A stretch of 64,000 nucleotides of DNA, taken from positions 124,001 to 188,000 of IMG/VR virus record IMGVR_UViG_3300025319_000005. One strand, 5' to 3'. Both the position numbers and the translations under genes were made by a program. Under the pieces are notes generated by a model. That model searched no databases and was not told the DNA's origin. It was given only the letters and a program-made list of their open reading frames with translations. How positions within the stretch are numbered: position 1 is the stretch's first letter; every line of letters begins with the position of its first letter. The stretch comes from a virus. Of this stretch, positions 1-64,000 are shown piece by piece.

Positions 1-19
1 TTTTTCATCCAATCAATTT

Positions 20-778
20 ATGGACACAACAGATAGACAAATAAGTGTTAATAAATTTTTTAATGAGAATAGAGAACTAAAAGATTTTTTTAAAAAAATA
101 GGAGAAATAGATGCTTCTTTTGAGATAGAACATATATTAGTCTCAAAAGAAGAGGGGTTAAATCTTTTAAAAACAACAAAAAATAAAATCGCCTTAATTG
201 AAAGAAAAAATTTTAATTTTCTTAAGGATTTTTTCCTTGGAATTGGGGCTAAAAAAGAATTTATACAAGCAATATTAACAGATAAAGAATTTATAAAGCA
301 TTTATTTGAATACGGTTTATTCGATAATTTAATTGACTCTTATAAAGAAATGGATGTTCCCTTAGAAGGTCTTAATGTAATAAAATCATTACCATGGTTA
401 AATTCATGGATTATGAATAAAGACACTAAGCCTGAAAGAATTCAAGATTTTATATTTAGTATTTCAAAAAATTTAGGAAACGAAGGACAAGAGTTCGTTA
501 AACATTTACTAACAAAAGGAGGAATTATTTGGAATGCACTTCTTCAGCCTGGAAACATAAGAATAACACATTATTTTAATATGTTATCTTCAAGAAAATC
601 TCTTGGAACTTCCGGAATGATCATGTCAAAAAAATTATTAAGAAACCCAAGTGTTATAGCTGAATTATTATCAAAAGGGGTGTCTAAAACATCTATTGAA
701 ATGCTTAATAATTTTTACAATAGCGGAATAAAGGAATGTTATCAAGCACGTTTATATTTAAGAAACATACTTAGGTAA
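20..778 (+). CDS. hypothetical protein, 252 aa
   Basis: Uninterrupted 252-codon frame starting at an ATG 20 bases into the window. I do not recognise the family. The protein is charged and largely helical in composition, with no membrane segment, signal peptide or obvious catalytic motif. It lacks the capsid-type leader seen in many genes of this window. It ends two bases before the convergent DUF3127-like gene. The true start could lie further upstream, outside the window. Confidence 0.7.
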   Translation: MDTTDRQISVNKFFNENRELKDFFKKIGEIDASFEIEHILVSKEEGLNLLKTTKNKIALIERKNFNFLKDFFLGIGAKKEFIQAILTDKEFIKHLFEYGLFDNLIDSYKEMDVPLEGLNVIKSLPWLNSWIMNKDTKPERIQDFIFSISKNLGNEGQEFVKHLLTKGGIIWNALLQPGNIRITHYFNMLSSRKSLGTSGMIMSKKLLRNPSVIAELLSKGVSKTSIEMLNNFYNSGIKECYQARLYLRNILR

Positions 779-780
779 TA

Positions 781-1137
781 TTAAAATGGCAAATCCTCTT
801 TATCATCATAAACAATCCCTGAGTTTTCAGCTGGAGTTTCTACAAAATCAGGAGATTTTTTAATAATCTCTATTCTCCACACTTCTAAAGAATTAAAAAC
901 TCTAACAATACTATTTTTATCAACAAATTCTTTTCCTTTTAAATCAAATAAAAGTTTCACTTCATCTCCTGGATTTAAACCATCAGCCAAAGAAACATTA
1001 TTTTGAATTAATGTAAATTCTGAAGTCTGTGGATAATTCGTACTTTTAGAATGTTCTACAATCAATCTTCTTTTCTTAAATTTTTCAGAAATCTGTTCCA
1101 GATTTTCTACTCTTATTATTTTTGCTATTATTTCCAT
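781..1137 (-). CDS. DUF3127-like OB-fold protein with SSB-type tail
   Basis: The 118-residue product matches what I know of DUF3127, a small OB-fold family of Bacteroidota: the FKKRRLIVE start, PQTSEF, a GDEVKLLFDLKGKE strand pair and FNSLEVWRIE. The acidic C-terminus ends in DLPF, the signature of single-stranded DNA-binding proteins that recruit partners through their last residues. A role in ssDNA binding during replication or recombination is likely but not proven. A TACATTTG box lies just upstream on the minus strand, consistent with a host-type -7 element. Confidence 0.75.
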   Translation of the reverse strand: MEIIAKIIRVENLEQISEKFKKRRLIVEHSKSTNYPQTSEFTLIQNNVSLADGLNPGDEVKLLFDLKGKEFVDKNSIVRVFNSLEVWRIEIIKKSPDFVETPAENSGIVYDDKEDLPF

Positions 1138-1244
1138 TTTATGTTGTTTTTAGCAAATGTAACTATTTAAAATAGAAAAACACATTATTATTGACTTTTT
1201 CATTAAAAAATGTTTTATTTGAATAATTTTAAAAAAACAAAAAT

Positions 1245-1502
1245 ATGAACGAACCGGATAATCAACAACAAAATAGTGACGAGACTATGCAATATGATTC
1301 TAAAATCAATAACGTAGTAGCTCTTACTCAACTCATAGGTACAATAGTCGATTATTATTCTTTCAAAAGCAAGATAATAGAAGATGAGGATGATGTGGAA
1401 AAATGGAAAAAAAATCCAGATGAGACTCCAATTATACCAACAAAAATAGACGGTGTTATAGAGAAATCCTTTCTATTCCAGCTTAAAAAATTCACCGAAT
1501 AA
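1245..1502 (+). CDS. hypothetical small acidic protein, 85 aa
   Basis: Short acidic protein of unknown family, with a central hydrophobic helix around residues 24-42. It is followed after two bases by the terminase-like fragment, so the two are probably co-transcribed. Position suggests a partner of that fragment, but nothing in the sequence identifies it as a small terminase subunit. Confidence 0.55.
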   Translation: MNEPDNQQQNSDETMQYDSKINNVVALTQLIGTIVDYYSFKSKIIEDEDDVEKWKKNPDETPIIPTKIDGVIEKSFLFQLKKFTE

Positions 1503-1504
1503 GG

Positions 1505-2176
1505 ATGGAATTTGATGAATTGATAAGTAATATTGATTTACATTCTCCGTTCCATAAAATGCTGGAAAAAAATAAATTAACAATTACACAAAATGAATTA
1601 TTAAAATATGTTGATGATAATCATTTTACAATAATACATAAAAGAAGGCAAGAAGGAGTTAGTACTGCGTTATCAGTTTATATTTTGTGGTTATTAATTA
1701 ATAATCCGGGACATTCAATTGCTTTGATATTTTCTCAGACAGAAGAGAGGGAAAAATTCAGACAAATTATCAACATGAATTTAACTTTACTTGAAAAAAT
1801 ATTTAAACTTCATGGCTATGATATGGTTTTAACAGCTAAAAACCATAACATAAATGAAACTATATTTCCAAATGGTTCGCGTATTCATTATTGGTCAAAA
1901 AACAATAAACATGCCGGCAGGGGTCATAGTTTAGATTTTGTTTATATATCAGAAGTAACTCACCAAGATAATTACATGGAACTAATTCAATGCCTTTATC
2001 CATGCGTTGCAATGAGTAAAAAAGGTAGATTTCTAATCACTTCATCAACTATTAGGACACTAAAGGAAGACTTCTTTATGAATGGAGAAGGAATTTCCGA
2101 ATACTGGTGTAATGATTTTTTCGATGGTAAAAGATTTGTAATAGTAGAAAAATACGAATTCAATCATAAAGTGTGA
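1505..2176 (+). CDS. terminase large-subunit ATPase domain fragment with EKY motif
   Basis: Residues about 40-195 resemble the packaging ATPase of large terminases: a Walker A-like RRQEGVST (the RQxGxST variant known in some terminases), a Walker B-like FVYISEV and a coupling-type ITSSTI segment. A complete large terminase has 450-650 residues with a C-terminal RNase H-like nuclease. Here the protein stops at 223 residues and the nuclease is absent. The last residues carry RFVIVEKY, a motif shared with four other short genes in the window. It could be a dominant-negative fragment, a decoy, or a decayed gene; the intact frame argues against simple decay. Confidence 0.65.
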   Translation: MEFDELISNIDLHSPFHKMLEKNKLTITQNELLKYVDDNHFTIIHKRRQEGVSTALSVYILWLLINNPGHSIALIFSQTEEREKFRQIINMNLTLLEKIFKLHGYDMVLTAKNHNINETIFPNGSRIHYWSKNNKHAGRGHSLDFVYISEVTHQDNYMELIQCLYPCVAMSKKGRFLITSSTIRTLKEDFFMNGEGISEYWCNDFFDGKRFVIVEKYEFNHKV

Positions 2177-2733
2177 ATTTTAAAATCAAGCTCTTTTGAT
2201 AGTGTGTCATAATAAATTCCTATATCTCTCTGTACACATGAAACATCTCTATATTTTTGAAACATGTCAAATACAAGCATTTCAAACACAGAGCTAGTCA
2301 AGAAATCAACCGAAACTTTATATCCACAAACACAAAGAGCTCCTGTTTTTTTTAAAAAATCTTTTATTCTTGAATTTTCAGCCTGAAGCACAAGACAACT
2401 TCCAAAGAAAATTATCTTATCCTTACAAGAATCCTTTAATATCTCTGATATTTCTTCTAATGTTATATCTTCTTTCCCTATTTTTATTTCTCCCTCATTC
2501 CCATGAAACGCTATATAACAAATAGAATAATTTGAATATTTTTTTAATTTCCATTGTGAAAGATAATAAAAGAGCGATTCTTTAGTCCCACAATGTTTAT
2601 GAATGTATTTAATGTCACAATTTTTTTCTAAAAACATTAAAGAAGCAAATATACTTGATTGTTGACGCAAATCTTTTTGCCAATCCCCTTCAAGACAAAA
2701 AATGTTCTTTTTATATTTTTTAGAGATTTTCAT
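2164..2733 (-). CDS. caspase-like (CHAT-type) cysteine protease, predicted
   Basis: A 189-residue protein with the arrangement of a caspase-fold peptidase: a hydrophobic strand ending in YIAFHG (His77), then strand IIFFGSC (Cys113) followed by a helical region and ALCVCGY. It resembles the DUF6642-type family as I remember it. The His-Cys dyad looks intact. In bacteria such proteases are often defence effectors; in a phage it might be a counter-weapon or act on host proteins. It overlaps the 3' end of the convergent terminase fragment by 13 bases and uses an ATG start. Confidence 0.6.
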   Translation of the reverse strand: MKISKKYKKNIFCLEGDWQKDLRQQSSIFASLMFLEKNCDIKYIHKHCGTKESLFYYLSQWKLKKYSNYSICYIAFHGNEGEIKIGKEDITLEEISEILKDSCKDKIIFFGSCLVLQAENSRIKDFLKKTGALCVCGYKVSVDFLTSSVFEMLVFDMFQKYRDVSCVQRDIGIYYDTLSKELDFKIHTL

Positions 2734-2830
2734 TATGTTCTTTATAGTAAATATAGAGGTTTTAATTTAAAATAAGGAATAATTTTTATATTTTTTTACA
2801 TATTTAGTTAAAAAGCTCTAATAACTTAAA

Positions 2831-3076
2831 ATGAAAAGATTTACGGAAAGTGAATTAAAAAAGTATCTACAATCACAAGTGGAAAAAATAGTTATTTCAG
2901 AAGGTTTAATTAAAAAACAGAAAAGTAATCCGGTTCCGGAATTTGAAAGCTCTAAGAAAGAAACTGTATCAGAATCAGATAATATTCAAATTGAGGATGT
3001 AAAATTACTGGCTGAAGAGATAAAACGTATGAAAGAGCTTATTGATTTTAGAAATCCTTTACTAAAAAAAGAATAA
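2831..3076 (+). CDS. small protein with capsid-type leader
   Basis: An 81-residue charged protein. Its first 24 residues form an amphipathic helix ending VEKIVISE, which fits the (L/I)-x-E cleavage rule of T4-type prohead proteases. The remainder is short and probably coiled. It is followed by a good intrinsic terminator. No function beyond possible packaging can be assigned. Confidence 0.6.
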   Translation: MKRFTESELKKYLQSQVEKIVISEGLIKKQKSNPVPEFESSKKETVSESDNIQIEDVKLLAEEIKRMKELIDFRNPLLKKE

Positions 3077-3116
3077 TAACAACTTCGATAACAATTGCAG
3101 TTATCCAACGAGTTTA

Positions 3117-3150
3117 AAAAACCTTCAATTTTATTGGAGGTTTTTTGTTT
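3117..3150 (+). terminator. intrinsic terminator
   Basis: A and T tracts flank a stem in which AAAACCT and CCAAT pair with ATTGG and AGGTTTT, followed by a T run. It lies 40 bases after the small leader protein gene. Confidence 0.7.
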
Positions 3151-3192
3151 TTATCAATTTATTCCTTTTTATTTGCATTAAATTATTAAACC

Positions 3193-3780
3193 ATGGAAGA
3201 TTCAGAATTTTTTTTAAAAATAGATGCTATGTTAAGTAAAACATTAAAAAACCAAACACTCAAAGAGATGCAAGATGAATTAATAGTTGAAATTACTAAA
3301 AATAAAGAAAACCATAAAGAAAATTTTAATCCTGCATTAGTTTTTAAAAAAATTGGACAAAATATATTTCGAAAATTTCTTGAAACAGAGAGAGGGTATA
3401 CATTACTTTATGATTGTGAAGACAACACTTTTGACCAAACATATATAAAAAATGGGAAAATAGAAGTATTTGAATTAAAAACAGATTACACCCATATGAT
3501 AAATGATGATAATACTGGAGAAATAGCAGATACAAAAAACATAGTAATCGAATTTAAATCCATTGATAAAATGGCTAAATTTTTTGTTACATACTTTCCT
3601 CAAATAAATGAGTTATGGTTAATTAGAACAGAAAAATTAAAGAAGCTTATTGAAGAAGAGAAATATAATTTTCAAACAATAAAAACAGGTGACAATATAA
3701 CTTATTTAACAAATAGAATAGAAATTAAATCAGAATTCAGCATAACAAATGTTTGCAAAGAAGAAATTGTAGTAGTGTAA
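3193..3780 (+). CDS. PD-(D/E)XK-type restriction endonuclease, predicted
   Basis: A 195-residue protein with a plausible PD-(D/E)XK core at residues 72-125: acidic DNTFDQTYI, then EVFELKTDY as the E-x-K strand, and a later IVIEFKS strand. The next gene, a DNA methylase, starts in the last base of its stop codon (TAATG), the classic layout of a type II restriction-modification pair. The recognition site is unknown. It could also be a nicking enzyme working with the methylase. Confidence 0.6.
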   Translation: MEDSEFFLKIDAMLSKTLKNQTLKEMQDELIVEITKNKENHKENFNPALVFKKIGQNIFRKFLETERGYTLLYDCEDNTFDQTYIKNGKIEVFELKTDYTHMINDDNTGEIADTKNIVIEFKSIDKMAKFFVTYFPQINELWLIRTEKLKKLIEEEKYNFQTIKTGDNITYLTNRIEIKSEFSITNVCKEEIVVV

Positions 3781-4403
3781 TGGTAAAAAGCATATCATAT
3801 AATGAAGAAGAAATTATAAACTGGATATTAAATCTCCATTGCAAGACTTCTATTGAGCTTGATCCAACATACAGTAAAGGAAATTTCTATAAAGGAAGTA
3901 TTACTAAACCGAAATATAAATTCGACCTATATCCTCAAATTGATGGAGTAGAACGTGCTAATGCTGAAAAATTGCCATTAGAAGACATTAGCATTAATAC
4001 TATAATGTTTGACCCACCATTCTTAGCAACAAAAGGAAAATCTTTAACAATAGACAATGGAAGTAATAAAATAAACAAAAGATTTGGTGTTTATCCTACA
4101 GAAAAAGAATTACACACATTTTATATCAATGCTTTAATTGAATTCCATAGAATATTAAAACCTAATGGTGTCCTTATATTTAAATGTCAAGATAAAGTAA
4201 GTTCCGGAACACAGTATTTTAGTCACAATTTCATAATTAATGAAGCAAATAAATTAGGGTTTTACACAAAAGACATGTTTATATTATTAGCAAAACAAAG
4301 AATAGTGGCAAACTGGCAGTTAAAAAACCAGAAGAATGCCAGAAAATTTCATTCATACTTTCTCGTATTTGAAAAATCGAATAAAACAGTCAAATATATT
4401 TAA
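3780..4403 (+). CDS. DNA methyltransferase (DPPF motif)
   Basis: SAM-dependent DNA methylase of the N6-adenine/N4-cytosine class, with catalytic DPPF at residues 78-81 of the product started at 3780, preceded by the acidic strand ELDPTYSKGNF that fits a substrate or cofactor loop. I chose the ATG overlapping the upstream stop over an earlier alternative start at 3753. The upstream gene encodes a predicted endonuclease, so the pair looks like a restriction-modification module. The next gene downstream is the portal-like fragment. Confidence 0.75.
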   Translation: MVKSISYNEEEIINWILNLHCKTSIELDPTYSKGNFYKGSITKPKYKFDLYPQIDGVERANAEKLPLEDISINTIMFDPPFLATKGKSLTIDNGSNKINKRFGVYPTEKELHTFYINALIEFHRILKPNGVLIFKCQDKVSSGTQYFSHNFIINEANKLGFYTKDMFILLAKQRIVANWQLKNQKNARKFHSYFLVFEKSNKTVKYI

Positions 4404-4405
4404 CT

Positions 4406-4630
4406 TTGGGACATTACATTGATAATTATTTAAAAGCACTTCCGCCTTTTTTAAAACAAAATCAAAACGATGAAAATGTTCTAACAAGGATTGTTATTGT
4501 TGAAAAATATAATATAAATCCTTGGATTTGCTCAGGCAATTTAATAGAAGATTTAAAAAAAGACATGGATTATTTTCGTGCTAAAATGTTTAACTGTGTT
4601 GGAATTCCCTCAAAATACTTCGAAATATAA
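4406..4630 (+). CDS. portal-like fragment with EKY motif
   Basis: A 74-residue product from a TTG start two bases after the methylase stop. The centre carries TRIVIVEKY, the motif shared by five short genes here. The C-terminal part, EDLKKDMDYFRAKMFNCVGI followed by PSKYF, resembles the conserved segment of T4 gp20-type portal proteins ([20 protein letters not shown] in T4 as I remember it). A full portal is around 500 residues, so this is a small piece. Its tight linkage to the restriction-modification pair suggests a conflict role; this is inference. Confidence 0.5.
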   Translation: MGHYIDNYLKALPPFLKQNQNDENVLTRIVIVEKYNINPWICSGNLIEDLKKDMDYFRAKMFNCVGIPSKYFEI

Positions 4631-4659
4631 TATTTTTTTAGATTATTTAATGATAAATC

Positions 4660-5298
4660 ATGTATTTATCTGAATCATATAAAAATCGTCTTAAATTGCT
4701 ATCTGGAGTTATTCTTGAAGATGGTTCTGATGCTGTGAAGCACACTCCTGGTCTTGACGAATTCTTAGAAAAAGTAGTCGAAAGATATAAAATTGACAAC
4801 ACATTTGTTGATATAATAAAACAATTTATTTTAAATTCTGATTGTAAAAAAATTTCAATTGAAAATCTTAAAATGGGTGATGCTGTTGCTATGTCTGATA
4901 GATTAATATTAAGTCCAAATGTTTTCAGAAATCATTTAGGTAGATTTTTATTCATATTATTTCATGAAACAGCTCATCAATATCAATTTAAAAAATATGG
5001 TGAGGATAAAATGCTTTCACTTTATACCGGCGACATTTCAATAAAAGAAGCTGCAGAACTTATGAAAAAAATAGAAGTTATCGCTGATGACTTTGCTGCA
5101 AGAAAAATTAGAGAATTAATTAAATTAAAATTTTTACATCCAAAGCATAGTGAATTCAAAGGATTTTACAAGGATGTTCCTATTGAAAAACTTTCACAAA
5201 CCATTATTCAAATAAAGGATATGTTAAAAAAACTAAACATAACCGAACCATCCAAAATTAGTGAAGTATTTTATAATTGGGTAAAGGCCGACTTATAA
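4660..5298 (+). CDS. zinc metallopeptidase with capsid-type leader
   Basis: Residues 1-20 form the leader, ending SGVILE before DG, a T4 gp21-type cleavage site. The body carries HETAH at residues 102-106, the HExxH zinc motif, and a downstream KKIEVIADDFAARK helix that could supply a third ligand. I infer a small zincin protease packaged in the head and delivered with the DNA. The next gene has an almost identical leader, and both are preceded by a similar ATTTAATGATAA stretch. Confidence 0.7.
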   Translation: MYLSESYKNRLKLLSGVILEDGSDAVKHTPGLDEFLEKVVERYKIDNTFVDIIKQFILNSDCKKISIENLKMGDAVAMSDRLILSPNVFRNHLGRFLFILFHETAHQYQFKKYGEDKMLSLYTGDISIKEAAELMKKIEVIADDFAARKIRELIKLKFLHPKHSEFKGFYKDVPIEKLSQTIIQIKDMLKKLNITEPSKISEVFYNWVKADL

Positions 5299-5338
5299 CT
5301 CTAATTATAACTTTTTTCAAGATATTTAATGATAAGTT

Positions 5339-7198
5339 ATGAACTTATCAGAATCGTACAAAAATCGCCTTAAATTATTGTCAGGAATTATTTCTGAGAA
5401 TGTTTCTAATATCCAAGAATTAGATATTGAAGACGTATCTATTCCGGCAAGCTACATAAAAGATTCCTTAAATCCACAAATATGGGATGGTGATAAGTTA
5501 AAACCAGAAATAAGAGAACATTTACTAAATATAGTTAATGGATACAAAAAGCATCTTGAATTAAAAATAGAACCTAAAGATGTTAAATTTTTGGGAAGTA
5601 TGGCTAATTTCAACTGGACAGATGCAAGTGATATTGATGTCCATTTATTTTATGACATAAAAAACATCTCTGATAATACAGAACTTACTAAGCAATTACT
5701 TGAAAGTAAAGGTAAAGATTGGAAAGATAATCACGATATAAAAATAAAAGGTTTCAATGTTGAATTATATGCTCAGGATATTAATGACCAATATCACTCT
5801 GGTGGTGTTTATGATTTACTTAATAACGACTGGATTAGTAAGCCAAAAAAAGAAGATGTTAAAGTTGACAAAGAATTAATAAAAAGAAAATCTTCTTCCA
5901 TTGCTACAAGAATAGAACATGTTGAAAAATTGTCTGATAATAATCCAGATAAAGTTTATAAAGAAGCAAAAAAATTAAAAGATAAAATCAAAAAAATGAG
6001 ACAAGCTGGTTTAGATAAAACTGGTGAATTTTCTGCTGAGAATTTAGTTTTTAAATACTTAAGAAACAATGGTTATCTTGATAGGTTAGGAAAAGTTATC
6101 TCAAAATCTTTTGATAAAAATCTATCACTGGATGAAACTAACATTACTGAAGCTAACCACGATATTGATCCAAGACATTTAAGGAAAGTTATTTTTAAAA
6201 GCAAACGCAGGCCAGAAATGATTATTGTCGTTAGTAAGACTTTAGATGGTAGAATTGTTGACATAGAAAATAAATTCAATATAAATTTCCCATTTAAAGT
6301 AGGACAGATTCTAAATAGAAACCATGAAACATGGGCTTGTAATAATCATTATTTTGTAAATGACAAAGATACTTGTCCGGAAGAAAAAGTATTTGGTATT
6401 AGAAAAAGTGATATTCCTCAAGGACATGAATTAAGAATGATGTTTCCGGGTAAATTTAAAAACGAATCAAAAATGGAATTAAATGAAGAAACCAATAAAC
6501 TTTCCTCGAAAGAATCACTTGAAATAAAAAGGGTAGCTAAAAAAGGAAATTTAAATATTGGAAGATATGATATCAACGAGCTTATTATGGGATTTCAAAT
6601 TGAAAAAGAACATGGTACAGTTAATCCAATAACAAATGTTACTAATGATGATGAAGTGAAAACCTTAAAAATTGCTTTAGCTCATCTTAATGAGGTACCG
6701 GACTATTATACAAAACTTAAAAAGTATGTAGAAAATGGGATTTCAGAATCAAAAAAAGTAAAAAAAAAATTAATGAATGAATCAACAGATTTTGAAGAAA
6801 AACAAAAGCATAAATTAATTATAAAAAAATCCGTTGACAATCTTGACGAAAACAAAATTAATCTTATTAAAAAGTTTATAATTTTTTGTTGTAAAGAATT
6901 AAAGATAGATAGTTCGTGCACTGTATTTTTAACAGGAAAAAGGGGTGGTCCAATTACTACTACTGCAAGTTATAATCCAGAAAATGACCATATTTGGATT
7001 TATACAAAAAACAGGAATATGCTGGCAGATCCAATGAGATCGATGGCGCACGAAATAAGACATTTTAAACAAAAATTAGATGGTGTTTTAACTGAAAAGT
7101 CAGGTGAGGATGGAAGCATTCATGAGAATGAAGCAAATTCTTTTAGTGGATGTATGATTAGAAAGTTTGGTAAAAACAATAGAGAAATTTATCAATAA
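5339..7198 (+). CDS. packaged polyprotein: nucleotidyltransferase, DUF5661-like, metallopeptidase
   Basis: A 619-residue mosaic. Residues 1-20 are the leader (SGIISE). Residues 65-200 fit a nucleotidyltransferase fold with GS at 86-87 and catalytic-type Asp98 and Asp100 (ASDIDVH). The segment LDETNITE near 265 starts a second domain. A DUF5661-like stretch near residues 400-470 contains ALAHLNEVPDYYTKL. KLMNE near 478 precedes a C-terminal domain with HEIRH at 571-575 and a later HENEANSF helix. The internal (L/I/M)-x-E sites lie at domain borders, suggesting proteolytic release of separate effectors. Substrates are unknown. Confidence 0.7.
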   Translation: MNLSESYKNRLKLLSGIISENVSNIQELDIEDVSIPASYIKDSLNPQIWDGDKLKPEIREHLLNIVNGYKKHLELKIEPKDVKFLGSMANFNWTDASDIDVHLFYDIKNISDNTELTKQLLESKGKDWKDNHDIKIKGFNVELYAQDINDQYHSGGVYDLLNNDWISKPKKEDVKVDKELIKRKSSSIATRIEHVEKLSDNNPDKVYKEAKKLKDKIKKMRQAGLDKTGEFSAENLVFKYLRNNGYLDRLGKVISKSFDKNLSLDETNITEANHDIDPRHLRKVIFKSKRRPEMIIVVSKTLDGRIVDIENKFNINFPFKVGQILNRNHETWACNNHYFVNDKDTCPEEKVFGIRKSDIPQGHELRMMFPGKFKNESKMELNEETNKLSSKESLEIKRVAKKGNLNIGRYDINELIMGFQIEKEHGTVNPITNVTNDDEVKTLKIALAHLNEVPDYYTKLKKYVENGISESKKVKKKLMNESTDFEEKQKHKLIIKKSVDNLDENKINLIKKFIIFCCKELKIDSSCTVFLTGKRGGPITTTASYNPENDHIWIYTKNRNMLADPMRSMAHEIRHFKQKLDGVLTEKSGEDGSIHENEANSFSGCMIRKFGKNNREIYQ

Positions 7199-7199
7199 A

Positions 7200-7552
7200 C
7201 AAGCTCGCGACTTGGTTTATTTATCCTTGTAAAATTTGTTTTGCATTTGCTACTGGTCCCGCAACATTTGCTGTATTATTTGATATTTTTATTTTATTAT
7301 CAAGCTTGTCACATCTAGAATCTAATTCCCTGTGAAGTTCATTGATGTCTTTTCTAAGTTCTTCATCACCAAAATTAATACTTTGATTTACAGTATTATC
7401 TAATTCATCAATCTTTCTACCTAACCTAAAAATTGCAACCACTACCAATGCGATGACAGTAACTACACATAAAGTTGACAGAATTGTTAAAAAAATAATT
7501 GTTGTTGTTTCCATAATTTGTTTCTCCTTTGTTTTTATAAGTCGCGAGCTTG
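7200..7552. repeat. 13-bp inverted repeats flanking a membrane-protein gene
   Basis: CAAGCTCGCGACT at 7200-7212 is repeated exactly in inverted orientation at 7540-7552. The pair encloses the gene at 7221-7514, and the promoter-like box lies just outside the right arm. This fits an invertible or mobile cassette. A coincidental pair of 13-mers this close to the gene ends is unlikely in such AT-rich DNA. Confidence 0.6.
7221..7514 (-). CDS. small membrane protein with coiled coil
   Basis: From the ATG at 7514 the product has a single N-terminal transmembrane segment (residues about 5-30) followed by a charged coiled-coil region with heptad-like Leu spacing. Topology is like an inner-membrane spanin or a tail-less lysis accessory, but no lipobox partner is visible next to it. 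An upstream in-frame start at 7562 would put the inverted repeat inside the coding region, so I prefer the later one. Spaced -33/-7 elements precede it. Confidence 0.6.
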   Translation of the reverse strand: METTTIIFLTILSTLCVVTVIALVVVAIFRLGRKIDELDNTVNQSINFGDEELRKDINELHRELDSRCDKLDNKIKISNNTANVAGPVANAKQILQG

Positions 7553-7559
7553 AGTAAAA

Positions 7560-7590
7560 CAAATTTAATTAGAAAAACTATTAAAGTCAA
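7560..7590 (-). promoter_or_regulatory. Bacteroidota-type promoter
   Basis: On the minus strand TTG is followed after 20 bases by TAAATTTG, fitting the -33/-7 pattern used by the Bacteroidota primary sigma factor. It lies immediately outside the right inverted-repeat arm. Confidence 0.5.
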
Positions 7591-7636
7591 TAGGTAGGTT
7601 TAAATTTTGAAATAATCAAAAGCCTCTATAGCATTA

Positions 7637-8008
7637 CTATGCAGGAGTGTTGTATTTTCCATCATCAAATATTGTTAATTGTTGTATTCTTTGAAGAAAT
7701 ATTACCTTCATTTCTGTTTCTTCGCCTATCCACCATGGTTTTTTTGAGTACATATTTGACATTAATGTGAAGAATTCTTTTTCATTAAGCCCGGTATCTG
7801 TCAAATAAACTCCAGAAGCAATTATTCCACTTATGGTTCTATTGTCTGATTTCAAAACTCTGGCATAGCAAAAAAACCTTTCCCCAATCCTAATGTCAAA
7901 TTCCATTCCAGGATTATACGACTTGTAAGCTGGTCTTATTGTAGAAAATGTGTCACATAAAAGTTTGTTATTCCAATTTTTCGAAAACTCGATTCTTTCG
8001 TATTCCAT
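7637..8008 (-). CDS. ASCH/PUA-like domain protein, tentative
   Basis: A 123-residue protein with a beta-rich layout and the segments FSTIRPAYKSY, YARVLKS and TDTGLNEKEF, which resemble small ASCH-type RNA-binding domains of Bacteroidota. The match is by eye only. It ends a group of three minus-strand genes with short spacing. Confidence 0.45.
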   Translation of the reverse strand: MEYERIEFSKNWNNKLLCDTFSTIRPAYKSYNPGMEFDIRIGERFFCYARVLKSDNRTISGIIASGVYLTDTGLNEKEFFTLMSNMYSKKPWWIGEETEMKVIFLQRIQQLTIFDDGKYNTPA

Positions 8009-8024
8009 TTACAATTATGCTTAT

Positions 8025-8216
8025 TTATTTGTAATTTTCCTTCCAACTATCACCTAATTCTTCTTTAATAATATCATCAATAAATGAATCAATTTCATCA
8101 TCTGAAAGGAATTTTTTACCAGCTTTCTTTTGCCGTTTTAATTCCCTATCCAAACCAAGTGAAATTCTTTCTATTAATTTTGATTTGTCTTTTATTAATT
8201 TATTTATTTCGTTCAT
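8025..8216 (-). CDS. hypothetical charged protein, 63 aa
   Basis: Short, highly charged, predicted helical. It begins 6 bases after the stop of the 363-residue gene and ends 16 bases before the ASCH-like gene, so these three are probably one transcript. No recognisable motif. Confidence 0.55.
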   Translation of the reverse strand: MNEINKLIKDKSKLIERISLGLDRELKRQKKAGKKFLSDDEIDSFIDDIIKEELGDSWKENYK

Positions 8217-8222
8217 TTCTAT

Positions 8223-9314
8223 TTAATCCTCCAATTTTGACTCCGGTTCTTCTGAATTTCTTTTTTCAATTGCATTTTTAATAGCTTCTATTTGTTTTTT
8301 ACCTAATTCTTCTGGATGGTGACAGATATCTATGCATAAATTTGATAAATCTGTATAATCCAATTGTGCAATGTAATTAATAAATGGCGCAAGGTCATGA
8401 CTTGTAACATCTGCAGTACTTAATAAAGCTCTCCATAATGTAGGTCCAAAAAAGTAATGCCACTGTTCGTGAGAATATTTATCAGCTTCAGCATAAACAT
8501 ATTCTAATTCATATGGAGGTAATTGAGGGATTCCAATTGAAGCAAGGTAATCAACTACTCCTTTTGAAAGTTCGTGAATTAACACTGGAAAATTCATTGC
8601 AGATGCTTTTATGTCCTTTTTTTCAATATCAACTTTATTATGACCCTGAACAACAGGACGACCACCCATCTGCATTGCATCAGCCTGAATCATTTGCCAG
8701 TTCCAATAATTTACAAGTGCAGACAATCTGTTGTATTTTCCTAAAAGCTCCGGATTTATATCATTTAATTTATCAGCAGCAATATAATAAGCTGATGTCC
8801 ATTGATGAATTGCGGCACCATGTACAATAGAATTAAGAATTCTTCTTTTTTCTATTTCAACTTTTAATTCTTCCTTTCTTTCATCACTAATCATTTCTTC
8901 TTCAACGTCACTATCATCAAAATCACCGTCTCCGGCTTCTTCATCTGAATTTTCTAAAAATGCTCTTAAATTAATTGTCTCAGGAACATTATACATTTCC
9001 CGAACAAGGTCTATTGCAATTTCCGTCAATTCTTCTCTGTGAGGAGCTTCAAGTTGTAATAATTCTTGCATTAACATCATTGCATGCATTGGACTTTGTC
9101 CTTCAGCACGTTCAATATATATGCGAGTGCAACGATTAAATTCATCCGCTCCAAGAAATGCCGGATTATAAGAAAAAAATCTATTCTCATTAAATGGAAA
9201 AGTTTTTTCATCAATCATTCTAACTATTCTTGGATTTGGCATATAATTTCCATTTTCCAAATATTCAGCAAACATTAATGTTGCATCTTGTTCTATTTTT
9301 TGTATTTCTGGCAT
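8223..9314 (-). CDS. hypothetical protein, 363 aa, acidic linker
   Basis: Unrecognised protein with an N-terminal helical domain, an acidic stretch around residues 124-145 rich in Asp and Glu, and a C-terminal helical domain containing FPVLIHELSKGVVDYL. HELSKG resembles but does not complete a zinc HExxH motif. The composition suits a virion or assembly protein. No capsid-type leader is present. Confidence 0.65.
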   Translation of the reverse strand: MPEIQKIEQDATLMFAEYLENGNYMPNPRIVRMIDEKTFPFNENRFFSYNPAFLGADEFNRCTRIYIERAEGQSPMHAMMLMQELLQLEAPHREELTEIAIDLVREMYNVPETINLRAFLENSDEEAGDGDFDDSDVEEEMISDERKEELKVEIEKRRILNSIVHGAAIHQWTSAYYIAADKLNDINPELLGKYNRLSALVNYWNWQMIQADAMQMGGRPVVQGHNKVDIEKKDIKASAMNFPVLIHELSKGVVDYLASIGIPQLPPYELEYVYAEADKYSHEQWHYFFGPTLWRALLSTADVTSHDLAPFINYIAQLDYTDLSNLCIDICHHPEELGKKQIEAIKNAIEKRNSEEPESKLED

Positions 9315-9351
9315 GTTTTTTTATTTAAAATTTTATATAACTAATTAATTA

Positions 9352-9498
9352 TCAGGCTTTCGGGCTGGGTTTTGTACTTGGAGACGGTATAGACCATGGA
9401 TCATTACCAGGCTTTGTTCCGGGTTTTGTTGTTGGTTCTGTTGTCGGTTTTGTTACCGGCGGAGCTGTTGTTGGCTCTGGTGAAAAATTGTTTTTCAT
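9352..9498 (-). CDS. small Pro/Thr-rich protein, 48 aa
   Basis: An open frame of 48 codons rich in Thr-Pro-Lys repeats (PTTEPTTKPGTKPG). The bases here are noticeably richer in GC than the flanks, as Pro and Gly codons demand. It could be a flexible linker protein or a surface decoration. No signal peptide is evident. Confidence 0.5.
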   Translation of the reverse strand: MKNNFSPEPTTAPPVTKPTTEPTTKPGTKPGNDPWSIPSPSTKPSPKA

Positions 9499-9547
9499 AT
9501 TGATTGTTTTATTGTTTAAACTGATTTTGTTCGAATAGGTTGCGAAG

Positions 9548-10324
9548 TTAAATAAAATATTTTGGAAACTTGTTAACTAACTTAAGAAAATTATTATACA
9601 TATATTTTTCTCTATATTTTTCTTTATCCGGTATCCTTGAATCAATGTAAATTATATGGTCAAAAAGCCAATTTTCATGAGCAATCCTTATTGTTTCAGT
9701 TGTTCTATGGTCATTATCTGTTAATTTAAATTGGTTTACATGTATAAGTAAACTTTCAAAATCACATTTATATTCATTATCTTTTATGAATTCAAGAGAA
9801 CTGTTAGGCATTTCAGCGAGAAACATATTTTCAACTCTTTTATTGTGTTGCTCTTTATTATGTTGAAATAATTCAAGCTCATTAACCCTTCTTACGTCAG
9901 TAATAACTATTTTTTTATTGTCTCCAATTTTTAATAATGCTCTGTTTGTCCAATAATGCATACCATTTTTTTCCTTCATTAATTCAGCAAACCAAATCAT
10001 ATAAGGTCTTAAAATTTCTTTTATCTCTGAGTTTTTTGGATTAAGAAAATTTACATCTTCAATACTAATTTCAATTCCTTTATCAATTAAATCATTAAAT
10101 ACTTGCGGTCTCATATATTCATCAATATCACCTTTAACAACATCACCAAAAGAAATTCTTTTAAAGCCAAGTTTTTCTACCATTAAATTTCCAAAAGTAT
10201 CTTTCCCCGATTTAGAATATCCACAACATCCAATTATTGTTTTATTTTTTAATAAATCAAAATTTATTTCACCATCTCCAGAAGTAAGTAATTCCCCCGG
10301 AATTTCAATATCAATTTTTTCCAT
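9548..10324 (-). CDS. deoxynucleoside monophosphate kinase-like
   Basis: A P-loop kinase resembling T4 gene 1 dNMP kinase. GCCGYSKSGKDTF forms the nucleotide-binding loop near residue 35, followed by RISFGDVVKGDIDEY. A central IVITDVRR segment fits the catalytic core. I chose the ATG at 10324, since the earlier TTG would only extend into the upstream gene end. It would phosphorylate dNMPs for phage DNA synthesis and lies two genes from thyA, a natural pairing. Confidence 0.7.
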   Translation of the reverse strand: MEKIDIEIPGELLTSGDGEINFDLLKNKTIIGCCGYSKSGKDTFGNLMVEKLGFKRISFGDVVKGDIDEYMRPQVFNDLIDKGIEISIEDVNFLNPKNSEIKEILRPYMIWFAELMKEKNGMHYWTNRALLKIGDNKKIVITDVRRVNELELFQHNKEQHNKRVENMFLAEMPNSSLEFIKDNEYKCDFESLLIHVNQFKLTDNDHRTTETIRIAHENWLFDHIIYIDSRIPDKEKYREKYMYNNFLKLVNKFPKYFI

Positions 10325-10353
10325 ATCCAAATTTAAATATAAAAAACCACAAA

Positions 10354-12561
10354 TCAAAAATCAACAACATTATTATTGTCATTATGTGCAATATTTTGTA
10401 ATTCCTGAACGTTGAAATTAAAATCCAACATTTCGTTTTCTATATGTTTTGCTTGTTGAATTGTTTCTGGCAATTTCAAATCATAACAATTATTATATTC
10501 TTTTATTTCAAAGAATTTTTTAATAAAATCTTTTACTGAGTTAATTATTGTTTCGGTAGCTTTAGCATTATGTTTAGCTTTTAACTGATTAAAAGTATAT
10601 ATTGTTTTTTTTGAACCATCAGAATCAATATTCGAATATTGTATATTTATACTAAGAGTAGCTCTATCCATAGTTTCTAAATCTTCAACAGAATATATTA
10701 CAAAACTTCCTTTTGCAACATTTGCACAATAAGTTTTAACACAATGACTCATTACTGATGATTCTTCATAAAATTTTTCCGGAGTATCAATTAAATTAAA
10801 TTTGATATTATCAAAAATTCCTTCTGTATGTCTGAATTTATCTATGTGAATTTTTAAGTCTTCACTTAATTTTTTATCTGCAATCAACCTAAAAGAAAGA
10901 CTCAAAGAATTATGCATATCAACTAAAGCATCAAAAGTTTTTGATTTTAATATTTCAGTTAATTGAATCTCTACATTTATTAACATAAATATAGTGTCCA
11001 TATACAATTGAAGTATTTTTTCAAAATTAGCATCAGAGGTATGAAAGATTTTTAAAATATGGCAAAAATGTTTGTGGGTTATTTTAAAATGTCCTATTCT
11101 GTTAATGCTTTGATTATACATATTTTGCACACAAACAATAAAGTCGTAAGCATCTTTTATATTATTATTTAATATTATTTTGTCAACTGTTTCAATTTCG
11201 TCAAAAGCAGAATTGTTATGTAAGAATCCATAAAACACTTGAGCAACTTCATCAAAATTTCTTTCTAAAAATAAGTCTACATAAAATTTTCTAAATTGTA
11301 TATTTTTCAATCTCAATTTAATATCTTTATATATTGGAACCCTTGTGTCAACCTGTACTGTCGGATGAGTTGTTATTGAAAATAATAAATCTTTTTTTTG
11401 GGGATGAGCTTTTAATTTTCTCTTTCTTTTTTTCTCTTCTGTTTTTATGTATTTAATTATTTTTGTATGTTTCGAAAATTCAGAAGTTACTTTACTTTTA
11501 AACATAGTTTCCAAAATTGTTTTTGGATTGGTTGGATTTTTCTTTTTTAAGTTTGTCAAAGAACACACAAAAGAAGAATTTGTTAATAAATTAAGAAATT
11601 TATCCGGACCATAAGTAAGAATTAATGTCACGATGGGCTGATAAACTGAAAGTGACAACATTATACATAATCTTCTTTTTAAATATTGTATCCAAATATA
11701 TCTGCTTGTAGACATATTTCCATTATAGTTACTGAGCGATTCTGGCTTATAATGACAATTATTTAAAAAAGATTCTTCACCACAATTAGTTGGAGAGCTA
11801 CTTAAATTTCTAAATAAAGAATTCAAATACATTTCATCACGCTCTTTTTCTAATATTAAATTTATTCTATTAACATCCCTCTGGTCACATTTTGATTCTA
11901 CTAGTTCACAAAATTTTATTAAAGGTTTTATTACCTGTCTTTCAAAAAGTCCTTGCGAAATTACATTTTCATATAATGCATTTAATGTCATATTGTTAAC
12001 TATTGAAGAACAATGTTTAACAAGAAATCTAAACGGCACTGTAATTATTTTTTCCTTAATTTTTATCTTTATGGTATCGCTTTTTTTAGAAAGGTATAAT
12101 GAACGATTACTAATATTCCTAAAAATCAATTTTTTTGTTGTAACAGAGACAAACACTATAGTTGCAAAAGAATATAAAGCATAAAAATTTTCTTTTTCAA
12201 CTACACCAAATCTTTTTGATGTAACATTTCCTTCTATTTCTTTAGAGTAAATTAACTTTACACCGGAAAGGGATTTGTACTCTTTACTGCAACTATTGCA
12301 AATTGTTTTTTGACTTGAAATTATTTTACCGTATCCATTTCTACTTATTGCTTCAAAAGGAATTTCAGTCATTTGACCACAAGTACAATATAAAGCCCAT
12401 CTTTTATTGGAATAATTGTTTTGAAAATGGCTGAATTCTTTTTTTACATTTGTTTCTGGTGTGCTTTCCACGTCATCAAAAGACGGATTAGAAGAATCGT
12501 TATATTGTGGAGTCCTAACTAAATCAAATATAAGAGCAAGATATGGATTTTTTTCTTTCAA
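10354..12561 (-). CDS. PcfJ-like protein with zinc ribbon
   Basis: A 735-residue protein. Near residue 60-100 a zinc ribbon is visible (CTCGQ, later CNSC). The C-terminal region carries MSHCVKTY followed by KGSFVIYSVED and a beta-strand pair, the core pattern of PcfJ-like domains. The middle is long and helical. It is a paralogue in layout of the 703-residue protein at 38462, and a shorter relative lies at 26452. PcfJ function is unknown; the pattern suggests a nucleic-acid related enzyme. It ends 29 bases upstream of the kinase start. Confidence 0.65.
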   Translation of the reverse strand: MKEKNPYLALIFDLVRTPQYNDSSNPSFDDVESTPETNVKKEFSHFQNNYSNKRWALYCTCGQMTEIPFEAISRNGYGKIISSQKTICNSCSKEYKSLSGVKLIYSKEIEGNVTSKRFGVVEKENFYALYSFATIVFVSVTTKKLIFRNISNRSLYLSKKSDTIKIKIKEKIITVPFRFLVKHCSSIVNNMTLNALYENVISQGLFERQVIKPLIKFCELVESKCDQRDVNRINLILEKERDEMYLNSLFRNLSSSPTNCGEESFLNNCHYKPESLSNYNGNMSTSRYIWIQYLKRRLCIMLSLSVYQPIVTLILTYGPDKFLNLLTNSSFVCSLTNLKKKNPTNPKTILETMFKSKVTSEFSKHTKIIKYIKTEEKKRKRKLKAHPQKKDLLFSITTHPTVQVDTRVPIYKDIKLRLKNIQFRKFYVDLFLERNFDEVAQVFYGFLHNNSAFDEIETVDKIILNNNIKDAYDFIVCVQNMYNQSINRIGHFKITHKHFCHILKIFHTSDANFEKILQLYMDTIFMLINVEIQLTEILKSKTFDALVDMHNSLSLSFRLIADKKLSEDLKIHIDKFRHTEGIFDNIKFNLIDTPEKFYEESSVMSHCVKTYCANVAKGSFVIYSVEDLETMDRATLSINIQYSNIDSDGSKKTIYTFNQLKAKHNAKATETIINSVKDFIKKFFEIKEYNNCYDLKLPETIQQAKHIENEMLDFNFNVQELQNIAHNDNNNVVDF

Positions 12562-12566
12562 AATGA

Positions 12567-13679
12567 CTAATTACTTAATGGAAAATGAATTTTTGGATGC
12601 GATTTATAATTTTCTAAAGTAATATCTTCTAAGGCATATTCAGAAATGTCATTAACTATTTTATCAGATATTTTAACTATTGGTAACTCATATGACTCTC
12701 TTAACAATTGTTCATTAACTCCATCAATTTGATTTAAATAAATGTGACAATCACCTAAGTTTCCTATTATCTCATATGGAATCATACTTACTTGTTTGGC
12801 AATCATACTTAAAAGAAGAGAATAGCTGCTGATATTATATGGTAAACCAAGTGCCGTATCAATGCTTCTTTGATTCCAACTTAATGAAATTGCTCGTTTC
12901 GGAATGTTTTGTTGATCTAATTCAAAATCTTTCCAATTATTTTTCCCACCTTTGTCACTGCCACCATAACCCAAATTTTTATCAAACCACTTATTTCTTT
13001 CTTCTGTGGTTAATTCTCTTGTCCAACATTGGAATCCATAATGACAAGGAGGTAAAACACATTTATCTAAAGTTCCTGGATTCCAAGCACTAACCATTAA
13101 TCTTCTACTATCTGGATTGGCTTTTAAGTCATTTATAAGATTCGATATTTGATCTACGAAACCAATTTTTGCTTGGATGCCTTTTTCTGTTTTTTCATAT
13201 TCTGTAAAAGTCCACTTCCTCCATTGTTTACCATAAATTTCGCCTAAATTTCCCCATTTTTCAGAAAATCCTTCTTCGTTTTTTATTTTATCAATAAATT
13301 CTTCTTTTGATTCGTACCTTAATGGAGCTGGATTAAATTCTGGTGAATATTTTTTTGCTTCTTTGGTGGCATAATCATATAACATTTTCTTTTCTTTTTC
13401 AAATGCTTTATATGCGTCCCCATCCCAAATATGACAGTTGTTATCAACTAAATATTTTATGTTTGTATCTCCTTTTAAAAACCAAAGTAATTCAGTTACT
13501 ATTGTTTTAAATGCCATTTTTTTGGTAGTAAGTAAAGGAAAACCGGTAGACAATTTATGACGTATTTCTCGACTAAATACACTTAAAGTTCCAGTTCCTG
13601 TTCTATCAGATTTTTTAGTACCATTTTCAAGAATATCTTTAAGTAAATTTTGATAATCTAAATCTAATTTATTTGCCAT
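12567..13679 (-). CDS. thyA: thymidylate synthase
   Basis: Classical ThyA that methylates dUMP to dTMP with methylenetetrahydrofolate. The N-terminus has DRTGTGT and FPLLTTKK, the catalytic loop is LPPCHYGFQCW, and the C-terminal half carries RSIDTALGLPYN and GDCHIYLNQ. At 370 residues it is longer than the usual 265-ish because of two insertions, near residues 90-130 and after the catalytic Cys. The start ATG lies about 15 bases after a TACTTTTG box. Supplies dTMP for an AT-rich genome. Confidence 0.95.
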   Translation of the reverse strand: MANKLDLDYQNLLKDILENGTKKSDRTGTGTLSVFSREIRHKLSTGFPLLTTKKMAFKTIVTELLWFLKGDTNIKYLVDNNCHIWDGDAYKAFEKEKKMLYDYATKEAKKYSPEFNPAPLRYESKEEFIDKIKNEEGFSEKWGNLGEIYGKQWRKWTFTEYEKTEKGIQAKIGFVDQISNLINDLKANPDSRRLMVSAWNPGTLDKCVLPPCHYGFQCWTRELTTEERNKWFDKNLGYGGSDKGGKNNWKDFELDQQNIPKRAISLSWNQRSIDTALGLPYNISSYSLLLSMIAKQVSMIPYEIIGNLGDCHIYLNQIDGVNEQLLRESYELPIVKISDKIVNDISEYALEDITLENYKSHPKIHFPLSN

Positions 13680-13751
13680 AATTATTTTTTATACAAAAGT
13701 AGTAAAAATTTCAATACTATTTAATGTAACATACAATATTTTTCAACAAAA

Positions 13752-15149
13752 ATGCCGTCAAAAAATAAAAAACAGTTAAATTTTTTCTTATTAGTTAAAG
13801 CCTATAAAGAATCTGGAGAAAATGGCGTTTTTCGTCAATTAAAACATCTTGAAGGATATAAACCAAGACTTACTCCAACTTATATGAACAAGTTGATTAA
13901 AACAGCTGAAAGTATTGCTGATTCAGATTTAATAGATATGACTTCTGGAGTAGAAGGAGAAAACCCATTAGGCGATACAAGAAATTTAAAAGTAGGCTAC
14001 TGGGCATTATTTACAGGAAAATACAAACCAGCCGGCTCAAAAGATGAAATTCCAAAAGAAGGAGAATTTATAGCCCAAATAAAAAAAGTAGATAACGCGA
14101 AAGGTTTGGTTGAATTTAATCAAAAAGGTTTTAGAAATAAGTATGGAAATACTATTTTCATACCAAGAAGAGCTGTGGTCATCAATCAAGAATTTCAATA
14201 TTTGGATTATGCTTTATTTGACAATGTAATACGTACCGGTAAAAACCCTCAAGAACTTGCGAAGCCAAAAGAAAATATGGAAGAGTCAATTGAACTTAAA
14301 AGCAAATCACATAAGGGCAATAGATTATTTGATATGCTTAAAACTGCAAAGTTTCAACATTATGATTCTCCAAAAGGAGAATTATCTACATTAAATCATG
14401 GAGAAGAAGATAGAAAAAGAATAGTTTCAAAACTAGGCAAAGCTGATAAAAAAACTTATAGAGAATGGATTAAAACTCCAGAAGGAAAAGAATCTTTGGA
14501 AAGGTTTGAGGATTTTACATCACCCTTATTTAAAAAGAATAAAATTGAAGAATCAGTAAGAAAAATGGTAAGGAAGTTGTTGCGAGAAAACTTATCAGGA
14601 GAAAATTTGATACCAGATGATATAATTGATAGCTTTTACAATAGAATAAAGAAAATATTAGACGCTGGAGCTGATAAAAAACATCCCTCAGTAGAACGAG
14701 AATTAAACAGAATCAAAATGTTGAATGCAGATGTTATACCTGAAAAGATAAAAGCTCTTTTAACAGAAGAAATCGAAAATAATAATATTGATTTATCGAA
14801 TTATAATGGCTGGGAAAAACAATCAGAATGGTTTGGAAATCCTTCATTAGGCTTAGAAAGTTATAAAAAGATATTTCAAAATCCATTTAACAACAAAATG
14901 GTTCCTGTTTTTATATACGGCAAAGAAGGAGAAGGAAAAGATAAACCAATTTTGGGCGGTACTGATGAAAAAGGAAACAGGGTTTTGTCAGGCGAAAAAT
15001 TCGATGCTTCAGATTGGCATTTTGTAGTGCATGCCGGAGCTAATAGTCAATATTCTTATTCTGGAGGATTTTATCCAGAAACCCCAACTTTAAAACAAGC
15101 TATGGATATTGTGGATGAGAAATATAAAAACAAAAAACTTATTCATTAA
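13752..15149 (+). CDS. virion-type protein with internal cleavage leader
   Basis: A 465-residue protein of unknown family. It starts MPSKNKKQLNFF, a style seen in small phage proteins, then a beta-rich domain. At residues about 270-285 it contains EESVRKMVRKLLREN, which looks just like the N-terminal leaders of other packaged proteins here and ends in a prohead-protease-like site. The C-terminal half (GWEKQSEWFGNP onwards) would be released as a separate product. A CTATTTAAT box precedes the gene. Confidence 0.65.
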   Translation: MPSKNKKQLNFFLLVKAYKESGENGVFRQLKHLEGYKPRLTPTYMNKLIKTAESIADSDLIDMTSGVEGENPLGDTRNLKVGYWALFTGKYKPAGSKDEIPKEGEFIAQIKKVDNAKGLVEFNQKGFRNKYGNTIFIPRRAVVINQEFQYLDYALFDNVIRTGKNPQELAKPKENMEESIELKSKSHKGNRLFDMLKTAKFQHYDSPKGELSTLNHGEEDRKRIVSKLGKADKKTYREWIKTPEGKESLERFEDFTSPLFKKNKIEESVRKMVRKLLRENLSGENLIPDDIIDSFYNRIKKILDAGADKKHPSVERELNRIKMLNADVIPEKIKALLTEEIENNNIDLSNYNGWEKQSEWFGNPSLGLESYKKIFQNPFNNKMVPVFIYGKEGEGKDKPILGGTDEKGNRVLSGEKFDASDWHFVVHAGANSQYSYSGGFYPETPTLKQAMDIVDEKYKNKKLIH

Positions 15150-15296
15150 ATTCTTGTGATATTCAATCACATATTTTAATTTTTTCAAAATATATCATGA
15201 ATCTTTTAAAATTTCATTCGTGAATAAAAATATATTACTTTCAGTATGTTTGCCTTAAAAGTTTTTTATTGCATATTTATAGTAAACATACTTAAA

Positions 15297-15992
15297 ATGA
15301 AAACAGAAACAGAAAAAACAGAAGAGAAACAAAAAATCAAAGAATTGGTTGATAAGGGTTTAAAAAATAAAGAAATTGGGAAAATATTAGGAATGAAATA
15401 TCGTACAGTTTGTTTTAAGTTAAGAGAATATAAATTAATTAGATATTCTAAACCGCAAATTTCTCAAGAAAAAATAGATGAAATGATTAGATTATATAAT
15501 GAAGGATATAATTGTACCGAAATTTGTGAAAAAATAAATATAAGTAAAATTACAATTTCATTTATACTAAAGGAGAACGGAATCAAAATAGTTAAACGAA
15601 GTGCTGATAGTAAACCAGAATTAAGATTATTAAGAGGTGAAAAATGTATAATTTGCGATAGAAACCTTGGACCATATGTTACAATATGTAGCACTTGTGT
15701 TTCTCAAGTTAGAAGGTATAAAATAAAGAAAAAAATGTTTGATTTTAAAGGTGGCAAATGTGAAGATTGTGGAGATGATAGTTTATGTGTGGATATTTAT
15801 GATTTTCATCATTTAGATCCAGATGAAAAGGATTTTAATTTATCAAAAGTTTTAATAGACGGAAAATCTTGGGATGATATAGAAAAAGAATTAAAAAAAT
15901 GCGCCTTACTCTGTTCTAATTGTCACAGAATTAGACATTCTGTTGAAAGAAAAAGTGAAAAATTTTGGAAATATATAAAATTAATTTCTTAA
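15297..15992 (+). CDS. HNH homing endonuclease with helix-turn-helix repeats
   Basis: From the ATG at 15297 the product starts with two helix-turn-helix modules (NKEIGKILGMKYRTV and NCTEICEKINISKIT), then a CxxC pair near residue 110, and an HNH core with CEDCGDD, DFHHLDPDEKDF and CSNCHRIRH. Zinc-dependent free-standing homing endonuclease, similar in plan to the one at 59475. It sits directly upstream of the atypical tRNA-Phe cluster. Confidence 0.85.
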   Translation: MKTETEKTEEKQKIKELVDKGLKNKEIGKILGMKYRTVCFKLREYKLIRYSKPQISQEKIDEMIRLYNEGYNCTEICEKINISKITISFILKENGIKIVKRSADSKPELRLLRGEKCIICDRNLGPYVTICSTCVSQVRRYKIKKKMFDFKGGKCEDCGDDSLCVDIYDFHHLDPDEKDFNLSKVLIDGKSWDDIEKELKKCALLCSNCHRIRHSVERKSEKFWKYIKLIS

Positions 15993-15999
15993 AAAGAAA

Positions 16000-16028
16000 A
16001 GCTCCAGTAAAACAATTACTGGAGCTTT
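16000..16028. terminator. bidirectional intrinsic terminator
   Basis: GCTCCAGTAA pairs with TTACTGGAGC around a five-base loop, with T-rich sequence on both strands. It ends the HNH gene on the plus strand and the tRNA-like cluster on the minus strand. Confidence 0.75.
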
Positions 16029-16033
16029 CACTG

Positions 16034-16150
16034 TGTTGATGGGGGGGATCGAACCAACCCGACTCATTTGCTTTCAGGAAATTGCTCTCACTTACTCCTT
16101 GCGAAGTAAAGGATTTGTCTTGCGAAAAACCACCACTGAGCTACATCAAC
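16034..16150 (-). tRNA. tRNA-Phe(GAA)-like with ~42-nt D-loop insertion
   Basis: Acceptor strands GTTGATG and CATCAAC pair perfectly, with A73. U8-A9, D-stem GCTC/GAGC and D-loop AGTGGT are standard. The D-loop is interrupted by about 42 extra bases containing two copies of TTCGCAAG. The anticodon loop CTGAAAG reads GAA. The T-loop TTCGATC is normal but its stem is imperfect, and anticodon pair 31-39 is C-C. It may be an interrupted or decaying tRNA-Phe; total length is 117. Confidence 0.5.
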
Positions 16151-16173
16151 ATATTATTAAAGAACTAATTTTG

Positions 16174-16250
16174 TGTCGATTAGAGACTACAAGTCCTCTC
16201 TTTTCTGGTTGTTCACACCAGCACTTTACGTGTACATAAGTTAAATCGAC
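16174..16250 (-). tRNA. atypical tRNA-Phe(GAA), degenerate D- and T-loops
   Basis: Acceptor GTCGATT/AATCGAC, A73, U8-A9, D-stem ACTT/AAGT, anticodon stem CTGGT/ACCAG with loop GTGAACA (U33, anticodon GAA). The D-loop lacks GG and the T-arm loop lacks TTC, so the normal elbow contacts are missing. A near copy follows at 16256 with compensating changes in both stems, which supports a real folded RNA. C37 instead of a purine is unusual. Confidence 0.6.
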
Positions 16251-16255
16251 ATATG

Positions 16256-16332
16256 TGTTGGTGAGAGACTACAAATCCGCTCTTATTCGGCTGTTCACAC
16301 CGATACTTTATATGTGTATAAGTTACACCAAC
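16256..16332 (-). tRNA. atypical tRNA-Phe(GAA), second copy
   Basis: Acceptor GTTGGTG/CACCAAC, A73, D-stem ACTT/AAGT, anticodon stem TCGGT/GCCGA, loop GTGAACA (anticodon GAA). T-arm again has TTGTAGTCTCT in place of a normal loop. Differences from the copy at 16174 are mostly paired changes in stems. The same 77-base length. No CCA is encoded. Confidence 0.6.
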
Positions 16333-16431
16333 ATATTTTATTTAAAAGAACTAAATCGTTTCAATTATTTAACGATACAAAGATAATAATATTTAAAACT
16401 TAAAACCAAATATTTTATAATAAAAATTTAC

Positions 16432-16439
16432 CTATTTAT
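16432..16439 (+). promoter_or_regulatory. candidate late promoter box CTATTTAT
   Basis: CTATTTAT lies 31 bases upstream of a gene with a capsid-type leader. The same box, on the coding strand, precedes many other genes with such leaders. Confidence 0.4.
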
Positions 16440-16469
16440 TAAAAAGTTATTAACAATTCAAATACTACA

Positions 16470-17009
16470 ATGACTACAGAGGAAAAAAAATTAAGAATAG
16501 CTATAAGAAAATCATTAATGGAAATGGAAAACGTTTCTGAAAGCGATATTTTAACAAGAGCTGGAGTTAACTGGCAAGAGATGAAGCCTAAATTTTTAAA
16601 AACAGTTAAATGTCTTGTTTCAAAAATAGATGACGATAAATATAACGATGCAGAAGATTTAATAGGTAAAGCTATTGGTATGCTTAAAATTTGGAAAGCA
16701 AAAATGAAAAAAGGAATAGGAATGGTTGATAGAACTTCGAATACTGAGACGTTGGATGAAATTGATATTACGGAAACTTTTGGTGGGAAATATGCTCTAG
16801 GAACTGGATATAAAAAAGATGAAATTGGCGATAAAAAATATCAAGGAAAACTTATTGATTATATTCTTTATAATCAAGGAAGAAACACAGACCAAAGAGA
16901 GCCGACTGATAGAAAAATGTATTGCGGATATGATTTAGAACAATTATCTAATAAGGATTTACAAAAAATAAAGGATAACATGGAACATCCAAGAGGAAGA
17001 TACTGGTAA
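16470..17009 (+). CDS. hypothetical protein with capsid-type leader
   Basis: A 179-residue protein starting with an amphipathic stretch (KKLRIAIRKSLMEMENVSE) that fits the leader pattern with a possible cut after LME or VSE. The body is charged, and its C-terminus has aromatic and Arg residues. No family recognised. Confidence 0.6.
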   Translation: MTTEEKKLRIAIRKSLMEMENVSESDILTRAGVNWQEMKPKFLKTVKCLVSKIDDDKYNDAEDLIGKAIGMLKIWKAKMKKGIGMVDRTSNTETLDEIDITETFGGKYALGTGYKKDEIGDKKYQGKLIDYILYNQGRNTDQREPTDRKMYCGYDLEQLSNKDLQKIKDNMEHPRGRYW

Positions 17010-17054
17010 TTAAAGAGTTGCAGTAAAATCCTTCCAATCTTTTTCTGATTTAAT

Positions 17055-17504
17055 CTAATCATAATTACATCCAAAAAAGGTTTCATTCGTTAATACATTA
17101 CTTGTAAGTCCTGCTTCGGAAGTTACAACTACAGAGCTTTGTATTTCTCCTTTAACCCACATTTTAAAGATGTTATTATCCTCTTTATATTTATCTCTTT
17201 GTGATTTTATATCAAATCCGTAGTCTGCGTGTAGTCCAATAAAAACTCCTTTATTTTGATTGCCGATTTTTTCTACCAGCACTTCTGGCTTTACTAAATA
17301 ATATAAACATTCTAAAGCTTCTTCGCTGTGTGCTGTCGAGGATTTCTTGCTAATAAATCTTTCATCAAATTTTCCTAATTTAGAAATTAGCTCTTCGACT
17401 TTTGACCTGTTGTTTTTAATAACTTTCAGTTCTTCTTCTAAATGAATTGTATTAAAACTAATACCAAATAGTGTTGTTGTTTCTTCGAATTCTTCAATAT
17501 CCAT
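17055..17504 (-). CDS. hypothetical protein, 149 aa
   Basis: Unrecognised protein. The N-terminal half is helical and charged, the C-terminal half beta-rich (GVFIGLHADYGFDI, SSVVVTSEAGL). No leader. It converges on the gene at 16470 with a 45-base gap. Confidence 0.55.
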   Translation of the reverse strand: MDIEEFEETTTLFGISFNTIHLEEELKVIKNNRSKVEELISKLGKFDERFISKKSSTAHSEEALECLYYLVKPEVLVEKIGNQNKGVFIGLHADYGFDIKSQRDKYKEDNNIFKMWVKGEIQSSVVVTSEAGLTSNVLTNETFFGCNYD

Positions 17505-17541
17505 ATGACAAATCTAATATAAACAAATCTAAAATAAAGAT

Positions 17542-17811
17542 TTAAGAATATTTACCTCTTCGATTTGCTCTCCTTGGCTTTCTTTCTAATTTTACTGGAG
17601 CTTCTTCTGTTTCCTCTATTTGTTCCGGTTCTGGTACCGGTTGTTTTGGAAGTGGCGTTTGGTCTTGTTTAATAACTTCTGGATTACCTATAGAAGGTGA
17701 TTGCGTTTGTTGAGGAACAGATTCTCCTCCTTGAGAAGATTGTTCATCTTCGTTGATAATTCCTGCCAATTCACGCATTCTTTTTAGCTCTTCTGTAAGA
17801 TTTTTTTTCAT
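17542..17811 (-). CDS. disordered protein with capsid-type leader, 89 aa
   Basis: Leader MKKNLTEELKRMRELAGINE-type: here it ends LAGIINE before DE. The rest is low complexity, rich in Gln, Pro and Glu, and ends with a basic RRANRRGKYS tail. The leader is almost identical to that of the next upstream gene, 13 bases away, implying duplication of the leader cassette. A basic packaged protein could bind DNA in the head. Confidence 0.65.
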   Translation of the reverse strand: MKKNLTEELKRMRELAGIINEDEQSSQGGESVPQQTQSPSIGNPEVIKQDQTPLPKQPVPEPEQIEETEEAPVKLERKPRRANRRGKYS

Positions 17812-17824
17812 TTTACTTAATTTG

Positions 17825-18310
17825 TTATTTTCCTGGTTTTCCAGATTTTATCCACTCATCTCTAAGTTTCTCATTTTCTATTCTATTCCAAACTGATTTT
17901 TGAATTGCCTGAGATGCTTTTGTTCTAGAATTTGCAGATGCTTCATCTGGATAACGGACACGCCATTGATAAACAAGCTCCTTTGCTACTCCTAAACCTC
18001 TGTATTTCTTATCAACAACAAGAGTATTGCCAAAATGATAGCTGGCAATTATTTTATCACCATCATATACAACAGCACCATCTTCATTGAATTTCGCTGA
18101 ATATTTCCCTTTTAAAAATGGTTCTAATTTATCATCTTTTAATGTGGTAAGTTCACTTGGTTTTAAAAATTTCGCATTAGCGTTTGTTGTTATTGATGGT
18201 TTTCCTAAAAATTGGTCTTTTGTTAAATCATATACAGATGAAAACTTAGCTTCATTAATTCCTGCCAATTCACGCATTCTTTTAATTTCTTCTGTGAGAT
18301 TTTTTTTCAT
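17825..18310 (-). CDS. GNAT acetyltransferase with capsid-type leader
   Basis: Leader ends RELAGINE. The body contains a GNAT core: GDKIIASYHFGNTLVVDKKY, then RGLGVAKEL, matching the R/Q-x-x-G-x-G/A acetyl-CoA loop, and a following helix. 161 residues is a normal size for a single GNAT domain plus leader. Substrate unknown. The candidate box CTATTTAT lies 6 bases upstream of its start. Confidence 0.7.
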   Translation of the reverse strand: MKKNLTEEIKRMRELAGINEAKFSSVYDLTKDQFLGKPSITTNANAKFLKPSELTTLKDDKLEPFLKGKYSAKFNEDGAVVYDGDKIIASYHFGNTLVVDKKYRGLGVAKELVYQWRVRYPDEASANSRTKASQAIQKSVWNRIENEKLRDEWIKSGKPGK

Positions 18311-18315
18311 ATATC

Positions 18316-18323
18316 ATAAATAG
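18316..18323 (-). promoter_or_regulatory. candidate late promoter box CTATTTAT
   Basis: On the minus strand CTATTTAT precedes the packaged GNAT gene by only a few bases. Confidence 0.35.
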
Positions 18324-18324
18324 C

Positions 18325-19230
18325 TTACAATATATATCTATTCATTAGATTAGTTAAACTTGGATGGTGTTGCGTTATTATTTCCCAGTTTTTTTTAGAT
18401 AAAGATTCGAAATCGCAATGCTTTGAGTATTTATCTGGATTGTGTATTAATAACGTTTCCCATCCCAATGCAGAGATTTTATATTTATTTTCTTCTATTA
18501 AGTAATCTAAATGTGGAAATAATTGAACAATTTTTATAAGCAAAAAACAATCTCCTATTTGAAAAATGGATAAATCACAATGTTTTAAGAGTTCTGGTTT
18601 AGTAGTTAATATTTCTACCCAATCCAAAGCTTTTAATTTTTTTAAATCTAATTTATGTATATATTTTTCTCCGCTTTTTTTAATTAAAACCCTAACAGCA
18701 TAATGGTCAAGCGTTTCTAAATTCAATTTTTCTATTATTTCCGGAGTTTTATGGAAAGATTCAATTATTTTTCCAATTTCATGTTTAGAATACGTGTATT
18801 TACCCAAATCTATCTTTGGTAAGAAGCTAATGTTTATCTCGAGCATTTTTATAGCATCTATGGCCGACAAATTTTCATAATCCAAATCAAAGTATTCAAT
18901 CATGTCCGGATGTACTATAAATATAGGAATAAGGTCTCTAAGAGTAAAATCATGCTTATTTAAATCCAATCGTTCAAGAATATATTTATCCCTTACAATT
19001 AGTCTGATAAGCTTCATTTTATCTAATTTATCCCATTCGATAATATCTTTTATTCTTTCGTTTTTTAATAATGATTTATCATCTATAAAGTTGGGATTGA
19101 TGAATTTCGATAACACTTTAAATATAGGTTCCGGCAAAATCCTGTAATCTATTAACGCAGCATAATGACATATTGCTTTTTTGATAATTTCTCGTTTACT
19201 TTGTATGTCAGGAATTTTAACTGAACTCAT
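18325..19230 (-). CDS. helical repeat protein
   Basis: From the ATG at 19230 the product is made of helical repeats of about 35 residues with recurring W-x-x-(I/L)-(L/I) and (H/K)-x-C-D or x-L-D-L spacing (for example KPELLKHCDLS and PDKYSKHCDFES). Similar repeats with CDW signatures are known in Bacteroidota proteins of unknown role. Probably a protein-binding scaffold. An earlier start at 19299 would overlap the divergent gene. Confidence 0.6.
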   Translation of the reverse strand: MSSVKIPDIQSKREIIKKAICHYAALIDYRILPEPIFKVLSKFINPNFIDDKSLLKNERIKDIIEWDKLDKMKLIRLIVRDKYILERLDLNKHDFTLRDLIPIFIVHPDMIEYFDLDYENLSAIDAIKMLEINISFLPKIDLGKYTYSKHEIGKIIESFHKTPEIIEKLNLETLDHYAVRVLIKKSGEKYIHKLDLKKLKALDWVEILTTKPELLKHCDLSIFQIGDCFLLIKIVQLFPHLDYLIEENKYKISALGWETLLIHNPDKYSKHCDFESLSKKNWEIITQHHPSLTNLMNRYIL

Positions 19231-19274
19231 ATATACAAATATGAATAAAGAATTATATAAAGTAAATGTTTGAA

Positions 19275-19697
19275 ATGGCTGAAGAAAAATTTGATACATC
19301 AGGAAGACTAATCAAACATATTGAACCGGTTACTGGAATAATATATGAATACGAATATTTAGAAGATAGCTCAAGAATAATTACAATTACAAATGAAAGT
19401 AATAAATCAAATTTTAAGACTATAAAAAAACAAAAATTCGAAGATGGAAATTATATTGATGTGGAGGCTAATGAATTTGGAGATACATACAATATTTTAA
19501 AGAGATTTAATAAAGACAATAAAGAAAATTATTATGAACGGACAAATATAAAAACAGGAAAAATATTTAAGAAAAAAAGCATCTGGAAAGAAGGAAAAGT
19601 ATACCTTTGGACAACAGAATATGATGGAGAAACGAAAAAAATAGGTTTCCGAATGACACAAAATATAATTACAGGACTTACAAACAATAATGTATAA
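19275..19697 (+). CDS. hypothetical protein, beta-rich
   Basis: Charged beta-rich protein with repeated short strands (IIYEYEYLED, YYERTNIKTGK), reminiscent of repeat-type MORN or YD-like strands but too short to assign. An alternative start lies 9 bases earlier. The next gene starts in its stop codon (TAATG). Confidence 0.6.
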   Translation: MAEEKFDTSGRLIKHIEPVTGIIYEYEYLEDSSRIITITNESNKSNFKTIKKQKFEDGNYIDVEANEFGDTYNILKRFNKDNKENYYERTNIKTGKIFKKKSIWKEGKVYLWTTEYDGETKKIGFRMTQNIITGLTNNNV

Positions 19698-19936
19698 TGG
19701 AAGAAAACACAATCAAAACAGAAAAAAAAGAAGATTCAGTATTTGAGATAGATTCTTTAGTAGCTGAAACTTATAATGAAATTGTAAAATGGCACAATGA
19801 AGAACCAACCAAAGAGGGATTAAAGCAATTATCATTAGAAATTGTTGAGAAAATTGCCGGAGCTACTTTAAGCCACGTTGGTTTAAAAGGGAATCTTTCT
19901 ATTTTTAAAGGAGAAGAGGCAAAGAAGGCAAAATAA
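19697..19936 (+). CDS. hypothetical small acidic protein, 79 aa
   Basis: Overlaps the preceding gene's stop by one base, so translation is probably coupled. Acidic N-terminus, then two helices. No known family. Confidence 0.6.
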   Translation: MEENTIKTEKKEDSVFEIDSLVAETYNEIVKWHNEEPTKEGLKQLSLEIVEKIAGATLSHVGLKGNLSIFKGEEAKKAK

Positions 19937-20728
19937 TTATTTCTTAAACAATCCAACTAACAAATTGTAGGATAGTCCGACGCCAATGTACGGTCCAAAA
20001 GTTAAATTTTGTTTACCATAAACGATTCCATATCCAAGTTGTGCACTGAGTGAAAAATTGTTTTGTTTTTCAGGATTTAAAATGGCTCCCTCTAATTTTC
20101 CCACATGTACATTGGGATTTTTGGGAGTAACAAAAATCTCCTTAAACCCTGTCTTTTTATTTTTAGCAACACCAACGACAAAATCCATCCTCAATTCATC
20201 TTGTAAAATACTAGTGGTTCCAGGCAAAATATCCAAAGTATATGTTTTGTTATCACCGAATATATTTGCTTTTGCATTAAAAGAGCTTTTTCCTTTTAGT
20301 ATTCTGGAGCTATCTGCATTTATAAAATCCCAATTAAGGTCATAATTTCCATTTCCTTTATCAGAAAGTAAATTTTTAGAAGTAATAGTATCTCCAACAT
20401 AAATGACTTGAGTTTTAATTATAATCTCCGGCCTTCTATTTTTAAGGTCTTTAATTTCCTTTGCTAAATCTTCGCTGTATTTTTGAATATCTTTTACTTT
20501 TCCTTCAAAAGCAACAATAGAAGTTTGATAAAAACCACTTTTATTTTTTTCTATAGTCAATTCATTCTTTGATGCCTCTGCATTTTGAATAGCAAGTGCT
20601 TTTTGTTCTTTTAAATCACCACAAGATTTAAAATTCAGTAATATTAAAATTACTACCGCTGCAGTTAATATGAATATAAACAAATTTTTATTTGCAAATA
20701 ATTTACTAAATAAATCTAATATTTTCAT
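19937..20728 (-). CDS. DUF6808-like membrane-anchored protein (spanin-like)
   Basis: N-terminal transmembrane segment at residues 15-32, followed by a coiled coil to about residue 95, a beta-rich domain and a C-terminus with repeated GYGIVYG and GPYIGVGLSYN strands. This is the layout of a DUF6808-like family in Bacteroidota phages as I remember it, thought to span the envelope in lysis. Its start overlaps the stop of the 861-residue gene by four bases. Confidence 0.6.
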   Translation of the reverse strand: MKILDLFSKLFANKNLFIFILTAAVVILILLNFKSCGDLKEQKALAIQNAEASKNELTIEKNKSGFYQTSIVAFEGKVKDIQKYSEDLAKEIKDLKNRRPEIIIKTQVIYVGDTITSKNLLSDKGNGNYDLNWDFINADSSRILKGKSSFNAKANIFGDNKTYTLDILPGTTSILQDELRMDFVVGVAKNKKTGFKEIFVTPKNPNVHVGKLEGAILNPEKQNNFSLSAQLGYGIVYGKQNLTFGPYIGVGLSYNLLVGLFKK

Positions 20729-23310
20729 TGTTTTTTTGTTTTTAATTTATATGCCTCAAGTAGTTTTTTTGATATTATTTTTCTAATAACATAACTTTCT
20801 TTCATTAAAACTTTTCCAAATTCTTCCCATTTAAATGCTTTAATTTCAAGCCAATCAGTTGTTTTTTTATTACCACCCATAACTTTTATTCTTGAATTAG
20901 CAATTCCGTTTATGATTTCGGGGTCAACATCCATTATGCTGTATTTATATCCTTTTTGTAATGCAAAATATCTACTGTCATTTTCTTTAACATCTCTGTC
21001 TAAGAATTCAACGAAATCACCAACTTCAATATTATATTTAGAGCTTGAGAATCCACTTATTAATTTTTCATATTCACCAAATCCAATTCTCGAGATAATT
21101 TCATCTCTGTTGATTACAATATCTTCTTTGGATTTTTCTTTAGATGTAAAATCAGTTAAAAAATCATAATATTTTCTATAAACAACTAAAGAAATATTTG
21201 AAGTATTTCCTTTAAAAGATTTTAAAGAAAATACTTCAAATATTTCTTTAGATTCTTCTATTTTTTCTTTGCTCTCACCAGCAATTTCTAACATTGTAAC
21301 ATAATCTTTCAATACTGTATATAGCATGTCTGGACTATCTGCAGAATAAGATTCTGGCTTATCTACTTTATAAAGTTTGGCGAAAAAATTAATAATAATT
21401 TTTGCTACTTGAGGGTCTCTTATATCTTCTAAATCAAATTTAATATAAGGTTTATCTGCCTCTTCTTTTCCGTACTTAGTAAGAATTCCTCTATTAAACA
21501 TTCTATAGAATTCAAATATCCCAGGAAGATGAACGCCTCTTAAAATATTATATTTAGTAACATGAGACGGGTCATCATAATATCTTATAAATCTTTCTTT
21601 TTCAGCCTTTAAATTTCTTTGTATTTCTTGAGGATTTGATTCCTTAAATAAAAGTCTTAAAAAATTTATTTCTTTTCTTTCTGAATCTCCTTCAATTTTT
21701 GATTTTATAAATTCTTCATTTTTTTTAAGTAAATCTCTTCTTTCTTTTTGAGGTAATAAAGAAAGTTGGTCACCCAATTCAAATTCAGCATCAGATTCAG
21801 TTCTTGTTCCATCTGGAGCTACTTTTACATCTTTTTTCTGTGCTATGATTTTTCCTTCCGGAGTCTTTCTTAAAAATTTATGTTTATCAGATTTTGGCAT
21901 TTCTAAAAAACTCATCATTTTGTTGATACCAACAGTTCCTCCACCAAACGCATCAGACATAACTGGGAAATAATTATCTAATATAGATTTAAAAATTTCT
22001 TTATATGATTTAGCTTCTTTAGAATTAACATTAGAAAGTTTCTTTAACAATTTTTCAAAATCATCTTTCTTTGTTGTAATATAATTTTGTAAATTAACAT
22101 GCTCAAACATTTTTTTAAAATCTTCTGCAGGTAAAAAATCTAATAAAAAATTAACTTTAGAAAGAATTAAATTTGGTTTTCTCTTTGATAGTTCGGGTAT
22201 ATGAATAGAGAGCTCTTGAAGTGATTGATTAAATGTTATTGATTTAGAGTAACTATCAATATTTTCAATGAATTTCTCTGGACCAAATTTCTTTAATGCT
22301 TCCAATGCATCTAAACTTCTGTTTTCGAACCATTCTTTTCCTTCTTTATTCGATATTATATATGGTTTACTATTTTCTACAAAATCTGGCCTTAACAAAT
22401 CCAATCTATTAAAAATATCAAATTTTTTATTATCAAATGCCCAAGAAAAAGTATATGAGTCAGTTGTTTTCTCTATTGTTTGTTTTGCAACTGGAGTCCC
22501 TAAAAATTCAACTAATTTTTCAAACAAGTCATCCCATCCATAGAGATTGGTTCCAACCGGTTGATTTCCAACTTGCTTACTTTCAACCATAATTTTTGTA
22601 GTAGTAACTATAGATAAAGACATTAATGTACTAATTGGAACTTTTGTTCCTTTTTCCGGTCCAAGTAAAGTATAAGTAGTTCTGCTATATTTTCTATGTT
22701 CATCATGCATCATACCATTATGCTTGCTTTGGCAGCCAACTCCAAAAGCTTTATTTGCATCGCAGAGTCTGTCAAAAAATTCACCCGCTCTTTGCGTATC
22801 AACTTTTACCCAAACACGACCTGAGCCGTCCGGTATTGTGTAAACTCTTTTAACAAGACCTTCTTCTTCAACTTTTGTTATGGGTGGTTCTGGAAATTCT
22901 TCTGCGGTCTTTTGAGAAATTTCTTTTTTATTTTTTTCTTCTATTTTTTTCTTTGAAAATTCGTAAGCTGTATTTAAGTCCATTTTTGGTAAATTACCTT
23001 CACTTCCGGCAATTTTAAACCAGGACATAACTGTGACCAATTTTTCTATATCTCCTGTTCCAAAATTCTCAATACCTCCCAAAACAGTAATTTGTTCAAT
23101 AATCCACTTTACCATTTTTTTATTAATGACAGCTACATTTTGTTCGCCACCAAACGCTCTGAAATATATATGTTCTACAAAATCAAGAATTCTTTCATCG
23201 GTTTTAGGCAATCCTTTAGCTCCAATTAAAAAATCTTTTTTCCAGTCAGCACTAACTTCTGTAATTAATCCACACTCAATAAGAAATGGTTTTATGCTTG
23301 GTTTTTTCAT
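20725..23310 (-). CDS. large packaged protein with W/C motif, 861 aa
   Basis: Leader residues 1-18 end GLITE before V. Near residue 175 it has SGRVWVKVDTQRAGEFF followed by LCDANKAFGVGCQSKH, a Trp strand plus paired Cys pattern also seen in the 504- and 836-residue packaged proteins. The rest is helical and has many K/E-rich linkers, with RKTPEGK near residue 490. The C-terminus ends in VIRKIISKKLLEAY, itself leader-like. Function unknown; possibly a large head-internal enzyme. Confidence 0.65.
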   Translation of the reverse strand: MKKPSIKPFLIECGLITEVSADWKKDFLIGAKGLPKTDERILDFVEHIYFRAFGGEQNVAVINKKMVKWIIEQITVLGGIENFGTGDIEKLVTVMSWFKIAGSEGNLPKMDLNTAYEFSKKKIEEKNKKEISQKTAEEFPEPPITKVEEEGLVKRVYTIPDGSGRVWVKVDTQRAGEFFDRLCDANKAFGVGCQSKHNGMMHDEHRKYSRTTYTLLGPEKGTKVPISTLMSLSIVTTTKIMVESKQVGNQPVGTNLYGWDDLFEKLVEFLGTPVAKQTIEKTTDSYTFSWAFDNKKFDIFNRLDLLRPDFVENSKPYIISNKEGKEWFENRSLDALEALKKFGPEKFIENIDSYSKSITFNQSLQELSIHIPELSKRKPNLILSKVNFLLDFLPAEDFKKMFEHVNLQNYITTKKDDFEKLLKKLSNVNSKEAKSYKEIFKSILDNYFPVMSDAFGGGTVGINKMMSFLEMPKSDKHKFLRKTPEGKIIAQKKDVKVAPDGTRTESDAEFELGDQLSLLPQKERRDLLKKNEEFIKSKIEGDSERKEINFLRLLFKESNPQEIQRNLKAEKERFIRYYDDPSHVTKYNILRGVHLPGIFEFYRMFNRGILTKYGKEEADKPYIKFDLEDIRDPQVAKIIINFFAKLYKVDKPESYSADSPDMLYTVLKDYVTMLEIAGESKEKIEESKEIFEVFSLKSFKGNTSNISLVVYRKYYDFLTDFTSKEKSKEDIVINRDEIISRIGFGEYEKLISGFSSSKYNIEVGDFVEFLDRDVKENDSRYFALQKGYKYSIMDVDPEIINGIANSRIKVMGGNKKTTDWLEIKAFKWEEFGKVLMKESYVIRKIISKKLLEAYKLKTKKQ

Positions 23311-23330
23311 TTAAATAAAATGCTTTTCAG

Positions 23331-23338
23331 ATAAATAG
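23331..23338 (-). promoter_or_regulatory. candidate late promoter box CTATTTAT
   Basis: Minus-strand CTATTTAT 20 bases upstream of the 861-residue packaged protein. Confidence 0.4.
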
Positions 23339-23356
23339 GTAAAAAAAGGATATTAT

Positions 23357-24871
23357 CTATAAAAATCCTTCGGTGGTAGCCCACCTATATTGTTCTGCAG
23401 TTAGGAAATTAGGAACTTTTTCTAAACCCTTTTTATTAGCTATCTTTGAAATGTAATAATTTTTCAAATCTTTTGAAAGCAAGTTAAAAAATCTATTAGG
23501 CATAAACGTATAAAAGTTATCTAAATATTTGTTTATGTAAAGTTTCTTTTCTCGTTCGTCAAGTTCGCTGAATTGTTCTGGTTCAATAAGATGAACTTTG
23601 TTTTTCAAGAGTCCTTTACGATAACGTTCTTTTTGTTCTGGCGTAGCCATTTCATATGCCCAAGAAGGTAGTTTTTTGCCAGAATTTGACATTTGTTCAA
23701 TGTAATAGGCCACTAACTTAGGGTCAGAGTCTAAAGCAACTGAATGAGGTAGTTCTCCACCTTTCTTTACTATATCTTTATAGTAGTAAACCTTTAGTCT
23801 GTTTTCTGCATTTTTAAAATAATAAGAAGGTAATGAGGTTGAGCTATATTTAGATAATTTTTTTTCTATAGCTTTTTGACGTTCCTCCGGTTCCATTAAC
23901 AATAAATATTTTTCAGCAATAGTCCATCCATTCTCAGCGAATATTTTTATTTGCAATTCTCTTAGTCCGGGTATTGTGTCAATTATTGTTTCTGGTATTT
24001 TTAATCCTTTTCTAATACGTTCTTCAAGTGCCGGCATAAATCTTTGAATAGCTTCTGGATTTCTTTCTGCAATAGCTCCAAGTAATGAAAGCGCAGTATC
24101 ACTTAAATCTTGACTTGTGGATAAATATTTTGCAATAGCTTCATTTAATGCATCAGCGATACTTGGATTATTTTTGAAAAATTCTCCGACATCTATCTGA
24201 CTATCATTCATGTTCATGAATTGATTCGACTCAAAATGAAACTGATATCTTCTTGTCGCATCATCTTGATTTAATTTCAATTTGTCTATAATGATGTATA
24301 ATGGACCGTCTTTTGTGTAATGTTCGTAATTATCAGGAAATCTCGTGCACCATTGACTAGTACATGCATAGAATTTCGAAGACTCGTAAGATTTAGGAAC
24401 AACAACCATCCATCTTCTGTTTTCGAAAAATAATTCTGCTTGACCGTTATTTATAAAAAATCTATCAGTTAAAAGATATGATTCATCATCTTTAACTTGA
24501 CCGGTTCCTCCAAATCTTGAATTAAGAATAAATAACTCTGGAAGTGAACTTATTTTACCAATATCCTTAGCATTTTCTGGAAGAATATTTTGTTTTTTAA
24601 GCTCATTATACATAATGAGATATTCCTTTGCTTTATATAAATCTTCTTTTCTTAATTTCCCTTTTTTGTGAAGAGAAAGTAACCACTTTGAATATTGTCC
24701 TAACTTATCTGGAATTCCTTTTTTTATAGGAGTTGTAGGGTCTGCTTTTATAATGTCGTAAAAAAAATCGAGACGAATATCTACATAGTACTTTTCGTAT
24801 ATGTCAGACACTTTTGACTCAGAGAGAATTCCAGCCAATTCCTGCAGTCTTTTTTTGAGTTTGTCGTCCAT
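23357..24871 (-). CDS. packaged W/C-motif protein, 504 aa
   Basis: Leader KKRLQELAGILSE, cut before SK. Residues 150-180 read RRWMVVVPKSYESSKFYAC then TSQWCTRF, followed by GPLYIIIDK and YQFHFES, a conserved block I associate with uncharacterised proteins of T4-like marine phages. The second half consists of helical repeats with PE-x-x-x-x-(I/L) spacing. The Cys and topology echo the MxxCVxxY block of PcfJ-like proteins. Role unknown. Confidence 0.65.
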   Translation of the reverse strand: MDDKLKKRLQELAGILSESKVSDIYEKYYVDIRLDFFYDIIKADPTTPIKKGIPDKLGQYSKWLLSLHKKGKLRKEDLYKAKEYLIMYNELKKQNILPENAKDIGKISSLPELFILNSRFGGTGQVKDDESYLLTDRFFINNGQAELFFENRRWMVVVPKSYESSKFYACTSQWCTRFPDNYEHYTKDGPLYIIIDKLKLNQDDATRRYQFHFESNQFMNMNDSQIDVGEFFKNNPSIADALNEAIAKYLSTSQDLSDTALSLLGAIAERNPEAIQRFMPALEERIRKGLKIPETIIDTIPGLRELQIKIFAENGWTIAEKYLLLMEPEERQKAIEKKLSKYSSTSLPSYYFKNAENRLKVYYYKDIVKKGGELPHSVALDSDPKLVAYYIEQMSNSGKKLPSWAYEMATPEQKERYRKGLLKNKVHLIEPEQFSELDEREKKLYINKYLDNFYTFMPNRFFNLLSKDLKNYYISKIANKKGLEKVPNFLTAEQYRWATTEGFL

Positions 24872-24895
24872 TTCTTTTAAATAGGAAATTAAAGA

Positions 24896-24924
24896 GGAAA
24901 GTCAGGAAAAATCCTGACTTTTAA
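24896..24924 (-). terminator. intrinsic terminator
   Basis: AAAGTCAGGA pairs with TCCTGACTTT around a short A-rich loop, with T residues after the minus-strand hairpin. It follows the gene ending at 24981. Confidence 0.65.
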
Positions 24925-24980
24925 CTTGATTTTTGTTGAATATTATCGTGCAACTTTCGAAAAATTCATTTTGTTTATCC

Positions 24981-25223
24981 TTATTTTCTCAATTTATAAC
25001 CTTCCATAAAACTATCCCTACTTTTACCTGTATGTCCCCAATGTGATTTATCATTTTTATTGTTAGTAAAAAATTGCCAAGTAACTATTTCATCCCCTAA
25101 TCCATTTGATTCAATTAAATGTTTAACAATCTTAATTGAGTATTTTCGGTTAGGGTTATCATATATACCAATGGGATATTTTTTTGATATAATTTCCAAT
25201 TCTTTTTTTAGTTTACTATCCAT
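24981..25223 (-). CDS. hypothetical small protein, 80 aa
   Basis: From the ATG at 25223: basic N-terminal helix, then a short beta region with TWQFFTNNKNDKSHWGH. No known motif. A longer start at 25250 is possible. Confidence 0.5.
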   Translation of the reverse strand: MDSKLKKELEIISKKYPIGIYDNPNRKYSIKIVKHLIESNGLGDEIVTWQFFTNNKNDKSHWGHTGKSRDSFMEGYKLRK

Positions 25224-25329
25224 AATATTTTTTGGTTTCCTATACACCATAAGGTTTTAACTTATAATTATAAAATTTACGAATTAAAATCCTGTCGAAT
25301 TTTTTAATACTGCGCTTAGCCGATATACA

Positions 25330-26364
25330 TTATCTAATTTCAACATTAAGACGCTCAATTGAGGTGAATTTTATATTTTCTTGGATTTCATTTATTTCTG
25401 TATTTGTTAAAGTGCGATCATTTGATTGAAAAACTATTCTATAACACTTAGATTGTTTACCTGTTTTTGGGTGAGCAAATTCATCTATTAATGAAACATT
25501 TTCTATTAAATCGCCTCCATTTTCTCTCACAATTTCACAAAAATTATTATGAGCGAAATTAGTATCTGCCCAAAATGCCAAATCTCTGGATATTGGTGGA
25601 TAACTTGAGTATTCCTTAAATTTAACTACATCTCCAGAAATAAATTGATTTATAAATCTTTCATCAGACGACCAAAAGTAACGTATGTCTGGTATTTCAA
25701 ATAAGAGGATAGACAATCTTTCCAAACCTAATCCAAAAGCAAATGCAGCTTTATTTTCTAAACCACAATTTTCCATAATTTTAGGTTGAACAACCCCTGC
25801 ACCAAGAACCTCTAACCATTTTCCCTGAAACATAACTTCAACTTCAAAAGATGGATGTGTAAAAGGAAAATAATCTTCATTGAAGCGGTATTCACAATTT
25901 GGAAAAAGAACATCAATAAGACCTTTTAATGTTTTTTTAAGTTCTTCTTCTGCGTTTTTTCCATCTTCAATTACACATACACCTTCCATTTGGTGAAAAA
26001 CCGGATAATGAGAGCTGTCAATATCATCTTTCCGATACACATCACCTGTAACTAAAAATTTTGTATGACCAGCAGTTAATAATTCATTTTGGTGAGCCGA
26101 TGTATGGGTTCGTAATATATGATTCTCATCAAAATAATAAGTATCACTCAATGAACGTGCAGGATGATCTTTTGGAATAAGTAGTTTATCAAAACAATTT
26201 TCAGTTGTAACCTTTGGATTTAAATCATCAAATTTTTTATATTCATCTCCAAAGTAATCATAGATTTTTCTTTTAATAATTTCTAAAGGATGATTTTTTT
26301 GATTGTGTAAATTTCTGCCAATTTTAGCTTGGATTCCGGGGGTAATGTTTGATTTAAATTCCAT
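25330..26364 (-). CDS. mitochondrial-type monomeric phenylalanyl-tRNA synthetase
   Basis: Single-chain PheRS. It follows human mitochondrial PheRS segment for segment as I remember it: GRNLHNQKNHPL at the start, LLIPKDHPARSLSDTYYF, RTHTSAHQ (motif 2), GDVYRKDDIDSSHYPVFHQ, FPFTHPSFEVEV, LEVLGAGVVQP and FGLGLERLSILL (motif 3). The C-terminal part has HPKTGKQSKCYRI, the ferredoxin-like anticodon-binding domain. Bacteria normally use an alpha2beta2 enzyme, so this form is striking in a phage. I chose the ATG at 26364, where homology begins. Three odd tRNA-Phe genes lie at 16 kb. Confidence 0.9.
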   Translation of the reverse strand: MEFKSNITPGIQAKIGRNLHNQKNHPLEIIKRKIYDYFGDEYKKFDDLNPKVTTENCFDKLLIPKDHPARSLSDTYYFDENHILRTHTSAHQNELLTAGHTKFLVTGDVYRKDDIDSSHYPVFHQMEGVCVIEDGKNAEEELKKTLKGLIDVLFPNCEYRFNEDYFPFTHPSFEVEVMFQGKWLEVLGAGVVQPKIMENCGLENKAAFAFGLGLERLSILLFEIPDIRYFWSSDERFINQFISGDVVKFKEYSSYPPISRDLAFWADTNFAHNNFCEIVRENGGDLIENVSLIDEFAHPKTGKQSKCYRIVFQSNDRTLTNTEINEIQENIKFTSIERLNVEIR

Positions 26365-26391
26365 AAAATAATTGTTTAATTGTTTTTTGTA

Positions 26392-26421
26392 CAAATTTAT
26401 AAAAATAATATTAATTAACAA
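26392..26421 (-). promoter_or_regulatory. Bacteroidota-type promoter for PheRS
   Basis: TTG, 19 bases, then TAAATTTG on the minus strand, about 28 bases before the PheRS start. Confidence 0.6.
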
Positions 26422-26451
26422 TATATTAAACGGAAATCTTTTTAGAATGTT

Positions 26452-27120
26452 TTAATCAAATTTCATATTCATTAGTTCTAACAATTCCTTGTCCATACTG
26501 TCAGAATATCCTGAGCTAAAAATGGCAAATTCCGTTATTAATTTTAAATATTTTGGAGACGGTTCTCCATTTGCCTTGCCCTTAGTCTGAATTGCCATTC
26601 CGGTATGAGTATCAATCTCAATTGTTACATGCGACTCATTCTTTTCGTCTCGTAAAGAAACTATTAACGAATTGCCTTGTTTCACTTTGGTAGTATATGT
26701 TCCTACGCAGTTTCTCATTGTTTCGCCTTCTGTTGCTAAATCTTCCACGTCCAAAAGAACAAAATAATGTATTCCATCACGGCATCTATATAATATTTTA
26801 TCATCCTCTTCTTTTTCTTTATTTTTAATAGTTTCATCAAATTTCATGTCGTCATGCCATACTTGTGCCAGTACATAAGCCTCCAAAAAAGATAAAGATA
26901 AGATATTTGGCTTTTCTTTTTTTGCCCAATCTATTATAAATAAAAATCCATCAAGATTATTCAGAAGAGTATCATCTTTCTTTACTTGACCTCCAATCCA
27001 AATATTAAATTTGTCAGTTCCGGATAAACGTCCGATTTCACTTATTTTTCTAACAAGCTCCTCATCAATTTTGAAGTTATCTAAGAGATATTTTTCTTTC
27101 TTTGTTAATTGCTCTGCCAT
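26452..27120 (-). CDS. short PcfJ-like protein, 222 aa
   Basis: Contains EGETMRNCVGTY followed by KQGNSLIVSLRD and ESHVTIEID, the PcfJ-like core, but lacks the zinc ribbon of the two long relatives. N-terminal half helical. It is the third PcfJ-type gene in the window and lies three bases from the APS kinase gene. Confidence 0.65.
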   Translation of the reverse strand: MAEQLTKKEKYLLDNFKIDEELVRKISEIGRLSGTDKFNIWIGGQVKKDDTLLNNLDGFLFIIDWAKKEKPNILSLSFLEAYVLAQVWHDDMKFDETIKNKEKEEDDKILYRCRDGIHYFVLLDVEDLATEGETMRNCVGTYTTKVKQGNSLIVSLRDEKNESHVTIEIDTHTGMAIQTKGKANGEPSPKYLKLITEFAIFSSGYSDSMDKELLELMNMKFD

Positions 27121-27123
27121 AAT

Positions 27124-27840
27124 CTATTTCTTAATGTAATTCAAAATTTGCTTAGCACAATCCTCAACATTAAATTTTTGTGTATCAACAATAATCTCTG
27201 GGTTTAATGGAATTTCATAAGGTGCTGTATCGTGCACTCCTGTAAAATCCTTTATCTCCCCACTCCTCGCCTTTGCATACAACCCTTTAACGTCTCTTTG
27301 TTCACAAATACTCAAAGGTGTATTGACATATATTTCAGTAAAATCCTTACTTATACTCCTTACATAATCTCTTGCTTCAGCATATGGAGAAATAAGACTT
27401 ACGACAGGTATTATACCTTGACTTTGTAAATAAACTGCCATTTTTCCAACATCTTGATTGTGTCTTATTCTTGCAGCTTTATCAAAGCCATAATTTTTAA
27501 ATATTTCTCTGATTTCATCTCCATCCAAAAGCATGGCGGCATGACCACCTTCTTTCAGACGAGTTAAAACTTCTTTTGCTATCGTTGTTTTTCCAGAACA
27601 TGAGAGCCCGGTAAAAAATAACATGCTCGTTCTATATTTTTTCTTTGTAAGTTTATCCCACACAATATCAAACCAATAATATGTAAGTATTTTTACAATA
27701 TTTTCCACAAGGCCAAGCATTATGGAGAGTTTTATGTTTCCAGTAAGAAGAAAAGAAACAACAAATGTTACAACAAAAGAATAAATTCTGTAAATTACAG
27801 ATTTTGTCATGTGTTTTATGTTAATTATTTTCCTTAGCAT
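27124..27840 (-). CDS. cysC: DUF2061-APS kinase fusion
   Basis: Residues 10-68 hold two membrane helices with TGNIKLSIMLGLVENIVK and YYWFDIVWDK, the DUF2061 pattern. Residues 72-238 are adenylylsulfate kinase: P-loop GLSCSGKT at 78-85, LDGDEIR, RIRHNQDVGK and PLSICEQRDVKGLYAKAR. It phosphorylates APS to PAPS at the membrane. PAPS is the donor for the sulfotransferase at 37541, so the phage appears able to sulfate a target. The fusion of these two domains is unusual. Confidence 0.85.
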   Translation of the reverse strand: MLRKIINIKHMTKSVIYRIYSFVVTFVVSFLLTGNIKLSIMLGLVENIVKILTYYWFDIVWDKLTKKKYRTSMLFFTGLSCSGKTTIAKEVLTRLKEGGHAAMLLDGDEIREIFKNYGFDKAARIRHNQDVGKMAVYLQSQGIIPVVSLISPYAEARDYVRSISKDFTEIYVNTPLSICEQRDVKGLYAKARSGEIKDFTGVHDTAPYEIPLNPEIIVDTQKFNVEDCAKQILNYIKK

Positions 27841-27843
27841 TGT

Positions 27844-28110
27844 TTAAGAGTTCACTGTTATAGTTATTCTGCATTGTTGCTCATCTATTTCTTCTACCAA
27901 AAAATTTCCGGTAAGTATTTTCTTATCTTCAAATCTTTTACCATTAATCATATAGTTTTTTCTGAAACTAAATGTATTATTATCTTCGTTCATATGAAAC
28001 TCGCTCACAGTATAACAATTCATAACAACCCTCAATTTGTGTTGTATTGTAGTTCTTTTCCTTCTTTGAAATTTAGGAAAACTGAATAAAAATTGTTTTG
28101 TAGCTGGCAT
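27844..28110 (-). CDS. hypothetical small protein, 88 aa
   Basis: Basic N-terminus (FQRRKRTTIQHKLR), then beta strands ending RITITVNS. Shares one base with the preceding gene's stop region and lies three bases from the fusion kinase, so it is probably in that operon. No family recognised. Confidence 0.55.
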   Translation of the reverse strand: MPATKQFLFSFPKFQRRKRTTIQHKLRVVMNCYTVSEFHMNEDNNTFSFRKNYMINGKRFEDKKILTGNFLVEEIDEQQCRITITVNS

Positions 28111-28682
28111 TAATTTGAGTTATTATTTTTTTCTGCTTCTATTTTTCTTTTTTTTCTCATTTGATATTGTTCACGATACTTCTTTTTAAGTTGTGGTTTT
28201 GTTAGTGGCTTTCTACCGGCACCCTTTGGTCGACCTCCTTTATTTGGAGTAGGTTCGATTACTTTAGTGGCATCTGAAACTTCCGGAGCTTCTTCGATTT
28301 TAGAAATGGGTTCAGTAACTATAAATTTAATTGAAGTACCTTCATTTTCAAGTTTGGGCTCTTTATATGGAAAATCATATATTGAGACATCTTCTTTTTG
28401 TGGTTTTGAAGTTTGTTCAAATATATCAAGAGCTTGTTCATTGACTGGGACAATAGGATATACTTGATACGAAATCATTCCAAATGGAACAGAAAAATTT
28501 TCTATGCTTTCAATATTCCCTTTTTTCCTTTGAATAATGATAGATTTTGTTTCTGTTCCAATATCATCAACGAGAATGCAGTTTCCATGAAATAATTCTA
28601 CAGTTATGCTTTGGCTGTCTGTTTTCATAACAGATACATTTACTTTAATCCCCATTGGAGATATGTTTTTTATTAGTTTCAT
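28110..28682 (-). CDS. AT-hook protein, 190 aa
   Basis: An N-terminal beta-rich domain, an acidic and Pro-rich linker, and a basic C-terminus containing GGRPKGAGRKP, an AT-hook-like minor-groove binder, followed by Lys/Arg-rich helix. It could be a DNA-binding transcription or packaging factor. A TATGTTTG box precedes it on the minus strand. Confidence 0.6.
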   Translation of the reverse strand: MKLIKNISPMGIKVNVSVMKTDSQSITVELFHGNCILVDDIGTETKSIIIQRKKGNIESIENFSVPFGMISYQVYPIVPVNEQALDIFEQTSKPQKEDVSIYDFPYKEPKLENEGTSIKFIVTEPISKIEEAPEVSDATKVIEPTPNKGGRPKGAGRKPLTKPQLKKKYREQYQMRKKRKIEAEKNNNSN

Positions 28683-28729
28683 TTGTAATTGATTTTATTA
28701 TACAAACATAACTAATTTAAAACAAAAAA

Positions 28730-28767
28730 GAAAGGCTCGCGATAAAAATTATGCGAACCTTTCTAAT
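28730..28767 (-). terminator. intrinsic terminator
   Basis: GAAAGGTTCGC pairs with GCGAGCCTTTC across a 12-base loop, then TTTTTTG on the minus strand. It ends the transcript of the 592-residue protein. Confidence 0.75.
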
Positions 28768-28781
28768 ACAAAAAAATATTA

Positions 28782-30560
28782 TTATTTAATATTCGGATTT
28801 GGAACAAAAACCTTTGAATTCAAATCTAAAATGTATTTCTTATTCTCATTCAAAAAGTCTTTTTTATAGAATTTATACTCTAATTCAAATAAAGAGCCTG
28901 GTTTTTTCACGATTACAGTCTCTTCTGAATTGCTATTTATTTCCTTTACGTGTTCTTTGATAACTTTTATCGGCTCTTTGCATGGTTTTGAAGGAATAAT
29001 TGGCTTACTTGTATAATCACATTCATTTAAGAATTCATTAAGTTCTTCGTTCTCAACTATTGATTCATTAAGTTTGAAGCTTGTTAATTTTTTCCATCTT
29101 TCTTTTAAATATTCATCTGATGTTTTTTCTGTAACTAAGTATCTTTTATTTATTCCTTTTGCTTCATTTTCAGAAGTGGAGAACATTTTCTTTTTAGTTA
29201 AATCCAATCTTGCTTTTGGAGATTCGACAGATTCATTTTTTATACCATGTTTTTTTAAACCTTTTGAGGCAAATTCTAATTCTTCCGGACTATTAACTTT
29301 GATTCCATCCATTCCAGGTGCTCCAATGATGTGGTTGTGTTTTAAGTTGTCTAAGTTTTTTTGAGGAACTGTTGTCCAAAAATTATCACCTTCATTCATA
29401 GAAACAATTTTATATCCTTCTGCTATTTTGGGTCTCTTATTTGCTTTTTGTTTACCATATGCAGTTTCTTTTACTGTTTTTTTAAATGCATTAGGCGTAA
29501 GATAAGCGCCAGCTCCTGCACCACTTGGTCCGGAAGCTGTAACTCCTGCTCCAGCGCCACCTTCTTCATTAAGTTCCTCTGCTTTTTCTGTTTTAGAAAC
29601 ATGAATTTTATCTATATGATTGAAAAGATCTTTTTTCTCAATAGGAGTAAGAGATTTAAAATCAGATGTTCCAAATTTCTTTTTCATTTGACTCTTCACT
29701 AAATCAATATATTCTTCTTTTCCCATTGCGCTATTTTCAGCTCTTTCATTTAATTCTTTTTCATTTTTATCAAATAAAAGAGACTTCCCTTTTTCAGCTT
29801 TTTTATCGATTTTATCATAAGGACTTACTTTTGATAAAGGTTTAGTATTAGCATCTTTTATTGGTTTTATATTTTTTTCTTCTTTTTTTGATTCATTTAT
29901 TGAGCCAAATAATTCTTCCGAAGAGGAAAATATGCTTTTAAGTGTTAGTTTTTTCATTGATTGTTTATTTTCATTAACGATAGATGTTGTGCTTTTGTCA
30001 GTTTTATCTTCAACTCCAAGCTTAGTGTTTGATAGATAACCTACTTCTTTTTTTGCAGCTTCTGAAAAAAGTTCTTTCATAGCTTTTTGTAATTCTGCTT
30101 TTTTAGAAGCGTCAGCAGAAATTGATTTAATAAAAGCATAAGCTGTTGTACTTTTACCTGAATATTTATTAGAATCTACTCCTCTAAAAAATCCAGCTTC
30201 TGTAGTTCTGTATTCAACATTAACCGTTTTGCCATTAAATTCGAAATTGATATCAGACTGAACTCTTTTTACACCAAGTATTACTTGCTTTTCTAAGCTT
30301 GATTTAGTTTTACCAGCAATTTTTATACTGAATTTGTTTTGTTCAGTGCCGGTACCATAAGCTTTTCCAGTTCCGTAAAATCCAGCTTTCTTTTCATTTT
30401 TTTCAAATCCCATTTTGGAAAACGCATCTTCTGTTGTAGATTCAAGCAATTCTTTTGCAAGCTCTATAACACTTTCTTTTATTTCGACTCCCTGTTGAAA
30501 ATCGTCAGTTCTTTTAACTTCTGGATTCGTAGAGGGTTCTTTATCTTTTGGATTAGCCAT
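28782..30560 (-). CDS. scaffold-like polyprotein with many cleavage motifs
   Basis: A 592-residue protein, Lys/Glu-rich and low in aromatics. It carries numerous (L/M/I)-N-E motifs: KELNERAEN, EELNEEGGAGAG, VSMNEGDN, FKLNESIVEN and ELNEFLNE. A Gly/Ala stretch near residue 350 marks a linker. The N-terminal 190 residues are beta-rich. This is the composition expected of a prohead core or polyprotein digested by a gp21-type protease; no catalytic motif is visible. CTATTTAT lies about 20 bases upstream. Confidence 0.6.
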   Translation of the reverse strand: MANPKDKEPSTNPEVKRTDDFQQGVEIKESVIELAKELLESTTEDAFSKMGFEKNEKKAGFYGTGKAYGTGTEQNKFSIKIAGKTKSSLEKQVILGVKRVQSDINFEFNGKTVNVEYRTTEAGFFRGVDSNKYSGKSTTAYAFIKSISADASKKAELQKAMKELFSEAAKKEVGYLSNTKLGVEDKTDKSTTSIVNENKQSMKKLTLKSIFSSSEELFGSINESKKEEKNIKPIKDANTKPLSKVSPYDKIDKKAEKGKSLLFDKNEKELNERAENSAMGKEEYIDLVKSQMKKKFGTSDFKSLTPIEKKDLFNHIDKIHVSKTEKAEELNEEGGAGAGVTASGPSGAGAGAYLTPNAFKKTVKETAYGKQKANKRPKIAEGYKIVSMNEGDNFWTTVPQKNLDNLKHNHIIGAPGMDGIKVNSPEELEFASKGLKKHGIKNESVESPKARLDLTKKKMFSTSENEAKGINKRYLVTEKTSDEYLKERWKKLTSFKLNESIVENEELNEFLNECDYTSKPIIPSKPCKEPIKVIKEHVKEINSNSEETVIVKKPGSLFELEYKFYKKDFLNENKKYILDLNSKVFVPNPNIK

Positions 30561-30579
30561 TTTTAATACTTCTTTGTTA

Positions 30580-30587
30580 ATAAATAG
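30580..30587 (-). promoter_or_regulatory. candidate late promoter box CTATTTAT
   Basis: Minus-strand CTATTTAT about 20 bases before the scaffold-like gene. Confidence 0.4.
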
Positions 30588-30626
30588 CAGAAAAATTGGA
30601 AAAGCTGTAATGTTCTGAAAACAAAA

Positions 30627-30652
30627 AATCCAGCAACATTGCTGGATTAATT
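30627..30652 (-). terminator. intrinsic terminator
   Basis: AATCCAGCAA and TTGCTGGATT form a near-perfect stem with TTTTTTG after it on the minus strand, just past the gene ending at 30654. Confidence 0.7.
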
Positions 30653-30653
30653 A

Positions 30654-30917
30654 TTAAATTAAATTTTTGCTTTTCCAAACCTCCCAAATATCTCTTTCTA
30701 TGTCTGGAATACCAGGATTATCAAGATATAACTTACCTTTATAAAGATAACCTTTGAATCTTTTTTTTGTTACAGATGATTCTAAAATGCCAAATCTATC
30801 TTTTTTATTAAAAGTTACAGTATCAAAAATCTTTTTAGCATTTAACCAAAATTTATAATTCCATATTGCATTTAAAATATAAAATCGCAGAGTAGAATAT
30901 TTCCAGTTATTAACCAT
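30654..30917 (-). CDS. hypothetical basic protein, 87 aa
   Basis: Basic, aromatic-rich (many Trp, Tyr, Lys). Segments NYKFWLNAKKIFDTV and GKLYLDNPGIPDI. No family recognised. It is last in a four-gene minus-strand group that begins at 32043. Confidence 0.55.
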   Translation of the reverse strand: MVNNWKYSTLRFYILNAIWNYKFWLNAKKIFDTVTFNKKDRFGILESSVTKKRFKGYLYKGKLYLDNPGIPDIERDIWEVWKSKNLI

Positions 30918-30920
30918 ATA

Positions 30921-31160
30921 CTAAAAAGGTAAAATTAAAGATATTGAACTACATATTAATAAAATACAAAATGCAGATAATAAAATCATTAAAGAAACAG
31001 AACTGAATGCCATTGCTCCAATCATAAATTTTTCAATTAAAGAACCAGATTCAGACTCTTGAGACTTTGTGAATTTTTTATATTCCTTTATTATAAAATA
31101 AGATACATATCCAAACGCTATACTTAATAGCGCTAAGAATATTTTAAGAATTATTATCAT
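30921..31160 (-). CDS. two-helix membrane protein, holin-like size
   Basis: 79 residues with two hydrophobic segments (about 3-24 and 47-77) and a charged loop between. The size and topology fit a class II holin, but no lysin or confirmed spanin is adjacent, so this is only a possibility. It overlaps the upstream gene by 17 bases. Confidence 0.5.
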   Translation of the reverse strand: MIIILKIFLALLSIAFGYVSYFIIKEYKKFTKSQESESGSLIEKFMIGAMAFSSVSLMILLSAFCILLICSSISLILPF

Positions 31161-31467
31161 GGTTTTCTAAATTATTGTTTTCTTTTATTTGAGAAAATTG
31201 CTCTTGTAGTGCTGCTGTTATTTCGCCAACTTGTTTAGTAAATTGGTCTGGTTTTTCGTTCCCATTCTTTATAATTGTTAACGTTTCTATCGTTGATTCA
31301 ATTTTAGAAAGTTCAGTAAAAAGATCAACAGCTTGATTAACAATACCGGATACTCCACTATCTGAAATATTTTTATTTAAAACCAAATCAAGTTGAGCCA
31401 AAACATTATCTCTTTGTGAATAAAGTTTTGACTCCACGGCTTTTAAAATTAAATTTTCTTTTTCCAT
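31144..31467 (-). CDS. hypothetical coiled-coil protein, 107 aa
   Basis: Helical, charged, without Cys or Trp. Ends Asn-rich. Overlap with the membrane-protein gene suggests coupled translation. Function unknown. Confidence 0.55.
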   Translation of the reverse strand: MEKENLILKAVESKLYSQRDNVLAQLDLVLNKNISDSGVSGIVNQAVDLFTELSKIESTIETLTIIKNGNEKPDQFTKQVGEITAALQEQFSQIKENNNLENHDNNS

Positions 31468-31473
31468 TGTATT

Positions 31474-32043
31474 TTACATATCTTCTAATTCAACTTGCTT
31501 CTTTCCTTTTTTTACTTTGCCTTCTTTTGCAAGTTTTTTCTCTTCTTTTCTTTCTTCTAAGTTTCTTCTACAGGCCAAATCGACTATCTCAGATGTACTC
31601 ATTACTTTATCTGCTCCAAAGAAACGCATATTTGATTTGTATTCTTTTGAGTCCGGTGGGTTTTTACCAACTTTTTGTTTTTCCATATCACCCATGTCAA
31701 TACCACAAAGAGCTTTGTCAAGCATAATTATTTTTTGTTCAGGAGTAATGTCCTTCCACACATCATAAAATACAGTTAAAATGAAGTCATAGGTATCATT
31801 AATCATTTTGTCCATATCATTTCTTTTGAAAAGATCAAACAATGAATAACTGCTTCCATCTTTTTTGGGTTTATCCGAATATAAGAATTTAATCCTATTT
31901 GGCTCGATGTACTCGTTGTGTTGTGTAGTTTTTTTGATATGATTAGCTATAAATAGCATCTCATCATCAGCATCTTCAAATTTTTCAATACTTTGAAAAA
32001 CGGGGGTAGCATTTTTCAGCTTTAATTCTAATTCTTTGTCCAT
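31474..32043 (-). CDS. degenerate phage metallopeptidase-like protein
   Basis: A segment reading YDFILTVFYDVW then TPEQKIIMLDKALCGIDMGD matches the phage putative metallopeptidase family, where the same place reads LLDHELCHI. Here both His of HExxH are gone (DKALCG), so it is probably catalytically dead, perhaps structural. The C-terminus is Lys/Glu-rich. A very good host-type promoter precedes it. Confidence 0.55.
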   Translation of the reverse strand: MDKELELKLKNATPVFQSIEKFEDADDEMLFIANHIKKTTQHNEYIEPNRIKFLYSDKPKKDGSSYSLFDLFKRNDMDKMINDTYDFILTVFYDVWKDITPEQKIIMLDKALCGIDMGDMEKQKVGKNPPDSKEYKSNMRFFGADKVMSTSEIVDLACRRNLEERKEEKKLAKEGKVKKGKKQVELEDM

Positions 32044-32070
32044 TGGATAATTTTTTATTTGTTTAGGTTA

Positions 32071-32102
32071 CAAATATAATTAGCGCAAACGAGAAAATCA
32101 AA
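32071..32102 (-). promoter_or_regulatory. Bacteroidota-type promoter
   Basis: TTTG, 20 bases, TATATTTG on the minus strand, 28 bases before the start at 32043. Confidence 0.65.
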
Positions 32103-32108
32103 TTTTTT

Positions 32109-34619
32109 TTATCTTTTAATTCTTGTGTTGAGAGGATTCATCAAAGTTTTTGTGTCAACTCCATCCTCAGGGTTTCTTATTTTTTTTTTGGTTTGATTTG
32201 AACTTTCTTGTGATTTTAATTGCTGTCTTACCCAATTTCTTCCAGCATTTCCGCCCCAAAGATTCCATTTTTGAATTAAAGGTGAATTATTGATGTTTTT
32301 TCCAGCAGCAAGCTCTTGATTAACAGCCTGCTCATTGTTTGTAAAAAAAGCCTCCATTCTCTTTAATTGAGCATGCGTCATAAGCTCTGCATTAGATAAA
32401 GAATTGGCTTTTTGAATGCCGGAGCCTTCATTCGAGGCATCTGATTGAACAAGTTTATTATTTTGAACAGCTTGTAGTGCTTGTTGAGCCGTTTTAATAA
32501 CATCACCAGATGGTTTAAATGTAGCTACTGTATTATCATTAGTGTCTGAATAACGAAAATTTCCACCTTCAAATAGGATTTTCCTAATAGTTGCTCTTAC
32601 TTTTTCTTCAAATAAACTTTTCATAGTAACATAATGTGCTAAATTTTCAAATGGAATAAAACCTTCCTTAACTCCTTTTTTTGTAAGTAATCTAATTTTA
32701 AATTTTCTGTTATGTATATTAGTCTCTAAAACTTCTATAAAATCACCATCTGGCATTTTAACAGAATTTCTTTCGCCATTTTTACTTATAAATCCTAAAT
32801 TTCTCAATATACGTCCTGCTTCTTCTGAGTTTTGCACAACTTCTGGAGTTGTTTGAAGTTGTTCCAAATCTTCTTCTAATAACCTCTCTATTTCTTCTTG
32901 CATATAGGATAAATCTTTTGGTTTCGGCCATATATTTTGCCAAGCATCATCTAATCCATATCCATGTGCTCCTGTAATTTTATTTACATCAGAATCTTTT
33001 AAATCTTCAAAATCTTCAATAACATCATTTGAATTAAAGTTTTTTTCAGCAATGTATCTTAAAAGTTTTGTCCAAGGAAAAGTAATAACATCAGTATTAA
33101 AATCTATTTTAAATCTTTGTTCTTTCCTTATCATTTTATCCCTTACTTTTGCAAATTCATCTGATTTTTTTTCATAAATTTCAGATATATATATTCTTTT
33201 TATATCTTCTGAATTTGGAAGAAATTCATTAATAAAATCCCAAATGCCTTCACCGTTATTACTTTCTTCGTCTATTGGTGTTTTTAAAAAATTTGATATT
33301 GTTTTTAATAATTTTTCATTTTGTTTTCCGAGCATATGGTAAGACATTTGTTTTTCTTCTCTACTTTCCCCTTCTTCTACTGCATAATGATTTTCAACAT
33401 AATAAAATGCACTTTCATCCTCATCTGAAAAACCTGCCCAATCTCTCCAATCATCACCAATATAAAGTTGAATTTCTTTATTATTAGCTTCAAAATTAGA
33501 ATACATTTTTTTATCATTAAAATCACTGTATCCAAAAACGCTATGAGGCTCATCATAACCTCTCATTACTGCTATTATTTTCTGCATAAACATTGGTAAT
33601 GATTTTATCTCTGCAGATTTTATTTTATAACCATTTGCTAATTTTGCTATAGGAGATAAATTTTTTATTTCTTCATCAGTTAAAGGAATTTTGTGTTTTA
33701 ATTTTAAATCAGGAGACATTTCTTTTATCTCTTCATCAGTTAAAGGAATTTTGAATTTTAATTTAGATTCAACAGGAATAGACATTAATTGCTCTTGATT
33801 TATGTCGATACCTAATAAATATCTATTTAATGGTAATATTTTTATGTTAAACAATGAAGAAATAAGCTTTTTAAAATCGGGATACATTTTAATAGTTTGA
33901 TTAATAGTATTATTGTGACCAAAATCAATATTTAATATTTCGCCCAATTTAGATATTAAATCAGCAGATTTCATTGCTGAATTTTTATCTGGAACTTTAT
34001 TAAAAGCACCTTGAAAATCGATTAATTCTTTTTTTGCTTTATCAAATTGAATAGCAATTTTCACAGAACCATCTTTATTAACAAGCATATAACCACCTTT
34101 ACTTTTAACAAATTCTTTAGCTCTACCAATTTCAGAAAAACACCAACCCCTTTCTTCTCCCACTTTCATACAAAAGTTTTTATCTTTAACAATAATCCAT
34201 TTAGAACCATCTGGATAATTTATTACTGCTTTTCCTCCAGATATTTCTTTTAAAGTTAGAGGGTCTATATTTTTACTTTCAAACCACTTAACTGCAGTTT
34301 CGTAAACTTTATCAAATGGCATATTTGATGGAAATTTTGGAAAATTAGATTGATTAATCCAATTTATTATAACTTTTAATCTTGCATCGTTTATAATTTT
34401 TTCATTCAATTTTAATTCAGAAGCAAACCAAGGTATGTATTGGTTTTGTTGAATCAAATTTTCATCTTCAGGATTTTTTACTGTTTTTTTAGAAAACTGA
34501 ATAACGGTATTAATTATATCTTCAGGAACCCTTTGAGAACGAAGTTTATCTATTCTATTCTCATTAAGTAAACCTGCGAGTGACATTAATTTTGCTATAT
34601 ATTTTTCAGATAAATTCAT
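32109..34619 (-). CDS. packaged W/C-motif polyprotein, 836 aa
   Basis: Leader KYIAKLMSLAGLLNE cut before NR. Near residue 130-175, SKWIIVKDKNFCMKVG then ERGWCFSEI and GGYMLVNKDGSVKIAIQFD give the same Trp-strand, Cys, Trp-Cys block as the two other large packaged proteins. Two copies of KIPLTDEEIK form short repeats. Near residue 660 an internal VRATIRKILFEGG looks like a second leader, followed by a C-terminal helical domain with LIQKWNLWGGNAGRNW. Probably matured into at least two products. Confidence 0.65.
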   Translation of the reverse strand: MNLSEKYIAKLMSLAGLLNENRIDKLRSQRVPEDIINTVIQFSKKTVKNPEDENLIQQNQYIPWFASELKLNEKIINDARLKVIINWINQSNFPKFPSNMPFDKVYETAVKWFESKNIDPLTLKEISGGKAVINYPDGSKWIIVKDKNFCMKVGEERGWCFSEIGRAKEFVKSKGGYMLVNKDGSVKIAIQFDKAKKELIDFQGAFNKVPDKNSAMKSADLISKLGEILNIDFGHNNTINQTIKMYPDFKKLISSLFNIKILPLNRYLLGIDINQEQLMSIPVESKLKFKIPLTDEEIKEMSPDLKLKHKIPLTDEEIKNLSPIAKLANGYKIKSAEIKSLPMFMQKIIAVMRGYDEPHSVFGYSDFNDKKMYSNFEANNKEIQLYIGDDWRDWAGFSDEDESAFYYVENHYAVEEGESREEKQMSYHMLGKQNEKLLKTISNFLKTPIDEESNNGEGIWDFINEFLPNSEDIKRIYISEIYEKKSDEFAKVRDKMIRKEQRFKIDFNTDVITFPWTKLLRYIAEKNFNSNDVIEDFEDLKDSDVNKITGAHGYGLDDAWQNIWPKPKDLSYMQEEIERLLEEDLEQLQTTPEVVQNSEEAGRILRNLGFISKNGERNSVKMPDGDFIEVLETNIHNRKFKIRLLTKKGVKEGFIPFENLAHYVTMKSLFEEKVRATIRKILFEGGNFRYSDTNDNTVATFKPSGDVIKTAQQALQAVQNNKLVQSDASNEGSGIQKANSLSNAELMTHAQLKRMEAFFTNNEQAVNQELAAGKNINNSPLIQKWNLWGGNAGRNWVRQQLKSQESSNQTKKKIRNPEDGVDTKTLMNPLNTRIKR

Positions 34620-34633
34620 AGATAGTTAAATGA

Positions 34634-35092
34634 TTAATCGTTAACCATCTTTTTTAACATTGTTTTTATGTCTAATGGTTGCCTTGAATTAAAACCCATA
34701 TTATTTAAATTCCAATTAATTTCTTCATAAAATCCTAAATTATTAATAGGTGCACCTGAATCAATTGCTCTTTTTATGGCTAAACTTAAAGCCTCATTAG
34801 ATTGAAGATAAGTATAATTTGGATTATACATTTTTACATTTTGTTCCGTGGTACTTGGCATGAATGTATTTACAGTCACCCCATTACTTGCATTATTAAG
34901 ATTGGTTGCATTTTTTTGAGGATTTGTAATCCACTCATCTATTCTTGCAATCTCCTTAAGTCTGCCTGCTTCTTTTAAAATAGCACTTTTATCCACCTTA
35001 TTTTCAGTGGTTTCTTTTAAAATCTCGTTTTTTTCTTCAAAAGACTTAACGAGTTTTTTCATCCTATCTTTTTCGCTTGTATTTTTGTTCAT
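34634..35092 (-). CDS. protein with leader-like N-terminus, 152 aa
   Basis: Charged helical N-terminus with several candidate cut sites (NEILKE and SAILKE), then an Asn/Thr-rich part and a C-terminal helix. It lies between two genes with clear leaders and is probably expressed with them. Function unknown. Confidence 0.55.
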   Translation of the reverse strand: MNKNTSEKDRMKKLVKSFEEKNEILKETTENKVDKSAILKEAGRLKEIARIDEWITNPQKNATNLNNASNGVTVNTFMPSTTEQNVKMYNPNYTYLQSNEALSLAIKRAIDSGAPINNLGFYEEINWNLNNMGFNSRQPLDIKTMLKKMVND

Positions 35093-35110
35093 TTTTTATG
35101 ATTTTTATAA

Positions 35111-35599
35111 TTACCAACTTACGAATCCACTTATCGCTCCAGTATTAAAATTATCCCATCCTTTTGTTCTTGATTGATAATCTGATGTCGAATCTTTAGT
35201 AGATAACCCTATCATTCTGTCTGAATTTTTTGGCATGTCTTCATCTCCTATCAGCCCATTATATTCATCTACTATTTCTGACATAACTTTATTTACTGAT
35301 TGCTGGTGATGTTTTAAAAACCAAACCACAAAACCATATGTTGGATTTTCATCATCTTCTTGGCTTGTTCTTAGCCATTTAAAAAAGTTAATAGATTTTG
35401 TTTTAAATTGTGCATTTCTATTATCTTTTGTAGTGAAATCAATAATTATCACACCCTTCTCTGGTTTAATTTGTACATTAGAAACAGAACTAATATTATC
35501 AGGTGAAAATTTAGGTATTTCATTTCCTGTATCTTCTGATTCTAAAATTATATTTGAAAGCCAGGATTTAACACTAAGTTTCTTATTAAGTTTTTTCAT
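35111..35599 (-). CDS. hypothetical protein with capsid-type leader, 162 aa
   Basis: Leader SVKSWLSNIILE cut before SE. Body has a beta-rich half (GVIIIDFTTKDNRNAQFKTK) and then a helical half with GFVVWFLKHHQ. No known family. CTATTTAA lies upstream on the minus strand. Confidence 0.6.
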   Translation of the reverse strand: MKKLNKKLSVKSWLSNIILESEDTGNEIPKFSPDNISSVSNVQIKPEKGVIIIDFTTKDNRNAQFKTKSINFFKWLRTSQEDDENPTYGFVVWFLKHHQQSVNKVMSEIVDEYNGLIGDEDMPKNSDRMIGLSTKDSTSDYQSRTKGWDNFNTGAISGFVSW

Positions 35600-35647
35600 T
35601 ACAAACTACGATTTAAGATTAAATAGTCTGTAATAACTTAAAAATGT

Positions 35648-36118
35648 TTAAAACTTCTTCATATAATATTGAATATTGGGAGCTATTTTAAGATCAAAAA
35701 GAGGAGCATTGGAAATTGTTAATGTTTTTTCAAATTCAGGAATTGATTCTTTAATGTCTTTTTTGATTGTTTTCCATCTTTCTACTACGAATTTTCCAAA
35801 ATCAGATACAGAAATATTGTTTTTTATCAAAGTTATTTGTTTTTCCTTATCTGGCATGTTATACTGAACACATTCATCGGTATTTGAATCAAAAACTGTT
35901 ACAAAACTTTCTCCAGACATAAATTTTTGTTTTAATTTAATTTTTGATTTAAATGTTATAAGTTGTTTAGTGTCTGTTGTTCTATCAAATCTTATTAAAG
36001 TTTTATCTTTTATTATAAAATAAGAAATTACTTTATCAGCCTTATTAAGTTCTATATAATTGTAAAGTTCGTTTTGCTGATTGTATTTGAAAATATATTT
36101 ATTATTATTTTTTGGCAT
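35648..36118 (-). CDS. hypothetical protein, 156 aa
   Basis: Beta-rich, basic. From the ATG at 36118 it begins MPKNNNKYIF. No leader, no membrane segment, no known motif. Confidence 0.5.
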   Translation of the reverse strand: MPKNNNKYIFKYNQQNELYNYIELNKADKVISYFIIKDKTLIRFDRTTDTKQLITFKSKIKLKQKFMSGESFVTVFDSNTDECVQYNMPDKEKQITLIKNNISVSDFGKFVVERWKTIKKDIKESIPEFEKTLTISNAPLFDLKIAPNIQYYMKKF

Positions 36119-36309
36119 ATATTTGGTATTTTTATAAAACAAACGAGTTTAGATGAGATTGGAAATAGTTAATAATTATTTGTTCTGCTTTTCTAAGTTT
36201 TTTTAAAAAAATTATAATTGTGAATGCGAATTTAAAGTTCACAAGATGATTCTGATGACACTATAATTGATGTTTTACTTGATAAAATATATTTAGAACA
36301 TAAGAATAA

Positions 36310-37266
36310 TTATTCCTTAAATATTTTAAAATATAGCTCTTCTATAGTTATGGAACATTTTTTATATTTCGAAGAATTTTTTCTCCATGTAATAAATTCA
36401 AGATTAGCAATATGCCCTATAACTTCAGGAGGAATATTGTTTCTGAAGCCCTCTGAAATTGAATATTTATGATCTAAATGATAAGCTCCTTCAGTTCTAT
36501 AATTTCCTCTTTTCTCATGATGAATAAGTGAACGTATTGGTTGTTTTTCTGTAATTGATTTGACTTTTCTATAATATTTTTGTCTTTCAGATAATGTTTT
36601 TTCATATTCCTCATAATTTAATCCTGTACGTTTAACAAAATCACATTCTGGACATCCTTGTTCGTGTCCTGTGTGTGCAAGTGGAATTTGAAGGAAGTCA
36701 CCATGTTCTTTACAGGTTATAAATCCTTTTGTGTGATTATTAATATATATAAAATTTACATATGTATATTTATTTTTATGAATTGCATTTGAATCGTTTA
36801 CAAACTTTTCATGTGTACCTCTTTGAGAGTTGCCTTTTTTTATTATTCCACATTCTGGACATCCTTGTTCTTGATTTAAATGAGCATCTGGAGTTTGTGA
36901 AAAACCTCCATGACTTGGACAAGTTATAATTCCTTTTGTGAAAGCATCAATATATATAAATTTATCGTATATATAAAAAGAATCATGAACATCATTTCCT
37001 TCTTTAACAAATGTTTCTTTTGTTTTTCTACATCTATCTCCAACTAATTCATTTGCACATTTTTTACATCCATGAATACTCAAATGATTTCTTGGTAGTT
37101 GAGAAAAATCTCCGTGTTTTTCACAAGTAATTATAATATGCGTATCCCAATTAACAAATATTGATTTAGGGTATGTATACAATTTATTATGAATATCATT
37201 TGCTCTTTCAATAAATGTTTCTGTTGTTATTTTTTCAATAACCAAACCGTTGTTATTCTTTAACAT
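36310..37266 (-). CDS. homing endonuclease with three zinc-finger repeats
   Basis: Three repeats, each with CEKHGDF- or CPSHGGF-type then GC..C segments (residues about 50-80, 110-145, 170-205), the DUF723-like module of phage endonucleases. The C-terminal part, AYHLDHKYSISEGF, with LEFITWRKN and a later Lys, fits an HNH nuclease core. Free-standing homing endonuclease of the T4 Hef/Mob style. Its start overlaps the preceding ribbon-helix-helix gene by 14 bases. Confidence 0.8.
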   Translation of the reverse strand: MLKNNNGLVIEKITTETFIERANDIHNKLYTYPKSIFVNWDTHIIITCEKHGDFSQLPRNHLSIHGCKKCANELVGDRCRKTKETFVKEGNDVHDSFYIYDKFIYIDAFTKGIITCPSHGGFSQTPDAHLNQEQGCPECGIIKKGNSQRGTHEKFVNDSNAIHKNKYTYVNFIYINNHTKGFITCKEHGDFLQIPLAHTGHEQGCPECDFVKRTGLNYEEYEKTLSERQKYYRKVKSITEKQPIRSLIHHEKRGNYRTEGAYHLDHKYSISEGFRNNIPPEVIGHIANLEFITWRKNSSKYKKCSITIEELYFKIFKE

Positions 37267-37417
37267 TTTTTATAAATTTTTTTTCAAGTATTTCACGTAT
37301 GACTTCTGCTACGCTTATAAAGTTGTTTTTTTCAGAAGACCTTTTTATTGCTTCTCTTTTTAATTCTTCATGAAGCTCTTTTGACATTCTCATATTTAAT
37401 TGAAAATTTTTTTTCAT
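37253..37417 (-). CDS. ribbon-helix-helix DNA-binding protein
   Basis: Small Arc-type protein from the ATG at 37417: strand QLNMRMSKELHEELKREAIK then helix-turn VAEVIREILEKKF. It probably binds its own promoter region and may control the endonuclease gene that overlaps it. TATGTTTG and a TTTAC element lie upstream. Confidence 0.65.
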   Translation of the reverse strand: MKKNFQLNMRMSKELHEELKREAIKRSSEKNNFISVAEVIREILEKKFIKNVKE

Positions 37418-37540
37418 TGTTTTACAAGCTTTAGTGTTATACAAACATAAATAGTATAGAAAAAATGTAAACTCTTATTTAATTGTAATTAAGTGTTTAT
37501 TTTTACTCATTAATTATTTATTTTTAAAAATAAAACAACA

Positions 37541-38458
37541 ATGCGTAAATTCAACATTATCGGAGGCATGCCTAGATGTGGCACAACTTTAGCTGGACAA
37601 ATTTTAAATTCTAATCCGAATTTTCATGTGACACCAACTTCTTCAATTTTGGATTCATTAAAGAATATAAGAAGCACATTTAGTCACAACCCAACTTGGA
37701 AGGCTCAAGATAGATTAAAGCTTATGCCAAATATTAGAGCTTCTATGAAGGGGTTTTTAAATGGATTTTTTGAAAATGAAAATGTTGTGTTTGACAAAAA
37801 CAGAGGTTGGTCAAATAATATTTCTTTATTAGATGATGTTCTTGGAAATAATGACACAAAAATAATCTGGTTTTATAGAAATCCTGTTGAAATTATTTCT
37901 TCCATAGAAAGCCAACACAACAAGACAATACTTTTAGAAAACACTGATGAAGCTACTATTCCAGGAATGTTTATGTCGCTCGACCGGCGCATAGGAACGT
38001 ATACAAATGAAGATGGATTAGTTGGACACCCAGTTGCCACATTGAAAGACGCGATTGAGATGGGATATCTTTCAAGAATTTTATTTGTAAAATACTATGA
38101 TTTAACTAATAACACACAATTTGTTATGAACGCTATTCATCAATTTATAGGAGAAGATTTCTATGAATATGATTTAAAAAATGTTAAACAAACAACATAT
38201 GAATTTGACGGGACTTATAATTATAAATTTCCACACACAATAAAAGAAGGAGAGATAAAATGGAAAAAAGCAGATATGACTCTTCCTATGAAATATATAC
38301 AAGCAATAAATGAAAGATTTTCCACTCTTAATAAATTAATTTTTGAAGGTGATGTATCTGAATTTGCTGGAGAAGAATTTTCTTCACATCAATTAAATAT
38401 TGTTATGCCACCAACACAACAAAATTCGGTTATAGAACAAAATCCTTTTCAAATATAA
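37541..38458 (+). CDS. sulfotransferase
   Basis: PAPS-dependent sulfotransferase. The 5'-phosphosulfate loop GMPRCGTT is at residues 9-16, and the 3'-phosphate segment is IIWFYRNPVEIISSIESQH, with a conserved Arg and Ser. Length of 305 residues is normal. The window's APS kinase would make its donor. Likely targets are surface glycans, a tail fibre, or a host lipid; the sequence does not say. Divergent from the ribbon-helix-helix gene. Confidence 0.8.
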   Translation: MRKFNIIGGMPRCGTTLAGQILNSNPNFHVTPTSSILDSLKNIRSTFSHNPTWKAQDRLKLMPNIRASMKGFLNGFFENENVVFDKNRGWSNNISLLDDVLGNNDTKIIWFYRNPVEIISSIESQHNKTILLENTDEATIPGMFMSLDRRIGTYTNEDGLVGHPVATLKDAIEMGYLSRILFVKYYDLTNNTQFVMNAIHQFIGEDFYEYDLKNVKQTTYEFDGTYNYKFPHTIKEGEIKWKKADMTLPMKYIQAINERFSTLNKLIFEGDVSEFAGEEFSSHQLNIVMPPTQQNSVIEQNPFQI

Positions 38459-38461
38459 TGT

Positions 38462-40573
38462 TTACAAATTATCATTATTATTTTGTAAATTCCTTATGAA
38501 TTCAATAGGATTAACTCCTCCCAAATCTTCAATACGTTGAATGTTTTGAATGAAATTATCTAAATTTAATTCAGATTCATTTCCTCTCGAAGTAGAAAGT
38601 CTTAAATCTGCAAGCTCTTTATAAGAAATTTCTTTTTCTTGTAAAAATTCCATTATATTAGTTTTAAATCGGTCAGAACCTTGTCTATTGCAAGTTGCTT
38701 TAACTTGGTCAAATTCTAATTTTCCATATTTATCAGCTTTCAATCCAAGCATAAATTTTTCAGGTTCCCCTCCCTCTCTTTTTTCGTCAATATCTTCTAC
38801 TATGCATAACACATATTGAGAATTAGAAACTCTATTTACATATGAGCCGGCACAATTTTTCATGTCCTGCGAAGCCTTAAGGAGTAATTCTGGTGTTCTT
38901 ATCAATCTTACTTTTAAGTTTTTTTCATATTCTTCAAGAATTTTATATTGTGAAACAAAACTTACAAATTCTTTATTTTTAGCATCATTAGAAAGTAAAT
39001 TAAAATGGTCAATTAATTTATTATGATATTCTTCTAATTCCTCTATTTTTTTTATTTTGTGGAATTCTTTATTTGAATCCCAGTTGAGCGCTCTAATCAT
39101 TCTAAGACTATCGTCGTAACTCGTCAAATCAAAACTCTTCAATAAAGTATAATCTAAAGGTATTTTTGACAATTCTTCCTCATTTACTTCTTGAATTTGT
39201 TCTGTGTCTTTAATTAAAAATCTTTCTCTGGCATATTTCAATTCAGTATTAGTTTTATTAAAAGAAAATAGTTTTTTTCTTTCTAAAGAACTTAAGGCCA
39301 ACGAAATTATTTGATTAATTTTAAGCATATTCATATCTGCTCTAAATTCTAAGCTATACCATAAATTAACTAATAAATTAACATTATTTTTTTTAACAAG
39401 TTCTATAAGTTCATTAAATGAAATGAATTTAGTATATTTTATTAAAATTTTATAATCAGAAAATCTTTCTATTATATTAAAAACATATGGGGAAACACTT
39501 TTTTCTTTTATGTCTTCACGCAAAAATCTTTCACCATCTTTATTTTTTCCTGTTTGATTTTCATTGTTGTTAAATCTGGAAGCATCAAACTTAAACGTTA
39601 CCTCTCTTCCGCTTTCAGCCTTAAATACATAACCCATTTTTTCAGAATCATAAGCATCTAATTCTTTGCTTATTTCTTCGTTTTTATAATTTACAAGATA
39701 ATTGAAAATTTTAAGAGGAGATGTTGCTCCATTATCTGATAACTCTTGTGGATTAGGAAGTTTGCAATCATTCATCATATCAAAAAGAAATATAGTTCCT
39801 TTTGTTAATGCTATTGTAGATAAGTTTGAATAGCAAATTATTCCAAAAAATATTGAGGCTACTTTTATAATAATGTCCAGTCCTGATTTACCGACCATTT
39901 GACTCATTAATTCATCTATTATATTTATGTTCTGTGAATCGGATACAAAATTAGCCATTCTATTTATAAATAAATGAACATCAAATAATCGTTCAGTTGT
40001 CTTTACTTCTCCATAAAGAAAAAACTCTAAAACAATTGACATCACCCTATCAAGATTAAATTCAATTTCTTCCTTGCTGAAATCTTTAAAATAAAGTTTT
40101 TTGGCAGTTTTATCAAATTTTATCCAAGATAAACTTTCATTTAATTCTAAAGAAGGTTCATCTTTTGAAATGACGAAAGGCATTGACCTTTTTTTATCAA
40201 AATTTATTTTTGCTATAAATCTTTGTTTTATTAATTTAACATCATTTTCATCTTCATAAAAACAATATGACTCAAAAAATTGTTTTTCACATTCTTGAAT
40301 AATTCCAGCCGTTTCCTTAGTTGAATAATCTGTATCGCATTTTTCGCATTTAAGAGAAAATCTGGCCATACTATTCTCATCGAATAAACCTGTAATATCA
40401 CCTATATCAGCTCCTTCTTTTATACTTACTTTCATTTCTGAGGCTACGACCTTTCTATCTTGTTTGATTAAATGGCCACATTTACAAAAAAATAAATCTG
40501 TATCATTTTTTGCGTCATCATAATGAAAAGTAAACTTATTTAATATTTCTTCTTCTTTGATTAATTCTCTCAT
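38462..40573 (-). CDS. PcfJ-like protein with zinc ribbon, second copy
   Basis: 703 residues. N-terminal CKCGHLIKQ and CEKCDTDY form a zinc ribbon. Near residue 570-650, LLLKASQDMKNCAGSYVNRV, then QYVLCIVEDID and KFMLGLKADKYGKLEFDQVKA, give the PcfJ core. Similar in length and layout to the protein at 10354 but diverged. Ends four bases after the convergent sulfotransferase. Confidence 0.65.
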   Translation of the reverse strand: MRELIKEEEILNKFTFHYDDAKNDTDLFFCKCGHLIKQDRKVVASEMKVSIKEGADIGDITGLFDENSMARFSLKCEKCDTDYSTKETAGIIQECEKQFFESYCFYEDENDVKLIKQRFIAKINFDKKRSMPFVISKDEPSLELNESLSWIKFDKTAKKLYFKDFSKEEIEFNLDRVMSIVLEFFLYGEVKTTERLFDVHLFINRMANFVSDSQNINIIDELMSQMVGKSGLDIIIKVASIFFGIICYSNLSTIALTKGTIFLFDMMNDCKLPNPQELSDNGATSPLKIFNYLVNYKNEEISKELDAYDSEKMGYVFKAESGREVTFKFDASRFNNNENQTGKNKDGERFLREDIKEKSVSPYVFNIIERFSDYKILIKYTKFISFNELIELVKKNNVNLLVNLWYSLEFRADMNMLKINQIISLALSSLERKKLFSFNKTNTELKYARERFLIKDTEQIQEVNEEELSKIPLDYTLLKSFDLTSYDDSLRMIRALNWDSNKEFHKIKKIEELEEYHNKLIDHFNLLSNDAKNKEFVSFVSQYKILEEYEKNLKVRLIRTPELLLKASQDMKNCAGSYVNRVSNSQYVLCIVEDIDEKREGGEPEKFMLGLKADKYGKLEFDQVKATCNRQGSDRFKTNIMEFLQEKEISYKELADLRLSTSRGNESELNLDNFIQNIQRIEDLGGVNPIEFIRNLQNNNDNL

Positions 40574-40629
40574 TTTTTGGATTGTTATTGTTCGCTTTTC
40601 AAATTTAAATCAAATAAAGTTAAAAAACA

Positions 40630-40665
40630 AAAATCCGGACAGTAATACCATCCGGATTTCTAAAT
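40630..40665 (-). terminator. intrinsic terminator
   Basis: AATCCGGA and TCCGGATT pair across an 11-base loop, followed by TTTTTG on the minus strand, just after the scaffold-like gene. Confidence 0.75.
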
Positions 40666-40678
40666 AAAAATTATTTTT

Positions 40679-41476
40679 TTATAAATTTTTCAACTCTTCG
40701 TTTATTTTTTTAAGCTCTTCTTCTAACATAGATTTTTTTGCCATTTTACGAGCTTCTCTTCTGACTGTTTCGATTAATTCTTTTCTGGTATAGCTTTCTT
40801 TAAGTTCTACCTGAAGAGCTTCTTTAGGAGCATCTTTTGGCTCCCCATCTTGATTGCTGTTACCTTGATCGGTTTCTATACCTTTCATAATAGGTGCTTC
40901 ATCTTTTACAACAGGAGCCTTTTCTTTCACAACGGCTTTAGCTTGACCAGCAGTAACACCTTTTCCACCTTTTGCAGCACCTGCCTCAACATATGTTTTT
41001 GTTTCTTTATCCGTAAGACCATCCATTGTATTCATTTCTTCTTTGTTTTTTTCAACAAATGGTGCAGAAACTTCTTTTTTTGGATTTTCTTTTTTGGATT
41101 CAAAAGTTGCGTTGTGTTGACCAGCAGTAACACCTTTTCCGCCTTTTTCTGTGCCGGCTTTTACACTGACAGCGGTAGCAGCTTTTTGGTCACTACCTAA
41201 ATTTTTAGCAGTTGAATTTAGTTTCACATCTGCCGGAGCAACTGATGGAGCTTTCCCTGTTTTAGATTCTGAATTTTTTGTGCTTTTAAAAACAAGAGCC
41301 TTATTAGAGTCTCCAAGACCATCATTTTTATTCATTTTTTGATCGATTGGACTCCCGAGAGATTTAATCTTTGCAGGTTGTTCTTTTTCTTCTGATAATT
41401 GTTTTTGGATATTTTTTGCTTCTGCAAGAACCATTTTTTTAAAATCTTCTGCAGTGATTTTTTTTATATTTGCCAT
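40679..41476 (-). CDS. prohead-core-like protein with repeats
   Basis: From the ATG at 41476: leader ANIKKITAEDFKKMVLAE cut before AK. The body is Lys/Glu/Ala-rich and low complexity, with two copies of KGGKGVTAGQ (around residues 105 and 180). The C-terminus is a basic helix. This resembles scaffolding-type proteins that are packaged and cleaved. An upstream in-frame start would add a hydrophobic stretch outside the pattern, so I rejected it. Confidence 0.6.
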   Translation of the reverse strand: MANIKKITAEDFKKMVLAEAKNIQKQLSEEKEQPAKIKSLGSPIDQKMNKNDGLGDSNKALVFKSTKNSESKTGKAPSVAPADVKLNSTAKNLGSDQKAATAVSVKAGTEKGGKGVTAGQHNATFESKKENPKKEVSAPFVEKNKEEMNTMDGLTDKETKTYVEAGAAKGGKGVTAGQAKAVVKEKAPVVKDEAPIMKGIETDQGNSNQDGEPKDAPKEALQVELKESYTRKELIETVRREARKMAKKSMLEEELKKINEELKNL

Positions 41477-41536
41477 TTTTTCTATTGTTTTAGAATAAAT
41501 ATAGCGTGAAAAAAGGAAAATCAAGAATTTAAAGTG

Positions 41537-42028
41537 TTATTTAATCCATGGAAAATCTTTTCTGAACAATACTTTTGTTTTTTCATTTCTGTTTAAATCA
41601 CTTTCTGTTATTTCTTTAAAATATTCTTCGGCAGTTTTTTTAAGAAGGACTATTTTATGCGTATCTAAATCCTCTTTAATAAAAGCAGTACTTCTATTTC
41701 TTCTAAGTAATTCATATTGTTGATATATTGAATTAACTAAAACAGCCCAATTATTTTTAACTACTAAATCGAAATGCTTTAAAGCATGGCACGCTTCACA
41801 CAAAAGAATAAACTCTGCAGTATCATGTTCAGTTCCATTCCACCATTGTAAATGTGCTTGTAATGACTCTTTATCGCCATTAGTGTATCCACAACCAAGA
41901 CATGTATCTGAGCCGTTTTCAAAAACATCTTTTATAATTTCATTATATTTTTCTCTGCCTCCAGGTAGTGATTTTAAAAATTCCTTTTCAGAAGGAGAAA
42001 TTGACGGTATTAACTTAAAATGTTTCAT
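41537..42028 (-). CDS. HNH endonuclease, small
   Basis: 163 residues with CLGCGYTNGDKESLQAHLQW, then FILLCEACHALKHFD, two CxxC pairs and His residues that make an HNH or zinc-stabilised nuclease core. Probably a free-standing homing endonuclease. An excellent host-type promoter precedes it. Confidence 0.7.
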   Translation of the reverse strand: MKHFKLIPSISPSEKEFLKSLPGGREKYNEIIKDVFENGSDTCLGCGYTNGDKESLQAHLQWWNGTEHDTAEFILLCEACHALKHFDLVVKNNWAVLVNSIYQQYELLRRNRSTAFIKEDLDTHKIVLLKKTAEEYFKEITESDLNRNEKTKVLFRKDFPWIK

Positions 42029-42046
42029 ATTTGGATATTAACCAAA

Positions 42047-42077
42047 CAAAGATAGTAAAATATTAGCTTTTAACAAA
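42047..42077 (-). promoter_or_regulatory. Bacteroidota-type promoter
   Basis: TTTG, 19 bases, TATCTTTG on the minus strand, 19 bases before the HNH gene start. Confidence 0.65.
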
Positions 42078-42644
42078 ACCAACCTTAATATTATTATTAA
42101 CAAACATAAAATAACAATTTTTTCCAGAATGTTTTAAACCGGTTGCTCTATAATTGAAAAACTTAGCATCTTTTCCTGAATAATTTTCAACATAAGAATT
42201 AGCTATTTCTTCGTTTTTCATATTAAATTCAAACTCTTGTCTTGATATCGCTTTAATATTATCTTTGTTTTTAAGGCACATAAAATATGCGTAATTTTTA
42301 TCGTCATATGAAGAATATGACCTTACCATAAGAAGCTTTCCTGATATATCTAATTCTTCCGGCCTGAAATAAAATTGCTCAAGATGTTTTTCACATTTTT
42401 CTAAAATACCTACCATCATAGTAAATACCTCTGGAAGCTCTATTTTTCTCTCTTTCCATAAATTTTCAATATTTATAACCATATTATACGCTTCGTCGTT
42501 CTGACTAATCCCATAAGCAAAATGAGGGTCAAATTTTAGAGATTTTTCAAAAGCATGTATTCTGAAAACGTCAATTCTTTTTTCGTTTGATACTATAATA
42601 GTTCGTATAAGATTTTCTTTCATTTCATTTAAATATGCATCCAT
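42063..42644 (-). CDS. hypothetical protein, 193 aa
   Basis: Helical N-terminal half, beta C-terminal half (KNYAYFMCLKNKDN, KNCYFMFVNNNIKVGFV). No recognised family. Its 3' end overlaps the promoter of the HNH gene. Confidence 0.55.
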   Translation of the reverse strand: MDAYLNEMKENLIRTIIVSNEKRIDVFRIHAFEKSLKFDPHFAYGISQNDEAYNMVINIENLWKERKIELPEVFTMMVGILEKCEKHLEQFYFRPEELDISGKLLMVRSYSSYDDKNYAYFMCLKNKDNIKAISRQEFEFNMKNEEIANSYVENYSGKDAKFFNYRATGLKHSGKNCYFMFVNNNIKVGFVKS

Positions 42645-42737
42645 AGTTCAAAATTAACATCAATTTTAAAATAGTGAACGGAAATTTGTTTTTTCTTAGT
42701 ATTTATAAGAAAATATCTAAGATAAAATACATAAACA

Positions 42738-43259
42738 ATGGAAAAGAAAATCATAAAAATATCAGCAAAGCAACTTCAAACAATAATTTCCGAAGAAGCG
42801 TCAAGATATAAAAAAGTTTTAGAACTTAAAAGAAAACAAAAATCAATTATATCCCAACTAAATGAAATGTATGAGGCTCAAGAACTTCAAGAGTTGATGG
42901 GTGGAGAAATTAATGTTGATGAGGGATTTAAAGAGATACTTCAAAAAGCTAAAAAAGCTATAGGAATGCAAACTCCAGAGGAAAAAAGAGAAGCAGCGTT
43001 AGCAAAAATAAATTCAAACAAAAATTTAAAGGCTAAATATGCAGAAGCATTATCGATAAGCTCAGAAAGAGGAGAAGCTTATATTAAGTATTGGGAAAAA
43101 TGGCCAAATAGCAACGAAGGTGCAGAATGGGATGAAGCTCAAAAAAATTATGTACCATTATCTGATGTTGGACTTTCTAATAGACCTTTAGCTCAAAGAC
43201 TTGGAGCAGGAACAAGCTCTATGACTACTGGTGGCGGAGCTGGTGCTGTTAAAAAATAA
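42738..43259 (+). CDS. protein with capsid-type leader, 173 aa
   Basis: Leader MEKKIIKISAKQLQTIISE cut before E. The rest is helical with a Gly/Ala-rich tail (TTGGGAGAVKK). GTATTTAT lies 31 bases upstream. Followed by a strong terminator. Confidence 0.6.
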   Translation: MEKKIIKISAKQLQTIISEEASRYKKVLELKRKQKSIISQLNEMYEAQELQELMGGEINVDEGFKEILQKAKKAIGMQTPEEKREAALAKINSNKNLKAKYAEALSISSERGEAYIKYWEKWPNSNEGAEWDEAQKNYVPLSDVGLSNRPLAQRLGAGTSSMTTGGGAGAVKK

Positions 43260-43279
43260 ACATATAAATATTTAAACAT

Positions 43280-43304
43280 TAGAAAAGACTCCTCGGAGTC
43301 TTTT
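43280..43304 (+). terminator. intrinsic terminator
   Basis: GAAAAGACTC pairs with GAGTCTTTTC around a four-base CTCG loop, with T-rich sequence following. Confidence 0.8.
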
Positions 43305-43309
43305 CTGTT

Positions 43310-43738
43310 TTAAGTAAGTGCTAATATTTTTTTATCTATTTCTGTTAATGAAGAAATTCCTTTTTCACTTATTTTATCCAATACAGCATCTGAATTGAGA
43401 TTTTCTCTAATAAATGAAGTTGTCAAGTAATTTAAATAATCTTTTTTCGATTCTCCAGATATTTCTAATGAATTACCAAATAAAACAAACTTTGTGATGT
43501 CTTCATAGGAAAAATTAATTTCACATCTCAAATATTCGGTAAATAATTTTTCAATTGTCGAATCATCAACAACTGCATACATTGCTTCAAATCCTTCTTT
43601 TGTAGTAAATTCAATACATTCAAAAGAATTATATAACTCACATAATTCCACTACATAAGAATCTTCAAGTTTTCCAACAATTGTTTCCATTTGTTTAACT
43701 GTGTGTTTTGTTATTACTTTAATGAATTTCATAATCAT
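43310..43738 (-). CDS. hypothetical protein, 142 aa
   Basis: No recognised family. Mixed alpha/beta, acidic. An overlapping second ATG two codons downstream is an alternative start. Confidence 0.55.
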   Translation of the reverse strand: MIMKFIKVITKHTVKQMETIVGKLEDSYVVELCELYNSFECIEFTTKEGFEAMYAVVDDSTIEKLFTEYLRCEINFSYEDITKFVLFGNSLEISGESKKDYLNYLTTSFIRENLNSDAVLDKISEKGISSLTEIDKKILALT

Positions 43739-43809
43739 TAGTTTTTAATAAATACTAATCCTTTCCTATTAAAACGAATTTTAGCACAATTTGTTGCAAA
43801 ATTTTAAAT

Positions 43810-44076
43810 TTAAGAGAATATCATTCTCGTATTTGATTGGAAAATACAATAATAATCTCCATCTTCGTATTTTGTATTCCAAATACCATTTTTTGTTTTT
43901 TCATCCCACTCAGCAACAGCTTCTTGTTTTGATACATTTTTTGTTATATCAATCCATAAATTATCAAATCTGTCATATAGCCTTACAATATATTCTTCTT
44001 TTTCTTCTAAAGAATCAATAATTCGATGACGTTCTAATATTCTTTGATTCTTTTCATACTTTGTTCTTTTGCTCAT
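43810..44076 (-). CDS. hypothetical charged protein, 88 aa
   Basis: Basic N-terminus followed by beta-rich YIVRLYDRFDNLWIDITK. It begins one base after the Dam gene's stop, so it is likely in that operon. Function unknown. Confidence 0.55.
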   Translation of the reverse strand: MSKRTKYEKNQRILERHRIIDSLEEKEEYIVRLYDRFDNLWIDITKNVSKQEAVAEWDEKTKNGIWNTKYEDGDYYCIFQSNTRMIFS

Positions 44077-44077
44077 A

Positions 44078-44734
44078 TTATTTACAGTTTTTTAAATAAA
44101 CACATTCCATATGTTTTTTATTAGTTCCCATCATCTCTTTTAATGATTTAAAATTTAACCATTTATCATTTTGATTACCACAAACTATAACCTGTGTATC
44201 TAAAGAATTTATTATATTTTTAAGCTTATCATAATCAACTTTCCAATATGTGTATTTGTGAGATTGAACGGAATAAGGTGGGTCTATAAAATATGTGAAA
44301 TTTTCATTTACTGGCATGGTCATAGCATCCTTTTGATAAATTTTCCAATGTTTTATTTTATATACTTCGCCTGCAATCCTTTTTCTATCTTTTTCCCACG
44401 TACTCCTTACGCTCATTATGTTATTTGGTCGCGCCGCTCCCCTATTTCCTTGATAACCTATTAACCACCTTTCTTCATTACTTAAACTTTTTATGGTTCG
44501 TAAATCAAAACCAGGAGGAGCATCTGGTAAATTTAAAATATCATTTGCAGTTGCACCTTGCAAATATTTCCAGATTTTAAAAACTTTATCATATGTTTCA
44601 TAAAGAATTACATTTTTTTCAAAATATTCTAATGAATATCTTGCAAATCCAGCAAATGGCTCTATAATAGTGTCTTTTTCTGGAGCTGGATAACATCCTT
44701 TGACTTTCGATTTGGTACCGTAATAGCTAATCAT
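44078..44734 (-). CDS. DNA adenine methylase, D12 class
   Basis: N6-adenine methylase. Motif I is IIEPFAGFARYS at residues 23-34 and the catalytic DPPY is at 151-154. The start MISYYGTKSK fits the usual SPLRYPGGKS-like opening. 218 residues is short but complete for this class. It would protect phage DNA from a host or co-infecting restriction system, or act as an orphan. Confidence 0.85.
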   Translation of the reverse strand: MISYYGTKSKVKGCYPAPEKDTIIEPFAGFARYSLEYFEKNVILYETYDKVFKIWKYLQGATANDILNLPDAPPGFDLRTIKSLSNEERWLIGYQGNRGAARPNNIMSVRSTWEKDRKRIAGEVYKIKHWKIYQKDAMTMPVNENFTYFIDPPYSVQSHKYTYWKVDYDKLKNIINSLDTQVIVCGNQNDKWLNFKSLKEMMGTNKKHMECVYLKNCK

Positions 44735-44822
44735 GTTTTTATGTTTTTAATTGTTTATGCAAAAATACTATTTTTTTATTAACATTGTTGTTTGCTGGAT
44801 ATTTTTTAATTAAAATTGCACT

Positions 44823-45608
44823 ATGGAAAATAATGTTACAAAAATAGAAAAAGAAGGCGTTTCATATATATGTGCCCCTGATTTAAAAAAACAACATATT
44901 AACAAATTCATAAGCTTCACTCCGTTTGAGATAGAAAGATGCGCTCAATTTTCTATTGATATGATGAACAATAAGAACAAACCCAGAGGAAAACACGCAA
45001 AAGAAAACAGGCAAAGAGATGATGAAGAATATCTTTTCAACTGGTTTATTGGCTCATTGGGAGAAGTTGCAACCTATAACAAAGCATTAAAATCAACAAT
45101 AGATTGTTCTCCAGTTGATTTAACAATGATTGAAGGTTTTGATAATCAAGATTTTATATTTTTTGATAAATTTCCGATAAGCGTAAAATCGACTAAGCAT
45201 TATGGAGGAAACATGTTATTAGAAGACGATAAATATGATTTAGACGCACTTTATTTGCATAGTGAAGGTGGTAAAACTACTCCTTTGGAAGTAACTGCAT
45301 TTATAGGCGTTGCAGTTGGATTAGATAAATATAGATTTGATGAAGGTCTTAAAAAAGAAGATTACAAAAAATTTCTAATGTCATTAAACCCAAAATATCA
45401 CATTTATGGTTTTTTAGGAAAAAATGATTTAAAAAAAGAAAAGGAAAAAGGGAATCTTTTTTTAAAACACACAATAATAAGCGGAAAAACAAAAATGGAA
45501 GAAAATAATGTTGTTATACGTTTAGATGCATTAAGACCATTTGAAGGGCTCATAAAATTAAAAGAAAAAATTTTAAAAGAAAAAAATGAAGAAATTGAAA
45601 TTAGGTAG
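44823..45608 (+). CDS. type II restriction endonuclease, PD-(D/E)XK, predicted
   Basis: Residues 75-125 hold GSLGEVATYNKA, a DLTMIEGF segment and DFIFFDKFPISVKSTKHYGG, which fits a PD-(D/E)XK core with the K strand at ISVKSTKH. Overlaps the 5mC methylase start by 23 bases, a typical restriction-modification layout. Recognition site unknown. Confidence 0.7.
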   Translation: MENNVTKIEKEGVSYICAPDLKKQHINKFISFTPFEIERCAQFSIDMMNNKNKPRGKHAKENRQRDDEEYLFNWFIGSLGEVATYNKALKSTIDCSPVDLTMIEGFDNQDFIFFDKFPISVKSTKHYGGNMLLEDDKYDLDALYLHSEGGKTTPLEVTAFIGVAVGLDKYRFDEGLKKEDYKKFLMSLNPKYHIYGFLGKNDLKKEKEKGNLFLKHTIISGKTKMEENNVVIRLDALRPFEGLIKLKEKILKEKNEEIEIR

Positions 45609-46527
45609 TCTATACTCTGGAGTAGAAGGGATAGGGTTAGGATTTGAACAGGCTGGTTCAGAAACTTTATGGGCAAATGAAATGGATGCGAACGCATGCA
45701 AAACAATAATGGCTAATTTCAACAACAAAGTATATGAATGTAAAGTTGAAGAATTAAAACCAGATTCTTTGGTGCCAGTTGATATTTTAACTGCAGGTTT
45801 TCCATGCCAGAGCTTCAGTATTGCTGGATATCAAAAAGGGTTTGAAGATGAAAGGGGACATCATTTTTTTGAAGTTATTCGATTAGCAAAAATAATTAAA
45901 CCAAAAGTAATATTTCTTGAAAATGTTAAAAACCTTAAATCACACGACAAAGGTAAAACATTTCAAATAATGTGCGATACACTTACTAATATTGGTTATA
46001 ATTTTAAATACGATATTTTAAATACATACGAATATGGAAATATTCCACAAAACAGAGAGCGAATTTATATAGTCTGTTTTAGAAATGATTTAGATATAAC
46101 AAAATTTGAATTTCCAAATAAAATACCTTTAACCTTATCTTTTGAAGAGTTATTAGAAAATAATGTAGATGAAAAATTTTATTATAGAGAAGATAAATAC
46201 AACTACACACAATTAGCAGAAACAATGACCAAAACAGATACTGTTTATCAATGGAGAAGAGTCTATGCTAGGGAGAACAAAAAAGGATTATGTCCAACGT
46301 TAACCGCAAACATGGGAACTGGAGGTCACAATGTTCCGCTTATTTTAACAAAAGAAGGAATAAGAAAATTAACTCCAAGAGAATGTTTTAATTTACAAGG
46401 TTTTCCGTTGAATTTTATTTTACCAGATAAAATGTCTAATGCTCAATTGTACAAGCAGGCAGGAAATAGCGTAAGTGTTCCAGTAATCAAAAGAATAGCT
46501 GAAAACATATTAAATGCATTGAATTAA
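45586..46527 (+). CDS. DNA (cytosine-5) methyltransferase
   Basis: C5 methylase with the expected motif order: SLYSGVEGIGLGFEQAG (motif I), GFPCQSFS with catalytic Cys74 (IV), VIFLENVKNL (VI), QNRERIYIV (VIII) and QAGNSVSVPV (X). 313 residues. Partners the overlapping endonuclease upstream. It converges on the three minus-strand EKY genes. Confidence 0.92.
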   Translation: MKKLKLGSLYSGVEGIGLGFEQAGSETLWANEMDANACKTIMANFNNKVYECKVEELKPDSLVPVDILTAGFPCQSFSIAGYQKGFEDERGHHFFEVIRLAKIIKPKVIFLENVKNLKSHDKGKTFQIMCDTLTNIGYNFKYDILNTYEYGNIPQNRERIYIVCFRNDLDITKFEFPNKIPLTLSFEELLENNVDEKFYYREDKYNYTQLAETMTKTDTVYQWRRVYARENKKGLCPTLTANMGTGGHNVPLILTKEGIRKLTPRECFNLQGFPLNFILPDKMSNAQLYKQAGNSVSVPVIKRIAENILNALN

Positions 46528-46769
46528 TATTCAATTTCTCCTGATTTATAAACCGTGAATGTTGTTGAAATATACTGTATCGGTTTTGTGACTTTAACAT
46601 TAATATACATTACGCCTTTATTTTTTTCTGGATATTTTTCAAATATTACAAATCTGGTGTTTTCATCATGATTAGCGAAATGCATTTCATCAATTTTGTA
46701 ATCACCCGTAGCTAATAGTTCAACAATTTTGCCAACAGAATTTAATGATTCATCATTATTTTTTTTCAT
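46524..46769 (-). CDS. EKY-motif protein, 81 aa
   Basis: Carries TRFVIFEKYPEKNKGVMYIN, the shared motif followed by beta strands. I cannot match the rest to a virion protein. Overlaps the sheath-like gene by four bases and is third in the EKY operon. Confidence 0.5.
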   Translation of the reverse strand: MKKNNDESLNSVGKIVELLATGDYKIDEMHFANHDENTRFVIFEKYPEKNKGVMYINVKVTKPIQYISTTFTVYKSGEIEY

Positions 46770-47017
46770 GATTTCATATTTTTAAACATTAAGCTTTCCA
46801 TTGAGACTTGAAATTCTGTTTCAAATACAGGACTAGCCACTAAATCATAAGAAAATAATGAAATATCTATTTCACTTGTATAAATTCCAGGACTTACAAA
46901 CATTTTAGGACTAGCCCACCAAATAGGAACGTTTCCATAACAATCAAATTTGGGAGTATAATAACGTCTACCAAAGTATTTTTCAATTATAACAAATCTT
47001 GTAAATATGTTTTCCAT
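46766..47017 (-). CDS. tail-sheath-like fragment with EKY motif
   Basis: Starts with TRFVIIEKY at residues 6-14, then FVSPGIYTSEIDIS, which is the standard N-terminal signature of contractile tail sheath proteins (SPGVYTxEID). A full sheath is 400-700 residues, so this 83-residue product ends soon after the signature. Middle of a three-gene minus-strand group. Either a truncated or decoy protein. Confidence 0.55.
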   Translation of the reverse strand: MENIFTRFVIIEKYFGRRYYTPKFDCYGNVPIWWASPKMFVSPGIYTSEIDISLFSYDLVASPVFETEFQVSMESLMFKNMKS

Positions 47018-47023
47018 TATTTA

Positions 47024-47842
47024 TTACAAATTTCTATTTCTACCATCAAATATCATCATCATCTCTGTAGAACCGCTTCTTACTGGGATAAAATAATCAT
47101 TTTCAAATACTATGCTATTTAAACTAGTTGAGCCTGATACATTATTGTTCCACCGATTAACTTTTGGTTTATATTTTTCAAAAAGAACAATTCTTGAATA
47201 AACATCTTCTCTTTCAAATGTGTAATCAAAATAATTTAACATTCCAGTAGATGCTGATAATGGTTGAACCGGGACGAGATCAAGAGCTATAGTTTGTGCA
47301 AAAACTTGCCTTATCATAGGAAATACTATTCCGTCAAAATTTGTTTCTTCCTTTTTTTTCTTGAATATTTTATTCCAGATAGAAACAAAAAATGATTTTA
47401 TTTTTAAGAATATCTTTTTCCACTTAGAGTCAAAACTTCTACTACTAACACCAATAATAGAAGATGAAAATTTACGTATTAAATCATTAGTTTCTTTTGT
47501 AGTTAATTTTCCAACCGGAACTGTATATGTTCTTTGTATCGGACTATTAACATCATTTATAAAACAAGATGCTTGATTTTCATATAATTGAACAATATTA
47601 CTTTTTTGATAACCGTGTAAACCATCAAGGAATCCTGAGTTTTTCCAATTTTTATAAATAATCTTTCTTTGATTTTCTAAATCTATGGATTTGTTGTGTT
47701 TTTCAAAGAGAACTTCTCTGGTTTCAGAACTGCTTTCTTCTTCTACTTTTTTGGTTTCATTTACGAGATTTGTCCAATTACTAATAACATTGAACACAGA
47801 ATTATCTCTTTCGGTTATTTTTATATCTAAAGGCATGTGCAA
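47024..47842 (-). CDS. major-capsid-like mosaic fragment with EKY motif
   Basis: 272 residues. SGFLDGLHGYQ then LYENQASCFIND resembles the N-terminal region of T4 gp23-type capsid proteins, and FPMIRQVFAQTIALDLVPVQ then PLSASTGMLNYFDYTF matches the conserved gp23 segment. Between them lies RTYTVPVGKLTTKETNDLI, similar to a portal gp20 segment, plus an amphipathic Lys-rich helix. It ends with SRIVLFEKY and an extra domain; a second EKH-like motif is near residue 45. It looks like a mosaic of virion pieces in one open frame. Confidence 0.55.
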   Translation of the reverse strand: MHMPLDIKITERDNSVFNVISNWTNLVNETKKVEEESSSETREVLFEKHNKSIDLENQRKIIYKNWKNSGFLDGLHGYQKSNIVQLYENQASCFINDVNSPIQRTYTVPVGKLTTKETNDLIRKFSSSIIGVSSRSFDSKWKKIFLKIKSFFVSIWNKIFKKKKEETNFDGIVFPMIRQVFAQTIALDLVPVQPLSASTGMLNYFDYTFEREDVYSRIVLFEKYKPKVNRWNNNVSGSTSLNSIVFENDYFIPVRSGSTEMMMIFDGRNRNL

Positions 47843-47889
47843 TTTTAACTTATATTTTTGTTAAAATCAATTTTTTAGTTGCCTATTTT

Positions 47890-48357
47890 TTAGTCACCTT
47901 TTGTAGAAATGTTTTTTTCTTGGTTTCTGGTAAGTTCGTTTTCTACACCTATAGATATGCTTCTAAAAGATTCTGGCGATTTTTCAATAATTTTTAAAAT
48001 ACTTTCAAAATCAAATCTTTGAGCCGAAAATTGTTTTGGCTTATTTAAACTTCCACCAACGTCAACTTTCCATACATACCATTTTGTATCTGGCTCTGTG
48101 TATATTACTTTGGATTTTTCCCAATTCTGAATAGCTTCTTCTCCTGTGTTTGAAACTGAATTTGATGGCCAGGAACTTGGGATATTAATACTTTTCTTAA
48201 TTTCGTAAACTTCTGGCTTATTGCTATAATGAACCAAATCAATTAATTTCAACAAAAAATAGTTCATTTCTTCAGTAGAATATTCTCCTGGTTTTGATGT
48301 GTTTTCAAAATATGATTCGAAAAGACACTTTCTTATTATTTTTCTAATTTGTTCCAT
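47890..48357 (-). CDS. protein with capsid-type leader, 155 aa
   Basis: Leader MEQIRKIIRKCLFE cut before SY, nearly a match to the divergent gene's leader. Body has WYVWKVDVGGS and mixed alpha/beta. No family recognised. CTATTTAT lies 5 bases from its start. Confidence 0.6.
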   Translation of the reverse strand: MEQIRKIIRKCLFESYFENTSKPGEYSTEEMNYFLLKLIDLVHYSNKPEVYEIKKSINIPSSWPSNSVSNTGEEAIQNWEKSKVIYTEPDTKWYVWKVDVGGSLNKPKQFSAQRFDFESILKIIEKSPESFRSISIGVENELTRNQEKNISTKGD

Positions 48358-48361
48358 TGAT

Positions 48362-48389
48362 GATAAATAGATTTAAAATTCTATTTATC
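48362..48389. promoter_or_regulatory. divergent pair of CTATTTAT boxes
   Basis: GATAAATAG at 48362-48370 and CTATTTATC at 48381-48389 form an inverted repeat, giving one box in front of each of two divergent genes with capsid-type leaders. TATCTTTG also occurs on the plus strand here. Confidence 0.5.
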
Positions 48390-48394
48390 TTTGT

Positions 48395-48850
48395 ATGAGA
48401 AACATCAGAAAAATGATAAGGAAAATCTTAATAGAGGAATCAAAACCCACGGTTGTTTATTCTGCTGTTGTTATTGAGAAACTTGAAGGTATTGGGAAGT
48501 TGGATTTGATTTTTAGTAAGTACATCGAAAACGGTTGGCAAAAACCGGTTCATTATCATATGACAATCGGACCGGGAAAATTTCCTGAGAGCTTGTATTT
48601 AAAAGGAGATTTAGATAAAGAAGTAACATTAGAAATAACGTCTGTAGGAATTTCAGAAAATGCTATAGCATTGGGAGTTTCAGGATATTATTCAAGAAAT
48701 GACAATCCACACATTACTATTGCTTTCAATAAAGAAAACGGAGGAAATCCGGAAGATAGCAAAGTGATTGAAAATTGGGGACATATTGATAATTTTTATG
48801 TGACTGGAATAATAAGAGAAGTTGGCGAAAATAATTTAGTTATTAAATAA
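48395..48850 (+). CDS. 2H phosphoesterase with capsid-type leader
   Basis: Leader NIRKMIRKILIE cut before ES. The body has HMT at residues 55-57 and HIT at 106-108, each in a beta strand, the two-histidine signature of 2H phosphoesterases. In T4 the related Acb1 cleaves cyclic oligonucleotide signals of CBASS, and other members cut cyclic nucleotides or repair RNA ends. A packaged version would act at the moment of DNA entry. Exact substrate unknown. Confidence 0.7.
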   Translation: MRNIRKMIRKILIEESKPTVVYSAVVIEKLEGIGKLDLIFSKYIENGWQKPVHYHMTIGPGKFPESLYLKGDLDKEVTLEITSVGISENAIALGVSGYYSRNDNPHITIAFNKENGGNPEDSKVIENWGHIDNFYVTGIIREVGENNLVIK

Positions 48851-48854
48851 TTAG

Positions 48855-48933
48855 TACCTTCAATAGGATTCGAACCTACATTTTCAGCTCCGTTACACTT
48901 ATTGAGTCCGTAGCTCAATGTGGCTATAAAGGC
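48855..48933 (-). tRNA. tRNA, isotype uncertain (possible anticodon ACG)
   Basis: Acceptor GCCTTTA/TGAAGGT, A73, U8-A9 and a normal T-arm GTAGG-TTCGAAT-CCTAT. The best hairpin in the centre is TTGAG-CTACGGA-CTCAA, which would give anticodon ACG (Arg), but then the D-arm is almost absent and the variable region is 22 bases. Isotype is therefore tentative. Confidence 0.5.
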
Positions 48934-48934
48934 A

Positions 48935-49621
48935 TTATATTAATTCATATCGTTTTGCCCACTTTCTCACCGCAACATCACTAACTCCAAATTTTCTACC
49001 AAGTGCACAATATGAATTATTTTCTATCATTTCTTTTAATTCTTCTTTAGAGGGTCTGTTTTTTACTTTTCTAAAATTTAATCTAGGTACATATTTTCTC
49101 GTTGTTTTTTTATTTGTTTTATTTTTTTTTGCATTTTTTCTGTCTACGCCAATTTTACCACGGCAATGAGTTTCTAATGTGAAATTGCAGTTTGGACATA
49201 AAAATCTTAAGTTTTCTAATCTATTATCATTATTTATTCCGTTTTCGTGGTCAATAATTAAACTAATTTTTTTACCTCTCCATATTTCTCCTTGTCCACA
49301 TTCTTTACATTCATATTCTATCATGTTATTATCTCGTATTCTTTTTTTTAAACAAGCCCTTGCAACAGAACTGTTTTCACAAAAAATTTCTTCATCACTT
49401 TTCCTTAATAATCTGTCTTCATTAAACATTTTTTTAGCAAAATCACTACGGTTTAAAAAATGAGAAGTATCTATTGACCATTTATTTAAATTTGTTTTAA
49501 GTATTTTATAAGATGAAGAAGAATCGCTTCTTCCAGATTTTACTATAACATCTCTAAATGTGATGCTTTCAGATACTAATTTTTGTAATTCTTCTTTTGT
49601 ATATTCTTTATGTTCTTTCAT
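48935..49621 (-). CDS. HNH homing endonuclease
   Basis: HNH core with CKECGQGEIWRG, LIIDHENGINNDNRLENLRF and CPNCN. The C-terminal part is basic and ends with a helix-turn-helix (NSYCALGRKFGVSDVAVRKW). Free-standing homing endonuclease placed between two tRNA genes, a usual location. ATG start. Confidence 0.85.
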   Translation of the reverse strand: MKEHKEYTKEELQKLVSESITFRDVIVKSGRSDSSSSYKILKTNLNKWSIDTSHFLNRSDFAKKMFNEDRLLRKSDEEIFCENSSVARACLKKRIRDNNMIEYECKECGQGEIWRGKKISLIIDHENGINNDNRLENLRFLCPNCNFTLETHCRGKIGVDRKNAKKNKTNKKTTRKYVPRLNFRKVKNRPSKEELKEMIENNSYCALGRKFGVSDVAVRKWAKRYELI

Positions 49622-49678
49622 AATTCTAACTTATTTTAATGTAAATAGGTTAGAATTTTTTAATAAAGTAAATAGTTG

Positions 49679-49754
49679 AGGATAAGAAGAGAATTAAACT
49701 CCTGTTAAATATGTTTTGCAGACATATCCCGATTTCAACATTGGGTACTTATCC
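49679..49754 (-). tRNA. tRNA-Cys(GCA)
   Basis: Acceptor GGATAAG/CTTATCC, U73, anticodon stem TATGT/ACATA with loop CTGCAAA (anticodon GCA). D-loop lacks the GG pair and the T-loop is TTTAATT. U73 fits Cys. Confidence 0.8.
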
Positions 49755-49767
49755 TTGTAAAAATTAA

Positions 49768-50039
49768 AAAAGTAAAATCCTAAGTATAGCCGCGATTTTG
49801 TTCTATCTCATCATTTATCTGAAGGTATTGCTACCAACTGGAGACTTTAAACGTCTACCACGCACCTACCCGACTATCAACAACGTAAAGGTTCCCCGTC
49901 TACAGTCTGTTTGGCTTGCATCCTATGTTGCGGAAGTACATACGCTATTTGTTATAGCTTCTTCCTCCTTTTAAAAGATGTCGCGAACTTCCTCTCGATT
50001 TTAAGAATCGAGCGATGAGTCCTTCAGGATTTTACTTTT
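49768..50039 (-). ncRNA. rnpB: RNase P RNA, compact
   Basis: Termini pair as P1: AAAAGTAAAATCCT with AGGATTTTACTTTT. Conserved regions are recognisable on the minus strand: GAGGAAGTTCGCGACATC near the 5' end, CAAGCCAAACAG, GGGTAGGTG, CAGATAAATGAT and GAACAAAATCGCGGCTATA near the 3' end. CGCGA and TCGCG can form P4. About 272 nt, shorter than typical bacterial examples (about 350-400). It would trim the 5' ends of the phage tRNAs around it. Confidence 0.8.
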
Positions 50040-50043
50040 CTTG

Positions 50044-50115
50044 AGGCTCCACTGACAATCGATGTCAGGACTCAAATTTACAAGATTCGTGTTTTGCCAC
50101 TTAAACTACGGAGCC
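50044..50115 (-). tRNA. tRNA-Thr(UGU)
   Basis: Acceptor GGCTCCG/TGGAGCC, D-stem GTTT/AAAC, anticodon stem CGAAT/ATTTG with loop CTTGTAA (UGU), T-stem CTGAC/GTCAG. Starts 4 bases after the RNase P RNA 5' end. Confidence 0.85.
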
Positions 50116-50131
50116 ATTATTTGTTCTTATG

Positions 50132-50205
50132 TGGAATCTACCGGCATTGAACCGGTCTCTCAGGCGTGCAAGGCAAGTGTTCTAAGCCAAATGAACTAAG
50201 ACCCC
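50132..50205 (-). tRNA. tRNA-Ala(UGC)
   Basis: Acceptor GGGGTCT/AGATTCC with the G3-U70 pair that marks tRNA-Ala, A73, T-arm ACCGG-TTCAATG-CCGGT. Loop CTTGCAC gives UGC, though the anticodon stem has two mismatches. Confidence 0.8.
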
Positions 50206-50246
50206 AATTTAATTTGTTCAAAGTACAAATTATTAAAAACTTTTGG

Positions 50247-50319
50247 CGAGTATGACCGGTCCTGACCCGGCGACCTCCTCATAGACAGTGAGGCATTCTT
50301 CCAACTGAACTACACACTC
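50247..50319 (-). tRNA. tRNA-Asp(GUC)
   Basis: Acceptor GAGTGTG/CATACTC, G73, anticodon CCTCA/TGAGG with loop CTGTCTA. T-loop is GTCAGGA rather than TTC. Confidence 0.85.
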
Positions 50320-50331
50320 ATTATTTTTTAA

Positions 50332-50640
50332 AAAAGTAAGACGCCATTTCGCTGATAGCGTTTTTTGTGTTCTGTTTAATGCGCCAAAGAACATCTGATT
50401 ATGTTCAGCATTTAGCGTTCATGCTTGGTTATTATAACATACTAACATTCCTAATATTGTCTGATTACCTATTTTGAGTTTGCATAGTAGGTTGATTTTT
50501 ATTTCCAGGGTAAAAATCAACAAACAAACCTAACGTCTGATAAACTTTATTTTTCATCCGGTAAACGTTTTGTACATTGTTTAGTTCATTAGGCTAAAAC
50601 AACACGTCTTTTTCACGGACAACATTAGTAACTTACTTTT
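50332..50640 (-). ncRNA. uncharacterised structured RNA, ~309 nt
   Basis: No reading frame. The ends pair perfectly (AAAAGTAAG with CTTACTTTT), as do those of the RNase P RNA just before it. Inside are an 11-bp hairpin (GTTGATTTTTA with TAAAAATCAAC) and a 6-bp hairpin (GAACAT with ATGTTC). It sits between tRNA-Asp and tRNA-Ile in the array. I do not recognise an Rfam family; tmRNA features were not found. Confidence 0.5.
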
Positions 50641-50644
50641 CTTG

Positions 50645-50718
50645 TAGTGCATCTGAGAATTGAACTCAGTACTTCCACGTTATCGGCGTGGCACTCTGGA
50701 CCGATGAGTTAATGCACT
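50645..50718 (-). tRNA. tRNA-Ile(GAU) with C33
   Basis: Acceptor AGTGCAT/ATGCACT, A73, anticodon stem CCACG/CGTGG, loop CCGATAA (anticodon GAU). Position 33 is C instead of the near-universal U. T-arm CTGAG-TTCAATT-CTCAG is normal. Confidence 0.8.
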
Positions 50719-50732
50719 GTTTTTATTTAAAG

Positions 50733-50805
50733 TCTAGGTGGCCTGCTCCGACCAGGCGGTCTCCAGTTCCCAAAACTGGCGGATTTCCAACTTTCCCACA
50801 CCTAG
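50733..50805 (-). tRNA. tRNA-Pro(UGG)
   Basis: Acceptor CTAGGTG/CACCTAG with C1-G72, anticodon CCAGT/ACTGG loop TTTGGGA (UGG), T-stem GCCTG/CAGGC. Confidence 0.85.
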
Positions 50806-50843
50806 AAATTTTGTTTATCTTTCCAAACTGTCTTTTAATAAGA

Positions 50844-50906
50844 GTTCAAGCTCGGTTATCCACCGATTCGAAGGACTGCATTAGCCTTCTCTGCAGACAC
50901 TTGAAC
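50844..50906 (-). other. tRNA-sized two-hairpin element
   Basis: GTTCAAG and CTTGAAC close a 63-base unit with hairpin CTGCA/TGCAG (11-base loop) and TCGGT/ACCGA (5-base loop). It lacks a recognisable anticodon arm. Perhaps a decayed tRNA or a small structured RNA. Confidence 0.35.
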
Positions 50907-50911
50907 ATTGG

Positions 50912-50984
50912 AGCGAAAAACCAGGTTCAAACTGGCGACCCCCAGAGTGGAAATCTGGCGCTCTATCAACTGAGCTATTTTCGC
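50912..50984 (-). tRNA. tRNA-Gly(UCC)
   Basis: Acceptor GCGAAAA/TTTTCGC, U73, D-arm GCTC/GAGC, anticodon CCAGA/TCTGG loop TTTCCAC (UCC). Confidence 0.9.
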
Positions 50985-50994
50985 TTATGTATAT

Positions 50995-51060
50995 AATTCT
51001 CTCAGACCATATTACCAAGATTTACTTTGGACTCACCGTATTTTAAAAGTGAGCAGAATT
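50995..51060 (-). other. tRNA-sized two-hairpin element
   Basis: AATTCT and AGAATT close a 66-base unit with hairpin CTCAC/GTGAG (12-base loop) and CCAA/TTGG (8-base loop). Resembles the element at 50844 in size and in a GTCC or AGTCC step after the first hairpin. No clear anticodon. Confidence 0.3.
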
Positions 51061-51073
51061 GTATTTAATTAAA

Positions 51074-52021
51074 TTATTCTAATAATAATTCATCAATTGT
51101 TAAAATTGAATTTAAATTATCTATTGTTTTTTTAAATATCATTTTAACATTAATGTTGTTTTGTTCTAATACTAAACTCATTTTTGTTTTATCTATTATT
51201 GAATAATATCCTTTAGTTTCTATGTATAAGTTAAAATTTGGCAAATAAAAATCTGGCACATACGTTTTTTCAACACCTTCTTTAATATATTGAATATATA
51301 TTTTTCTAATCCACAATATTTTATTGTCATTTAACCATTGCGACATTTTTAATTCATATTTTCCTCTTAAAGAATATTCTTCACCAATAATATTTTTTTG
51401 TTTATAAAATTTCACATGTTTAAAATTGTTACTTATTTCATTTTCTTCTAACATCTTGGAGTGAGATTTGCTAATTTTCGATTTTTGTTCAGAAGAAAGT
51501 GGCTTTCCTAATTGGTGATGTATTCTCTTACCAGTAGCATACATTTCTTTTTGTTGCTCAGATGCTTTATTTACCCTATTATCAGTTTCCTTTGTAAGTC
51601 CTCTTGACCATCCCATTTTTGATTTAGTCTCTGCATTACTGTATTTTTTATTTTTATATTCAACTCCATCCGGTGTATGCATTTGAAATATATGACCACA
51701 TATACCAAGTTTGTGAAATATTAATTCGCAATGAGGACATTTATATTTATCTACATCAACTTTCCAAGATTCATCTACTGTTATTTGTTTTTTATTAACT
51801 GTATTACATTTATTATAATGCCTTTCAAAATTAGAAACAGAAATATTTTTATTACATTTATCACAACATTTTGTGTTTTTAGGTTTTCCAAGTAAAGAAA
51901 TACTTAAATTTTTTAATCTTTCTTTTAACTTTGGATTAGATTCACAATTTACTATATGAGCACCAAATTGTTGTGGGATCTCAAACTCAAAAGACTCTTT
52001 GCAATGCGGACAAGTTTTCAT
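51074..52021 (-). CDS. zinc-finger NUMOD/Vsr-like homing endonuclease
   Basis: N-terminal CPHCKESFEF and two more CxxC..H..C modules, then a basic NUMOD3-like region (GRIHHQLGKPLSSEQKSKIS). C-terminal GKYELKMSQWLNDNKILWIRK, YVPDFYLPNFNLYIETKGYY fits a Vsr-like PD-(D/E)XK nuclease with D and E-x-K. Homing endonuclease in a tRNA array. Confidence 0.8.
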   Translation of the reverse strand: MKTCPHCKESFEFEIPQQFGAHIVNCESNPKLKERLKNLSISLLGKPKNTKCCDKCNKNISVSNFERHYNKCNTVNKKQITVDESWKVDVDKYKCPHCELIFHKLGICGHIFQMHTPDGVEYKNKKYSNAETKSKMGWSRGLTKETDNRVNKASEQQKEMYATGKRIHHQLGKPLSSEQKSKISKSHSKMLEENEISNNFKHVKFYKQKNIIGEEYSLRGKYELKMSQWLNDNKILWIRKIYIQYIKEGVEKTYVPDFYLPNFNLYIETKGYYSIIDKTKMSLVLEQNNINVKMIFKKTIDNLNSILTIDELLLE

Positions 52022-52090
52022 ACTTTTTTATTATAAATAGTATAAAAAATTGCAGGTTAGAAAATTGTTAGCACGTTATTGTTTTTTGAG

Positions 52091-52173
52091 TGGGAGTTGA
52101 TGGAGACGAGCCACCCGAGTTTTAAAACAACCGATTTACAGTCGGTCCCGCTACCCCTACGGAATAAACTCCC
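52091..52173 (-). tRNA. tRNA-Tyr(GUA)
   Basis: 83 bases with a class II variable region. Acceptor GGGAGTT/AACTCCC, anticodon CCGA/TCGG with loop CTGTAAA (GUA), T-stem GGTGG/CCATC. Confidence 0.85.
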
Positions 52174-52185
52174 ATTTTAATGTTG

Positions 52186-52257
52186 CACAGACGGTTATAA
52201 TCGAAATAACTACGTGTAGTTTTTGGAGAACTCACCGACACCAAGCCTGTCGTCTGT
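52186..52257 (-). tRNA. tRNA-Trp(CCA)
   Basis: Acceptor ACAGACG/CGTCTGT, G73 as in tRNA-Trp, T-arm GTTAT-TTCGATT-ATAAC. Anticodon stem AGTT/AACT with loop CTCCAAA (CCA). D-arm is short and irregular. Confidence 0.75.
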
Positions 52258-52297
52258 ATTTTATCTATTTTTTAAGCTGTAAGATAATTAGCTAAGT

Positions 52298-52367
52298 AGC
52301 GAAAACTGGAATCGAACCAATGTAGACACAGCTTATGAGACTGGTGGGAAACCAACATCCTTTTCGC
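52298..52367 (-). tRNA. tRNA-Met-type (CAU)
   Basis: Acceptor GCGAAAA/TTTTCGC, anticodon stem CAGT/GCTG with loop CTCATAA (CAU), T-arm ATTGG-TTCGATT-CCAGT. D-arm reduced to GGA/TCC; the base after the acceptor is U. Could be elongator Met or a lysidine-dependent Ile. Confidence 0.7.
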
Positions 52368-52381
52368 AATATATTTTTTTG

Positions 52382-52454
52382 TAGCCCCTGCCGGTCCTGA
52401 CCCGACGACTTCATTCATGTAAAAAATGCACTCTACCAACTGAGTTAAGGGGCT
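52382..52454 (-). tRNA. tRNA-Val(UAC)
   Basis: Acceptor AGCCCCT/AGGGGCT, D-arm ACTC/GAGT, anticodon CATTT/GAATG loop TTTACAT (UAC), A73. Confidence 0.9.
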
Positions 52455-52459
52455 ATTAG

Positions 52460-52533
52460 TAGCATATATCAGAATCAAACTGATGACCTTCCTCATATGA
52501 AAAGGACGCTCTAATCAACTGAGCTAATATGCT
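52460..52533 (-). tRNA. tRNA(CAU), second copy (Met or Ile2)
   Basis: Acceptor AGCATAT/ATATGCT, D-arm GCTC/GAGC, anticodon TCCTT/GAGGA loop TTCATAT (CAU), A73. Canonical cloverleaf. Paired first base argues against initiator tRNA. Confidence 0.85.
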
Positions 52534-52543
52534 ATTTAAAAAG

Positions 52544-52615
52544 AGCGGGTGATGAGGATTAAACTCACGGCCTCATCCTTGGCAAGGATGCGCTCTATCG
52601 CTGAGCTACACCCGC
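52544..52615 (-). tRNA. tRNA-Gly(GCC)
   Basis: Acceptor GCGGGTG/CACCCGC, U73, anticodon CATCC/GGATG loop TTGCCAA (GCC). First tRNA after the leader and terminator of this array. Confidence 0.9.
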
Positions 52616-52691
52616 TTTTTTGATTATCAATATGTCAAATAACTCTGCAAACTTTTAAGTCATTGCTCGACTTGTAAACTTTTTAAGCAAC

Positions 52692-52720
52692 AAAAAACCC
52701 GAACCTTTTTTAAGTCCGGG
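52692..52720 (-). terminator. intrinsic terminator or attenuator before tRNA array
   Basis: On the minus strand CCCGGAC pairs with GTTCGGG across an A-rich loop, then TTTTTTG. It lies between the leader ORF and the first tRNA, so it may act as an attenuator. Confidence 0.75.
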
Positions 52721-52760
52721 TGTGTTATGTTGTTTCCCTTTTAAGTTTTTATATCTTACT

Positions 52761-52889
52761 TCATGAAACAAAATGTTTTAACACACCCATATTATCGCGG
52801 CTATAATCGCCAGGGGTAATACACGCATACCCGACTGTCGGCATGACTGCCCAAATCGTTGTAATTGTTGTATGTGTTAAATTTTTCAT
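52761..52889 (-). CDS. leader ORF of tRNA array, 42 aa
   Basis: MKNLTHTTITTIWAVMPTVG then a segment with YACITPGDYSRDN, ending HFVS. Located between a host-type promoter and the terminator preceding the tRNA genes. Richer in G and C than the surroundings and able to form a GGC/GCC hairpin. May be translated to control the terminator. Confidence 0.5.
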   Translation of the reverse strand: MKNLTHTTITTIWAVMPTVGYACITPGDYSRDNMGVLKHFVS

Positions 52890-52969
52890 TGAAGATGTTT
52901 TCTTTTTAATTAAACTTAAATAGTATAAAAAATTATTTTCTCAAATATTTCTTTCGACCAATTATAACG

Positions 52970-53002
52970 CAAAGATATAATTAAAGTTTAATAAAAAGCA
53001 AA
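52970..53002 (-). promoter_or_regulatory. Bacteroidota-type promoter of tRNA array
   Basis: TTTG, 21 bases, TATCTTTG on the minus strand. The ~120-bp region around it is nearly repeated upstream of the second tRNA array at 61337. Confidence 0.7.
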
Positions 53003-53030
53003 TTTATTTTCATTTATTTTTTATTTAACT

Positions 53031-53094
53031 TGTAAAATCCTGATATTCAGCTAAATAATTTTTTGTAAAATCCTAAACATAATCGTAAAATCCT
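53031..53094. repeat. three copies of GTAAAATCCT
   Basis: GTAAAATCCT occurs at 53032, 53065 and 53085, upstream of the tRNA promoter. Could be operator or enhancer sites. The remaining bases to 53201 hold only an AT-rich stretch and a hairpin (CCAACGAA with TTCGTTGG at 53147-53165). Confidence 0.4.
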
Positions 53095-53201
53095 GTCATT
53101 GATAATATTAAACAAAAAATCCACAATTTTTTTAAGCAAGGGAGCCAACGAATTTATTCGTTGGAGTATGTCAGTCAATAATATTTCCTTGCAATTTGTT
53201 T

Positions 53202-53405
53202 TTACCAACCTTCTTTAGCAACTCCGGATGCAACTGCAGCTTCTGCGTTAGCAGAGCTCATTATAGCACACATTTTATGTCCTTCTTTAGTTTCTCCTTT
53301 ACATACGTATCCACCTTTTGCGTTTTTAGATATGATAGGATTAACGAAAGTTTGTTTGCTTTTTAATTTCATACAATATCCTTCTAATACGATTAATGTG
53401 CTCAT
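53202..53405 (-). CDS. DUF5679-like small protein
   Basis: 67 residues with LEGYCMKLKSK, then NAKGGYVCKGETKEGHKM and a repeat-like tail ANAEAAVASGVAKEGW. Resembles a Cys-poor DUF5679-type domain. A close paralogue is at 54800. Function unknown. Confidence 0.6.
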   Translation of the reverse strand: MSTLIVLEGYCMKLKSKQTFVNPIISKNAKGGYVCKGETKEGHKMCAIMSSANAEAAVASGVAKEGW

Positions 53406-53509
53406 GATTTTTAGTTTTAAGTTTTTTATAAATATGAAATATTTTATAAAACAAGTTTTAATATATGTTTATGTTCTAAATTAGCTTATATTTATATAAA
53501 AACAAGCTC

Positions 53510-53680
53510 ATGAAAAATTTAAAAAAAATAATAGAAGAAACAGTAAGTAAAGTTCTGGGTGAAGGCGATTTTTTAACACATCAAATAAAAAATTCAATAA
53601 GCGTGTTAAATAATGTTTTCAAAGACAACTTAGTTGCAAAGATAAACGAAACAAATGATAAAGATAAACGAAACAAATGA
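53510..53680 (+). CDS. leader fragment of a frameshifted ADP-ribosyltransferase-like gene
   Basis: 56 residues: leader KKIIEETVSKVLGE cut before GD, then LTHQIKNSISVLNN and KINETND. A 22-base tandem duplication at 53638-53681 shifts the frame and ends translation soon after. Removing one copy would join it in frame to the next gene (KINETND into SVIDVYIKKYN), so it is the packaging signal of that protein. Confidence 0.6.
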   Translation: MKNLKKIIEETVSKVLGEGDFLTHQIKNSISVLNNVFKDNLVAKINETNDKDKRNK

Positions 53681-53681
53681 T
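53638..53681. repeat. 22-bp tandem duplication causing frameshift
   Basis: The unit aaagataaacgaaacaaatg plus at occurs twice in a row. A unit of 22 shifts the reading frame by one. It creates an ATG at the junction that starts the downstream frame. Confidence 0.85.
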
Positions 53682-54263
53682 AGTGTTATTGATGTTTATA
53701 TTAAGAAATACAATATAAATGCATTAACAAAAATAGATAAAACGATAGAAAATTTAGGATATTTTATTTCTATTTTTAGTATAAATGGATTTCAAAAGAA
53801 ATTTAACAAAGATTCATTTTTTAAAAAAATAAAAGACTTAAAAGAATTAACTCCAATATACCTAAAGCTGGAGAAAAAAATGGACTCAAATGAAGATATA
53901 GATACAATTATCCCATCTATGTTATATCACATTACACATGAAAGACATCTCGCAAAAATCAAGAAAATAGGTTTAGTTCCAAAATCTAAATCTAAAAAAT
54001 CAGCTCATCCTGAAAGAATATATTTAGCGTGGAATGAAGAATCTGCTATAAAATTAGTAAAAGAATTTTCAGATTTAGAATACGAATTTGAACATAATTA
54101 TGTTTTATTAAAAATTGACACAAGTAAAATTTCTGAGTTTAGACGTGATAAAAATTTCAAATTACATAATGACCCAAACTTTACAGATGGTTATTTTACA
54201 TATGATAATATACCTCCTGCTGCAATAAATTTTGAAAATATGAAATTAATAAACCTTGAATAA
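53655..54263 (+). CDS. ADP-ribosyltransferase-like protein (DarT/KptA-type fold), body fragment
   Basis: 202 residues. SMLYHITHERHLAKIKKIGL at 88-107 gives the YHITH opening typical of DarT-like ADP-ribosyltransferases and the related 2'-phosphotransferases. ERIYLAWNEESAI and a later YFTYDNIPPAAI continue the fold. T4 packages its ADP-ribosyltransferase Alt, so the leader on the upstream fragment fits. The duplication currently separates leader and body; slippage could restore the full gene. Confidence 0.55.
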   Translation: MIKINETNDSVIDVYIKKYNINALTKIDKTIENLGYFISIFSINGFQKKFNKDSFFKKIKDLKELTPIYLKLEKKMDSNEDIDTIIPSMLYHITHERHLAKIKKIGLVPKSKSKKSAHPERIYLAWNEESAIKLVKEFSDLEYEFEHNYVLLKIDTSKISEFRRDKNFKLHNDPNFTDGYFTYDNIPPAAINFENMKLINLE

Positions 54264-54264
54264 T

Positions 54265-54795
54265 ATGAGTTTGTTAGAAAAAATTAAAATAGAAAGATTT
54301 ATTTCGGAAGATATTGACGAAGTTAAACAGTTAATTAAAAACATACATTCAAAAATCTGTTTTAATGAAACAAATATTCACATTTATAATAATTTAATGT
54401 ATAAACTTTTTTTTAACGGTTATAGTTTTCTTTTGGATTTTTCATTAAAAGTAACATATAGAAAAAAAATAATAGGAGTTATGTTATTATCTGACTTTTC
54501 GTTTTATTGGCTATTAGAAACATATAAAGAAGATGACAAAAACATAAGCAAAAAAATAAAAAAATATAAGAACAAAGAAGGTTTAAGGAGTGTTTTTTTT
54601 GGAATTGATAGGAAATATCAAAAAAAAGGATTAGGCTCTAAAATGATTGAATATATACAAAAAAACTATAAGCAGTTTGATTATTTGTGGGGAATTCAAC
54701 ATAAAGAGATTTCAAATATGGAATTTTTCTTAAAAAGAAGAAAAGTTGTTGCAGAAATAGGAAATTCCGTATATACTGTGCAGGATTTGAAATAA
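54265..54795 (+). CDS. GNAT acetyltransferase
   Basis: SVFFGIDRKYQKKGLGSKMIEYI is the acetyl-CoA binding motif of GNAT enzymes. The N-terminus, KIKIERFISE, resembles the leader pattern with a cut before DI. It starts two bases after the previous stop. Substrate unknown. Confidence 0.65.
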   Translation: MSLLEKIKIERFISEDIDEVKQLIKNIHSKICFNETNIHIYNNLMYKLFFNGYSFLLDFSLKVTYRKKIIGVMLLSDFSFYWLLETYKEDDKNISKKIKKYKNKEGLRSVFFGIDRKYQKKGLGSKMIEYIQKNYKQFDYLWGIQHKEISNMEFFLKRRKVVAEIGNSVYTVQDLK

Positions 54796-54799
54796 AAGC

Positions 54800-55000
54800 T
54801 TAAAACCCTTCTTTAGTAACTCCAGATGCTACGGCAGCTTCTGCGTTGGCTTTACTCATTAATAGACTCATCTTATGTCCATCTTTACTTTCGCCCTTTG
54901 CAATGTACCCACCCTTTTTAGTTAAGCTAATAACAGCATTAACCATTACTCCCTTTGATTTTGTCTTAAGACAATAAGCCTCTAATACTACTTTTTCCAT
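54800..55000 (-). CDS. DUF5679-like small protein, paralogue
   Basis: 66 residues: LEAYCLKTKSKGVMVNAVIS then GYIAKGESKDGHKMSLLMSK and ANAEAAVASGVTKEGF. Clear paralogue of the protein at 53202, inverted relative to the intervening genes. The two may be a duplicated pair flanking the transferase genes. Confidence 0.6.
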   Translation of the reverse strand: MEKVVLEAYCLKTKSKGVMVNAVISLTKKGGYIAKGESKDGHKMSLLMSKANAEAAVASGVTKEGF

Positions 55001-55038
55001 TTTTTTTGGTTTTATAGTAAATATTAAAAATTTTTATT

Positions 55039-55386
55039 TTAAGTCGGTGATGTTATTAATTGAAATTTAGTAGGATGCGACAATCTATAATCAACTTGTC
55101 TTTCATCAACATATTCTCGATAATTAACATAACCTTTAACATATGGAGTTACGCGAGCATCGAAAAAAATAACATCTCCGTTATTTAACGCTCCTAATTT
55201 CTCAAATCCTTTTGTTTTGTTAAACCACAAATGGTCAGTAACAATTTTATCAGACTTATCCTTAATATCTTTTAAGAGTATTGTTTCTACAGGATATCCA
55301 TGATAATTCTTCTTTGTTCCAAATTTCTCAAATATTCCACTAAATCTGTCCCGTATATTTTCTATTTTTTCTAAATCTTTTCTCAT
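55039..55386 (-). CDS. hypothetical protein, 115 aa
   Basis: Contains FEKFGTKKNYHGYPVETILL, TDHLWFNKTK, DVIFFDARVTPYVKGY and DYRLSHPTKF, a conserved block I associate with an uncharacterised phage and bacterial family. Overlaps the NadD stop by four bases, so likely co-translated. Confidence 0.6.
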   Translation of the reverse strand: MRKDLEKIENIRDRFSGIFEKFGTKKNYHGYPVETILLKDIKDKSDKIVTDHLWFNKTKGFEKLGALNNGDVIFFDARVTPYVKGYVNYREYVDERQVDYRLSHPTKFQLITSPT

Positions 55387-55955
55387 TGATAAAACCCTTT
55401 TCTTTTTATATAATTAGCAACTTGCGGTGCTAAAAAATCTTTCACATCTCTATTTTCCTTTATCTCGTTTCGGATAAATGTGGAAGACATTTCAATTAAA
55501 TTAACATCAAACATTTTTACTTTTGGATGTAAAATTAGATTACCGCCATCGCTGGAGCTACGTGAATATACATAAATTTGATATTCTTCAAGTATTTTTT
55601 GATAATCTTTCCACTTGTGTAAGTTTTCTAAATTATCAGTTCCCATTATTATAACAAATTCATTTTCTTTAAATGTTTCTTTTAATAAATTGAGCGTATC
55701 TATAGTATACGAAGGTTTTGATAAATTAAATTCAATATCACTGGCTCTCATATGTTCATTATCAATTAATGCCATATTAACCATTTTTAACCTTTCTTTT
55801 TCTGATAGTAGAGAATTTTTATCCTTGAGAGGATTGTGAGGAGATATTATAAACCACACACATTCCAATTCGGTATGTTCAAGCATGTAAGACGCCAATA
55901 TTGTGTGACCGTTGTGGATTGGATTAAAACTACCGAAGAATAAACCTATTTTCAT
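55383..55955 (-). CDS. nadD: nicotinate-nucleotide adenylyltransferase
   Basis: Starts MKIGLFFGSFNPIHNGHT with the HxGH-type dinucleotide loop, contains IISPHNPLKDK, RASDIEF and IMGTDNLENLHKW, and the ISSTFIR-type motif as MSSTFIRNEI. Adenylates NaMN to NaAD in NAD synthesis. In a phage it could refill NAD destroyed by host defence. I start at 55955; an upstream in-frame start adds an unrelated N-terminus. Confidence 0.85.
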   Translation of the reverse strand: MKIGLFFGSFNPIHNGHTILASYMLEHTELECVWFIISPHNPLKDKNSLLSEKERLKMVNMALIDNEHMRASDIEFNLSKPSYTIDTLNLLKETFKENEFVIIMGTDNLENLHKWKDYQKILEEYQIYVYSRSSSDGGNLILHPKVKMFDVNLIEMSSTFIRNEIKENRDVKDFLAPQVANYIKRKGFYQ

Positions 55956-56011
55956 ATGTGATATTATTAAACGAAGATAATCATTATAATGTTGCAACTA
56001 ACTTTTTTAAA

Positions 56012-56019
56012 CTATTTAT
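56012..56019 (+). promoter_or_regulatory. candidate late promoter box CTATTTAT
   Basis: 18 bases upstream of a gene with a clear capsid-type leader. Confidence 0.4.
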
Positions 56020-56037
56020 TGAAAAAAGAAATATAAA

Positions 56038-57411
56038 ATGAATAATAAAGAACTAAGAAAATCGATAAGAAGGATTTTAAAGGAAAATCTTGAAAATTCT
56101 GATTGGGTGAATGCCAGTGATGCTCAAAAAGCTGCAATGCAAGATATAGACTCAGAAGATGAATTTGAACACTTAGGAACTAATAGGTTTGAAAAAGATT
56201 TTGATGTTGAAGATTTTCTATATGATTTAGAAGCTCAAAAAAATATGTCTGAGCCATCTGTAAAAAGATTAGAAAAACAAATTGGGCAATTAAAAAGATT
56301 TGGAAAGGGTTCTTTGAATGAATTATCGCCAGAAATAAGACAATCCGCACTTAAAAAAGCTGTTGATTATATTGAACAACCTGGAGATACCTATCATAAA
56401 GACCCGCTCCAATATATTAAGAAAAAAAACCAAGCAAATTCATTTATTTCTCATGTTAATCCTGAGTTAAAAAAAGAAGCTATGGAAATAGCAAAAATGA
56501 TAGATGTAAATTGTGAAAGTCGTATAGAAAAAGAAGCGGTAGGAAGTACACTTGAACCAAATGTTGTATTATATTTTGGTCAAAACATTGCAGATTTAAG
56601 TAATCAAATACTTAAAATTGCCATTAAAAAAGATAATCATACATGGGAAACCAAAAAATTTATTCCTGAAAATATTCAAAGAAGATTGGCTAATTTTATA
56701 AAAAAGATTCAAACAAAAGAAATATCTAGTCCAGTTAAACAATTGAATGAGAGATTTCTTGGTGGATGGCATTATTTCGCAACTCCAGAAGGTAAAGAAG
56801 AATATATTAAAGACCTCGAGTCTAAAAAGATTAATGCAAAAGGAGAAGAATTAGAGCAAATTGAAAAAGAACTTAAAAAGTTAAAATCAATAAAACCAAA
56901 ATCCTTAAAAGAAGAAACATCAAAACTTGACAAGCCAAAAGATTCTGCAGGAAATTCAATATCATCCGGAGTGAGAGTTGAAGATTTAGAGTCGGGTAGT
57001 GCTGGACGAGTTGAGAGATTTGGTATTGACGACAAAGGACAATTAACAGTTCATGTTGCTTGGATAACAAAATATGGACAGATAGCTCCAAAGTCCATTG
57101 TTTATCCCAAAAATATAATTGTTAAAGATTCTGCAAAAAAGATAACAGACGAAGGAATTAAAGATACTTTAAAAAATATTTATAAAGAATTGAATCCTAT
57201 TGAAAAATGGAAACAAATGAAAGAAAATCGTAAAAAGCTCGAAAAAGAAGTTAGTGATTTACGAAGAGAAGTTTCTGAAAAGGAAAAAGAATTAGAAAAA
57301 ATAGTGAATAGTAATCATATTAAAGCTGATGTAAGTAATGATGTTGACGAAGGAATTGGAGCTGGATTATCACTTCCAATAAAAAAAGGAGCCGGAAGCA
57401 GATTTAAATAA
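56038..57411 (+). CDS. packaged protein with capsid-type leader, 457 aa
   Basis: Leader KELRKSIRRILKE cut before N. A further KQLNERFLGG near residue 240 is a likely internal site. The C-terminal half has GVRVEDLESGSAGRVERFG (KOW/Tudor-like) and a coiled-coil region with REVSEKEKELEK, ending GAGSRFK. No catalytic motif seen. The next gene follows after seven bases. Confidence 0.6.
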   Translation: MNNKELRKSIRRILKENLENSDWVNASDAQKAAMQDIDSEDEFEHLGTNRFEKDFDVEDFLYDLEAQKNMSEPSVKRLEKQIGQLKRFGKGSLNELSPEIRQSALKKAVDYIEQPGDTYHKDPLQYIKKKNQANSFISHVNPELKKEAMEIAKMIDVNCESRIEKEAVGSTLEPNVVLYFGQNIADLSNQILKIAIKKDNHTWETKKFIPENIQRRLANFIKKIQTKEISSPVKQLNERFLGGWHYFATPEGKEEYIKDLESKKINAKGEELEQIEKELKKLKSIKPKSLKEETSKLDKPKDSAGNSISSGVRVEDLESGSAGRVERFGIDDKGQLTVHVAWITKYGQIAPKSIVYPKNIIVKDSAKKITDEGIKDTLKNIYKELNPIEKWKQMKENRKKLEKEVSDLRREVSEKEKELEKIVNSNHIKADVSNDVDEGIGAGLSLPIKKGAGSRFK

Positions 57412-57418
57412 AACTATT

Positions 57419-58432
57419 TTGGAAAATAAGTTAAGAAAATATATTCAAAAAATCCTTCAAGAATCTTTAAATACAGAAGACATTCCTGAAGACATCCCCA
57501 TTAAAAAAGATTTAAAATTCACTGAGACCTCAAGAGGTTCGCATCATGGCCAGCAGGATTTAACAGCTTATGCCACAATAGAGGGAATAGTAGTTGGCTA
57601 TGTTGAATATTCTATATTTCAGAACGAAATCCACATAGAAATGATTGAAGTTGTTGAAGAACAAAAAAGACAAGGAATAGCAACAAAATTATTTCATTTT
57701 ATAAGACTTAAAAATTCTGGTATGAAAATTATTCCAGGATATTCAACCGAAGAAGGAAGTAAATTTTATAATGCTTATAAAAGCAAAAAACTAAAAGAAG
57801 ATATAAATGTTCCTATAAATGTTGGAGATACCGTTCTTGGTGGCCGTTTTAAAAATAAAAAAATTATTATTAAAGATATAGGAAAGTCAGATAAGGGCGA
57901 CATTACAATTAATGACAAGCCTCTTTTAAAAGTTAGGATTCCAAAGAAAATAAATGAAGAAAAATTGACATGTTTATATATTCATGGTTTAGGAGCTGAA
58001 ATATCTGATGATATTAAAAATTCTCTTTCCAAATACAATCTCATATATCCCAAAATAAACTACGACAAAACAACAAAACCATATTATCAATGTTTAGAAA
58101 TATTAAATAAAGATAAGGTGGATTTTATAATAGGTCATTCTATAGGTGGAGTTATGGGTTATTATTTAGCTAAAGAAACAAATATTCCAGCTTTATTATT
58201 ATGTCCGGCATTTGGAGATGAATATAAAGTTCTCACAAGTAAGTTAGTTAAAGATAATAACCCAAAAATAGTTGTTATCATAGGAAAAAAAGATGATGAA
58301 GTTGATAATAAAAAAGTTAAATCCACTTTAGAAAATCAACCCAATTGTGTTATTAAAGAATTAAATATCGGACATGATATTACAGAAAAAAATCTGATTT
58401 TATTTGCTGATGGTTTTGTTGAAAATTTATAA
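57419..58432 (+). CDS. packaged GNAT-alpha/beta hydrolase polyprotein
   Basis: TTG start. Leader KLRKYIQKILQE cut before SL. Residues 45-125 are a GNAT domain with EQKRQGIATKLF. Possible cuts lie at LKE (residue 127) and INE (residue 180). Residues 180-337 form an alpha/beta hydrolase: LYIHGLG, GHSIGG with Ser241, LCPAFGDEY and GHDITEKN for the acid and His. Esterase or thioesterase type by fold; substrate unknown. Confidence 0.75.
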   Translation: MENKLRKYIQKILQESLNTEDIPEDIPIKKDLKFTETSRGSHHGQQDLTAYATIEGIVVGYVEYSIFQNEIHIEMIEVVEEQKRQGIATKLFHFIRLKNSGMKIIPGYSTEEGSKFYNAYKSKKLKEDINVPINVGDTVLGGRFKNKKIIIKDIGKSDKGDITINDKPLLKVRIPKKINEEKLTCLYIHGLGAEISDDIKNSLSKYNLIYPKINYDKTTKPYYQCLEILNKDKVDFIIGHSIGGVMGYYLAKETNIPALLLCPAFGDEYKVLTSKLVKDNNPKIVVIIGKKDDEVDNKKVKSTLENQPNCVIKELNIGHDITEKNLILFADGFVENL

Positions 58433-58459
58433 TTGAAATTATTATTTTTTAATATAAAG

Positions 58460-58532
58460 TGCTTCCAGTTGGACTTGAACCAACGACCCGAAAATTAAGA
58501 ATTTCCTACTCTACCATCTGAGCTATGAAAGC
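58460..58532 (-). tRNA. tRNA-Lys(CUU)
   Basis: Acceptor GCTTTCA/TGGAAGC, D-arm GCTC/GAGT, anticodon GGAAA/TTTTC loop TTCTTAA (CUU), A73, T-arm GTTGG-TTCAAGT-CCAAC. Confidence 0.85.
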
Positions 58533-58559
58533 AATAATTTATAATGTATTATAGATATA

Positions 58560-58608
58560 TGTTGAGTAAAATCCACAGAATGTTCTATTTTATGGATTGT
58601 GCTCAACA
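58560..58608 (-). other. long hairpin between tRNA-Lys genes
   Basis: TGTTGAG pairs with CTCAACA and AATCCA with TGGATT, a 49-base imperfect hairpin without a cloverleaf. Confidence 0.4.
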
Positions 58609-58620
58609 AATATGTAATTG

Positions 58621-58694
58621 TGTGTCCGACAAGATTTGAACTTGTGACCTCCGCATTAAAAGTGCGGTATTCTAACCAGCTGAATTACGAACAC
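58621..58694 (-). tRNA. tRNA-Lys(UUU)
   Basis: Acceptor GTGTTCG/CGGACAC, D-arm ATTC/GAAT, anticodon CCGCA/TGCGG loop CTTTTAA, A73. Confidence 0.9.
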
Positions 58695-58698
58695 ATAG

Positions 58699-58785
58699 TG
58701 TACCCAGAAAGATTCGAACTTTCAACGGCCTTTCGGCTCCCCACAGGGTAAAAACCTGTTGCTCTACCAATTGAGCCATGGGTAC
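58699..58785 (-). tRNA. class II-type tRNA with anticodon UUU
   Basis: Acceptor GTACCCA/TGGGTAC, D-arm GCTC/GAGC, anticodon ACAGG/CCTGT loop TTTTTAC (UUU), T-arm GAAAG-TTCGAAT-CTTTC. The variable region is about 19 bases with a GCC-GAAA-GGC hairpin, as in Leu, Ser or Tyr tRNAs. The isotype implied by the anticodon (Lys) never has this normally. Confidence 0.75.
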
Positions 58786-58790
58786 AAATA

Positions 58791-58826
58791 AAAAAGCCTG
58801 AATCTACACAGAGACTCAGGCTTTTT
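58791..58826. terminator. bidirectional terminator before tRNA array
   Basis: GCCTGAGTC pairs with GATTCAGGC, flanked by A5 and T5. On the minus strand it lies between a leader ORF and tRNA genes. Confidence 0.75.
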
Positions 58827-58841
58827 GGACTTATAAAAAAG

Positions 58842-58907
58842 TCAATGAGCTATCGTCCCCGGAGACCAGGGTTTCTTAGATTTTTTTATTTTGATTATTG
58901 TTAACAT
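58842..58907 (-). CDS. leader ORF of tRNA array, 21 aa
   Basis: MLTIIKIKKSKKPWSPGTIA plus H. It shares PG-x-(I/Y)-(A/S) with the leader at 52761 and includes a CCC...GGGG hairpin. Positioned before a terminator and then tRNAs. No obvious promoter between it and the terminator upstream. Confidence 0.35.
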   Translation of the reverse strand: MLTIIKIKKSKKPWSPGTIAH

Positions 58908-58930
58908 TTTGTTTATTTTTTTAAATTAAA

Positions 58931-58953
58931 AAGAGCCCACACTCAACTGGTGG
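58931..58953 (-). terminator. intrinsic terminator
   Basis: AGCCAC and GTGGGCT pair with one bulge, then TCTTTTT on the minus strand. It ends the frameshifted gene upstream. Confidence 0.65.
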
Positions 58954-59018
58954 CTAATTTTTATGAACGAGTATTACCCAAGTTCTGTCATCCACTATGA
59001 CAAATTTCTATTGTTATT

Positions 59019-59371
59019 TTAACCTTGAATATCTTGACATTCCGTGATGTTATAGGTCTTTATAAAATCCTTACCATCAGTTATTATTAAATCCAAGTTA
59101 CTTGAATAGTACCCGTTATTAGAACCGTGTCCAGCTATTTTTACAGAATGTCCTTGTATTGGAATTAATTCAATTCCGTAATCAGGAATTCTTTTGAAGA
59201 AATCATCATTTGTTAAATCAAATTCTAATCCTTCAAATCAGCGATTGTTAAATCATCTAATGTTAATGAATGTGATTCACAACAATCTGATTCATGATTT
59301 GAATATAACTTTACTTCATTTTCAAATTCAATTGCATCTGAGTCAACTTTTACTACTTTTAATTTGTTCAT
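59019..59371 (-). pseudogene. frameshifted conserved phage gene
   Basis: The first frame (59225-59371) begins MNKLKVVKVDSDAIEF, with SDCCESHSL, and stops after TIADLKD. The second frame continues DLTNDDFFKRIPDYG, GHGSNNGYYSSNLDLI and TECQDIQG to 59019. A one-base shift at AAGGAT rejoins them as one known-looking small family. It may be a mutation, a base-calling error in a G run, or a programmed -1 shift. Confidence 0.7.
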
Positions 59372-59387
59372 TTTATTTATGTTTTTG

Positions 59388-59461
59388 GGTGCTATATCGG
59401 CTACGACCCGATTACCTTCTGTACCACAAACAGACACTCTACCAATTGAGCTAATAACACC
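59388..59461 (-). tRNA. tRNA-His(GUG)
   Basis: Encoded G-1 opposite C73, as His requires. Acceptor GTGTTAT/ATAGCAC, anticodon TCTGT/ACAGA loop TTGTGGT (GUG), D-arm GCTC/GAGT. Confidence 0.9.
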
Positions 59462-59474
59462 ATATTAAATTTGT

Positions 59475-60245
59475 TTAAAATACAAATTTTAAGACTTTAA
59501 TATTATTTACTTTTTCACTATATCCAAAATTTCTAATTTCATCATGTATTTCTATGTGACAATTTGCACAAACCATAATACATTTATCAACTTCTACTTT
59601 TAATCTTTCAAAACCATAAGATTTGCCACCAATAGTAAAATCTTTTTCACTTGGATTTGTATGATGAAATTGTAAAACTGATGTTGATTTATTATATCCA
59701 CAACATTCACATTTCCATCCTTTATATTCAATTAATCTAATTTTACTTCTTTTTCTCCAATCTATAACAGCCTGACTTTTGGTTTTAGTTTTTTGTCTTT
59801 TTTTATTTGTTTTAATCAAATCATCAGAAATGTAATTTCTAATTGTTGTCCTATCTACCTTAAAATAAGCGGCTGTTTTTCTTAAAGACTTACTTTCTAT
59901 ATAAAAATTAACAACTTCTATTTCAATAAGTTCTTTTTTCTTAAATGTACCACTTGATTTATTTAATCCATACAAATTACATATTTTAATTAACTTATCT
60001 TCTCCAATGTCCAAAATTGACCTTATTTCGTCATAGCTTTTCAATTCTCTTCTGTAAGCAATTATTTTGTTTATAACTTCATCAGTTATTCCAATTAAAA
60101 AACTGTTTCTTACTCCGCCAAGTCCAACATTATTTATGTGATAAGACACAGTGCTTTTTGAACACTTTAATTGTTCAACTATTTCTTTTATAGTTGAGCC
60201 TTTTTCTCTTAAAGAGATAATTTTATTTTTCAAACCTTTATCCAT
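59475..60245 (-). CDS. HNH homing endonuclease with HTH repeats
   Basis: From the ATG at 60245: helix-turn-helix modules STIKEIVEQLKCSKSTV and ADYFKVDRTTIRNYI-like AAYFKVDRTTIRNYI, then an HNH core: CECCGYNKS, LQFHHTNPSEKDF and CANCHIEIHDE. Same plan as the endonuclease at 15297. Placed between tRNA-His and tRNA-Asn. Confidence 0.85.
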   Translation of the reverse strand: MDKGLKNKIISLREKGSTIKEIVEQLKCSKSTVSYHINNVGLGGVRNSFLIGITDEVINKIIAYRRELKSYDEIRSILDIGEDKLIKICNLYGLNKSSGTFKKKELIEIEVVNFYIESKSLRKTAAYFKVDRTTIRNYISDDLIKTNKKRQKTKTKSQAVIDWRKRSKIRLIEYKGWKCECCGYNKSTSVLQFHHTNPSEKDFTIGGKSYGFERLKVEVDKCIMVCANCHIEIHDEIRNFGYSEKVNNIKVLKFVF

Positions 60246-60316
60246 ATTATTAACTTTATTTGTTAATAAATATGGGATAAAATTCAAAAAAACAAAATTT
60301 ATTTCAAAGAACGTTG

Positions 60317-60388
60317 CGGACCCGCCTGGACTTGAACCAGAAAACGCAGATTAACAATCTGAAGTGATACCAATTTCACCACAGGTCC
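60317..60388 (-). tRNA. tRNA-Asn(GUU)
   Basis: Acceptor GGACCTG/CGGGTCC, G73, anticodon CAGA/TCTG loop TTGTTAA (GUU), D-arm GTGA/TCAC. Confidence 0.9.
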
Positions 60389-60394
60389 CAATAT

Positions 60395-60715
60395 TTATTT
60401 TTTAATTTCTTCTTTAGTAATAGAATCACCAACCTCTATTACTTTGCCAAAAACTTTTTTTGTCCAACCATTTATTCCTCCTTTATTATTTCCTATTAAA
60501 CAACCTTTTTGTGCATTAATTGCTTTTACTAAATGTGTGTAGAAATTGCCGTGCACTTTCGCATAGACTATATCTCCTACTTTAACTTCATCTATTGTAA
60601 TTGGGGCAATTTTATGTTCTTGTCCCGACTTAATTAAAGGAACCATTGAGTTTCCTTTTTCACTGGTGACGAAAGTCTCACCGTTTTGTAATCTTTCTAA
60701 TTTATAATTTCTCAT
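60395..60715 (-). CDS. S24/LexA-like beta-domain protein
   Basis: Resembles the peptidase S24 fold: GNSMVPLIKSGQEHKIAPI, VGDIVYAKVHGNFYTHLVKAI and LIGNNKGGINGWTK. The Ser of GNSM could be the nucleophile; no clear catalytic Lys. Without a DNA-binding domain it may be a small decoy or processing protein. Confidence 0.6.
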   Translation of the reverse strand: MRNYKLERLQNGETFVTSEKGNSMVPLIKSGQEHKIAPITIDEVKVGDIVYAKVHGNFYTHLVKAINAQKGCLIGNNKGGINGWTKKVFGKVIEVGDSITKEEIKK

Positions 60716-60734
60716 TTTTTATTATTTGTTTTGG

Positions 60735-60820
60735 CGGAAAACGGGCAAATCGAATACCATTCAAATTAACGAACCTCTCGCTTAGCAGGCGGAGACAACT
60801 CCCTGGTTGTTTCGTTTTCC
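60735..60820 (-). tRNA. tRNA-Ser(GCU)
   Basis: Class II, 86 bases. Acceptor GGAAAAC/GTTTTCC, G73 as in Ser, anticodon CGC/GCG with loop CTGCTAA (GCU), T-loop TTCGATT. Confidence 0.8.
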
Positions 60821-60847
60821 ATTTATTATTTCAAAGAACATTTTTTG

Positions 60848-60933
60848 CAGAGGCTAAGAGAGTTCAACTCTTACAACCTTTTCAAGTCCTAGCTATTTTC
60901 AAGATAGTGTACCTCCGTCAACTGGGAGCCTCT
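60848..60933 (-). tRNA. tRNA-Ser(UGA)
   Basis: Class II, 86 bases. Acceptor AGAGGCT/AGCCTCT, G73, anticodon CTAT/ATAG loop CTTGAAA (UGA), T-stem AAGAG/CTCTT. Confidence 0.85.
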
Positions 60934-60941
60934 ATGTTTGC

Positions 60942-61012
60942 CTATTAACTCTATCACTCACCTAAACGGTGGATTACAGAACTTCGGCAGGATTTTATTC
61001 CTGTTCAGTTAG
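60942..61012 (-). other. tRNA-sized two-hairpin element
   Basis: Hairpins CAGGA/TCCTG and CACC/GGTG (5-base loop) inside a weak TAACT/AGTTA stem, between tRNA-Ser and tRNA-Phe. No anticodon arm recognised. Confidence 0.3.
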
Positions 61013-61089
61013 TGGAGATTGCCAGAATTGAACTGGCGTTAATTTCACGGTTCTTCAAACCGCAGCTAGACCGTCTCAGCTAAATCTCC
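61013..61089 (-). tRNA. tRNA-Phe(GAA), canonical
   Basis: Acceptor GGAGATT/AATCTCC, A73, anticodon GCGGT/ACCGT loop TTGAAGA (GAA), T-arm GCCAG-TTCAATT-CTGGC. A normal counterpart of the degenerate ones at 16 kb. Confidence 0.9.
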
Positions 61090-61114
61090 ATTATTTTCAA
61101 AAAACGTTATAAAA

Positions 61115-61145
61115 CAAAAAACCCGAACTCTTTTGTAAGTCCGGG
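61115..61145 (-). terminator. intrinsic terminator or attenuator before tRNA array
   Basis: CCCGGAC pairs with GTTCGGG, then TTTTTTG on the minus strand; nearly the same sequence as at 52692. Confidence 0.75.
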
Positions 61146-61174
61146 TGTGTTTATGTTGTTTTAATTTTAATCTT

Positions 61175-61264
61175 TTACGATTCAAAAGGACAATACACAC
61201 CCGCTCGGCTTTTATTACTAAAACTCGATTTGTTAAAATGCTTATGTGTATTATTTGTTGTCAT
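61175..61264 (-). CDS. leader ORF of tRNA array, 29 aa
   Basis: MTTNNTHKHFNKSSFSNKSR then AGVYCPFES. Same position as the leader at 52761: after a host-type promoter, before the terminator and tRNA genes. Confidence 0.4.
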   Translation of the reverse strand: MTTNNTHKHFNKSSFSNKSRAGVYCPFES

Positions 61265-61336
61265 TTTGTATTCTTAATATTCTTTAAATAGTATAAAAAA
61301 TTATTTTTCTAAAAATTCTTATTATCAATTATAACG

Positions 61337-61368
61337 CAAAGATATAATTAAAGTTTCAAAAAAGCAAA
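61337..61368 (-). promoter_or_regulatory. Bacteroidota-type promoter of tRNA array
   Basis: TTTG, 20 bases, TATCTTTG on the minus strand. The surrounding sequence closely repeats 52910-53030. Confidence 0.7.
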
Positions 61369-61425
61369 TTTATTTTGATTTATTTTTTATTTCATTAAAA
61401 AAGGTATCTCGGGTTTTCTGATAAT

Positions 61426-61507
61426 TTGCCGTTGTCATACTGATTAGAGTCGAACTAATCGTGTTGCGTTTCTACATTTCTACAATTTACATTTTTACAA
61501 AGTCGGC
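61426..61507 (-). other. tRNA-like remnant with normal T-arm
   Basis: GATTAG-TTCGACT-CTAATC is a good T-arm on the minus strand, but no pairing acceptor or anticodon arm could be found. The bases to 61690 contain further hairpins but nothing I can name. Confidence 0.3.
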
Positions 61508-61692
61508 CTTTTTGATTCTATTGCCTTTTCCATAAGGATGTCTTGTGAGACTTGTTTTTTGTATTTATCTCCTTTCGAAGTTAATTACTATGAACGTTTT
61601 TTAGAAACTTTCTTGAAACTATCTGGTGTATCGTCACCTGAACCTATCCGGTAAATGTTGCCGGAACCATCCATACTGGCCCGAGAATGTTT

Positions 61693-62229
61693 TTATTCAG
61701 AACTCATAAGAGATTCTAAATCTACATGAGAAAAAGAAAGCTCTATTGTTTTTTGATTTAATATTTCAATTTCATTTTGAGTGGTTCTGTACTTTGTTTT
61801 GAAGTGTGAAATTTTACTTTTCACTTCCGTAGAAGTAACAGCCGGAATATATTCAACTTTTATTGATTTTCTTGTTCCGTTTCCAAGGTTCTCAAATTTT
61901 GTTGTTTTTGTTGGTTTAGTGCGAGCTAATGCATTTTCATAAATTGATAATAGCAATTTGTTATTATGCATAGAGCGAACTTTATTGTCTACTTGATTTT
62001 CTTTGTTAAAAGAAGAAATCTTTGAATTTATTTCTTCAGAAAATCCAAGGGCTTTTTCCAAACGAGAAACAGCTTCTCCAAATTTTTTAATATCTGCCTC
62101 ATCAGTAATGACCTGGTCATCTTCTTTAGTTGAACCAAGTGGAGCTCTAAAAGTTTCACTTTGAATAGATTGAACTGATTTAGAAATTTCATTTTTAAGT
62201 CTTAGTGCTTCTGATACAGTAATGTTCAT
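61693..62229 (-). CDS. DUF6847-like (DIP1984-type) protein, tentative
   Basis: Starts MNITVSEALRLKNEISKSVQS, like the opening of DIP1984-type proteins, then charged helical regions with TRKSIKVEYIPAVTSTEV and a helical tail. 178 residues. Host-type promoter upstream. Confidence 0.5.
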   Translation of the reverse strand: MNITVSEALRLKNEISKSVQSIQSETFRAPLGSTKEDDQVITDEADIKKFGEAVSRLEKALGFSEEINSKISSFNKENQVDNKVRSMHNNKLLLSIYENALARTKPTKTTKFENLGNGTRKSIKVEYIPAVTSTEVKSKISHFKTKYRTTQNEIEILNQKTIELSFSHVDLESLMSSE

Positions 62230-62263
62230 GATGATATATTTTAATTATTTATTGTTTGGGATA

Positions 62264-62294
62264 CAAATGTAATAATAAATTTAATACAAACAAA
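62264..62294 (-). promoter_or_regulatory. Bacteroidota-type promoter
   Basis: TTTG, 19 bases, TACATTTG on the minus strand, 35 bases before the gene start at 62229. Confidence 0.55.
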
Positions 62295-62295
62295 T

Positions 62296-62445
62296 TTATT
62301 TACATTTTTCTTCTTTAGATAACTCTTCTATAATAACAGAAAGTTGTCCACATGCGGCACCGTTGTTAATTTCTGATTGAGTTGCCACTGCTACGGCATA
62401 TTCAAAACCGCTTTCTTCTAATTGTTTTTTTATTTCTTCGTTCAT
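62296..62445 (-). CDS. small acidic protein, 49 aa
   Basis: MNEEIKKQLEESGFEYAVAV then ATQSEINNGAACGQL and SKEEKCK. Follows the radical SAM gene by 12 bases and contains Cys residues, so it may belong to the radical SAM group. Confidence 0.5.
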   Translation of the reverse strand: MNEEIKKQLEESGFEYAVAVATQSEINNGAACGQLSVIIEELSKEEKCK

Positions 62446-62457
62446 TTTTTTGTTTTT

Positions 62458-63345
62458 TTAAATTAAAGTTAAACCGTTAAATCCAAATTTTAAATTCTTA
62501 CCATTAAATACAACTAAATTAGAAGGATGTTCTGGCTTTAAAACGCATCTTGAGTATGCTTTTACAACCTCTATATCTAATTTTTCTGGTATATATAAAT
62601 AGTTATTACATTTACAACTATCAAAATAATTCCATTGTTTTGATAATAACATTCTTTTCGTTTTAAAATCAAAACTCGAAAAGTCTATAAAATTTTCTTT
62701 ACAAAAGTCATTAATTTTCATCAAAGAAACAAATCCAACATCATATATTTTTAAAAAATTTGCAAATTCTAAAAATTCGTATATTTCTTTCTCAGAATCA
62801 ATATTGTTTTTAATTAGATTACAACTTAAATGTAGTAAGTTTTTGTTAATTAATTTTTCTTGAGCTCTTTTTAACTCTACGGTAGATAATGCCTTAAAAC
62901 CTAAAATTTCATTATTCTTAACATCTTCATAGTGATGTCTACTAATAGAAATGCTATCAAAATTATTTATTTCGCCATTCTCGAATAAATTTAATAATTG
63001 AAATCCATTTGTGTTCATTACAAGAAATGTTTCCGGAAAGTAAAATCGAATTAAATCAATTATTTTATAAAGTTTTTTTAGTTCTAAAGTTGGTTCACCT
63101 CCAGTGATTGATATTTTTTTAACTTCAATTTCTTCTTTTAATGAAATTAAAGTTTGTTCAAATTTTTCAAAATCAAAAGCGTTTGCTACATTTTTAAACT
63201 CACAAAAAGAACAATTTGCGTTACATCCATTTAATTGAACATATAAATTAATATACGGTTCCGTTATTGGAACCATTTCACAGCCATTTAATGAACAGTT
63301 ATGAGATTTTAAATCTATAGTTTTCCCAAAAATAGTTGTTTGCAT
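62458..63345 (-). CDS. radical SAM enzyme
   Basis: CNANCSFC at residues 41-48 is the CX3CX2C iron-sulfur site, and GGEPT at 82-86 binds SAM. Residues up to about 200 form the TIM barrel; the C-terminus has a CKCNNYLYIPEKL segment. QueE-like or peptide-modifying type. It starts two bases after the small Cys-tailed protein, so the latter could be its substrate. Confidence 0.8.
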   Translation of the reverse strand: MQTTIFGKTIDLKSHNCSLNGCEMVPITEPYINLYVQLNGCNANCSFCEFKNVANAFDFEKFEQTLISLKEEIEVKKISITGGEPTLELKKLYKIIDLIRFYFPETFLVMNTNGFQLLNLFENGEINNFDSISISRHHYEDVKNNEILGFKALSTVELKRAQEKLINKNLLHLSCNLIKNNIDSEKEIYEFLEFANFLKIYDVGFVSLMKINDFCKENFIDFSSFDFKTKRMLLSKQWNYFDSCKCNNYLYIPEKLDIEVVKAYSRCVLKPEHPSNLVVFNGKNLKFGFNGLTLI

Positions 63346-63347
63346 TT

Positions 63348-63659
63348 TTAACAGTGGCTAAAATTACTTGTTTTACCTCCTCTACCACACGGATCTACAT
63401 CAGAAGAATTAGAAGAAGATTTTCTCTTTAAGTCTTCAATTTCTTTTTTTAATTTTTCCAACTCTAAACATTTTTTATCTAATTCAATTTGTGTTTTACA
63501 CTTTAATTTGAATTCTTTCAAAACTGCTTCTGAAATTTGCCCAGTATCAACAAGTGTTTTTTCTGCTGCTTCAACAAAAGTTTCCATATCGTTTGGGTGA
63601 GTTTTAGAAAAAAATTTATAATATTCTTCCAAAAATGCTATTTCGTCTTTTTTTGCCAT
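63348..63659 (-). CDS. RiPP-precursor-like protein with Cys-rich tail
   Basis: Residues 1-80 are charged, helical and leader-like. The last 23 residues, SSSNSSDVDPCGRGGKTSN then FSHC, differ sharply, are Ser/Gly-rich and have two Cys. Placed between two radical SAM genes with gaps of a few bases. This fits a modified-peptide precursor, but no cleavage site is certain. Confidence 0.5.
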   Translation of the reverse strand: MAKKDEIAFLEEYYKFFSKTHPNDMETFVEAAEKTLVDTGQISEAVLKEFKLKCKTQIELDKKCLELEKLKKEIEDLKRKSSSNSSDVDPCGRGGKTSNFSHC

Positions 63660-63666
63660 GTTGTTT

Positions 63667-64000
63667 TTATTTTAAATTTACACCTTCAATAACTCCTTCT
63701 CCAAGATGGTTATTATTAGAAACTTCATTTGGATTTATAGGACTTAATTTAATGAAAAAATTGTCCTTATCAAAATTTTCTTTTAATTTATCAATATTAA
63801 AATCACTTTCATCAACTAAAGTCATGTTTAAAGTAGTTTTTAAGTTGCTGAAAGTTTTTATTTTTCCAAGTTCTGAAATTGTCATTTTCTTTTTGTATGG
63901 AATTAGCCAATTTCTTTTTTCATCTTCCAGTGAATGCAAAGATACTTGAAGAGTGATATTATCTTTTATCCAACTAAAATCAGCATCTTTAATTCCAATT
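63667..64000 (-). CDS. RlmN-like radical SAM protein, C-terminal part
   Basis: Open to the window edge. ITLQVSLHSLEDEKRNWLIP, TLNMTLVDESDF and IKLSPINPNEVSNNN resemble the C-terminal half of RlmN-like radical SAM enzymes. The catalytic N-terminus lies beyond the window. Third gene of the radical SAM group. Confidence 0.6.
   Translation of the reverse strand, partial: IGIKDADFSWIKDNITLQVSLHSLEDEKRNWLIPYKKKMTISELGKIKTFSNLKTTLNMTLVDESDFNIDKLKENFDKDNFFIKLSPINPNEVSNNNHLGEGVIEGVNLK

Follow-up and report, generated by a model that had tools for sequence, protein, structure and literature searches.

A short peptide motif shared by many small proteins of a narrow clade of T4-like phages looks like a previously undescribed docking tag

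Results

EKY motifs and virion-protein pieces in five window ORFs

We analyzed a 64,000-nucleotide window of a virus genome (positions 124001-188000 of the 212,632-base record G000), in which a first-pass annotation had reported that five ORFs share the sequence R-(I/F)-V-(I/L)-x-E-K-Y, hereafter EKY. All five ORFs carried the motif, each in one intact frame as had been claimed, and together they held six copies. ORF calls were mechanical, and all contigs of the clade are fragments. Two of the ORFs lie on the plus strand. ORF 1505 (1505..2176) contains part of the terminase large-subunit ATPase, with residues 29-183 matching TerL and the nuclease part missing, and its motif RFVIVEKY (2132..2155) ends 6 residues upstream of the stop. 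ORF 4406 (4406..4630) contains the motif RIVIVEKY (4487..4510) and a portal (gp20)-like piece, KDMDYFRAKMFNCVGIPSKYF (4559..4621); it is packed between a methyltransferase gene, starting 2 nt past it, and a head-signal gene with a LAGI/LSG tag, ending 29 nt ahead of it. The remaining three lie on the minus strand. ORF 47024 (47024..47842) has two stretches of the gp23 N-terminus with an EKY motif on either side, in the order REVLFEKH (motif copy 1, 47696..47719), an N-arm/propeptide piece (47549..47683), a further gp23 piece, FDGIVFPMIRQVFAQTIALDLVPVQPLSASTGMLNYFD (47225..47338), and RIVLFEKY (motif copy 2, 47171..47194); of its two motif copies, a second one was recorded at residue 41. ORF 46766 (46766..47017) carries the motif RFVIIEKY (46976..46999), then a sheath N-terminus piece, MFVSPGIYTSEIDISLFS (46850..46903), and then a prohead-protease-like piece, SLFSYDLVASPVFETEFQ (46808..46861). 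ORF 46524 (46524..46769) carries the motif RFVIFEKY (46632..46655), and no virion piece in it rose above background. All of these motif sites were located by pattern match. A minus-strand gene (2164-2733) for a DUF6642 protein (PF20347, 1.4e-32), whose HG...GSC residues look caspase-like, overlaps the terminase EKY ORF at its 3' end.

Recognisable pieces of virion proteins had been proposed for four of the five ORFs, and profile searches bore this out with significant matches for terminase and gp23. The terminase part matched PHROG 5989 (3.4e-13) and exceeded the Pfam cut-off of Terminase_6N. Its identity to complete TerL proteins, from other T4-like phages as well as from the sister lineage, was only ~26%, too low for a recent copy of the sister-lineage gene. 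ORF 47024 exceeded the Pfam cut-off of Gp23 in the N-terminal part of that protein. Its N-arm/propeptide piece was 56% identical over 45 aa to residues 17-61 of the clade's own capsid protein, and its other piece was 45% identical over 38 aa to residues 70-107; the two are separated by 70 residues, compared with about 8 in the real protein. The latter piece covers what we take to be the counterpart of the Gol peptide of T4. The residue aligned with the likely cleavage site is D and not E (CFIND vs HMLNE). In the T4 capsid-targeting sequence, a D at the cleavage position stops processing but not targeting (PMC9026906).

The portal and sheath pieces were supported by comparison with a background of 600 clade proteins. 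The gp20 piece is 21 residues long and had no significant profile match, but it ranked best of the 600 (score 54, next 31). ORF 46766, also without a significant profile match, combines 13-18 residues of the sheath N-terminus with ~14-18 residues of prohead protease. Aligned over 18 aa with the sheath of the clade itself, its sheath piece was 61% identical, and it ranked second among the 600, after the real sheath protein only; its protease-like piece ranked first (score 45 vs 33) and, across 28 aa, had 50% identity with a protease-like ORF of LR756500. A gp20 piece in ORF 47024 (QRTYTVPVGKL...) and a tail-protein piece in ORF 46524, both plausible by eye, were rejected with scores within the background. 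We therefore regard the terminase and capsid pieces, as judged from profiles and alignments, as real, and those of portal, sheath and prohead protease as short candidate segments above background.

Four of the five ORFs thus contain segments homologous to or resembling T4-like gp17, gp20, gp18, gp21 and gp23. Unlike the T4-like virion proteins, they hold pieces only, alongside EKY, and two kinds are joined in ORF 46766. As had been proposed, the matches cover only parts of the proteins, short of the full-length fold of a working terminase, portal, sheath or capsid protein. The clade's real virion proteins are encoded by separate, untagged genes; those for sheath (PHROG 23), capsid protein (PHROG 138), head protease (PHROG 207) and scaffold were found in the related contig G002, and the motif was absent from all four. 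The untagged capsid and sheath genes disfavor a reading of the ORFs as split virion genes, while a search of the incomplete record G000 itself for a full-length terminase or capsid gene found neither. A search of viral contigs for orthologues of the EKY ORFs with terminase and capsid pieces found none. All the virion-piece ORFs fall in two clusters of the window, and none of the other tagged proteins of the set described below had virion similarity.

The motif is over-represented in unrelated proteins

The motif was not special to the five ORFs. A loose pattern identified ~60 small ORFs with the motif in G000, clustered at 1-4, 26-38, 95-99 and 109-116 kb and in the window, and co-occurrence in other genomes was confirmed in G001-G005 and G038. 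Six related records (G000-G005) yielded 109 non-redundant motif ORFs, ~1 of them perhaps a chance match, with the consensus R-x-V-[LI]-[IFVT]-E-K. A T precedes the consensus in 55%, and the K following E is ~90% conserved. When the motif was masked, the 109 proteins separated into 79 unrelated families, 69 of them singletons, so that the suggestion of a "tag-like system" in the first-pass annotation proved right in kind. Its ties to the virion pieces and to the neighboring restriction-modification pairs were not supported, since most tagged proteins lacked virion similarity and the tagged set included an Acb3 and a LAGLIDADG endonuclease.

The back-translated DNA pattern of R-x-V-x-x-E-K matched the window six times against 0.30 expected, a number reached by none of 100 shuffles. 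Among 600 non-overlapping ORFs of the clade contigs, there were 96 motif matches compared with 1.05 expected from composition. When each of the five fixed positions was omitted in turn from the search pattern, it was recovered in 84-97% of matches. The motif thus combines the over-representation and the convergence in unrelated proteins that characterize a short linear motif. Codons differed freely among copies, the peptide being conserved and the DNA not, and this synonymous variation indicates selection on the peptide rather than on the DNA. Of the 109 proteins, 32 carried the motif no more than 16 aa from the N-terminus and 39 no more than 16 aa from the C-terminus, and in the others it was internal. 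Sites at termini and at alignment gaps are compatible with accessible termini or loops; AlphaFold models, built for ORF 47024 and for one tagged family, had pLDDT below 40 and were not used. Our literature search turned up no description of the EKY peptide. On this evidence we consider that EKY is very probably a genuine functional tag.

CRISPR-like mini-arrays with ~36-nt repeats and 29-32-nt unique spacers lie at the 3' ends of genes of one EKY family (in G000, L004:12600-12950, 13200-13550 and 16250-16500, L005:6150-6400 and L010:12290-12530; further loci, L016:1-300 and 3471-3740 and L017:10285-10490). The repeat differs from one mini-array to the next and in each case is coding sequence of the gene itself (e.g. 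LETHVKLEGYTP). Periods of 65-68 nt put several of the mini-arrays out of frame, some end in a degenerate repeat, and the same locus in related contigs has different spacers. The repeats may resemble type VI-B repeats. Cas1 was not found in the clade contigs, and spacer targets were found neither in phage records, nor in one exact scan of viral contigs, nor in 2.5 Mb of phage DNA.

The tag is an addition to otherwise normal proteins and is restricted to one clade

An Acb3 CBASS inhibitor (Pfam PF25187, 2.4e-38) is among the tagged proteins. It is a full-length member of its family and differs by a 25-residue insertion that bears the tag and that occurred in 0 of 33 homologues. The same tagged Acb3 is encoded by G038, with the core kept (RFVILEK and REVIIEK) and the linker changed. 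In the LAGLIDADG protein, the tag lies in an extra tail past the family's end, and in a PHROG 10141 protein it lies in a variable loop. All three orthologue pairs retained the motif, with changes at permitted positions only, while the remainder of the proteins was 32-64% identical. By these comparisons EKY is an added tag; its gain was convergent.

The related contigs G001-G005 gave no match to a control pattern read backwards. The motif itself was absent from a 462-kb huge phage and from Flavobacterium phage immuto. Thirty other phage contigs with related thymidylate synthase contained two motif matches, identical to each other in sequence. Among 39 contigs with related capsid proteins, a motif cluster occurred only in G038, whose capsid protein is 90% identical; the remaining 38 (36-81% identical) gave 16 matches, below the reversed control. 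The tag system, as sampled in these contigs, is specific to a narrow group of large T4-like phages, with Flavobacterium phages among its relatives, and is absent where the capsid protein is at most 81% identical.

Head signals and a probable late promoter are separate from EKY

A second tag class consists of LAGI and IRKILxE N-termini (e.g. MKKNLTEEIKRMRELAGINE, MNLSESYKNRLKLLSGIISE and MRNIRKMIRKILIEE) and is found in the window at 4660-7198, 17542-18310, 23357-24871, 32109-34619, 47890-48850, 56038-58432 and other sites. The scaffold of immuto has the C-terminus SEQVSRWQKLAGIIK, and two small immuto proteins start with MKKQILSEQFxRMQxLAGII. The clade's own scaffold has the C-terminus RMKRLAGIVKNSEE, and sister scaffolds likewise have LAGI there. 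Since LAGI occurs at scaffold C-termini and at the N-termini of small proteins, the LAGI and IRKILxE N-termini are likely head signals, and the LAGI form suggests a scaffold-mimicking signal that may load many proteins into the capsid. EKY shows no such resemblance to a scaffold-core signal, the scaffold C-termini reading RMKRLAGI.

The octamer CTATTTAT lies shortly upstream of the clade's scaffold and sheath genes and of some head-signal genes, with copies at window positions 16439, 48363, 48388, 56019 and others; it is probably the late promoter of this phage group. By simple string matching, the octamer was upstream of none of 97 EKY genes compared with 6 of 25 LAGI/IRKILxE head-signal genes (p=4e-5), and the comparison of EKY genes with other genes gave p=0.03. 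This count does not point to late expression of the EKY genes together with head genes, as for T4 capsid-targeting sequences. The ORFs from 47024 to 46524 come after a head-signal gene that bears CTATTTAT and are a partial exception among EKY genes. With ORF 4406 also beside a head-signal gene, the virion-piece ORFs of the window lie in or beside head-signal operons, unlike most tagged genes, so the two subsets may act differently. Another element, GTAACACCT...TTCGTATAGTACATTATAA, is repeated before many small genes in one half of G000 (5-92 kb, e.g. upstream of 17526, 19770 and 24399) and is probably another promoter class.

Discussion

The EKY peptide looks like a previously undescribed docking tag. 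The account that we tentatively favor, at a little under an even chance for the whole of it, is that R-x-V-[LI]-[IFVT]-E-K was gained convergently by ~80 unrelated accessory proteins of a narrow clade, at their ends or in a surface loop, and would dock them to one common partner. That such a partner exists seems somewhat probable; since sister phages lack the tag, it is probably phage-encoded. The tag would act as a handle and the variable part as a bait or an activity, so that a tagged protein, with whatever its variable part binds, may be recruited to the putative partner. The four virion-piece ORFs would then mimic conserved segments of virion proteins while carrying the tag, and would most likely bait host sensors or the subunits of co-infecting phages, although a bait or decoy role for them is, in our view, possible rather than probable. 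The terms "decoy" and "dominant-negative" used in the first-pass annotation could apply to these four ORFs only. A more elaborate version, in which one hub protein binds R-x-V-[LI]-x-E-K and at least ~80 interchangeable tagged baits, virion-segment mimics included, deliver host defense proteins or parts of competing phages for destruction or sequestration, strikes us as unlikely. The known activities among the tagged proteins are only those of Acb3 and the homing endonuclease, and a shared need for the same partner is not obvious from them. As a candidate partner, the DUF6642 gene was found only in G000, all records being fragments.

Short peptides that serve as a handle for a common machine are known from ssrA-type degrons and protease adaptors. 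The tag might similarly mark accessory proteins made early for degradation at a set time, by a protease of the host or the phage, or make each of them an adaptor that drags its target there. We rate such a degradation tag as rather unlikely. Positions at termini and loops would suit a degron, the tagged genes lack the probable late promoter and an anti-defense protein is among those tagged; but EKY is not C-terminal only, its sequence is unrelated to that of ssrA-type degrons, no protease or adaptor was identified, with the DUF6642 gene absent from the other clade contigs, and destroying Acb3 would be self-defeating unless timed.

Our initial hypothesis was a capsid-cargo signal, by which proteins would enter the head and be ejected along with the DNA. 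The internal head proteins of T4 (IPI-III, Alt) offer a parallel in their architecture, where one short constant signal is carried by several diverse small proteins, some of them anti-defense (PMC9026906). Both the (L/I)-x-E cleavage motif and the IRKILxE N-termini of the phage itself look similar to the EKY core. The T4 signals, however, are N-terminal and ~10 residues long, are processed by the head protease at (L/I)xE and attach to the head core, whereas EKY occurs at any position, with only about a third of tags N-terminal, and keeps after its E a K that is missing from the head signals listed. We dropped this hypothesis on the promoter and scaffold tests, the octamer preceding some head-signal genes but none of the 97 tagged genes, and the scaffold carrying LAGI at its C-terminus. 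EKY is probably not the capsid-cargo tag, a role that we now consider quite unlikely for it and that the separate, scaffold-like LAGI/IRKILxE signal fits. Cargo-loading peptides of encapsulins and microcompartments, in which a short terminal or internal peptide sends many proteins to one partner, are alike in principle to the docking that we favor, but neither a shell partner nor a shared sequence was found for EKY.

A hydrophobic core flanked by fixed charged residues, and its presence in a loop of Acb3, would suit a site at which a phage-encoded protease cuts to activate or separate parts of the tagged proteins. We think this improbable, as many copies lie a few residues from a terminus, where a cut would alter little, and no conserved protease candidate was found in the clade contigs. 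It is more improbable still that the virion pieces alone matter, either misleading host sensors as decoys or inhibiting other phages in a dominant-negative manner, and that the motif is incidental to them. Bacterial immunity is known to be triggered by terminase, portal and capsid proteins (Avs, CapRel, Lit), the presumed Gol-equivalent region lies within the capsid piece and the virion-piece ORFs are confined to two clusters; against this, the motif occurs in ~75 other families that have no virion similarity. Least credible is a peptide without any role, left by a DNA insert that was mobile or arose by recombination, or by the splitting of virion genes: the insertion into Acb3 and the joining of virion pieces in one ORF could be explained in this way, but the peptide is conserved while the DNA of the copies is not, diverged orthologues retain the tag, and the clade has full-length virion genes.

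In the clade contigs that we examined, roughly every sixth ORF bears the same seven-residue peptide, which is absent from close sister phages. If EKY is a docking tag, identifying its partner would give a function class to ~100 small phage proteins together, and would show that one handle can serve a phage across its accessory arsenal. That its members include a tagged Acb3 and mimics of virion segments suggests a role for this arsenal in conflict with bacterial immunity or with other phages.

Follow-up and report, generated by a model that had tools for sequence, protein, structure and literature searches.

Phenylalanine tRNA-like RNAs with altered elbows and a mitochondrial-type phenylalanyl-tRNA synthetase encoded in a phage genome

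The window analysed here, 64,000 nucleotides long, covers positions 124001-188000 of a 212,632-base virus record. Three tRNA-Phe-like RNAs, designated N1, N2 and C, lie on its minus strand together with a gene for a phenylalanyl-tRNA synthetase (PheRS). The features of the locus are:

16256-16332, minus strand: N1, a 77-nt cloverleaf with a GAA anticodon (sequence, covariation with N2, descriptor scan)
16174-16250, minus strand: N2, 77 nt, a tandem copy of N1 (covariation, descriptor scan)
16034-16150, minus strand: C, a 117-nt tRNA-Phe-like RNA (sequence, descriptor scan)
approx. 16089-16129, minus strand: D-loop insert of C as read from the sequence, the larger of its hairpins being present in the predicted fold
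15997-16029, minus strand: intrinsic terminator with a 14-pair stem and U tail, directly 3' of C
16378-16385, minus strand: promoter-motif match TATCTTTG, fitting TAnnTTTG, 52 nt upstream of N1
16345-16351, minus strand: boxA-like GTTCTTT upstream of N1
16159-16165, minus strand: second boxA-like GTTCTTT, before C
16470-17009, plus strand: gene of unassigned function adjoining the RNA unit, with homologues bordering the units of relatives
25330-26421, minus strand: monomeric mitochondrial-type PheRS, with a PF01409 core and an FDX-ACB domain

N1 and N2 (77 nt each, or 78 if a possible U-1:A73 pair is counted) share one layout: a 7-bp acceptor stem, UA at positions 8-9, the hairpins of the D-arm and anticodon arm, a third hairpin, and A73. 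Their anticodon loop, GUGAACA (U33, GAA, C37), is identical. Read from the sequence, neither has the D-loop G18G19 or the T-loop TTC. Their D-arm is a long hairpin closed by the tetraloop CACA in N1 or UACA in N2, and in the third arm a bulge of 3 nt on the 5' side separates a 4-bp stem from a 3-bp stem. The elbow of C is normal (T-loop TTCGATC, D-loop AGTGGT), and its D-loop holds about 42 extra nucleotides able to form two hairpins; TTCGCAAG occurs twice in this insert, and each copy could close a GCAA tetraloop. C is irregular in two stems: the T-stem contains a TT bulge, and the anticodon stem is interrupted by a C31-C39 mismatch. All three RNAs have the cloverleaf, GAA, U33 and A73 of a canonical elongator tRNA-Phe; the G18G19 and TTC elbow of that class is present in C and lost from N1 and N2, and its purine 37 is A37 in C and replaced by C37 in N1 and N2. 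The initial annotation had described two 77-base GAA RNAs with covarying stems and no GG or TTC, and a third with a normal elbow and a 42-base D-loop insertion containing a repeat, and both descriptions hold.

Across 78 positions N1 and N2 differ at 19, with 27 of 27 stem pairs intact in both copies. Six of these pairs are changed on both sides (compensatory) and three on one side. When 19 substitutions were placed randomly in 200,000 trials, six compensatory pairs were reached once and all pairs were kept 11 times. The compensatory changes fall in every stem class except the T-arm. A GAA-loop cloverleaf descriptor recovered N1, N2, C, the RNAs of relatives and known tRNAs, and gave no match in 413 kb of shuffled sequence. 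ARAGORN misses N1, N2 and C in standard as well as mitochondrial mode, and RF00005 of Rfam gives nothing above its gathering threshold in their region, nor any weaker match with E as high as 10, so the case rests on covariation and comparison rather than on a tRNA score. Energy folding of N1 and N2 is only mildly better than that of shuffled sequence (z -1.5 and -2.1); the cloverleaf is not reached outright by energy alone, and in N1 it merely ties with another fold.

Several viral contigs, from which the PheRS relatives were taken, carry comparable RNAs. In L041 two N-type RNAs stand in tandem, the second of them truncated where the contig ends; L042 has a C-type RNA flanked by two N-type RNAs, with its own terminator; and L044 has one C-type RNA at the same genomic position. 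In the window and in these three contigs the unit lies beyond the homologue of the gene at 16470-17009, downstream of the PheRS and on the same strand; in L041 and L044 the homologue adjoins the unit, and that of L042 is linked through these two. An N-type pair is found in L113 8.3 kb downstream of the PheRS, in a different gene context. The inserts of the C-type RNAs in L042 (about 46 nt) and L044 (about 24 nt), at the equivalent T-stem place, can likewise be folded into two hairpins. L113 also encodes, directly upstream of its odd tRNA pair (14105-14818), a 237-aa minimal class II synthetase-like protein with relatives, mostly annotated as hypothetical, in Caulobacter, Brevundimonas and other large phages; as a general companion of odd tRNAs it was not borne out among these relatives.

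The RNA unit had no blastn match in phages, the RNA patterns from L041/L042 and from L113 matched only their own contigs, and the searched flanks of many other phages with this PheRS contained no odd GAA RNA. Queries with the neighbouring proteins (16470-17009 and 18325-19299) gave no new contigs. Used as a DNA pattern, the core conserved between N1 and N2 gave 20 matches in viral contigs, which looked like chance coding matches and were set aside. A covariance model built from N1 and N2 picked out only L041 among relatives, weakly (20.8 bits, E about 0.03), and in nine genomes with an accessory PheRS it had no match, a weak test without a positive control; a joint set of N-types was misaligned by MAFFT. 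Candidate kissing contacts between D-loop and T-loop can be drawn for N2 (UACA-UGUA), L041 (CGC-GCG) and L113 (GACUA-UAGUC). Taken singly, the first L113 RNA is the only one to differ significantly from shuffled loops (p 0.004), and such a contact therefore remains a suggestion.

Motifs of transcription signals surround the unit. TAnnTTTG is the -7 promoter consensus of Bacteroidota, and GTTCTTT resembles boxA; on both strands of the window they occur at backgrounds of about 0.9/kb and 0.25/kb, respectively. TAnnTTTG also stands at most 150 nt upstream of the units in L041, L042 and L044, as does GTTCTTT in L041 and L042, and similar terminators follow the units of L042 and, by inspection, L044. 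N1, N2 and C would be transcribed together as one stable-RNA unit. Convergent with this unit, at 15246-15992, is a gene with HTH and HNH endonuclease domains, a possible homing endonuclease. Taken together, N1, N2 and C are a real, structured and conserved RNA unit.

The PheRS at 25330-26421 probably starts at an internal ATG (MEFKSN). It combines a PheS-like core and an FDX-ACB domain in one chain, with FARS2 closest, and scores 350 bits against human mitochondrial PheRS compared with 158 for the best bacterial PheS, with 46-51% identity to the human enzyme in both halves. The mitochondrial likeness noted earlier for this enzyme is thus genuine. The same note had placed the tRNAs next to it; they share its genome and strand, at a distance of 9 kb rather than side by side. 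An accessory gene of the same PheRS type occurs in Elizabethkingia, Sphingobacterium, Chryseobacterium, Pedobacter and Myroides, so this type is not restricted to phages; no such RNA was found within 10 kb of these accessory genes. In the PheRS tree the window enzyme and L041-L043 form one group (98/94), which lies beside the Bacteroidota set with weaker support; together with the promoter motif, this grouping suggests a Bacteroidota host. Human mitochondrial PheRS falls inside the clade of phage and accessory Bacteroidota monomeric enzymes (98/99; rows including L123-L138). The row nearest to it, L139, carries an archaeal label but is gene-poor, and could be contaminating eukaryotic DNA.

According to a review, recognition by human mitochondrial PheRS depends on G1-C72, A73, C74 and G34; nucleotide 20 at the corner is contacted by the E. 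coli enzyme but lies out of reach of the yeast mitochondrial one (PMC9976931). G1-C72, A73 and GAA are present in all nine PheRS-linked RNAs tabulated, and unlinked tRNA-Phe keep these too. U2-A71 occurs in 7/9 linked RNAs and 0/7 unlinked phage tRNA-Phe, and pyrimidine 37 has the same distribution, 7/9 against 0/7 (Fisher p 0.003 for each, the rows not being independent). All N-type RNAs have a pyrimidine at 37.

We hold with moderate confidence that N1, N2 and C are Phe-accepting tRNAs, forming one transcribed unit dedicated to the phage's own elbow-indifferent, mitochondrial-type PheRS. Structure, covariation, linkage, positional conservation, transcription-signal motifs, enzyme type and the presence of the identity elements are directly supported. 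Enzymes of the mitochondrial type read the anticodon together with the acceptor end (G1-C72, A73) and have no need of the elbow, which would leave the D- and T-loops free to change. The host heterotetrameric PheRS uses elbow nucleotides, so that N1 and N2 should be poor substrates, and poor charging by the host would make the PheRS/tRNA pair phage-owned. We infer that the phage PheRS charges N1, N2 and C, that host PheRS is excluded and that the charged RNAs are used in translation. The likeliest benefit would be a supply of Phe-tRNA in infection that is independent of host PheRS, and this supply might escape host enzymes acting on normal tRNA-Phe, such as modification enzymes and tRNA-cutting defences. 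Against this reading, the phage also carries a canonical tRNA-Phe (61013-61089). Pyrimidine 37 is unusual in a working elongator tRNA, and the bulges in the T-stem fall close to where EF-Tu makes contact; both argue against efficient elongation. Also counting against it are the accessory Bacteroidota PheRS genes and the many other phages with this enzyme whose searched surroundings have no odd GAA RNA, and the failure of N1 and N2 to reach the cloverleaf outright by energy alone.

Alternatively, N1 and N2 may be tRNA-shaped non-elongators, either decoys for host tRNA nucleases or PheRS, or Phe donors in a non-ribosomal reaction, with the GAA loop kept for binding only. Pyrimidine 37 in all N-types, the altered elbow and the T-stem bulges would suit such a role, translation already has the canonical tRNA-Phe, and altered anticodon loops of other phage tRNAs have been interpreted as a way to escape nucleases (PMC10264068). 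However, no Leu/Phe-transferase family was found in the phage or its relatives, the linkage to a synthetase suggests charging, and both tRNA-Pyl and type II mitochondrial tRNAs translate without GG and TTC (PMC7609411). We regard this explanation as unlikely.

Ordinary drift, in which the three RNAs would be plain Phe-codon supplements with neutrally drifting loops and no special tie to the PheRS, we consider improbable. The phage has 29% GC and its main Phe codon is TTT (1456 TTT, 277 TTC), and several of its other tRNAs have altered T-loops. Yet Phe is only eighth in use and has seven GAA cloverleafs, compared with three for Lys (11.5%) and one for Ile (8.7%); moreover, U2-A71 and pyrimidine 37 are concentrated in the PheRS-linked copies, and the linkage recurs in L041, L042, L044 and L113. 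It is less probable still that the RNAs carry another amino acid via another synthetase. The L113 pair does lie directly 3' of the 237-aa gene, whose matches are GlyRS/PylRS-like, but no such gene is present in the window phage or in the L041, L042 and L044 records (some of them fragments), the stretches scanned around three relatives of this gene elsewhere hold no adjoining odd GAA cloverleaf, and GAA, A73 and G1-C72 fit Phe. Decaying, hitch-hiking tRNA pseudogenes, as might be supposed from RNAs missed by standard finders and from the anticodon-stem mismatch and bulged T-stem of C, are the poorest explanation, given the 27/27 intact pairs with six compensatory changes, the invariant anticodon loop, the tandem copies that relatives carry at the same place, and the terminator and promoter motifs.

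Other tRNAs of these phages also depart from the norm. In tRNA-Cys, Gly, Met and Gly (49678-49754, 50912-50984, 52460-52533 and 52544-52615) A19 is combined with U56, G19-C56 apparently having been swapped to A-U in all four. The T-loop of tRNA-Asp, Pro, Val and His (50244-50319, 50732-50805, 52381-52454 and 59387-59460) starts GTC instead of TTC (U54 to G). Four tRNA-like genes (52091-52173, 52185-52257, 52297-52368 and 48855-48933) are missed by the bacterial mode of ARAGORN, with Tyr, Trp and Met coming from its mitochondrial mode and one from Rfam; a tRNA-Phe call of the mitochondrial mode at 59201-59267 did not stand up to inspection of the sequence. A tRNA-Lys(ttt) at 58698-58785 has a 15-nt hairpin insert with a GAAA loop in its variable region. 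Elsewhere, one genome represented by L026 and L027 has two GAA tRNAs with canonical elbows in which C33 replaces the near-universal U33 (L026:13046-13119 and L027:5425-5497), and a third with a D-loop hairpin insert (L026:12639-12735). The PheRS-linked RNAs are the extreme of the window phage's trend of departure from the normal elbow.

That related phages share the arrangement suggests a stripped-down, phage-owned tRNA charging system, as in mitochondria. A broader proposal, which we consider doubtful, is that some phages, probably of Bacteroidota, use minimal one-way orthogonal Phe charging, in which an elbow-ignoring mitochondrial-type PheRS is paired with elbow-rewired tRNA-Phe that have alternative D-loop/T-loop contacts and are unusable by host PheRS. 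Because human mitochondrial PheRS branches inside the phage and Bacteroidota enzymes, mitochondria may have acquired their minimal PheRS from such a source. Natural pairs of an elbow-indifferent phage PheRS and its own tRNAs would make it testable whether such a synthetase lets tRNA loops change; they would likewise provide a candidate orthogonal pair, and bear on why phages carry tRNAs and on the origin of mitochondrial PheRS.

Elbow-motif-lacking tRNAs are known from mitochondria and tRNA-Pyl, phages being unmentioned in a review of non-canonical tRNAs, and searches of open-access papers brought up no elbow-lacking tRNA in a phage. Nuclease-evading phage tRNAs resemble N1 and N2 in their unusual anticodon-loop positions, but the changes described there are in the anticodon loop; Phe and the D-loop are not mentioned in that text, and neither elbow loss nor a linked synthetase was found in it (PMC10264068). 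Among non-canonical bacterial tRNAs from metagenomes (selC* tRNA-Cys and allo-tRNAs), the A51a T-stem bulge of selC* tRNA-Cys is comparable to the bulges seen here, whereas the long acceptor and variable arms of that group are absent here. tRNA-Pyl also lacks G18G19 and the T-loop motif and works with a dedicated synthetase (PMC7609411). It differs in reading a stop codon, in using another synthetase and, for the case described, in a one-base acceptor/D linker; in N1 and N2 positions 8-9 are UA, and the anticodon is a sense anticodon for Phe.

The initial annotation had called the RNAs organelle-like. For C this fails, as it is an expanded tRNA, and the loops of N1 and N2 are lineage-specific, with neither the mitochondrial mode of ARAGORN nor Rfam recognising them. 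Unlike mitochondrial tRNAs, N1 and N2 are encoded by a phage, in a virus record rather than a mitochondrial genome, alongside canonical tRNAs, and have an extended D hairpin, a bulged third arm and pyrimidine 37. What stands is the loss of the elbow motifs: as in type II mitochondrial tRNAs, N1 and N2 form a cloverleaf without conserved G18G19 and TTC (PMC7609411), and ARAGORN in mitochondrial mode calls the L041, L042 and L113 RNAs mtRNA-Phe. The phage PheRS is, similar to FARS2, small and monomeric with an FDX-ACB domain, and FARS2-type enzymes read the acceptor end and the anticodon (PMC9976931). The likeness of N1 and N2 to mitochondrial tRNAs may be convergent, permitted by this shared type of enzyme.
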